Shown piece by piece: positions 1-20,826 of a DNA stretch of 20,826 nt (positions are counted from its first letter, which is position 1; each line of letters starts with the position of its first letter). This DNA is from a virus. The translations under genes were made by a program, and so were the position numbers. The stretch is from IMG/VR virus record IMGVR_UViG_3300010354_016726, positions 1 through 20,826 of that record; one strand, written 5' to 3'. The notes below the pieces were generated by a model. That model searched no databases. It had not been told where the DNA came from and saw only the letters and a program-made list of their open reading frames with translations.

Positions 1-77
1 CTTCGGGGTTTGCCCCGCTGCTACGAGGACTTGGATCGCCATCTCTAAGGAATTGCAGAATCCTTCGGTTAGGCTAA
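1..77. other. Non-coding left edge with two small hairpins
   Basis: No gene is visible in this stretch. It contains a perfect 5-bp hairpin with a 4-nt loop (4-8 paired with 13-17, arms CGGGG and CCCCG) and a second hairpin (AAGGA 47-51 paired with TCCTT 61-65). It lies just 3' (minus strand) of an orphan tRNA/tmRNA-like 3' end, so it may be part of a structured RNA that continues beyond the window. That link is inference. Confidence 0.4.
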
Positions 78-102
78 TGGAGCCGAGGGGAATCGAACCC
101 CT
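78..102 (-). other. Orphan tRNA/tmRNA-like 3' end (T arm plus acceptor strand)
   Basis: On the minus strand a canonical T arm (5-bp stem AGGGG/CCCCT, loop TTCGATT, 86-102) is followed by a 7-nt acceptor strand CGGCTCC (79-85) and discriminator A (78). No 5' strand able to pair with CGGCTCC (GGAGCCG or the wobble form GGGGCTG) lies at tRNA distance upstream. The piece is therefore not a normal tRNA. CGGCTCCA resembles the 3' end of tmRNA. It could be the acceptor piece of a permuted tmRNA whose other half lies outside the window, a tRNA-derived attachment site, or a decayed tRNA. Confidence 0.5.
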
Positions 103-145
103 GTGTTGTCGCATTTCAATCCATTATCAACAATACCATTTTTAT

Positions 146-267
146 TTAGGCGGTGATATGGGATTTAAACCCATTTGCCCAGCTTTGTCGGTCAATTAAC
201 GGTAGACCGTTTTATACTGGCACATCTCTTCTCAAGACTGCGTGTTCTCACCACGCCGATCACCTAA
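146..267 (-). ncRNA. Large tRNA-like structured element, possibly degenerate tRNA-Leu
   Basis: On the minus strand GGTGAT (259-264) can pair with ATCACC (152-157), closing a multi-arm RNA. Inside are a perfect 5-bp hairpin GCGTG/CACGC with loop GTGAGAA, a long arm closed by CCAG/CTGG that contains CGGTC/GACCG, and a T-arm-like hairpin ATGGG/CCCAT with loop TTTAAAT. The spacing is too long for a normal tRNA. A GAG (Leu) triplet appears twice in possible 7-nt loops, but the stem at the canonical position is poor. The T loop has T where C56 is expected. It sits between tRNA-Tyr and the orphan 3' end, so a decayed or novel tRNA-like RNA is the best description. Confidence 0.45.
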
Positions 268-268
268 T

Positions 269-350
269 GCGAGCTGAGGGATTCGAACCCCCGTAGACGA
301 AAGTCAGCAGATTTACAATCTGCCCTCGTTGACCACTTGAGTAAACTCGC
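269..350 (-). tRNA. tRNA-Tyr (anticodon GTA)
   Basis: The 82-nt cloverleaf has a 7-bp acceptor stem (with one G-T pair), D stem CTC/GAG, anticodon stem GCAGA/TCTGC around loop TTGTAAA (anticodon GTA), a long variable arm typical of bacterial tRNA-Tyr, and T arm GGGGG-TTCGAAT-CCCTC. No CCA is encoded. It lies 4 nt from tRNA-Gly, so the two are probably co-transcribed on the minus strand. Confidence 0.95.
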
Positions 351-354
351 AAAA

Positions 355-425
355 GCGGATGAAGGGATTCGAACCCTCAACAGCAAGCTTGGAAGGCTAG
401 CACTCTACCATTGAGTTACATCCGC
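355..425 (-). tRNA. tRNA-Gly (anticodon TCC)
   Basis: The 71-nt cloverleaf has a perfect acceptor stem GCGGATG/CATCCGC, D arm ACTC/GAGT, anticodon stem CTAGC/GCTTG (one T-T mismatch) with loop CTTCCAA (anticodon TCC), and T arm GAGGG-TTCGAAT-CCCTT. No CCA is encoded, so host CCA addition is needed. It is the first tRNA of the minus-strand cluster, just upstream (plus sense) of a divergent sigma70-like promoter. Confidence 0.95.
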
Positions 426-449
426 GTAACTTAATTATATACCATTAGT

Positions 450-477
450 TTGACTTGTCAACTAATTGATGTATAAT
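450..477 (+). promoter_or_regulatory. Sigma70-like promoter
   Basis: TTGACT (450-455) and a perfect TATAAT (472-477) are separated by 16 nt, and the start codon of the downstream small gene follows 8 nt after the -10 box. The match to the bacterial housekeeping consensus indicates host RNA polymerase, hence probably early expression. The short distance to the ATG means a very short or absent leader. Confidence 0.75.
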
Positions 478-484
478 ACATATC

Positions 485-649
485 ATGACCTTAAAAGAAT
501 TTGAAGAAATTGTTTATGAATATGGTCATACTATGTATCGTCTTGGAAGATTGGAAACTGATGGTTTAGATTCTTCAAATAAAGAATATAATAAAATGGA
601 TAAAAGAAAAGAAGAACTCCGCAAAATTATTGCGGAGTTCTTCAAGTAA
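485..649 (+). CDS. Small charged protein of unknown function (54 aa)
   Basis: ATG at 485 follows a strong sigma70-like promoter, and the frame stays open to TAA at 647-649. The protein is acidic then basic, starts MTLKEFEEIVYEYG and ends in a Lys/Glu-rich helix (KMDKRKEELRKIIAEFFK). It has no signal peptide or membrane segment and looks fully helical. I do not recognise a family. The last dozen or so codons lie inside a perfect 13-bp inverted repeat, so the C-terminus shares its DNA with a terminator for the opposing gene. Promoter position and small size suggest an early phage accessory protein. Confidence 0.7.
   Translation: MTLKEFEEIVYEYGHTMYRLGRLETDGLDSSNKEYNKMDKRKEELRKIIAEFFK
611..643. 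terminator. Convergent hairpin terminator embedded in a coding region
   Basis: A perfect 13-bp inverted repeat (611-623 with 631-643, 7-nt loop) is present. On the minus strand the hairpin is followed directly by a T-rich run (TTTTCTTTTAT), as in an intrinsic terminator for the gene cluster ending at 663. On the plus strand it lies inside the last codons of the 54-aa gene and has no comparable T tract. Confidence 0.7.
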
Positions 650-662
650 CTTTAATTTAATA

Positions 663-1559
663 TTAGCGAACGACTCTACGGCGGTTGCTAGAAGATGGTC
701 CGCCACCGCGATTCATAACTGTGTCGCCAACTCCATAAACTCCGTAATTATTTGTCCATGAAGTTGGGCTTTGTCCGGGACCAAATCCTGGAGGAGCAGC
801 ACCGTATGTTGCGATATAAAGACCTAGATCATTTCCATTAATGATTCCATCACCATTTAAATCTGTTAATGGTGGTAGATCCACTCCACCTTGGCTTCCT
901 TGGCTTCCTTGGGCGCTGCCAGTCGTATCCACGTCTGGTCTTCTATATGCAGGATTTGGTCTTGGTGCGGGACCAGTAGTTTCAGAAGCTCCTCTTGGTC
1001 TATTTGAAGATTGAGGATTTGCGGCGGTATATGCTGCAAAGCTTGCAGAATTGTTACCAGATCCCATGCTCCAGTTATTGATTACTGAAGATGCATTTTG
1101 GCCACCACCAAGTTGTAGGCCGAGATCAGCGCCATTTACTACACCATCATTGTTTAAATCCCCTGCTAAACCACCTGATGGTCTGCTAAATGTATCTGCT
1201 TCTCCTGCAACAGATCTGCGACCACGTAAAGTTGAAGAAGATTGTGCTGAAACTGGTGCATAAGCTCCACCAAATTGACCACCCCAATTTGAAGTGACAT
1301 TTGTTGAAGCTTGATTTTGGCCGAGAGCTAGGCCCAAGTCTGCGCCTGTTACAAGTCCATCGCCATTATAGTCACCTGGAATAGATTGTCCAGGTCTAGC
1401 AAATGAATCTGCAGGTCCAGCTACACGACGACCAGAACCGTAACCAGCATTGTAGGTGGTCATGGATTCATTGATCATGCGGACTTGATTTTCTAGGTAA
1501 TTAGCTCTAGCTTGGAGCTGTTCCGATAAATTTTTATAATAGTTTGTTAGATAATTCAT
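663..1559 (-). CDS. Dockerin-like triple-repeat protein, probably virion-associated (298 aa)
   Basis: The N-terminus (residues 1-31) is a helical leader with YYKNLSEQLQ, similar to the start of the 180-aa protein at 10058-10600. It ends MINE|S, which fits a T4-type prohead protease site. The rest is Gly/Ser/Asn/Pro-rich and carries three dockerin type I/EF-hand-like calcium loops (D63-N65-D67-D74, D134-N136-D138-D145, D233-N235-D237-D244), each continuing into DLGL. The first two sit in longer repeats starting GRR.VAG.AD.F.RP. The C-terminus is basic (RRRVVR). The start has an AAGGA ribosome site and an upstream AATAAATA octamer. Function is unknown; calcium-dependent structural or adhesive roles are inference. 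GC content is higher than in neighbours (30 of 60 bases in 1381-1440). Confidence 0.85.
   Translation of the reverse strand: MNYLTNYYKNLSEQLQARANYLENQVRMINESMTTYNAGYGSGRRVAGPADSFARPGQSIPGDYNGDGLVTGADLGLALGQNQASTNVTSNWGGQFGGAYAPVSAQSSSTLRGRRSVAGEADTFSRPSGGLAGDLNNDGVVNGADLGLQLGGGQNASSVINNWSMGSGNNSASFAAYTAANPQSSNRPRGASETTGPAPRPNPAYRRPDVDTTGSAQGSQGSQGGVDLPPLTDLNGDGIINGNDLGLYIATYGAAPPGFGPGQSPTSWTNNYGVYGVGDTVMNRGGGPSSSNRRRVVR
810..1373 (-). repeat. Three dockerin-like calcium-loop repeats within one gene
   Basis: The calcium-loop cores map to 1323-1373, 1110-1160 and 810-863. Each encodes GD/TD-x-N-x-DG-x-(V/I)-x-G-x-DLGL. The first two copies share long flanking similarity, while the third is preceded by a Ser/Gly/Gln triplet repeat (SQGSQGSQGG, about 889-915). 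Confidence 0.75.
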
Positions 1560-1579
1560 TTTTTTCCTTAAGGTTTAAT

Positions 1580-1587
1580 TATTTATT
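1580..1587 (-). promoter_or_regulatory. T4-type late promoter-like octamer AATAAATA
   Basis: This is a 7/8 match to TATAAATA on the minus strand, 20 nt upstream of the ATG at 1559. It overlaps the stop codon region of the upstream gene. An AAGGA ribosome site lies between it and the ATG. Confidence 0.45.
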
Positions 1588-2341
1588 TTTTTAAAGATTT
1601 CAAACTTTTTGTTACTGTTTTTCCTCTATTTTTTGAGTTAATTTTTTTGGTATTTGCTTTTTCAGTTTTGAATTTTTCATTTTTTGGTTTACCGGAAATA
1701 ACATCTTCAATTTGTTTAAATTTTTTGGCAAACGCTTTATTTGGATCCATAACAGAATAGGAGTCTGGTAATGCTGTTGGAAGCATACCATTATCTGTCG
1801 GTGAATAAAGACCCCAAGTTTCTAAAGATTTTGTTAAATCTTGCATTCCTTTGTTGGATACAGCATCATTTACTGATTTCCAAGATATATAACCTAATTC
1901 TTGTTGGTCTAATTGTTGGTATGGCTCTAATTTAAAATTTTTAGAATATTGATTAACAAATTGTTTTGTAGCTTGAAATTCTTGATCACCTATACCAAAC
2001 CCCATCCCCAATCCAATATTATTTGAAAGAAGTGGTTTTTGTGGCGTTTTGTCAAAACCAAATGCTCCCAATTTTACACCAGCTAATTTTGCAGCAGTTT
2101 TAATTATTTTTGAAGGATTGGCAATAACTGCATCAGAATCTCCACCTTGAATTCCAGAAATATAACCTTTATTTTGTAGTGAGGCAGCAATTTGTCCGTT
2201 ATATGCTGGATCTAAGCCACTTCCATCGACTTCAACACCACTACCAGATTCTAATAAATTTAATTTATAATTTATCGCATTTTTAATTGCATTAATTTGT
2301 TTTTGTAATTTTTGATTAAGTTGTTTATATGAGTTTGGCAT
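1583..2341 (-). CDS. Unknown protein with helical leader and basic tail (252 aa)
   Basis: I do not recognise a family. Residues 1-31 form a polar helical leader (SYKQLNQKLQKQINAIKNAI) ending LLE|SGSG, a good T4 prohead-protease-like site at the same residue number (31|32) as in the downstream dockerin-like protein. The middle is Gly/Asp-rich (GSGVEVDGSG, GLGMGFGIGD), then mixed alpha/beta. The last ~30 residues are very Lys-rich (KTEKANTKKINSKNRGKTVTK), suggesting nucleic acid contact. The ATG lies 1 nt after the stop of the 63-aa gene, so the two are translated from one transcript. A packaged internal protein is inferred, not shown. Confidence 0.8.
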   Translation of the reverse strand: MPNSYKQLNQKLQKQINAIKNAINYKLNLLESGSGVEVDGSGLDPAYNGQIAASLQNKGYISGIQGGDSDAVIANPSKIIKTAAKLAGVKLGAFGFDKTPQKPLLSNNIGLGMGFGIGDQEFQATKQFVNQYSKNFKLEPYQQLDQQELGYISWKSVNDAVSNKGMQDLTKSLETWGLYSPTDNGMLPTALPDSYSVMDPNKAFAKKFKQIEDVISGKPKNEKFKTEKANTKKINSKNRGKTVTKSLKSLKK

Positions 2342-2342
2342 T

Positions 2343-2534
2343 TTAATCTATTGCATTTCCAAAAACTTTTTTAACTATTGGGTTTAAATCTTTAATATTT
2401 TTTTTCAAAAGTGCTTTAAGTAACTGTTTTCTTATTTCTTTTTTCCATTGCTCAATTCCAACTGGTGTTGGATTTGAAATATGTGAAATTTCTGTTTCAA
2501 TATTATATAAATTTCCTTCACAAAGTTTTTTCAT
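2343..2534 (-). CDS. Small unknown protein with basic amphipathic C-terminus (63 aa)
   Basis: The ATG at 2534 lies 1 nt after the stop of the upstream 105-aa gene, and its stop lies 1 nt before the next start, so it sits tightly inside an operon. The second half (residues 25-60, WKKEIRKQLLKALLKKNIKD) is a strongly basic amphipathic helix. No Cys motif, signal peptide or membrane segment is visible. I recognise no family. Position suggests co-expression with the virion-associated neighbours. Confidence 0.7.
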   Translation of the reverse strand: MKKLCEGNLYNIETEISHISNPTPVGIEQWKKEIRKQLLKALLKKNIKDLNPIVKKVFGNAID

Positions 2535-2535
2535 A

Positions 2536-2853
2536 TTACTTTTTATTACGTAATTTTTTAAGTGTTAGTGCCAGGCGAGCTCTTTTTCCAAGTTTACCAC
2601 CTTTTTCAGCAGCCTTTTCTAATTTACCAGCTGGGATATTTTTTCCCTCTTTGGTTTTTAAAGACTTACGTAAGGCTCCTGGCTTTTTGATGGCATCTTG
2701 AATCCATTGCTTTTTTTCATTTAAAGCATATTCTAGAAGAACATCAGTATCTTCAAAAAGATTTTCGATTATCTCATCAGCAATATCAATTTCTTCTTGA
2801 AGAGTTTGAATTTGTTGCATTAGCGATCTTAATTGAATTATTGTTGGGTCCAT
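2536..2853 (-). CDS. Coiled-coil protein with lysine-rich tail (105 aa)
   Basis: Residues 5-45 read as a heptad-like acidic helix (IQLRSLMQQIQTLQEEIDIADEIIE) containing two (I/L)xE sites, IIE|N and LFE|D. Residues 50-105 are highly basic (GKLEKAAEKGGKLGKRARLA) and could bind nucleic acid. It is the first gene of the minus-strand operon down to 663. A late-promoter-like octamer TCTAAATA ends 5 nt before its ATG and no ribosome site is visible. Function unknown; the layout resembles small phage internal or DNA-associated proteins. Confidence 0.8.
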   Translation of the reverse strand: MDPTIIQLRSLMQQIQTLQEEIDIADEIIENLFEDTDVLLEYALNEKKQWIQDAIKKPGALRKSLKTKEGKNIPAGKLEKAAEKGGKLGKRARLALTLKKLRNKK

Positions 2854-2858
2854 GTAGT

Positions 2859-2866
2859 TATTTAGA
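2859..2866 (-). promoter_or_regulatory. T4-type late promoter-like octamer TCTAAATA (minus)
   Basis: This is a 7/8 match to TATAAATA, 5 nt before the ATG at 2853. It forms a divergent pair with the exact octamer at 2870-2877 on the plus strand. Confidence 0.55.
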
Positions 2867-2869
2867 AAC

Positions 2870-2877
2870 TATAAATA
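2870..2877 (+). promoter_or_regulatory. T4-type late promoter octamer TATAAATA (plus)
   Basis: This exact octamer ends 8 nt before the ATG at 2886. In T4 this sequence is read by the late sigma factor gp55. It supports late expression of the downstream gene from an almost leaderless message. Confidence 0.7.
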
Positions 2878-2885
2878 GTAATATC

Positions 2886-3128
2886 ATGTACGACCAATAC
2901 CTCAGAGGAAATACTTTTAACGTTGGTGACAATATTCGTCTCCCCAAACACAAAGGATTTTTATTCAGCGGGAATGCAAATTCCTATGCTTCTTTTTATA
3001 TTTTTAACGACCAAGGAAATACCCTTGCCGTTGGCTTAACTTTTGCTGGTGGTATATCAGTATTGCCTGTTCAAGCATACTCTGTTCAAAGTTTGGCTAC
3101 AGGATTAACTGGATACCGTTTAAACTAA
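2886..3128 (+). CDS. Small beta-rich protein of unknown function (80 aa)
   Basis: The start is ATG at 2886 (MYDQYLRGNTFNVGDNIRLP). The longer frame from 2841 would cross the promoter and run antisense into the start of the opposing gene, so it is rejected. The protein is rich in short beta-type segments and small residues (GFLFSGNANSYASFYIFNDQ, LAVGLTFAGGISVLPVQ) and has no charge-rich or helical section. It is flanked by minus-strand genes and driven by an exact late octamer, so a structural role such as a small decoration or fibre component is plausible but unproven. I recognise no family. Confidence 0.7.
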   Translation: MYDQYLRGNTFNVGDNIRLPKHKGFLFSGNANSYASFYIFNDQGNTLAVGLTFAGGISVLPVQAYSVQSLATGLTGYRLN

Positions 3129-3131
3129 AAA

Positions 3132-5435
3132 TTATTTTATTGTTCTTCTAAGAGTTTCAATAAGTTGAGTATCGCCTCTTAGTAAAGTTCCATTTATATT
3201 TCTGCCAGTTAATCTCTTAAATTCTGCAGCAATTTTTCTTTCTCTTGAGGCTTCACTAAAAGCTCTTCCTGCAGATTCACCAGAATAATCAAAGTTTTCT
3301 GGTTCTTGATTTTTAAGATTATTCAACATTTGTTGTTTAACTTCTTTTGGAAGATTTTTTAATTCTCTACCAAATTCTTTTTCAAACTCTGTATCAACTG
3401 AACTTGTTTGTAGTTGTGGTTCAACAATAATCATTGGACTACCACCCCAACTTGAAGTTGGTTGTTTTATTTCTTCTGGTGAAAGTTCCATTGGTTTATT
3501 CATTGGTACTTCTTCAATCGGCCTATCTTCTATTTTTGAAAATCTTTTTCTATTTTTATTATATCTGTCTATGGATGCTGCAACATCAAATGGAACTGTA
3601 GAGCTTTTATCAAATTTTTTACCTGATGTCTCGGGTGCCATTTTTGGTGAAATTATATCCATTGGGTTTGGATAACCAAATCCCTCAAAATCTGCTAACT
3701 CATTATCTTGAGCTGACTGGGGAATTACACTCCATGATTTAGTACCTTTATCAAATTTATGTGTCGTTTTCCATTTTCCTTTTTGTTTTGTAAATAACAA
3801 ATCCCCTTTGCGAACAACTGCTCCATCCTCAGCTTCTTCCGTTGGTACTGTAGGTTCAAATTGACCTCTTTGAACATCTGAGTCCGCTCTACTTAAATAT
3901 GCAGTTTCTATTGGAGCTGGAGCTGGCTCCGGTGCTGGAGCTGGCTCATAATAGGGTTCTGGCTCTGGAGCTGGTGCTAATTCAAAAGGTTCATCAATAA
4001 CAACTTCATATCTTACATTTGGATCTGGAGGTGAGTAGTTATAAAGAATTGGAGACTGGCCTCTTTGTACATCTGGATCTGGCATAGCTCCAGTAGCTTC
4101 TGGAGAACCATAAAGTTTAATTCTGTCAGCAACAGGTGTGGTAGACATTAAATTTTGTTTCATAAAACTTTTAGCTTGTGCTAAAACATCTTTTGTCTTT
4201 TTTGCTGCAGATTTATCTAATGATTTTAAAATATTTGTTAAACCCTGAGAAGGTTTTTCTGGTTCTGGGGCTGGTGCAGGTTCTGGGGCTGGTGCAGCAT
4301 CATATGCAGAATCCGTTTGAAACTCTGGATAAATTGGAAATTGCCCTCTTTGTACATCTGGATCTGCATAATTAATTGGAAATGGTGTTCCAGCAGGAAT
4401 TTCAACAGATTTTGGTTGTTCTGGTTTGGTGGTTGCTGGTTTTTTAGCTAACGGTTCTGCAACTGCAGCTTGAGGTTTTTTTTCTTTTCCATCTCTGTCA
4501 GTGGCATAATTTACACCTTGCATATAAAGTTTTTCACTTTGACTCATTCTATCTTTGTTATATTTTCCTGGACTTAATTTTCCAGCACCTGCCATGTTTA
4601 TTACAATATTTCTATCGGTGTTACTCTTAAAATCATAATCTCTACCAGTCAGTTCTTTAAAATCACCATAAGTCATGCTAGAACCGCTAATAAATTCTTT
4701 TTGTTTTTCTATTTCTCTTTTTTCTGCTTCTTCAGGAGTTGGTTCAAAAACAGCATATGGGCCAACCATTTCTGGTCCCTCTCCGGTAGCATAACCTGCA
4801 GATGGTCCACGATATCTGCCCAATCTCCAAGTCATTTTTGGCTCTTTTGCTTTTGCTTCTTTTGATAATCTATCCATTTCGGATCTTAGCTTTTCAGTAA
4901 AACCTACGTCTGTTAATGTATCAATTAGATCCGGTCTTTCATAACCAAGCTCAGTTTCAACTCTAGTTTTTATACTTGGATCTTGGCGCATTTGAAATGT
5001 AGCAAAATCCAATCTAGCCATATCTGATCTATCTAAAGTTTGGAATCCTGTGCTAAGATCTCCTTCTCTAATTTTTTTGCTTAATTCACCTAAAACTTTA
5101 GCAACAGATTTTACAGTCTCATCTCTTCTCTGCTCTCGTCTGATTTCTCTTTCTGCTGGGGTAGAGGGTCTTGGTTTTGTTTCTACGGTTGTTGCCCTAA
5201 CTGGTGAAGGTGTTCTAGAAGTAGTTTCTATTTCTTTCCAAGGAGCGCTAGCTGGCTCAGAACCAAGATTTCTTAATCTTTCTGCTTCTTCCTCTGCTCT
5301 TTTATCATAATTTGACTGCGGTGCAAGCTGGGCACCACCACAAACCCCCATTGGTGAGCCACCCCAAGCTGTTTGATCGACACCACCATCTTCTACAATT
5401 AAACCACTTACGATAAAATCTGTTAGTTTTTTCAT
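3132..5435 (-). CDS. Large Pro/Ala/Glu-rich repetitive protein, probably virion-associated (767 aa)
   Basis: The N-terminus MKKLTDFIVSGLIVE|D resembles a T4 capsid-targeting leader. Most of the chain looks disordered and charged. Three copies of D-x-DVQRGQ occur at about residues 355, 451 and 516, separated by AP/EP runs (PAPEPAPAPEPEKP and similar). The motif WGGSPM appears near both ends (near the N-terminus and about residue 660). A compact basic stretch near residue 540 (KGDLLFTKQKGKWKTTHKF) looks folded. The ATG lies 1 nt after the stop of the 222-aa gene, which carries the operon's late promoter. I recognise no enzyme domain. An internal capsid or tail-associated protein is inferred. 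Confidence 0.85.
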   Translation of the reverse strand: MKKLTDFIVSGLIVEDGGVDQTAWGGSPMGVCGGAQLAPQSNYDKRAEEEAERLRNLGSEPASAPWKEIETTSRTPSPVRATTVETKPRPSTPAEREIRREQRRDETVKSVAKVLGELSKKIREGDLSTGFQTLDRSDMARLDFATFQMRQDPSIKTRVETELGYERPDLIDTLTDVGFTEKLRSEMDRLSKEAKAKEPKMTWRLGRYRGPSAGYATGEGPEMVGPYAVFEPTPEEAEKREIEKQKEFISGSSMTYGDFKELTGRDYDFKSNTDRNIVINMAGAGKLSPGKYNKDRMSQSEKLYMQGVNYATDRDGKEKKPQAAVAEPLAKKPATTKPEQPKSVEIPAGTPFPINYADPDVQRGQFPIYPEFQTDSAYDAAPAPEPAPAPEPEKPSQGLTNILKSLDKSAAKKTKDVLAQAKSFMKQNLMSTTPVADRIKLYGSPEATGAMPDPDVQRGQSPILYNYSPPDPNVRYEVVIDEPFELAPAPEPEPYYEPAPAPEPAPAPIETAYLSRADSDVQRGQFEPTVPTEEAEDGAVVRKGDLLFTKQKGKWKTTHKFDKGTKSWSVIPQSAQDNELADFEGFGYPNPMDIISPKMAPETSGKKFDKSSTVPFDVAASIDRYNKNRKRFSKIEDRPIEEVPMNKPMELSPEEIKQPTSSWGGSPMIIVEPQLQTSSVDTEFEKEFGRELKNLPKEVKQQMLNNLKNQEPENFDYSGESAGRAFSEASRERKIAAEFKRLTGRNINGTLLRGDTQLIETLRRTIK
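4261..4296 (-). repeat. Tandem 18-bp repeat encoding an Ala-Pro-Glu-Pro run
   Basis: Two identical 18-bp units (4261-4278 and 4279-4296, plus-strand ggttctggggctggtgca) encode part of an Ala/Pro/Glu run. Related units lie near 3915-3975. A separate 22-bp identical direct repeat at 4060-4081 and 4345-4366 encodes DPDVQRG. Confidence 0.8.
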
Positions 5436-5436
5436 A

Positions 5437-6105
5437 TTAACTACCTAATAATTTTTTTGCAATTAAACGCAGTTCATTGATTGAATAAATTTTTCCAGCT
5501 GGTGCGCTTTTTATAATTCTATTTATTTCTTTATCAACTAATAATTTTTTTTCTGTCAAATTTGCATTTTCTTTCATTGTTCTCCAAGCAGCACTCGGGA
5601 ATGCATTGCGTCTTGCATCTTCATCTTCTTCATAAGCACGTTCTCTTTCCAAATCAGCTTGCATATCTCTTCTCAATTCAAGATTTGCTCTGGCTGTCAT
5701 TTCATTTGGAGTTAAACCACCGGTATAGGGGGCATCGGGGTGTTGAATGGGTTCGGGTATGCCCTCTTGTCTAGCAAAATTAAAAGAAGGAAGTCCACTG
5801 AATGGCCTTTCATTTCCAATTATATTATCAAATGCGTCTTTTTTTACATCTTCTGCGTCTCTATCACCATCAGAATCTACATCTGTTACTTGTAAATCTT
5901 TAGAAGTATTTTGTAATCTTGGATCACTTGCCTTCTTTTGAGCTAAAATTTCTGCATAACGTCTAAGTTCATCTCTAGTTGGGCCCGCTTGTTCATTTAA
6001 ATTTACAAAATTTTTAAATAGTTTAGCCTCAGCTAACAATTTTGATTCAATAGCACTTTGTTTTAATTCATGAATCCAAGAATATTGTTTAATTTTATTG
6101 CGCAT
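5437..6105 (-). CDS. Unknown protein with leader and one EF-hand-like calcium loop (222 aa)
   Basis: The basic helical leader (residues 1-26) ends LLAE|AK, a close match to the T4 prohead protease rule (I/L)xE|(A/G/S). Residues 74-90 read TDVDSDGDRDAEDVKKD, an EF-hand/dockerin-like calcium loop (D75, D77, D79, D83 and E85/D86). The second half is charged and helical, with a basic C-terminus (INELRLIAKKLLGS). An exact TATAAATA octamer ends 5 nt before the ATG, so the gene heads the minus-strand late operon with the 767-aa gene. I recognise no named family. A packaged or structural role is inference. Confidence 0.8.
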   Translation of the reverse strand: MRNKIKQYSWIHELKQSAIESKLLAEAKLFKNFVNLNEQAGPTRDELRRYAEILAQKKASDPRLQNTSKDLQVTDVDSDGDRDAEDVKKDAFDNIIGNERPFSGLPSFNFARQEGIPEPIQHPDAPYTGGLTPNEMTARANLELRRDMQADLERERAYEEDEDARRNAFPSAAWRTMKENANLTEKKLLVDKEINRIIKSAPAGKIYSINELRLIAKKLLGS

Positions 6106-6110
6106 AGAAA

Positions 6111-6118
6111 TATTTATA
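6111..6118 (-). promoter_or_regulatory. T4-type late promoter octamer TATAAATA (minus)
   Basis: This exact octamer is followed by five nucleotides (TTTCT) and then the ATG at 6105. It lies back to back with the sigma70-like promoter at 6120-6147 on the plus strand. Confidence 0.75.
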
Positions 6119-6119
6119 T

Positions 6120-6147
6120 TTGACTTAGTTTAGGTATAAGGTATACT
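6120..6147 (+). promoter_or_regulatory. Sigma70-like promoter of the small-protein operon
   Basis: TTGACT (6120-6125) and TATACT (6142-6147) are separated by 16 nt, and the first ATG of the five-gene operon follows at 6154. The -35 box is identical to that of the promoter at 450-477 and the spacer length is the same, so both probably belong to one early promoter class. Confidence 0.7.
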
Positions 6148-6153
6148 TTAATT

Positions 6154-6297
6154 ATGGATTATGGAACACATGGTGCAGGAAAAGGTGATTCATATAGATC
6201 AGTGGATTATCAAAAATATTGTAAAAATTGGGATAAAATTTTTAAAACCAAAAAAAAGAAAAAGGTTGACAAAACCAAAAAAAGAGGTACAATATAA
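6154..6297 (+). CDS. Small conserved phage protein with Lys-rich tail (47 aa)
   Basis: ATG at 6154, TAA at 6295-6297. The sequence starts MDYGTHGAGKGDSYRS, has a middle with NWDKIF, and ends in a lysine run (KTKKKKKVDKTKKRG). From memory, similar small proteins with a Gly-Lys-Gly-Asp start and N-WD-IF core recur in T4-like phages, but I cannot verify this here. It is the first gene after a sigma70-like promoter, and the next ATG is 2 nt beyond its stop. Function unknown; early expression and the basic tail suggest a nucleic-acid or host-factor contact. Confidence 0.7.
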   Translation: MDYGTHGAGKGDSYRSVDYQKYCKNWDKIFKTKKKKKVDKTKKRGTI

Positions 6298-6299
6298 CT

Positions 6300-6473
6300 A
6301 TGCCTAACTCAAAACAACGAATTGTTAATCGTAAAAATAAAAAGCGCAGACAACTAAAAGCTCGTAATAAGGCTAAAAGTTTAATGAATGCAAAAGTTGG
6401 TACACTTCGTAAGCTTGACGCGATTGGCCAACTCCCGAAGTTAGTTAAGCAAGAAAGATTGCCTAATGGCTAA
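6300..6473 (+). CDS. Small highly basic protein (57 aa)
   Basis: ATG at 6300, TAA at 6471-6473, overlapping the next gene by 8 nt. Residues 5-35 are dominated by Lys/Arg/Asn (KQRIVNRKNKKRRQLKARNK), followed by a hydrophobic-basic helix (VGTLRKLDAIGQLPKLVKQE). Such composition is typical of small nucleic-acid binding or ribosome-associated proteins, but there is no family I recognise. Tight coupling in the early operon and a clean open frame support it as a real gene. Confidence 0.65.
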   Translation: MPNSKQRIVNRKNKKRRQLKARNKAKSLMNAKVGTLRKLDAIGQLPKLVKQERLPNG

Positions 6474-6765
6474 AACAGATACGCAACTTAGTTTAGTTGA
6501 TGTTAGAAAAAAGTATGACTCTATTGATTGTTTTTTTACTTATTATGATGGCGACAAATATACCTTTGATTTTTATGGCACAGACTCTAATGGAAATGAA
6601 GTTAGACTTTCTATTGGTGGCTGTCCTGCCTGGATCAAAAATATTACGTTTGGGCCAAATGATCCGCTAAATATTACAAGCGCTCTAGAGCGTCATGTTC
6701 GGTACATTTCTGTTACTGACAATCGTGGTAAAATTGTATACGAACAAATTCTTGATACCAATTAA
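6466..6765 (+). CDS. Unknown beta-rich protein (99 aa)
   Basis: It starts with ATG at 6466 inside the end of the preceding gene (8-nt overlap), pointing to translational coupling. The protein alternates short strand-like segments (CFFTYYDGDKYTFDFYGTDS, EVRLSIGG) with loops and ends ISVTDNRGKIVYEQIL. No catalytic motif, signal peptide or membrane segment is visible. It is the third gene of the sigma70-driven operon. Family not recognised. Confidence 0.75.
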   Translation: MAKTDTQLSLVDVRKKYDSIDCFFTYYDGDKYTFDFYGTDSNGNEVRLSIGGCPAWIKNITFGPNDPLNITSALERHVRYISVTDNRGKIVYEQILDTN

Positions 6766-6773
6766 GGAAATAA

Positions 6774-7187
6774 ATGAATAATTCTGACTCTAATGATTTT
6801 AACAAGTGGCAAAATGGCGACGATGAAAATGAATTAAACAATCCAAATAATTGGATTAATAAAGGTGGTTTTTTTTATTATGGACCACCAAGTGAAGGAT
6901 TTAAAAAACTTTGGAATAGTATGAATAATAATGAAGATTATATGGACCACATGAAAGACTATCTTAATATGGATGATATAATGAATCAATTTCATAAACA
7001 AAACTATAATAAATCTAAGCGAAATTATAAAACTAATAAGTCTAAAATTACAACTTTTTCCCAAGAAGATTATTTTAAACTAATTGAAATTCGCGGTTAT
7101 CTTGCTATTACGGAACAGTTTGCTCACGTAAAGGCTCTTGATAAACTTTTAAATCAAATTACTATTCTTCCAAAGGATAATAAATGA
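6774..7187 (+). CDS. Asn-rich acidic protein of unknown function (137 aa)
   Basis: A good ribosome site (AAGGAAAT) precedes ATG 6774. The first half is unusually rich in Asn, Asp, Trp and Met (NDFNKWQNGDDENELNNPNN). A basic linker follows (NKSKRNYKTNKSK), then a folded-looking helical C-terminus of about 40 residues (YFKLIEIRGYLAITEQFAHV). The stop overlaps the next start as ATGA. No known family is apparent. It is probably an early phage protein by its operon position. Confidence 0.75.
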   Translation: MNNSDSNDFNKWQNGDDENELNNPNNWINKGGFFYYGPPSEGFKKLWNSMNNNEDYMDHMKDYLNMDDIMNQFHKQNYNKSKRNYKTNKSKITTFSQEDYFKLIEIRGYLAITEQFAHVKALDKLLNQITILPKDNK

Positions 7188-7396
7188 GCGACTACATTCC
7201 AGGTTCTGGGTATAGTGATGGATTTCAAGCTAGAATGAAAGGTGTTTCAAAAAATAGCTTTAATAACGAAAATCCAATTTATATTGAAGAATGGACTACT
7301 GGTTGGGAAGATGCCCATAAAAAAATTATTGCAGAGGCTAGAGCTTCAAATGGATGCTCTAAACCAAAGTGTTGTAAAAATTTTATCCAGGACTAA
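7184..7396 (+). CDS. Ribosome-modulation-factor-like (Rmf/CrpP-type) small protein (70 aa)
   Basis: The pattern GYSDGFQARMKG...NP-Y...W-TGWEDA (residues ~8-45) matches the RMF fold signature: a Gly/Ala-rich first helix (GY..G..A...G), a central NPY-like turn and a W..GW second helix. RMF proteins bind the 30S subunit and promote ribosome hibernation; the related CrpP fold occurs in small mobile-element proteins. A Cys-rich tail (CSKPKCCK) is an extra feature. The start overlaps the previous stop (ATGA). The 3' end overlaps the converging 572-aa gene by 14 nt. The assignment rests on motif resemblance only. Confidence 0.6.
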   Translation: MSDYIPGSGYSDGFQARMKGVSKNSFNNENPIYIEEWTTGWEDAHKKIIAEARASNGCSKPKCCKNFIQD

Positions 7397-9101
7397 TTAT
7401 TTTTAATTTATCTAATTGATCTAATATATTTTGACCATAAGTATCAAGTAAAGCTTTTTGATCTAAAGAATCCGGTGTTCCGCCGGATTTTTTAATTGCA
7501 TCTAACCCAGCTTGTGTTATTGCATTTGACTTTGTTAATAGTCTTCTTAATGCAATAGCTGGTTGTGGTCTTTCTGGTCTTTCTTCACCTTTACGGCTTC
7601 TATAAGTTTTCATTTTTTCTTCATAATCTTGCATAGCAGCCTTATAAGGTTCAATTCTTTTTCCAGTGTATCTTGTTTCAGCTCTAAATTCACGATCTTT
7701 TAATAAATCAATAGCACGCTGTGGATCTAGTTCTATACCAGGATCTCTTATTGATCTTGCAAAACGAAGTGGAATATTTTTTCTACCAATATGAGATGTT
7801 GCCATCTCTAAAGCCTTTTCTTGAAAACCAGGTGCGCGTTGTACATCTTTCCAAATTTTACGTGCTAAATTTATAGCGGGCTTATCTTCAACAAATTCAA
7901 GATTACCCCCGTGCTCTATTGCTTTTGCATGTATTTCAAATGGATCTTTATCTCTGAAAAAATCCATTAAACCACCATATCTTTCTGATCTTGGTGGTAC
8001 TGGTGTTGATGCAGAAAATCTTGAAGTTTTAACATCTTCTACTTTTGGTACAATTTTATCACCACTTCTTTGTAATCTGGTGATATCATAAATTGCGCTA
8101 CTTGATACTGGTCTATCAGCTAATTTATCTTGGACTCCCATATACCATGATGCTAAATTTTTTTGTCTTGGGTCTGAAGATTTTAATAAAGCACTTAATT
8201 CAGCAGCAGAAGATATAGTTCCATGCACGGCTGCGGATCTTTCTATTGTTTCGGAGTGCTTTGCACCTTTACCAATAGCATTAGTCAAAACATCTATTTG
8301 TTTTTGAAATATTCTACGAGCATTATCTTCGCTAGGTTCAACGGGACTTGCACCTATTTTTTTCGCTATATCAATATACTCGTCATAATCAGAAGTTTCA
8401 TTTAAAATTTTTAAATCCTTTAAAAAATATTCTTCGGCAATAGTTTTTTTCTTTGCATCTGGTAACCAATATACTTCACCAGTTTCTTCATCTTTAATTG
8501 CCATCTTTACACCCGGATTGCGGTGTCCTAGTCTTCTTAAATAATTTCCAGTAGAAGTTTTTGGATAATATTTGCTGAATTTAAACATTTTAAATTCATT
8601 TGAAGGAACACTAAACATTTCTACTGCACCAAACATGTTTACTGGATCACTACGAGTCATCATGGTATTCATACGAGGATCGTAACCAGATACATTTCCT
8701 TTGTTAGTTTCTGGAGCTTCTGCTGGAGTTCCAATGCCACCTGGAGTAGAACTTGTAGACATATCCTCAACTAATTGTTTTGATAAAATTTCAGCTTCCA
8801 TTAGCATTTCAAGATCTTCTTGATTAATACCGAATTGTTGTGCCTCTTCAGAAAATAATTGCATTAATCCAAATAAGTTACCAGTTTTATATTTGGTAAC
8901 GCCGGGAGGCAACTCTTCAAATATTTTTTTAATTTTAATAACAAAATACTCAAATGGATCTATGCTAGTTTCGTTTCCTATAACATTACCACGTTCATCA
9001 ATAAATCCAGATTTATAAGCAGATAAATTTGTATAAGGCTCTGCAACAGCATGAGCAAACTTATAAAAGTAAAATGAAGGAATATATTGCAAATTGCCCA
9101 T
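7383..9101 (-). CDS. Large unknown phage protein, probably virion-associated (572 aa)
   Basis: The N-terminal ~100 residues contain YKSGFIDERGNVIGNE, DPFEYFVIKIKKIF and GLMQLFSEEAQQFG. A similar arrangement (Y-K-x-G-x-I-D plus a Pro-Phe-x-x-x-V/I-x-K helix) occurs, from memory, in conserved proteins of other T4-like phages, without a known function. Then comes LVE|DMSTSS and a Thr/Pro/Gly linker, followed by a long charged helical region with several Arg/Lys-rich sections (RRLGHRNPG, PQRAIDLLKDREFRAETRY). A TCTAAATA octamer ends 6 nt before the ATG. No enzyme motif is seen. It converges on, and slightly overlaps, the early operon. Confidence 0.8.
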   Translation of the reverse strand: MGNLQYIPSFYFYKFAHAVAEPYTNLSAYKSGFIDERGNVIGNETSIDPFEYFVIKIKKIFEELPPGVTKYKTGNLFGLMQLFSEEAQQFGINQEDLEMLMEAEILSKQLVEDMSTSSTPGGIGTPAEAPETNKGNVSGYDPRMNTMMTRSDPVNMFGAVEMFSVPSNEFKMFKFSKYYPKTSTGNYLRRLGHRNPGVKMAIKDEETGEVYWLPDAKKKTIAEEYFLKDLKILNETSDYDEYIDIAKKIGASPVEPSEDNARRIFQKQIDVLTNAIGKGAKHSETIERSAAVHGTISSAAELSALLKSSDPRQKNLASWYMGVQDKLADRPVSSSAIYDITRLQRSGDKIVPKVEDVKTSRFSASTPVPPRSERYGGLMDFFRDKDPFEIHAKAIEHGGNLEFVEDKPAINLARKIWKDVQRAPGFQEKALEMATSHIGRKNIPLRFARSIRDPGIELDPQRAIDLLKDREFRAETRYTGKRIEPYKAAMQDYEEKMKTYRSRKGEERPERPQPAIALRRLLTKSNAITQAGLDAIKKSGGTPDSLDQKALLDTYGQNILDQLDKLKIISPG

Positions 9102-9107
9102 TAAAAT

Positions 9108-9115
9108 TATTTAGA
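9108..9115 (-). promoter_or_regulatory. T4-type late promoter-like octamer TCTAAATA
   Basis: A 7/8 match that ends 6 nt before the ATG at 9101. It overlaps the stop codon (9111-9113) of the upstream gene. Confidence 0.55.
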
Positions 9116-9539
9116 TTGATGGGTTATTTAATTTTCTGTCAACTCTTGGATCTGTGTTTATTTTATTATATTCCGCTTCGGGTATATTTTTTACTGAAAA
9201 ATTTAAATATACTAAAAATGATTTTAAGTAAGAATGCAGTCTTGGTTCAAGCTTAAAAAATAAAATTCTTGCACAATTTTCTTCACCAAATACATTTTTT
9301 AATATTATTATATGGTTGTTAATTAGACATTCTCTAATTGACTTTAAAGTTTTATATTTGTGAATTTTTTGAATTAATCTTTTAACGTATTTTATACGTT
9401 TTAAATCATCAGTAAATTCATTTTTACCAGAACAATCTGGATTAAAATAATGTTCTTGACAAAATTTTAAAAAAACTTCTTCTGTTAAAGGTTGTTTTAA
9501 TTTTTTATTATTGACATCCACAATTAGAGCTCTCAACAT
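9111..9539 (-). CDS. Conserved T4-like phage protein of unknown function (142 aa)
   Basis: The core reads FTDDLKRIKYVKRLIQKIHK, then a helix IRECLINNHIIILKNVFG, a segment ARILFFKLEPRL and SYLKSFLVYLNF. From memory this order (FxxDLxRxKYxKRL / LxNHxIxLxNVFG / RxLFxKLE / LKxFLxYLN) is that of a small helical family widespread in T4-like phages of aquatic bacteria, whose function I do not know. It overlaps the upstream 175-aa gene by 32 nt, implying translational coupling. A Cys pair (FCQEHYFNPDCSG) near residues 26-36 is notable but does not make a full zinc site. Confidence 0.8.
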   Translation of the reverse strand: MLRALIVDVNNKKLKQPLTEEVFLKFCQEHYFNPDCSGKNEFTDDLKRIKYVKRLIQKIHKYKTLKSIRECLINNHIIILKNVFGEENCARILFFKLEPRLHSYLKSFLVYLNFSVKNIPEAEYNKINTDPRVDRKLNNPSI

Positions 9540-10035
9540 TATCAGGAAGTATCACCATTTGAACTCTTCTTAAATGATTTGGTTGTTTAACAACATTGAT
9601 CACCAAGTTTAATCCATGACCTAATTTTTCTGTAATACCATCTTGTGAGAATCCAACTTCATCAACATTTTGATATGGAGTCATACCATAAACTCCAATT
9701 TGTGGACTGCCGTATTGGTATAATTTAATTTTTGTTTCGCCATCTGGTACAGAAGAAGTATATTGAAAATCAAAACCAAAGTGATTTAATTTTTGACGAA
9801 CTACGTTTAGTACAGAGTCTGGATCAACAAAATCTTTTTGTCCCATTGCATAAAGTAATGCATTAATAGCATCCAAAGAACGCGGAAGCTTAATATTAAA
9901 GGTTCCCTTATCAGTTAGAGTGCTTGGCAAACGTGGAGCAGATGGGTCGCCAATAAACAATCCACCACCCTGGGTATGCTCGCCAGAATTTTCATAAATT
10001 GGCCCAATAATTTGTAATAGTTCTTTGAATTTCAT
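9508..10035 (-). CDS. Unknown phage protein, candidate virion component (175 aa)
   Basis: Residues 1-15 form a leader-like helix (MKFKELLQIIGPIYE|N) resembling a capsid-targeting sequence. A Gly-rich turn follows (GEHTQGGGLFIGDPSAPRLP), then a mixed alpha/beta domain with SLDAINALLYAMGQKDFVDP and a hydrophobic strand near the end (HLRRVQMVILP). The protein ends in NCGC. An ACTAAATA octamer lies 9 nt before the ATG. The tight overlap with the conserved 142-aa gene suggests linked roles. I cannot name the family. Confidence 0.75.
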   Translation of the reverse strand: MKFKELLQIIGPIYENSGEHTQGGGLFIGDPSAPRLPSTLTDKGTFNIKLPRSLDAINALLYAMGQKDFVDPDSVLNVVRQKLNHFGFDFQYTSSVPDGETKIKLYQYGSPQIGVYGMTPYQNVDEVGFSQDGITEKLGHGLNLVINVVKQPNHLRRVQMVILPDNVESSNCGCQ

Positions 10036-10044
10036 AATCTATAC

Positions 10045-10052
10045 TATTTAGT
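10045..10052 (-). promoter_or_regulatory. T4-type late promoter-like octamer ACTAAATA
   Basis: A 6/8 match to TATAAATA, with a conserved TAAATA core, 9 nt upstream of the ATG at 10035. It sits in the short gap after the 180-aa gene. Confidence 0.4.
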
Positions 10053-10057
10053 TTATT

Positions 10058-10600
10058 TTAACGACGCTTTTTATCATACCAAACACTCCAATCGGGCGTT
10101 TGATCGTGGAATTGGTCCAGTGGATCGGGAATATTAGTCCAAGGTCTGTCTGTATCGAATATGGATGGTCCTTTAATTGGAGTATTTTTCCCTGGAGTTT
10201 CTGGAGTTGGTGCACGTTCTATATCTGGCACAAATCCACTACCACGTTCAGGTAACTGAGGTCTTGGTTGATTAGGTTGATCTATACCTGGATAATATCT
10301 TGGATCCGCCCCATCAACCGGCCTACAATTTATACATGGAAAATCAACTGGCCATCCAAAAGTATTGCTAACATAATGTTTAGTTATAGGATAACCCTCT
10401 ACTGGAAGATTGCCCATTCCTTTGCCTGGAAGTGGATTACCAAATGTTGTATTTAACCAGTTGACTGAAGCATCTAGAACGTCTCCAACCGGATCAAATC
10501 TTTCTGGAGGAATAAAATTTCTATCATATAATTCTATTAATTTAATTTTTTTTTGTAAATTTTCACATAAATTTTTATAATATTGTATTTTGTTGGGCAT
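10058..10600 (-). CDS. Pro/Gly-rich protein with conserved helical leader (180 aa)
   Basis: The leader (IQYYKNLCENLQKKIKLIE, residues 5-23) is clearly like that of the dockerin-like protein (YYKNLSEQLQ...). The remainder is Pro/Asp/Gly/Trp-rich and probably extended (FGWPVDFPCINCRPVDGADP, RPQLPERGSGFVPDIERAPT, TPDWSVWYDKKRR). A CxxC pair (CINC) lies near residue 90. An exact TATAAATA octamer ends 5 nt before the ATG. No enzyme motif is seen. A late structural or packaged protein is the likely class, by leader and promoter. Confidence 0.8.
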   Translation of the reverse strand: MPNKIQYYKNLCENLQKKIKLIELYDRNFIPPERFDPVGDVLDASVNWLNTTFGNPLPGKGMGNLPVEGYPITKHYVSNTFGWPVDFPCINCRPVDGADPRYYPGIDQPNQPRPQLPERGSGFVPDIERAPTPETPGKNTPIKGPSIFDTDRPWTNIPDPLDQFHDQTPDWSVWYDKKRR

Positions 10601-10605
10601 AAAAT

Positions 10606-10613
10606 TATTTATA
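10606..10613 (-). promoter_or_regulatory. T4-type late promoter octamer TATAAATA
   Basis: This exact octamer is followed by ATTTT and the ATG at 10600. The stop codon TAA of the upstream 385-aa gene (10609-10611) lies inside it. Confidence 0.7.
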
Positions 10614-11766
10614 ATCTTTTATTTTGATAATGAAGTATGTTATATAAATTTGGATTGTATTTTTTATTGTTTATAGATTTTACAATATTATCTGCTATGT
10701 CTTCTGAAATTGCTTTCCATTTCCCACCTTTACTCTTATAGCATTTTGCAGCCCACGCATTAGCATAAGCAGAAGGATAAACATCAAATTTTTTCTTAGC
10801 TTGAGCAATACAAGAAGACCATTTTTTTGGGTTTTTGGCTTTATTTTTCTTTGCTTCATCCAAACAGAGAACTTCTTCTTTTAACATTGAGCTTACTGGT
10901 GTGGAACTCCAAGTCTTGCAAGCCCAGTAACGAGCTTTCCAACGTGGTCCAGGATTATCACAGTTGTGCCTTGCTCTAAAATTTTTACGCCTAGCTGGAT
11001 CATCACGCTTAATTTCCATATTTGGGTCGCCAAAATTTACCTTTACAACATTTCCTTTATCATTCTTTACATAAACTTTATATTTTTTAACGTCACCGCG
11101 CATTATTTTATTAAGTTTAACTTTTGCTTTTTCGCTTTCGTGTATTTCTATTTTATCACCATATTCATTATATGAAGTTTCTTCTGTATTATCAATAAAT
11201 CCCATAACAGTTTCTGGCAAAAAATGCTCTTCATATTCATTTCCATTTTGATCTGTCATTCCAATTATATGATATTCATCACCTTCAGTGATATAATCTA
11301 TATCAAAAATATCTCCAGATTCATTGATTATAATATCACAAGGTAAAAGTTCACTTACTGAAATTGTTGGGAAAGACATTTCAAAAATATGTGAAAGACT
11401 TTCTACCAAAAATAAATCAAATGATTCTTTTACTTCTGTAACTCCAGTTTTTACAAAAACTGGTTTCTTTCCTTTACCTTTTACAGAACCTTTAGTTCCA
11501 CGGCCAGCTTTTTTTTGTGCAACTCTTTTACGTCTAACAAAAGAACCAATTTTTTCTTTTCCTAATAATTTTGCTTTTTGCTTACTTAAACAAGCGGAAT
11601 AGGATTCACCTTCTTCAGCATCACCGCATTTTCCAACTCTTTCTCCTTTAGTATTGTAGCGATCCCATCCAGGACCACCGCCGGCTGATTCTTTGTTAAA
11701 CCATTTGCCAAGTCCTGATTTTGCAAATACTTTTTCTAAAATTGGTTCAATGCGTTTATTGCTCAT
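10609..11766 (-). CDS. Modular basic protein with DUF5872-like and related phage modules (385 aa)
   Basis: ATG at 11766 is chosen. It overlaps the upstream stop as ATGA and has AAGGA six nucleotides before it; an in-frame TTG six bases earlier is less likely. Residues 19-107 (GKWFNKES, KCG, SACLSKQKAK, GSFVRRKRVAQKKAGRG, KPVFVKTG) match the basic DUF5872-type module of many aquatic phages. Residues 112-225 are acidic and folded. Residues 226-286 (KKYKVYVKNDKGNVVKVNFG, RRKNFRARHNCDNPGP, RYWACKTW) and 305-352 (KKWSSCIAQAKKKFDVYPSA, YANAWAAKCYKSKGGKWK) resemble further Cys/Lys-rich phage modules. The basic ends suggest DNA contact in the capsid. Function is inferred from composition only. Confidence 0.8.
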   Translation of the reverse strand: MSNKRIEPILEKVFAKSGLGKWFNKESAGGGPGWDRYNTKGERVGKCGDAEEGESYSACLSKQKAKLLGKEKIGSFVRRKRVAQKKAGRGTKGSVKGKGKKPVFVKTGVTEVKESFDLFLVESLSHIFEMSFPTISVSELLPCDIIINESGDIFDIDYITEGDEYHIIGMTDQNGNEYEEHFLPETVMGFIDNTEETSYNEYGDKIEIHESEKAKVKLNKIMRGDVKKYKVYVKNDKGNVVKVNFGDPNMEIKRDDPARRKNFRARHNCDNPGPRWKARYWACKTWSSTPVSSMLKEEVLCLDEAKKNKAKNPKKWSSCIAQAKKKFDVYPSAYANAWAAKCYKSKGGKWKAISEDIADNIVKSINNKKYNPNLYNILHYQNKRL

Positions 11767-14183
11767 TTCCAATCCTTATCCTGTTTTTCACCTTTTTTGT
11801 GACCATTATCAGATCTATTGTCTGATTTATGCCGTAGACGTAAATTATTTATACCATTTGAACCACCGCTCCGCAATGGTTTTTTATGGTCTACATCCAT
11901 ACTAGAACCTTTTTTAACTTTGCCATTTTTAATTAAGGCTTCTCTTGCTGCAGTTCTTTTTGCTCTTTCTTTTCTTTGTTTTGCTTTTCCGTGATAATTT
12001 CGATATTCCATTTTATAATCACGTTGGTATTTTTCATTTAATTGAAATGCATTTAAAACATATAAAAAAAGTTTTGGTTCAGCTTCAGCTCTTTCTACTA
12101 AATTTTTATAAATTATTTTTAATCCATCAGTATTTTCATTTAACATTTTTGGATTTGTCATCCAATTTGCTTCATTTGATGTAATTAATTTTGTTTTTAC
12201 AAGTTTTGATAAAATAAAATTATTAGATAAAGCTTCAATTAAAATATCATTTGCTATTATTGCAACAGATTCTTGAAGTTCTAAAGCAATAAGCTCTGTT
12301 TTTTCTACCGGAATTTTTATAGTTTTCTTTCCAATTTTAATGTAATTGTATTCTATAACATTTAAATCTTTTGGTGAAAAACCAGGTAAAAGACTTACAT
12401 TTATATCAAAATCCATATTTTGAGAAGCCTGACTTAAAGCTAATTGTATTGGATCTATTGTATCCTTAGATACAAATAGTGATTCGATACTTGGTTTTTC
12501 CGGTTCCTTTTGCTCAACAACAGTTAAAAATTTATTCATCAAAGCCGATTTTTTATCTGTGCGGGAAATATTGTCTGTGCTGCTTTCTGCTTTTACTGGC
12601 TTTACTTCTATTGTAGCAGTTCTTGAAACTTCAGAAAAATAAGAATCGGTCATTGGAAAAATACCATTTTGAGTAATTAAATGGTTTGGAGCAGTTTTTG
12701 GATCTTTGATTATATCTCCACGATAATAAATTTTTAGTATATTTTGAACAAATAAGTCTGCAAATTCTGATGGATTTTTGCTAGTATTTTTAAATAATTT
12801 TGTTGTAGCTTTTGATAAAGTATCTCGATAAGTTTCAAAAGATGCAAATTTGTTAAGTTTGCCGTTTTGATCTACTACTGGTCCTAATTTTTTACCTGAT
12901 GAATCTGTTAACTCTATTGTTTGAAGTTGAGAAAGCAATTCTGGATCTTTTTTTGCAGTCTCAAAACTTTCTCTACTCATTAACATATTTCCATATGAAG
13001 AAGAAATACTTTGAGCTTCTTTTGCAAATCCTTGCATTTTAGGATCTCTAGCAATTCCTGGATTTTGTAGTGTTTGTGTTATAGCTGCATTCAACAATCC
13101 ACGGAATACTTTTGATTTTTGATCAAATTTATCGGTAGTAATTAAAAACTCACCACCAGCTGAAATTTTAAATTTGTAATCTCCACATTCCATATCTACC
13201 GCACCCTCAGCAGCCGTTGGCTGAGATCCGGTTTCAGCAGCAGATATTAACTTTTGAATACACTCTTCTCCCATTTGGGATAATATTTTTCTTGCTTGAG
13301 AAAAGGCTATTTTTGTAAATTCTAATGAATTTGGAGCAATAGCTGCATATGATTGTATTTCTTGATCAGATGCGCCTGCTTTAATTTTAGCTAAGAAAAT
13401 TAAAGCATTAATTACTTGTTGATTGTATGGAACAGCAGTTAGTGTGTTAATACCAAATACATTAGTTAATTTTTCAAATGTCAATGAATCAAATGTTGTT
13501 CCAGATGTTGGTTTTCTTGTTTGCATGAAATACTCTTGGCGTATTTCAAATGGAACTTGACTTAATTGTTCTGGTGTCATCTGAGACATGGCCATAAAAA
13601 TTTCTTCTTTTGAAAGTTTTTTGGCTTGTTTTTTTTCTTTTGGAAGTTCACCATCCTGCTGCTTTAAATCATCCGGCTCACCTCTTGCAGCAACTTCCTT
13701 CTTCGGCTGTTCTTTGGTGGTTACTGTTCTCTCTTTTGTCGTTTGTGATTGTTCTTTTCCTGCACCCCGTTGCTGTGGTGCTGTGGTTTTTTGTTTTACA
13801 TCGCCAAATAATAATTTGGATGCACCGGTTTGTTCAAAACTTGGTTCTCTTGTATATGTTTTAGCTTCTTCATAAGAAAGCTGTTCACTTTTACTAAGTT
13901 TAGTATGTTTGCCTTTATCAAAAGAATCTTTAAAAATTAATTGAACTCTTCCGCTTTGAGTTTTTACGGGAGTAATTTCTTTTACTAGCTCTTCCTTGGA
14001 CTTTTGTGCTCTTGGAGTTTGTCTAGATCTTTCAGCACGTTTTCTCGCAGCATCTTTAGCTTTTTTATCCGAAGAACCAGCAATAGCTCTTTCTTTTTTA
14101 ATGGCTTGGCCAGTAGTTCGGAAAGAATCTGCCTTGGTGCGAGAATCCTCAACTAGATGATATAAAAAGTCCCTTAAGTTCAT
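11763..14183 (-). CDS. Large protein with leader, basic N-terminus and HNH-like C-terminal motif (806 aa)
   Basis: The leader MNLRDFLYHLVE|D resembles the T4 capsid-targeting sequence. It is followed by a Lys/Arg/Ser stretch (KKAKDAARKRAERSRQTPRA), a Gln/Lys/Glu-rich linker and a long helical middle (residues ~190-710). The last ~100 residues are basic and contain DVDHKKPLRSGGSNGINNLR with downstream HKSDNRSDNGH, an HNH-like metal motif (D765-H766 plus Asn and His residues). The stop overlaps the next start. A CATAAATA octamer framed by a 7-bp inverted repeat precedes the ATG. A packaged protein with nuclease-like tail is inferred; activity cannot be judged. Confidence 0.8.
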   Translation of the reverse strand: MNLRDFLYHLVEDSRTKADSFRTTGQAIKKERAIAGSSDKKAKDAARKRAERSRQTPRAQKSKEELVKEITPVKTQSGRVQLIFKDSFDKGKHTKLSKSEQLSYEEAKTYTREPSFEQTGASKLLFGDVKQKTTAPQQRGAGKEQSQTTKERTVTTKEQPKKEVAARGEPDDLKQQDGELPKEKKQAKKLSKEEIFMAMSQMTPEQLSQVPFEIRQEYFMQTRKPTSGTTFDSLTFEKLTNVFGINTLTAVPYNQQVINALIFLAKIKAGASDQEIQSYAAIAPNSLEFTKIAFSQARKILSQMGEECIQKLISAAETGSQPTAAEGAVDMECGDYKFKISAGGEFLITTDKFDQKSKVFRGLLNAAITQTLQNPGIARDPKMQGFAKEAQSISSSYGNMLMSRESFETAKKDPELLSQLQTIELTDSSGKKLGPVVDQNGKLNKFASFETYRDTLSKATTKLFKNTSKNPSEFADLFVQNILKIYYRGDIIKDPKTAPNHLITQNGIFPMTDSYFSEVSRTATIEVKPVKAESSTDNISRTDKKSALMNKFLTVVEQKEPEKPSIESLFVSKDTIDPIQLALSQASQNMDFDINVSLLPGFSPKDLNVIEYNYIKIGKKTIKIPVEKTELIALELQESVAIIANDILIEALSNNFILSKLVKTKLITSNEANWMTNPKMLNENTDGLKIIYKNLVERAEAEPKLFLYVLNAFQLNEKYQRDYKMEYRNYHGKAKQRKERAKRTAAREALIKNGKVKKGSSMDVDHKKPLRSGGSNGINNLRLRHKSDNRSDNGHKKGEKQDKDWK

Positions 14184-14189
14184 TTCAAT

Positions 14190-14197
14190 TATTTATG
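14190..14197 (-). promoter_or_regulatory. Late promoter-like octamer CATAAATA within a 7-bp inverted repeat
   Basis: A 7/8 match ends 6 nt before the ATG at 14183. The octamer is exactly bracketed by TTTCAAT (14183-14189, plus sense) and ATTGAAA (14198-14204), so the start region can form a hairpin or a symmetric protein site. Confidence 0.5.
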
Positions 14198-14204
14198 ATT
14201 GAAA

Positions 14205-14783
14205 TTAAGGGTCTAAAGGATTATAAAGTTTTAGCCCTTTATGGCTTTTTACTTTTCCTGTAGCTACTTTATACAAAGTAGATTTGTCAAGATTATTAAT
14301 TTTGGCAAATTCTGCAATATTTTCAACAATTAATATCTCTTTTGTGCTAATATTTTGAAATGTAGCGCCATTATAGCTTTTAATTTTAATTGGTTCCGGT
14401 TCTTTTTCCTTTATATGTGAACCAACTGTTTCTTTAACTTCTCTTAATTCAACTGCAGTCCACCCTTTATAAGTTTTACGCTTTCCATTTAAAAGTTCAC
14501 AAATTTTAACTGCTGTTAATCCGTGTTGTTCCCCAAACTCTTTCATACTTTCAAAAAATACTTCTTGACCAGTATCAACTCTTTTTAGTTTGTAGCCATT
14601 TTTTTCTTTAACGGCACTTACCCATTTCCAATATTTTCCCTCTAGTTCAAAAAATCCACCATTTTTTGCAATAAAATCATTCCTAAACCAAGCAGATCTA
14701 GAATTATCGTTCATTCTAGTCCAAAGAAAAGAGTATTTTTTATTTACTTGTTCTTCAAGGGTTTTTAAGATTTTTATTTCCAT
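14205..14783 (-). CDS. Protein with two tandem NUMOD-like DNA-binding repeats (192 aa)
   Basis: Residues 68-110 and 143-187 are two copies of one module: (T/S)(G/K)xEI/V-F/V...EFAxxxxL....I/L Y/C..(L/A)xGKxKxxKGW/L. This is the helix-turn-helix pattern of NUMOD1/IENR-type repeats, which contact DNA in homing endonucleases. The N-terminal ~65 residues (FLWTRMNDNSRSAWFRNDFI, YWKWVSAV) are Trp-rich and unassigned. No GIY-YIG, HNH or LAGLIDADG catalytic motif is visible. The gene overlaps the exonuclease gene upstream by 29 nt. A sequence-specific DNA-binding protein, possibly a homing-endonuclease derivative, is the most likely identity. Confidence 0.7.
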   Translation of the reverse strand: MEIKILKTLEEQVNKKYSFLWTRMNDNSRSAWFRNDFIAKNGGFFELEGKYWKWVSAVKEKNGYKLKRVDTGQEVFFESMKEFGEQHGLTAVKICELLNGKRKTYKGWTAVELREVKETVGSHIKEKEPEPIKIKSYNGATFQNISTKEILIVENIAEFAKINNLDKSTLYKVATGKVKSHKGLKLYNPLDP

Positions 14784-15417
14784 AATTTATTATTGCCTTT
14801 TTTAATTTTTTAACATATTTAATTGGTTTATCTTGAAATACCTGGCGCAATCCATCTTCACATGCAATTAAAATTACAAAATTATCAATAACTATTCCAG
14901 TTCTCTCTTGATACATTAAAGCATAAGCAGTTGCCTGTGTAAAATAATTTTCAATATCTTGTTTTCTTTTTTCTTTAGTGCTAGCTTTAAAATCTATGAT
15001 AGAGAGTTTTCCATCATATTCTGCTATACAGTCTGTCCTGCCAGCTAAACCTAAAATTTTAGACCACAGAGGTGTTTCTAACGCTACAATATTATTAATT
15101 TTGTCTATTTCTGGTTTTAATAATAAAAACAAAGACTTTAAATTTGAATTTTCATCATCCAAATTTAAAGTCTCATTATTTAAATATTTTTCTATTAAAC
15201 TATGAAATTTTGTCCCTCTTGAAGTAACCCTTTTACTTTCTTCTGGATTTTTTGATCTCCATTCAGAAAAAAACTGTTGTTTTTCAAATCCCACAACAGT
15301 TGTTACACTTGGAAAGTCTCCATCTGGAGTTGTGTAAAATCTAGATCCATTTTTTTGGATTTCTTTTAATTCTACCGATGGTATAATATTAGATAAATGT
15401 ATAAATGATTGTGTCAC
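14755..15417 (-). CDS. PD-(D/E)XK exonuclease, MGME1/RecB-like family (220 aa)
   Basis: Motifs in order are SVTTVVG (37-43), RGTKFHSLIEKYL (67-79, H72), GRTDCIAEYDGKLSIIDFKA (126-145; metal residues D129, D142 and Lys K144) and YFTQATAYALMY (158-169, Q161). This is the usual order of PD-(D/E)XK nucleases of the RecB/MGME1 type, which are common in phages as single-strand DNA exonucleases for recombination or genome processing. Length fits a single-domain enzyme. The start is GTG at 15417, because an in-frame TAA lies just upstream and no nearby ATG exists. It is coupled to the NUMOD-like gene downstream. Confidence 0.85.
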   Translation of the reverse strand: MTQSFIHLSNIIPSVELKEIQKNGSRFYTTPDGDFPSVTTVVGFEKQQFFSEWRSKNPEESKRVTSRGTKFHSLIEKYLNNETLNLDDENSNLKSLFLLLKPEIDKINNIVALETPLWSKILGLAGRTDCIAEYDGKLSIIDFKASTKEKRKQDIENYFTQATAYALMYQERTGIVIDNFVILIACEDGLRQVFQDKPIKYVKKLKKAIINYGNKNLKNP

Positions 15418-15433
15418 AGTTTTTTATATTATA

Positions 15434-16312
15434 TCACTTTAATCTTAAAGTGCTAGAATATTTTCCTAAGATTTTGTCTAACATCAAATCTGCATCTAGA
15501 CTGGCATCAGATCCTTCCATTCCGTCTTCGCGATATTTGATTTTATCCGGTCCACCTTCATAATCAAAATCTGGAATATTAAAGTCTGATGCTTTCTGTG
15601 GAGGCATTTCTCCCTGCATTGTATATCTTTTGGTCATTTCATCGCGCTTCATTTTAGCTTGAGATTCATATCCTTGTTGTAAATCTGTTCCAGCTTTAGC
15701 TGAAATAGCTGCAGCTAAAACTGTTGCCAATTCTGGGGAAAGTTGCAATTCAGGATAAGCAGATTTTGAGATAGAAGTAACTTCTTCAGGTTTTGGTTGT
15801 ATTTCTAATACAGGTGGCTCATCTATATCTGGTTCTCTTTGTGGTAGAGCTGGAGGAGTATATGGATCAGGCACAACTTCAGTTGCGACTGCTGGTTCTG
15901 TTTGTCCAGTTTTTTCTTTTAATTTTTGAACTGTAAAAGATTCCAATTCTGGATAAAATCCATATAAATCACCTTGCTTTTGCCTTACATTTTTTACAAT
16001 TGTTTTAAGATCTTTTGTTAAAGACCAAGCACTTTCAATTTCACTTGCAATTATACTTTCAGCATCTGGTAAAGAAATCTTTGGTGCTTGAGATGTTGAG
16101 CTCAGTGGTGGAATTTCAAACTGAGTGCTTCTAGTAGGTTTTACTTTAGGCGATTCTGCTGTTGGTTTGCCAATCCAGGGCTCATAAGAGGGTCTTGGTA
16201 AAGGTGGTCTTACTGATGGAATTTTTGGCAACTGTAATGTCTGCTCCATCAATTGGGCTTGAACATATCTTTGTAATAAAATTATATCTAATAGCGGATG
16301 TATTTTTTTCAT
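15434..16312 (-). CDS. Pro-rich unknown protein with leader (292 aa)
   Basis: The start chosen is ATG at 16312 (MKKIHPLLDIILLQRYVQ), 1 nt after the stop of the upstream 333-aa gene. The longer frame upstream runs inside that gene and is not needed. A helical leader of ~23 residues ends LME|Q. Then comes a Pro/Ser/Thr-rich stretch (SVRPPLPRPSYEPWIGKPTA), a helical section around the Trp of EIESAWSLTKDLKTIVKNV, a second Pro-rich acidic linker and a helical/acidic C-terminus (ELATVLAAAISAKAG, MLDKILGKYSSTLRLK). I recognise no family. It belongs to the late virion-like cluster by leader and composition. Confidence 0.75.
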   Translation of the reverse strand: MKKIHPLLDIILLQRYVQAQLMEQTLQLPKIPSVRPPLPRPSYEPWIGKPTAESPKVKPTRSTQFEIPPLSSTSQAPKISLPDAESIIASEIESAWSLTKDLKTIVKNVRQKQGDLYGFYPELESFTVQKLKEKTGQTEPAVATEVVPDPYTPPALPQREPDIDEPPVLEIQPKPEEVTSISKSAYPELQLSPELATVLAAAISAKAGTDLQQGYESQAKMKRDEMTKRYTMQGEMPPQKASDFNIPDFDYEGGPDKIKYREDGMEGSDASLDADLMLDKILGKYSSTLRLK

Positions 16313-16313
16313 T

Positions 16314-17315
16314 TTAAAATCCCCTGGCCGCTCCAATTGGGCCCTGTCTTGATTGTATAATGCTTTGTTTTGCAAAAGCATCTTGCATTCTTTCCCAGAA
16401 TCCTGGTTCTTCATAAACACCTAATTGCTGAAGCATTCTTTTTTCAGATTCTTTTTCTTGCTCATATTTTTTTAATTGCTCTGCTGATTTTGTTGCCAGT
16501 TCTATTTCTTGGTCTACCATATAAGGTATTGTTGCCAAATAACCGCCAACTAACCATGTAGCAGGGCTTCTTAATGAAGCCGCAGTAGCTGCTTGGGTTG
16601 CTTCTCCTGCTATTGCTGCAGCTCTTGAAAGACCCAAACCTGCCTGTAGTGCTCTTGCTGCTGTTGGTACTCCCACTGTGGCAGCTTGTGCTGCCAATTC
16701 TGCTGGAGGAATTGCTGCCGCAAAAGAACCATAGTGTGCAATTGGTTCGGGTAAACCCTTAGTTAAATATTCTCTACTAAGTTCATAGCTTTTTGTAAAT
16801 GGATAATAAGCTGCGGCTGATCCAACAGCAAATCTAGCAAATGGATTTCTTTCACCTGGAAAAGAAGGTTGAGTAAAATCTGCCGGCGCACCGCCTTTAC
16901 CACGAATATTTTTTAATTCTTCTTGGCCAAGTTTATATCTTGAAATTTCTCTTGGGCTTCTGCCTGTTTGATAAGGAACTGTAGTTTCTTTTCCACTAGA
17001 TCTAACATCTTGCCTTGCCAAAGATGGTTTTTTTGGTAAATTTGGTTTTGGAGGTTGTCCCCGGGGCCCTTGATCTGGTGGTGGGGGTGGCGGAGAAGGG
17101 GCTGAGGGGGGTGGGGGTGTATCGGTTGGTAATATTGATTTTAACAAAAAAGTAGGAAACAATTCATTTTCGGTATCTTCTTCATCATATGCTTTAATTT
17201 GTGGTAAAGATGAGCTTCGTTTTGAACCAACTCTAACACCATATAAGTTGCCAGACGGTGGGCTGACAACCGCTTCATCCAATATTTTTTTTAATACTGG
17301 TGGTATGGGTTTCAT
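16314..17315 (-). CDS. Polyproline protein with Ala-rich hydrophobic helices (333 aa)
   Basis: The leader MKPIPPVLKKILDE|AVV fits the T4 prohead-protease rule. Residues ~65-105 are polyproline (TPPPPSAPSPPPPPPDQGP). Residues ~160-275 are Ala/Gly-rich hydrophobic segments (FARFAVGSAAAYYPF, YGSFAAAIPPAELAAQAATV, AARALQAGLGLSRAAAIAGE, TWLVGGYLATIPYM) with weak membrane or amphipathic character. The tail is charged and helical (EQLKKYEQEKESEKRMLQQL). Its start overlaps the previous stop as ATGA. The layout suits an ejected or membrane-interacting phage protein, but there is no recognised family and this is inference. Confidence 0.75.
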   Translation of the reverse strand: MKPIPPVLKKILDEAVVSPPSGNLYGVRVGSKRSSSLPQIKAYDEEDTENELFPTFLLKSILPTDTPPPPSAPSPPPPPPDQGPRGQPPKPNLPKKPSLARQDVRSSGKETTVPYQTGRSPREISRYKLGQEELKNIRGKGGAPADFTQPSFPGERNPFARFAVGSAAAYYPFTKSYELSREYLTKGLPEPIAHYGSFAAAIPPAELAAQAATVGVPTAARALQAGLGLSRAAAIAGEATQAATAASLRSPATWLVGGYLATIPYMVDQEIELATKSAEQLKKYEQEKESEKRMLQQLGVYEEPGFWERMQDAFAKQSIIQSRQGPIGAARGF

Positions 17316-17626
17316 TTTTTTACATTATTGAAAGGATTAGTTGTAATATTTTTAGTATAAGCTTTCATATTTGGTGCTTGTTTTTTTGTAGCATCAATGA
17401 AAGAACTAATGTTATTAACAACTGAATTTTTAACATCATTTGAGCTGTTTACTATACGAGCTTTATCCTCATAAATATTTGGACCAGCTTTATTGATCGG
17501 TGAATTTATTACACTATTAATAGTAGATTTAAGACCATTTTGTGGTACACTTGGAGCTGGCGTAGGTTTTTTGCTCAAAAAATCCTTGACTTGCCAAAAA
17601 AATTGTTTATTCTTATTATTATCCAT
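17312..17626 (-). CDS. Small Asn/Lys-rich protein of unknown function (104 aa)
   Basis: The ATG at 17626 is preceded by a TCTAAATA octamer 10 nt upstream. The N-terminus (NKNKQFFWQVKDFLSKKPTP) is basic with an aromatic patch, followed by an Asn/Ser/Val-rich low-complexity middle (NSVINSPINKAGPNIYEDKA) and a Lys-rich end. No signal peptide or known motif is seen. It heads the minus-strand run of coupled genes down to the exonuclease and overlaps the 333-aa gene by 4 nt (ATGA). Confidence 0.7.
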   Translation of the reverse strand: MDNNKNKQFFWQVKDFLSKKPTPAPSVPQNGLKSTINSVINSPINKAGPNIYEDKARIVNSSNDVKNSVVNNISSFIDATKKQAPNMKAYTKNITTNPFNNVKK

Positions 17627-17636
17627 GGCTGTAAAA

Positions 17637-17644
17637 TATTTAGA
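17637..17644 (-). promoter_or_regulatory. T4-type late promoter-like octamer TCTAAATA (minus)
   Basis: A 7/8 match, 10 nt before the ATG at 17626. With the plus-strand octamer at 17649-17656 it forms a second divergent late promoter pair. Confidence 0.5.
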
Positions 17645-17648
17645 TTTA

Positions 17649-17656
17649 CATAAATA
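17649..17656 (+). promoter_or_regulatory. T4-type late promoter-like octamer CATAAATA (plus)
   Basis: A 7/8 match, 10 nt before the ATG of the HNH gene at 17667, with a weak AGAAG ribosome site in between. Confidence 0.5.
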
Positions 17657-17666
17657 CTTAAGAAGT

Positions 17667-18164
17667 ATGAAGAAACAGGTACTCCTGTTGAATCAAGACA
17701 ATACGCCCTTGAATATCATTACGATTTCAAAGGCATTTAAATTACTCACTAAAGATAAAGTGTGGGCAGATGAAACTACTGGTGAATACTATGAATTAGT
17801 TTCTGTTTCTAAAATTGTTAAAATTCCCAAAATTTTAATTCTTAAGTACTACGTAAAACTTCCATATAAAAAAGTTCCAGCAACCCGCAGAAATGTTTTT
17901 CATAGAGATCAGTATGTTTGCCAATACTGTGGTTTAGATCTTTGTGATAAAACAGCTACAGTAGATCATATAGTTCCTAGATGTAAGGGCGGAGGCTCAA
18001 CTTGGACTAATATGGTAACGGCATGTAAAAAATGCAATTTGGCAAAAGGAAATAGAACTCCCAAAGAGGCCAAGATGCCAATTAAAAATAAACCAAAAGA
18101 ACCATCTTATGGGTTCTTATTTGACCACATGCTAATTAGTTTTAGGAAAACAAAAAATGCCTAA
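17667..18164 (+). CDS. HNH endonuclease (165 aa)
   Basis: The start is ATG at 17667 (MKKQVLLLNQDNTPLNIITI). The open frame from 17493 is antisense to another gene and lacks the promoter. The C-terminal half is a classic zinc-ribbon HNH domain: CxxC at 85/88, DHIVPRCKGG at 100-109 (general base H101), N115, and CKKCN at 120-124 giving the second CxxC. Residues 1-70 resemble the N-terminal part of the widespread McrA-like phage and bacterial HNH family (NxxxxPLNxxxxxKAxxLL.K.KV). Such enzymes nick or cut DNA in packaging, recombination or homing. The gene is coupled to the zinc-ribbon gene by an 8-nt overlap. Confidence 0.9.
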   Translation: MKKQVLLLNQDNTPLNIITISKAFKLLTKDKVWADETTGEYYELVSVSKIVKIPKILILKYYVKLPYKKVPATRRNVFHRDQYVCQYCGLDLCDKTATVDHIVPRCKGGGSTWTNMVTACKKCNLAKGNRTPKEAKMPIKNKPKEPSYGFLFDHMLISFRKTKNA

Positions 18165-18456
18165 TTATTCATTCAAATGTGAAGGGTGCAAACATTCGTT
18201 TGAAACCTTTTTAAAAATGTCGGAAAATAATAAACCACTCTCCGAGCCTTGTCCAAAGTGCAAAAAGAAAAAAATTGTTAAAAATTGGGCAGAGCAATCA
18301 AATTCCATAGCATACGATACTACTTTAACACCAACAAAAGTTTGTGGTGGTGCGTGGAATGAAGTTATTGAACGTGTAAAAAGTGTGACACCAAGACACA
18401 AAAGAGATCAACTTGAACAAAGTAGAACTTTTAATGCTGGTCGTTTTGTAAGATAA
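18157..18456 (+). CDS. FmdB-like zinc-ribbon protein (99 aa)
   Basis: The N-terminal 36 residues form a two-knuckle zinc ribbon with C8/C11 and C32/C35 (MPNYSFKCEGCKHSFE, PCPKCKKKK), the pattern of the FmdB/putative regulatory zinc-ribbon family. Family members are small and of uncertain role. Zinc ribbons of this type are common in T4-like phage genomes. The C-terminal half (ERVKSVTPRHKRDQLEQSRT) is basic and unassigned. Its ATG overlaps the end of the HNH gene, so the two are co-translated and may act on the same DNA. Confidence 0.75.
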   Translation: MPNYSFKCEGCKHSFETFLKMSENNKPLSEPCPKCKKKKIVKNWAEQSNSIAYDTTLTPTKVCGGAWNEVIERVKSVTPRHKRDQLEQSRTFNAGRFVR

Positions 18457-18459
18457 ATA
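18452..18459 (+). promoter_or_regulatory. T4-type late promoter-like octamer GATAAATA (plus)
   Basis: A 7/8 match that overlaps the stop of the zinc-ribbon gene and is followed by ATTTT and the ATG at 18465. Confidence 0.55.
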
Positions 18460-18464
18460 ATTTT

Positions 18465-18761
18465 ATGAAATACAATGTTCAAAAAATTATAATGAAAAAT
18501 ACAAATGTGTATAATTTTTTACACGAAAGCGAATTGCTGGGACATTTAATTGATAATGGTGATTCGCAGGTCTTGATTCCTGTTTCTGATATCTCTATAA
18601 TTCCAATCGTTGAGTCTTTTAATTTTAGTGGCGATTGTTGGTTAATTGAAAATGGCGAGTATAAACTAATAACTTTAAACCCAGTTCCAATTTTAGAACC
18701 AATTTATGAATTTAAAGTTATCAATCTTTCTGACAATCTTTTAAGTGAATCAGAGACTTAA
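18465..18761 (+). CDS. Small unknown acidic protein (98 aa)
   Basis: It starts ATG 18465 (MKYNVQKIIMKNTNVYNFLH), 5 nt after a late-type octamer. The protein is mixed alpha/beta with hydrophobic strand-like pieces (QVLIPVSDISIIPIVESFNF) and an acidic end. No known motif, signal peptide or membrane helix is visible. Its last 41 nt overlap the converging RuvC gene on the other strand, so transcripts of the two genes are complementary there. Family not recognised. Confidence 0.7.
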   Translation: MKYNVQKIIMKNTNVYNFLHESELLGHLIDNGDSQVLIPVSDISIIPIVESFNFSGDCWLIENGEYKLITLNPVPILEPIYEFKVINLSDNLLSESET

Positions 18762-19281
18762 GAATAAAATAACTGTCTATAATGTCAGTAACAGGATTGT
18801 TTAATTTTTCTTGACCAAATTTGTGCATTAAATTTATTCCCGTCTCTGCTGTAAAAGCATTAAACATTGCTTCTTTATCTGCATTTCCTTTACCAGTAGC
18901 TATCTTTTTTGCCCTAGATGGTTCTATCACTGTAACCGGTATAGCTGCTTTATAGAGCTTGTGTTTAAGTATACCCATATTCTCGGCTAGATTGAATACT
19001 CGGCCTTTGGAGCCAAATGAATAGCCTTCTACTGCAACGTCAGAGGATCCTATGCATAGATTCATAGCCCAATCTGATATGGTGTCAAATCTATCAACAT
19101 CCTGTACATATTCTTGAAAACTTTCACCAGTAATATTTGGTAAAATTTTATCTGCAAATTTTTTAGTGTTAGTCAGATAATAAAAAAAACAATTATCAAA
19201 TTTAAATGGTTGTCTTTCGTCGTATAAACAAAGACATGGGCAGGTTATAGAATAGTCAATGCCAACTAACATGGTGAACAT
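18721..19281 (-). CDS. RuvC-like Holliday junction resolvase (186 aa)
   Basis: The RNase H-fold resolvase signature is present. A first strand carries the catalytic Asp (LVGIDYS, D9), a second acidic residue lies in VAVEGYSFG (E85) followed by FNLAENMGILKHKL, and C-terminal acids occur in NNPVTDIIDSYF (D166, D169). Length fits the RuvC family. The enzyme would resolve branched replication or recombination intermediates before packaging; T4 itself uses endonuclease VII for this. The first ATG (19281) lies only 3 nt after an exact TATAAATA octamer, so ATG at 19272 (MLVGIDYS) is the more likely start. Confidence 0.85.
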   Translation of the reverse strand: MFTMLVGIDYSITCPCLCLYDERQPFKFDNCFFYYLTNTKKFADKILPNITGESFQEYVQDVDRFDTISDWAMNLCIGSSDVAVEGYSFGSKGRVFNLAENMGILKHKLYKAAIPVTVIEPSRAKKIATGKGNADKEAMFNAFTAETGINLMHKFGQEKLNNPVTDIIDSYFILKSLIHLKDCQKD

Positions 19282-19284
19282 AGA

Positions 19285-19292
19285 TATTTATA
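19285..19292 (-). promoter_or_regulatory. T4-type late promoter octamer TATAAATA
   Basis: An exact octamer within the palindrome GATATAAATATC. The ATG at 19281 is 3 nt away and the preferred ATG at 19272 is 12 nt away. Confidence 0.7.
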
Positions 19293-19297
19293 TCGTT

Positions 19298-19385
19298 GCC
19301 AGAGATGGTGGTTCCTTAGTAATACGATGGAGAATACTTCGAAAGACTCCAAAAGGATTACGTGGAACTACCCACCATCCCTGAC
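19298..19385 (-). ncRNA. 88-nt long imperfect hairpin, candidate structured RNA
   Basis: The two ends pair over 14 consecutive positions (19298-19311 with 19372-19385, including two G-T pairs). A 4-nt bulge and a TTCC/GGAA stem follow, then inner helices GTAAT/ATTAC and GGAG/CTCC towards a CTT/AAG tip. No open frame or tRNA anticodon arm fits it. It lies between the terminator after tRNA-Asn and the late promoter of the resolvase gene, in an otherwise gene-free stretch. The direction of transcription is uncertain. Confidence 0.55.
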
Positions 19386-19398
19386 AAAAATATTTATG

Positions 19399-19430
19399 AA
19401 AAAAATTCCACCTTTTGGGTGGAATTTTTT
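19399..19430. terminator. Bidirectional rho-independent terminator
   Basis: The stem ATTCCACC/GGTGGAAT (19405-19412 with 19418-19425, 5-nt loop TTTTG) is flanked by A-rich sequence on the left and a T run on the right. It therefore reads as a terminator on both strands. On the minus strand it follows the reductase gene and tRNA-Asn. Confidence 0.8.
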
Positions 19431-19437
19431 ATTTATG

Positions 19438-19511
19438 CTCCTCGGGCTGGAATCGAACCAGCGACATGAAAGTTAACAGCTTTCCGCATCTACCTACTGA
19501 GCTACCGAGGA
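19438..19511 (-). tRNA. tRNA-Asn (anticodon GTT)
   Basis: The acceptor stem TCCTCGG/CCGAGGA is perfect, with discriminator G. The anticodon stem GAAAG/CTTTC carries loop CTGTTAA (anticodon GTT). The T arm is GCTGG-TTCGATT-CCAGC. The D stem GCTC pairs with GA(T)GC only if one T is bulged, an irregularity compared with the usual GAGC. No CCA is encoded. It lies 7 nt after the reductase stop codon and was probably cut from the same transcript. Confidence 0.9.
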
Positions 19512-19518
19512 AAATTTA

Positions 19519-20826
19519 TTAAACTATCTGACAACCTCCTGCGCTGCATGCAAACTCCTTTGCAGCCTCGGTATTGTCTTCAGCCTCATATTTAGAAAGG
19601 TCTTTGAAGTTAACCTTAACTTTTGGATGTGCAGCATAGGTGGCAGAATCAATCTGCTCAAAGGGGGCTTGAGCATAGGTGTGGCTATCACCACCGGGCA
19701 AGAATGAAATGCCGGTTGCAACATCAAAGTTTTCCCAAAGCCACTGACCAACCTCAAGGAATTCTGAATCACGGTAGTTTACAGTGATAGATGGCTTGTG
19801 GTGGCAGTAATGCTCTTGGTAAGTCTTCCAAAGATCCAAGTGATCTAAAGCACGAAGATCTTCGGTTGTAACTGTTCCTCTTGGGGCCTTCATAGCAAAG
19901 GTGAAGACAGCAGTGTTACCTGGATTAATTACATCGTCTTCACAGGGTACACCTTGATCCTTCATAAGATTATAGATTGGATCCTTCTTGTCAATGCGAA
20001 TACGACGATAATAATAATCAGCGTATCTTGGATGCAATCCAGATGCAGAATCTACCAAGCAAGAAGTTGTTCCCTCTGGCTTAACGCAAGTGATAGACTT
20101 GCTAGGATTGATTCCAAGTTTCTCTGCCCACTTAAGATTTGTAGCAGTTGCCTGATCGCGTAGGCTTTCAAGTAGACGGATTAACTTTGGCTTTCCTTCA
20201 AGACCACTGGTAAGTTTGTTGTCATAAATACCAGTCATGCTGACACCAAGGAGTCTTTCTTCTTCACAGTTCTTTTTCCACTCTGGACGAAGATATGGGA
20301 AGTTGGTGAAGGTAGATTGGACAGTTCCTATAATTGTGGCAATCTCAATCTTCTTCTTTAAAGTGGCTGCTGTATCATCGGGACGAACTACAACAGTTGA
20401 AAGATTGCAAAACTCAAATGGTTTTAGAATGATTTCCGAGCATGGGTTTGTTCCGTACTCACAGTTTTCATCACGGCCCCATTTGGCTGCTTGCTCCTGC
20501 AAGGCTCTTCTGTTGATCATTCCACGCTCACCGCTGTGGCTGTTGTACAGTGATGTCCACTCCTCAAGGAACTGACCCATCGGTGGGCGACCACGATAGA
20601 CAGCAGAGTTATTTGCGTATGAGCGGAAACCAGCCTGCTCCCACCATGCACCACTCTTGCAGTGAGCCATCTCACGATCAGATAGATCGCTGAGAGAAAT
20701 CATGGCAGAACGACGAACACCACCAACGATCACAGCATTGGCAATGGCACAACAAATATCATGGCATTCAAGAGCAGTCAACTTGCGTCCTTGTGCATTG
20801 TAGAAAACCTTGACAAGGAATTTAAA
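19519..20826 (-). CDS. nrdJ: Adenosylcobalamin-dependent (class II) ribonucleoside-triphosphate reductase, C-terminal part
   Basis: The reading frame is open to the right window edge (435 residues visible), so the N-terminus lies outside; a TTG at 20781 is internal. NPCSEI supplies the thiyl-radical Cys and catalytic Glu, and the partner Cys in FEFCNLS is 11 residues later, the spacing of C408/E410/C419 in Lactobacillus leichmannii RTPR. The chain ends CSAGGCQIV, with two Cys five apart and three residues after the last, as in that enzyme (C731/C736 of 739). Also visible are GGVRRSA, LLGVSMTGI and CVKPEGTTS. It makes dNTPs for phage replication and depends on B12. GC is high for the window (28 of 60 bases in 20101-20160). 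Confidence 0.95.
   Translation of the reverse strand, partial: FKFLVKVFYNAQGRKLTALECHDICCAIANAVIVGGVRRSAMISLSDLSDREMAHCKSGAWWEQAGFRSYANNSAVYRGRPPMGQFLEEWTSLYNSHSGERGMINRRALQEQAAKWGRDENCEYGTNPCSEIILKPFEFCNLSTVVVRPDDTAATLKKKIEIATIIGTVQSTFTNFPYLRPEWKKNCEEERLLGVSMTGIYDNKLTSGLEGKPKLIRLLESLRDQATATNLKWAEKLGINPSKSITCVKPEGTTSCLVDSASGLHPRYADYYYRRIRIDKKDPIYNLMKDQGVPCEDDVINPGNTAVFTFAMKAPRGTVTTEDLRALDHLDLWKTYQEHYCHHKPSITVNYRDSEFLEVGQWLWENFDVATGISFLPGGDSHTYAQAPFEQIDSATYAAHPKVKVNFKDLSKYEAEDNTEAAKEFACSAGGCQIV

Follow-up and report, generated by a model that had tools for sequence, protein, structure and literature searches.

Why do so many otherwise unrelated late proteins of an uncultured T4-like phage open with a short leader that ends in (I/L)xE? 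We addressed this question in a 20,826-nucleotide stretch of an IMG/VR virus record (the window), on the minus strand of which nine proteins had been predicted to begin in this way; all nine are present with the leaders described (Table 1). We conclude that these leaders are very probably capsid-targeting propeptides of late proteins, although binding to the prohead core, cleavage, packaging and injection are inferred from sequence. The window leaders are either of a recurrent class, type A (the 298-aa and 180-aa proteins), or family-specific (such as MNLRDFL, MKFKELL and MKKLTDF), with the Glu at positions 11–31.

Table 1. Window proteins and their N-terminal leaders (arrow, predicted or candidate cut; positions are those of the window)
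Protein	Positions	Strand	Leader (positions)	Predicted P1 Glu	Remarks
298 aa	663..1559	(-)	type A, residues 1-31, MNYLTNYYKNLSEQLQARANYLENQVRMINE↓S (1467-1559)	E31 (MINE↓S)	
252 aa	1583..2341	(-)	weak type-A-like, residues 1-31, end LNLLE↓S (2249-2341)	E31 (LLE↓S)	
767 aa	3132..5435	(-)	MKKLTDFIVSGLIVE↓D (5391-5435)	E15 (IVE↓D)	
222 aa	5437..6105	(-)	...SAIESKLLAE↓A (6028-6105)	E26 (LAE↓A)	
175 aa	9508..10035	(-)	MKFKELLQIIGPIYE↓N (9991-10035)	E15 (IYE↓N)	
180 aa	10058..10600	(-)	type A, MPNKIQYYKNLCENLQKKIKLIE↓L (10532-10600)		candidate sites LCE 13, LIE 23
385 aa	10609..11766	(-)	short, MSNKRIEPILE↓K (11734-11766)		possible cargo
806 aa	11763..14183	(-)	MNLRDFLYHLVE↓D (14148-14183)	E12 (LVE↓D)	C-terminal HNH domain (PF01844)
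292 aa	15434..16312	(-)	MKKIHPLLDIILLQRYVQAQLME↓Q (16244-16312)	E23 (LME↓Q)	ATG-start version (16312) within longer GTG ORF
333 aa	16314..17315	(-)	MKPIPPVLKKILDE↓A (17274-17315)	E14 (LDE↓A)	
104 aa	17312..17626	(-)			family site QLNE↓S/A in about half of members; absent from window copy

When residues 2–42 were shuffled and Glu was counted at positions 8–38, [IL]xE was found in 18 of the 25 window proteins against 6.9 ± 2.1 in shuffles (z = 5.4; first 38 residues), and the strict form [IL]xE[AGS] in 5/25 against 1.2 ± 1.1. Three long relatives are also enriched for [IL]xE (G001, z = 6.7; G003, z = 4.0; G002, z = 4.1), whereas the control phages lambda (z = −0.3) and SPO1 (z = 1.0) are not in the same test. 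Internal windows of the same proteins mostly contain the motif in 13–36% of cases; a single noisy window reaches 56% (9/16). A lack of N-terminal enrichment over shuffles would have refuted the original prediction; because the motif is enriched, this refutation fails. Single proteins match fairly often (27% in shuffles), but a chance origin, in which a frequent motif, (I/L)xE, merely happens to fall in unremarkable N-terminal helices, can be ruled out for practical purposes by the shuffles, the internal windows, the lambda and SPO1 controls and the confinement of the common leader sequences to start codons.

The expectation that two leader types recur was borne out: both occur at start codons ahead of dozens of unrelated bodies, and the HMMs of the two, types A and B, match mainly at N termini. 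Type A has the consensus M-x5-YYKNLxEQLQ...(I/L)xE, in many cases with multiple (I/L)xE sites, and resembles a helix with heptad-like spacing. Its HMM has 63 N-terminal and 5 internal matches, distributed over 24 body clusters, and recognizes the leaders of the 298-aa (E = 3.9e-15) and 180-aa (YYKNLCENLQ; E = 1e-13) proteins and, weakly, that of the 252-aa protein (E = 0.025). At the DNA level, a type A pattern has a Met exactly 6 residues upstream in 89/94 matches and covers 29 body clusters, all of which (29/29) contain [IL]xE (shuffle, 11.8 ± 2.5); in 257 Gb of cellular genomes it gave only 1 match. We found no described counterpart of type A, and a BLAST search of the leader against isolate phages, a weak search with a short query, returned no match. 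The body of the 298-aa protein contains three dockerin/EF-hand-like loops (Dockerin_1, E = 4.6e-08). No relative of the body of the 180-aa protein was detected, and tblastn against the fetched loci matched nothing but a 17-residue segment within its leader.

Type B has the consensus MKxFKxFLxE. Its HMM has 60 N-terminal and 3 internal matches across 27 body clusters within the clade (a wider scan gave 32), and a type B matrix matches 63/2466 start Mets and 0/10502 internal Mets. Each long relative genome carries the leader on 4–8 proteins, the bodies of which include lysozyme, methyltransferase and DUF6321/DUF5872 domains. Head packaging of the lysozyme-like bodies among them would be without precedent in T4, a point against the capsid-targeting reading. 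Positions F4, F/Y7 and L/I8 are each conserved in 47/47 leaders and E10 in 41/47; selection by the seed contributed in part to F4, K5, F7, L8 and E10. The P1' residue, which the pattern leaves unconstrained, is A, G or S in 56/77 cases against a background of 22%.

The conserved type B positions are exactly those of the T4 capsid-targeting sequence (CTS), in which positions 4 and 7 matter for targeting and 8 and 10 for processing (PMC9026906), and type B lies in register with the MKTYQEFIAE↓A and MKTFKEF leaders of the T4 internal proteins IPI, IPII and IPIII (PMC9026906; PMC12373910). Both are N-terminal, end in an (I/L)xE cut site and are common to otherwise unrelated proteins. Within 60–110 kb of T4, the sole match to the type B matrix is IPI, a known internal protein, and a relaxed pattern applied to all of T4 finds only ipII, ipIII and the uncharacterised 61.1, the product of which opens with MKTFKEFIKE. 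The reversed relaxed pattern has no match anywhere, and the relaxed pattern has none in Syn9, S-BM3 or HTVC008M. In contrast to the three CTS-bearing proteins of T4, the relatives have 4–8 type B proteins per long genome, bodies that include enzymes, and a second leader class. Neither type A nor the window leaders meet the CTS register (aromatic at 4 and 7, hydrophobic at 8, Glu at 10); on sequence evidence, we class them as leaders that would work like the T4 CTS without being members of it.

Within the window families, (I/L)xE is retained across orthologues despite shifting spacing. It is present in 46/47 orthologues of the 806-aa protein, mostly with Glu at 11, 12 or 18, and as [IL]xE[AGS] in 33/47 (shuffle, 4.1 ± 1.9). 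The 175-aa family retains [IL]xE in 46/47, and among 28 aligned orthologues MKFK, L6 and E15 are invariant whereas the spacer at 8–14 varies. All 8 members of the 222-aa family have [IL]xE[AGS], with Glu at 16, 26 or 31 (shuffle, 0.8), and [IL]xE is found in 8/8 distinct homologous N termini of the 298-aa family, in 4/4 orthologues of the 252-aa protein (with variable P1') and in 19/36 of the 104-aa family (shuffle, 4.1). The 385-aa family has [IL]xE in 34/34 members, but its P1' is Lys and the site adjoins a conserved block; in L209 the same domain follows type B leaders, as it does, judged from position, in phage C48C1. For the 333-aa, 292-aa and 767-aa families, one or very few usable orthologues were available: the single orthologue of the 333-aa protein (HKILHE↓K) retains [IL]xE but not P1', the G001 orthologue of the 292-aa protein begins MKKLKPVLQNILFKRYVNSLLNE↓Q, and the G001 counterpart of the 767-aa protein, for which orthology elsewhere is weak, begins MKKLEDFLVTGLLNE↓Q. 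We rejected the neighbouring 572-aa family as cargo, as its conserved N terminus has [IL]xE in only 18/48 members and [IL]xE[AGS] in 1/48; the window copies of the 572-aa and 104-aa proteins lack a conserved site.

The P1' residue is largely A, G or S in the 222-aa and 806-aa families, N in the 175-aa family, K in the 385-aa family and D in the window copies of the 806-aa and 767-aa proteins. That several window proteins have D, N, K or Q here, rather than A, G or S, counts against the capsid-targeting interpretation. HLTE↓D and HLYE↓D occur near the N terminus of gp23 in relatives, from which we infer that the gp21 of this clade likely tolerates D or N at P1'.

The strongest evidence for predicted capsid targeting and cleavage is leader swapping. 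Near-identical bodies sit behind different leaders, with homology starting exactly at the predicted cut: QYLTE↓VENWDEQ and FLLE↓VEDWKDQ share one junction, (L/I)xE↓[AG]GLKKAL and LQE↓SGLKKAL a second, and a third, NE↓xxRP(T/N)FIPLT, is found with three leaders.

A gp21-like protease, expected in the same genome, is encoded by long relatives, including G001 and G003, but the 20.8-kb window itself contains no prohead protease gene. The relatives' homologue of T4 gp21 (Pfam Peptidase_S77) keeps the catalytic H85 and S140 of T4 and lies in a gp20-67/68-21-22-23-like neighbourhood (in G001, at 39385-40029); its cleavage specificity in the clade is inferred. It is present in 7/10 type B long contigs and 8/10 type A contigs, and all ten type A contigs (10/10) also have type B leaders. 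The HK97-type protease (PF04586) was rejected as the cutter, being absent in nine relatives.

Alternatively, the leaders could be docking helices (for neck, baseplate or tail) or oligomerisation helices, with (I/L)xE an uncut part of amphipathic helices. The helix-like, heptad-spaced type A leader would fit, as would the grouping of many leader genes into a single block separate from that of the head genes. We nevertheless regard this as improbable, given site-specific conservation despite shifting spacing, the P1' bias, the identity of the conserved type B and CTS positions, co-occurrence with the S77 protease and homology junctions that fall at the cut.

We retain the capsid-targeting interpretation, every testable sequence prediction of which was positive: recurrence at N termini, conservation of the site and, in the short leader, of the positions that matter in T4, an S77 protease in relatives, and swapping of leaders precisely at the cut. 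Virion proteomics is lacking for the clade, and packaging and cleavage remain inferences. We hypothesize that each late protein attaches to the scaffolding core of the prohead through its amphipathic N-terminal leader while the head is being built, and would therefore be trapped inside the prohead; that the S77 protease cuts after (I/L)xE to release the body; and that the body remains in the head with the DNA, probably to be injected at infection. The phage group would have two or more leader classes that can replace one another, the short T4-type CTS and the longer type A among them, and may also use family-specific variants (MNFKxLL...(I/L)xE↓A, MKFKxLL...xE↓N and KYSWIHxLNxAAxExxLLSE↓A).

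A possibility that is harder to set aside, although we consider it unlikely, is that the leaders do direct proteins into the prohead, where the bodies act as scaffold or core in building the head instead of being injected as cargo. The gp22/67/68-type head-core genes adjoining gp21 likewise open with (I/L)xE leader sites, a finding that speaks for the capsid-targeting reading as well, and several bodies are of low complexity. Yet the bodies include lysozyme, methyltransferase, DUF6321/DUF5872 and HNH domains, and they vary highly between genomes (24–32 body clusters), as expected for accessory cargo.

It is likely that this widespread clade runs a modular loading system, in which at least two swappable signals serve some 50 unrelated families, amounting to about 18–24 proteins per genome, nucleases and wall hydrolases included, that would be loaded, trimmed and injected. 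The same few tags stand on many unrelated proteins, and we therefore infer that this uncultured T4-like group probably injects far more protein cargo than does T4. Relative to T4's known CTS, the candidate novelties are the second leader class and a putative cargo of roughly 18–24 proteins per genome.

The head propeptides and ejection proteins of phages phiKZ and SPN3US offer a further comparison: there too, many proteins inside the head carry an N-terminal propeptide that is removed by cleavage after xxE, in some cases at more than one site (PMC10052503). Their motif differs (S/A-x-E or A-x-E), the propeptides are mostly much longer, and we found no common short leader described.

In T4, the three internal proteins each disarm a Type IV restriction enzyme of the host (PMC12373910). 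These proteins are recognisable by their short leader only. With leaders recognisable in the sequence, genes now labelled ‘hypothetical protein’ in abundant uncultured T4-like phages would become a catalogue of first-response proteins that are likely to be injected. Such leaders would also provide new tags with which foreign proteins could be loaded into T4-type heads, and they allow a direct test of what, other than DNA, phages inject.

A late-promoter pattern, TATAAATA, was found upstream of 13/61 leader genes against 55/805; reversing the pattern also gives an excess (10/61 against 63/805), and the promoter was therefore dropped as evidence. The predicted fold of the 175-aa protein (pLDDT 56) was left out of the evidence. 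That of the 806-aa protein (pTM 0.46) had no PDB match at E ≤ 0.001 and shows no more than a weak resemblance to functionally uncharacterised cyanophage proteins of 276 aa.

Nine window proteins had been said to carry N-terminal leaders ending in (I/L)xE, and all nine are present as described. The claim would have failed had the motif not been enriched over shuffled sequence. Counting proteins in which [IL]xE ends at residues 8–38, against shuffles of their own first 42 residues, we found it in 18 of 25 window proteins (6.9 ± 2.1 shuffled) and the strict form, [IL]xE[AGS], in 5 (1.2 shuffled). The same test gave z of 6.7, 4.0 and 4.1 in the relatives G001, G003 and G002, and of −0.3 and 1.0 in the control phages lambda and SPO1. 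Internal stretches of the window proteins contain [IL]xE at mostly 13–36%, with one noisy stretch at 56% (9/16).

The leaders recur in two types: type A (M-x5-YYKNLxEQLQ...(I/L)xE) and the T4-like type B (MKxFKxFLxE). Profiles built on N-termini from G001, G003 and the window, and run over 2,466 proteins, matched overwhelmingly at N-termini (63 N-terminal versus 5 internal for type A; 60 versus 3 for type B), ahead of 24 and 27 unrelated body clusters, respectively; in full-length alignments the consensus is the leader alone. A Met-anchored type B matrix, trained without T4, matched 63 of 2,466 start codons and 0 of 10,502 internal methionines, and its sole match in T4 60–110 kb was IPI. As a DNA pattern, type B occurs in at least 120 stretches of the viral collection; among the matches listed, 72 of 80 examined stretches sit at the first ATG of an open reading frame; the 77 proteins with 40 amino acids or more fall into 32 body clusters. 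The type A DNA pattern occurs in 66 viral stretches, with Met exactly six residues upstream in 89 of 94 matches, and once, without the Met, in 257 Gb of cellular genomes. All 29 type A body clusters have [IL]xE at residues 20–46 (11.8 ± 2.5 shuffled), a count partly due to a common LLE at residue 23.

The strongest evidence, itself drawn from sequence, is the exchange of leaders between related bodies (arrows mark predicted cuts). Two proteins, one of type A (L263, ...QYLTE↓VENWDEQIAVNDETGK) and one of type B (L276, MKKFKEFLLE↓VEDWKDQVATNDETGK), share 71% identity across 131 residues, and their homology starts at the predicted cut. Bodies beginning xGLKKAL or xGLKRAL follow type A leaders (NLIE↓A, LLE↓A and QLNE↓G) and also a type-B-like one (MKSFIQYLQE↓S), and RP(T/N)FIPLT bodies start two residues past NE↓ behind three different leaders. 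If a targeting peptide is modular and removable, homology should begin at the same scissile bond, as seen here.

The best reading is that the leaders are capsid-targeting propeptides that would be cut by a T4 gp21-type prohead protease (Peptidase_S77), with both capsid entry and cleavage inferred. It remains possible that the leaders are helices that dock without being cleaved, or that the proteins bearing them serve only as scaffold. A chance origin is excluded.

For a propeptide of this kind, T4 offers a direct comparison. According to a review on the T4 head, residues 4 and 7 of the IPIII leader are important in targeting and residues 8 and 10 in processing, and gp21 cleaves immediately after L/I-x-E (PMC9026906). 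At these positions type B leaders have F4, F/Y7 and L/I8 in 47/47 each and E10 in 41/47, counts partly built in by the search seed. The residue after the cut, which the search pattern leaves free, is A, G or S in 56 of 77 of the matches listed in the wider scan (background, 22%). A relaxed, degenerate pattern matched exactly ipII, ipIII and gene 61.1 in all of T4, and the reversed pattern matched no record. The gene 61.1 product may be an unrecognized head-internal protein. T-even ip genes have previously been detected through their leader, the sole feature common to the internal proteins (PMC12373910). The leader strings did not occur in the literature searched, which excluded most subscription papers, and priority for type B outside T-even phages is uncertain.

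A gp21-like protease, expected in the same genome, was found in the relatives G001 (E = 9.5e-42) and G003 (E = 3.2e-39), where gene order resembles T4 20-67/68-21-22-23 and the residues aligned with T4 His85 and Ser140 are conserved; the HK97-type S78 family was absent from nine relatives searched. Because the window fragment ends before that region, a protease in this phage is inferred from relatives whose reductase is 98% identical. Of ten long contigs with type B, seven encode S77, as do eight of ten long contigs with type A (misses may be fragments); every one of the latter ten also has a type B start. The major capsid proteins of G001 and G003 lack the T4 site SFLTE↓AEI and have HLTE↓D or HLYE↓D instead, suggesting that Asp after the cut may be tolerated in this clade.

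The window itself, a complete virus record of 20,826 bases that amounts to a genome fragment, holds 26 plausible genes and three tRNAs and encodes a class II ribonucleotide reductase. Its exonuclease, used as a query, retrieved 80 related viral loci, three in contigs of 117–136 kb; we used whole records of G001 (126 kb), G003 (136 kb), G002 (117 kb) and five shorter ones. Gene starts are approximate because they were called with a purpose-written script; starts within families are backed by orthologues.

Among these families, that of the 806-aa protein keeps [IL]xE in 46 of 47 orthologues while the Glu shifts, mainly among positions 11, 12 and 18, and has [IL]xE[AGS] in 33 of 47 (4.1 ± 1.9 shuffled). 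The strict motif occurs in 8/8 of the 222-aa family (Glu at 16, 26 or 31). The 175-aa family has [IL]xE in 46/47, followed by Asn, with MKFK and E15 invariant and the spacer between them variable. [IL]xE is kept in 8/8 and 4/4 members of the 298-aa and 252-aa families. Evidence is thin for the 333-, 292- and 767-aa proteins, each of which has a single usable orthologue or very few. In the 385-aa family LxE is present in 34/34, but the motif lies inside a conserved block and the next residue is Lys; the protein is a possible cargo because its domain follows a type B leader in another locus (L209) and because the copy in phage C48C1 is closely preceded by a type B start. The 572-aa proteins do not match the pattern of leader-bearing cargo.

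Counting both types and the family leaders, we put the candidate cargo proteins at an estimated ~24 in G001 and ~18 in G003, their packaging being inferred, whereas T4 has three internal proteins plus Alt (PMC9026906). Type B bodies include lysozyme-like, DUF6321, DUF5872 and methyltransferase domains; by eye, those at L129, L130, L202 and L141 look like nucleotidyltransferases, an acetyltransferase and other enzymes. The lysozyme-like proteins suggest that wall hydrolases are packaged into the head, or that the leader has another use as well.

Coordinates of features in the window, its relatives, further leader-gene loci and T4
Record	Position	Strand	Feature
G001	41954-43360		Major capsid protein
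G003	96073-97500		Major capsid protein
Window	14755-15417		Exonuclease
T4 NC_000866 (L252)	18966-19130	minus	Gene 61.1, uncharacterized 54-aa protein, start MKTFKEFIKE
L084	4250-4921		Lysozyme-like protein, T4-type leader
L106	12930-13805		Lysozyme-like protein, T4-type leader
L185			Lysozyme-like protein, T4-type leader
G003 (L090)	14349-15086		Type A leader in tandem, two copies (NYYRNLCEQLQSQLENSYRNLSEELSSQINLLEK)
Window	663-1559	minus	298-aa protein, body with three dockerin/EF-hand-like loops (DYNGDGLVTGADLG, DLNNDGVVNGADLG, DLNGDGIINGNDLG); such loops also in related type A proteins
Window	3132-5435	minus	767-aa protein, repeated DPDVQRGQFPIY-like motif
G005	59733-61397		Leader-bearing protein with DPDVQRGQFPIY-like motif
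G001	97391-99838		Leader-bearing protein with DPDVQRGQFPIY-like motif
Window	2536-2853 and 2841-3128	opposite	Genes with 5' ends overlapping or abutting and a common short promoter region; TATAAATA upstream of plus-strand ATG at 2886

Follow-up and report, generated by a model that had tools for sequence, protein, structure and literature searches.

In phage T4, the prohead protease gp21 cuts after L/I-X-E, the ten N-terminal residues of the internal protein IPIII suffice for packaging, and foreign nucleases fused to IPIII or to its leader have been engineered for packaging and delivery; gp21 also processes the C-terminus of Alt (PMC9026906). For the T4-like cyanophage S-CREM2, virion mass spectrometry has been published (PMC10665884, Table 3). 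In the open-access literature, with subscription papers outside the search, a natural internal protein that joins such a leader to an HNH domain is not described. Most internal proteins of the T4 type have no known role, and a cargo with a recognisable enzyme domain therefore makes delivery, target and self-protection testable. Here we report an 806-aa viral protein that begins with a predicted capsid-targeting leader and ends in an HNH domain, and which we read from its sequence, with a probability of roughly 0.6, as a head-internal nuclease carrier that gp21 would process and that would reach the host together with the genome.

The window, that is, the whole stretch of DNA analysed, is a 20.8-kb virus record (IMG/VR IMGVR_UViG_3300010354_016726, positions 1–20,826). 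The 806-aa ORF occupies 11763..14183 on the minus strand according to ORF calls and full-length relatives, and the ORF list bears out the sequence-only reading, which had singled out 11763–12050, in placing that segment at its C-terminus. Its stop codon and the start codon of the gene that follows (10609..11766, minus strand) overlap in ATGA, and the following gene carries a KKFDVYPSAYANAWA motif in common with S-CREM2 gp160 (pairwise comparison, E 2e-5), a virion protein according to the virion proteome (PMC10665884). All features of the 806-aa protein given below lie on the minus strand. Behind the leader is a conserved N-terminal domain (aa 56–130, 13794..14018; mean identity 0.73 in 40 sequences) that is recognisable in distant relatives; its motif, KDSF...H...F-x-QT-x-AS, is confined to the 806-aa family among the genomes searched.

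Several other genes of the window were recorded. Directly upstream of the 806-aa gene, 14205–15417 (minus strand) holds a PD-(D/E)XK (PDDEXK_1) protein and also a second one bearing an I-HmuI NUMOD-like domain, in which Pfam finds no nuclease domain. A divergent stand-alone HNH_5 gene (17625–18164, plus strand; E 8.8e-15) is conserved beside the gene block in relatives. A 186-aa protein (18721–19281, minus strand), whose match to RuvC is weak (E 0.069), is also conserved in relatives.

The leader of the 806-aa protein is conserved across its family. It reads MNLRDFLYHLVE (aa 1–12, 14148..14183), followed by D, and fits the L/I-X-E rule of gp21; this rule and the conservation of [LI]xE underlie its prediction as a capsid-targeting propeptide cut after E12. 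Among 87 proteins scored, [LI]xE lies within the first 22 aa in 84/86 with complete N-termini, the other two reading VNE/A (the slash marks the predicted cut) and the remaining protein being a truncated ORF. The residue after the leader glutamate varies across the family (A/E/Q/D/S/V/K). Members carry leaders such as MNFKDLLKLTE/A, MNFTDLILKLDE/A and MNFKTLLQIINE/E, and the motif moves along with insertions, as in MNFNTFLNQIAKHAILNE/A. About 10% of internal windows contain a loose [LI]xE of the kind sought near an N-terminus. A leader pattern written after the 806-aa ORF had been inspected is found at 4/29 N-termini of the window, compared with about 0.9% of internal windows, and an independent, tight T4-IP-type pattern is found at 5/179 and 7/160 N-termini of two long relatives against 0.2–0.3% of internal windows. 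Conservation across the family and enrichment at N-termini led us to reject a chance origin for the leader.

Related leaders occur elsewhere in the window and in relatives. A 175-aa neighbour (9508..10035, minus strand) begins with MKFKELLQIIGPIYE/N and a 767-aa neighbour (3132..5435, minus strand) with MKKLTDFIVSGLIVE/D, both identified from the ORF list and the leader scan; the 767-aa protein also has repeated (D/S)DVQRGQ motifs. The two long relatives have many ORFs with T4-type leaders such as MKSFKEFLRE/N. A 298-aa protein (663–1559, minus strand) combines a leader-like MNYLTNYYKNLSEQLQ with three dockerin-like repeats, GDYNGDGLVTGADLGLALG, GDLNNDGVVNGADLGLQLG and TDLNGDGIINGNDLGLYIA. A second leader type of ~20–35 aa (YYKNLSEQLQ...LLE or LNE) is present in the window at 663–1559 and 10058–10600 and recurs on ORFs of relatives (L081–L087 in G002, L088–L094 in G001); by its sequence, it may be another capsid-targeting signal.

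The head machinery that such leaders serve in T4 is encoded by relatives. Both long relatives encode gp21 (E 3e-39 and 1e-41) and gp23 (E 2e-135 and 3e-134), genes detected in these relatives and seen in neither case in the window itself, which is a 20.8-kb fragment. Comparison thus supports the capsid-type leader proposed from the sequence, as do the gp21 and gp23 genes that relatives carry. In S-CREM2, 4/5 ORFs with a T4-IP-type leader are found in the virion against 46/203 of the others (P = 0.012, one-sided Fisher's exact test, on only five leader-bearing ORFs and with ORFs rebuilt by our own ORF finder). The four are the SAM hydrolase gp6, the kinase gp14, gp136 and the cytidylyltransferase gp154; the fifth, absent from the virion, is a poor leader match by eye.

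The C-terminal tail, which reads DVDHKKPLRSGGSNGINNLRLRHKSDNRSDNGH, belongs to a family of HNH proteins. Profiles, conservation and Foldseek place the HNH domain at aa 718–806 (11766..12032). The tail alone scores 25.5 bits with Pfam HNH PF01844, above the cut-off of 21.4, and the whole protein scores 20.9 bits, just below it. The match to phrog_4590 is nearly full-length (E = 1.9e-18, profile positions 7–91 of 100). Searches of NCBIfam with the 806-aa protein gave no match, and solved-structure profiles gave no meaningful match for the whole protein, for the HNH domain or for the related cyanophage domain described below. The tail is the best-conserved region of the protein (mean identity 0.84–0.85 versus 0.30–0.73 elsewhere, 40 sequences). 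D765, H766, N780 and N789 are present without exception in the 806-aa family (85/85 sequences), and D-x-D-H-K ... N ... N-R (D763, D765, H766, K767, N780, N789 and R790 in the 806-aa protein) is invariant across 25 varied phrog_4590-type HNH members. An HNH-like tail had been proposed from the sequence, with a His and an Asn at the extreme C-terminus completing the motif. Profile, invariant catalytic residues and homology to stand-alone HNH proteins uphold the tail itself. Catalytic His and Asn are indeed conserved in homologues (H766, N780 and N789), but the actual set is D765-H766 ... N780 ... N789, of DH-N-N type; H795, the His further downstream, is invariant in the 806-aa family and not across the wider HNH family.

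Structure prediction agrees in part. Our first AlphaFold model, built from five sequences, was poor (pLDDT 57); the better model (40 sequences, pLDDT 72) has HNH strands at 762–766 and 781–785, does not predict the closing helix, and falls below pLDDT 50 at residues 790–806. Foldseek matches the HNH part to predicted stand-alone HNHc proteins at 38–50% identity, with a TM-score on the target of about 0.5–0.64. The domain, with a net charge of +17 over its 89 aa (718–806), is probably a basic, metal-dependent endonuclease.

The HNH tail is a constant feature of the family. We found 148 loci encoding 87 distinct proteins, all on uncultured virus contigs apart from one contig binned in a Chitinophagaceae MAG. 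HNH conservation is a biased measure where the search patterns lay inside the tail. The 67 loci retrieved with patterns outside it agree, the HNH tail being present in all of their proteins whose C-terminus is intact. On this evidence we rejected an HNH homing endonuclease, that is, a sporadic mobile insertion. The distant members L188, L190 and L210 (1015 aa) retain the tail, and L188 and L190 also retain the leader and the general layout. As judged from sequence, both the leader and the HNH tail are retained among the relatives in uncultured T4-like phages. The protein body has no tblastn match at E<=10 in 50,697 phage records. Among phage records with the same HNH domain, Zobellviridae that infect Vibrio and Salinivibrio predominate, and in them it is a stand-alone protein of ~95 aa. 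Among the 80 uncultured loci that match one of these most closely, most are stand-alone and most of the others belong to the 806-aa family.

Homologues of the body in cultured phages were found by profile and fold only. The core domain (aa 256–529, 12597..13418), defined by hhalign and Foldseek, is related by profile and predicted fold to phrog_22045 of the cyanophages S-IOM18, S-RIM50 and S-SM1: the AlphaFold model of the 806-aa protein matches two predicted 276-aa cyanophage proteins in a Foldseek viral library (E 7.4e-7 and 3.8e-6), and hhalign aligns residues 256–529 with phrog_22045 over 234 columns (Prob 94.4, E 8.4e-8 for a single comparison). Foldseek against the PDB and VIA-align gave no convincing match for the body, which may still have a known fold. 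The cyanophage protein differs in having no HNH tail and no clear leader, and its invariant E...EPKTD...CSxK...Q residues are not retained in the 806-aa family. The cyanophage gene sits between MazG and a leader-bearing cytidyltransferase, whose leader is of the same kind as that of the S-CREM2 virion cytidylyltransferase. The S-IOM18 member SWYG_00149 (L261:22179–23006) is annotated only as hypothetical. On our own reading only, the invariant residues of phrog_22045 (E9, EPKTD85 and CSxK100) resemble a PD-(D/E)XK site; Pfam and PDB profiles give no nuclease match for the 276-aa family. In our reading of the alignment, the 806-aa protein has N259 and S341/A342 where the cyanophage protein has E9 and K100, and a PD-(D/E)XK site in its core domain was therefore rejected. 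We also rejected a pairing of window neighbours with S-IOM18 proteins of similar length.

Conserved [LI]xE motifs are present inside the protein as well as at its N-terminus. A scan of 84 full-length sequences found three, at E650, E683 and E717. At L681-x-E683 (12135..12143), a predicted second cleavage site, position 681 is L or I in 84/84 sequences and position 683 is E in 76/84; [LI]xE occurs within one residue of this place in 84/84, which are not 84 independent observations because the sequences share ancestry. Among 72 conserved i,i+2 pairs (both residues at least 90% conserved), L681-x-E683 has the lowest flank identity (0.28; the next is 0.52). It sits in a hypervariable loop, between two helices in the better AlphaFold model. 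Directly before the HNH domain, E717 is invariant (84/84) and has [LIV] two residues earlier in 67/84; the LNE at aa 715–717 (12033..12041), at the HNH junction, is a possible third cleavage site. The third motif, at E650, falls inside a conserved helix, and its conservation needs no special explanation. An [LI]xE motif alone is therefore no proof of cleavage, and it is possible that L681 and E683 are kept for buried structural roles. In our view L681-x-E683 and E717 are probably gp21 sites, cleavage at which would release an 89–123-aa nuclease, and the conserved sites suggest that gp21 also separates nuclease from carrier inside the head. The conserved internal [LI]xE site of the 806-aa family and the invariant E717 are new here; the sequence-only reading had not noted the internal sites.

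From the observed architecture, from what is conserved (leader, internal sites, catalytic residues) and from the gp21 and gp23 of relatives, we infer packaging, cleavage, activity, ejection and target as follows. The N-terminal leader would place the protein in the prohead core of a T4-like phage, where a gp21-type protease would remove the leader after E12, leaving aa 13–683 as the packaged carrier. A second cut after E683, perhaps also after E717, would likely free the HNH domain inside the head as a protein of 89–123 aa, about the size of its stand-alone relatives. Carried into the host along with the DNA, the freed nuclease would cleave the host's own or competing DNA at an early stage of infection. 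More tentatively, the protein may be a packaged nuclease precursor, its carrier holding the HNH domain inactive or in place until the protease frees it in the closed head at L681-x-E683. If so, an enzyme dangerous to the phage's own DNA would be made only once it is sealed for delivery. The conserved internal site further suggests a role for prohead proteases beyond the removal of leaders, in that they may detach packaged enzymes from their carriers.

We weighed two other roles for the tail. It might act in assembly and not in the host, aiding the packaging motor or trimming branched or damaged DNA as the head fills, with the body tethering it inside, much as the HK97 HNH protein GP74 promotes cos cleavage by terminase (PMC9410871). 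Beyond that precedent, a number of the stand-alone relatives sit with late or structural genes: ICP2 gp12 adjoins a tail protein, and a pelagiphage match overlaps features annotated as scaffolding protein and as HNH endonuclease. Cleavage at the internal [LI]xE sites, however, would part the nuclease from the body while still in the prohead, as one would expect for release more than for tethering. T4-type headful packaging is also not known to require an HNH partner, and we consider an assembly role unlikely. Somewhat less likely again, the tail could be a basic module that binds or condenses DNA, with HNH residues kept for a metal-bound structure and not for cutting. T4 internal proteins are basic, as is this domain, and its catalytic region is modelled at low confidence. 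Against this stands the invariance of the general base H766, of the metal ligands D765 and N789 and of N780; D-x-D-H-K ... N ... NR, unvaried in 25 members, exceeds what DNA binding needs.

The leader, too, could be no packaging signal at all, and the protein a cytoplasmic enzyme of late infection. The background frequency of loose [LI]xE leaves room for this, but no complete relative has lost the motif despite indel shifts, neighbouring genes bear similar leaders, and the S-CREM2 virion is enriched for the products of leader-bearing ORFs; we regard it as improbable, more so than either alternative role for the tail. The delivered, head-internal nuclease carrier is the reading we prefer, and the sequence-only idea of a packaged, delivered nuclease is thus supported in part.

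The HNH domain has its counterpart in phrog_4590, which includes Vibrio phage ICP2 gp12 and Salinivibrio phage CW02 gp36 and resembles the tail over its whole length, with the same invariant residues. Those proteins differ in being free, 76–97 aa long and without a leader at most of the 80 loci, whereas here HNH is the C-terminal domain of a leader-bearing protein. A virion nuclease of a T4-like phage has been annotated in S-CREM2: gp12, a protein of 869 aa, is annotated as a Cas9-like nuclease, was detected in the virion (28 unique peptides), and has a leader-like LRFASFMAE/A near its N-terminus, outside our counting rule. The annotated start (L296:4205–6814) puts LRFASFMAE/A at residues 17–25, and the true start may be an internal codon. 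Sequence comparison found no homology between gp12 and the 806-aa protein, and since Pfam finds no HNH domain in gp12, its nuclease nature is the authors' annotation alone. A further likeness is to the internal head proteins of T4. IPI, IPII, IPIII and Alt share with the 806-aa protein a short N-terminal leader ending in [LI]xE, of 10 residues in the T4 internal proteins and 11–12 in the 806-aa family and not identical between them; the 806-aa protein differs in its HNH cargo, and no sequence relation was found between the bodies. The C-terminal processing of Alt by gp21 parallels what we propose for the 806-aa protein. If a natural leader-nuclease is indeed conserved in many uncultured T4-like phages, evolution has reached the design engineered in T4 through the IPIII leader.
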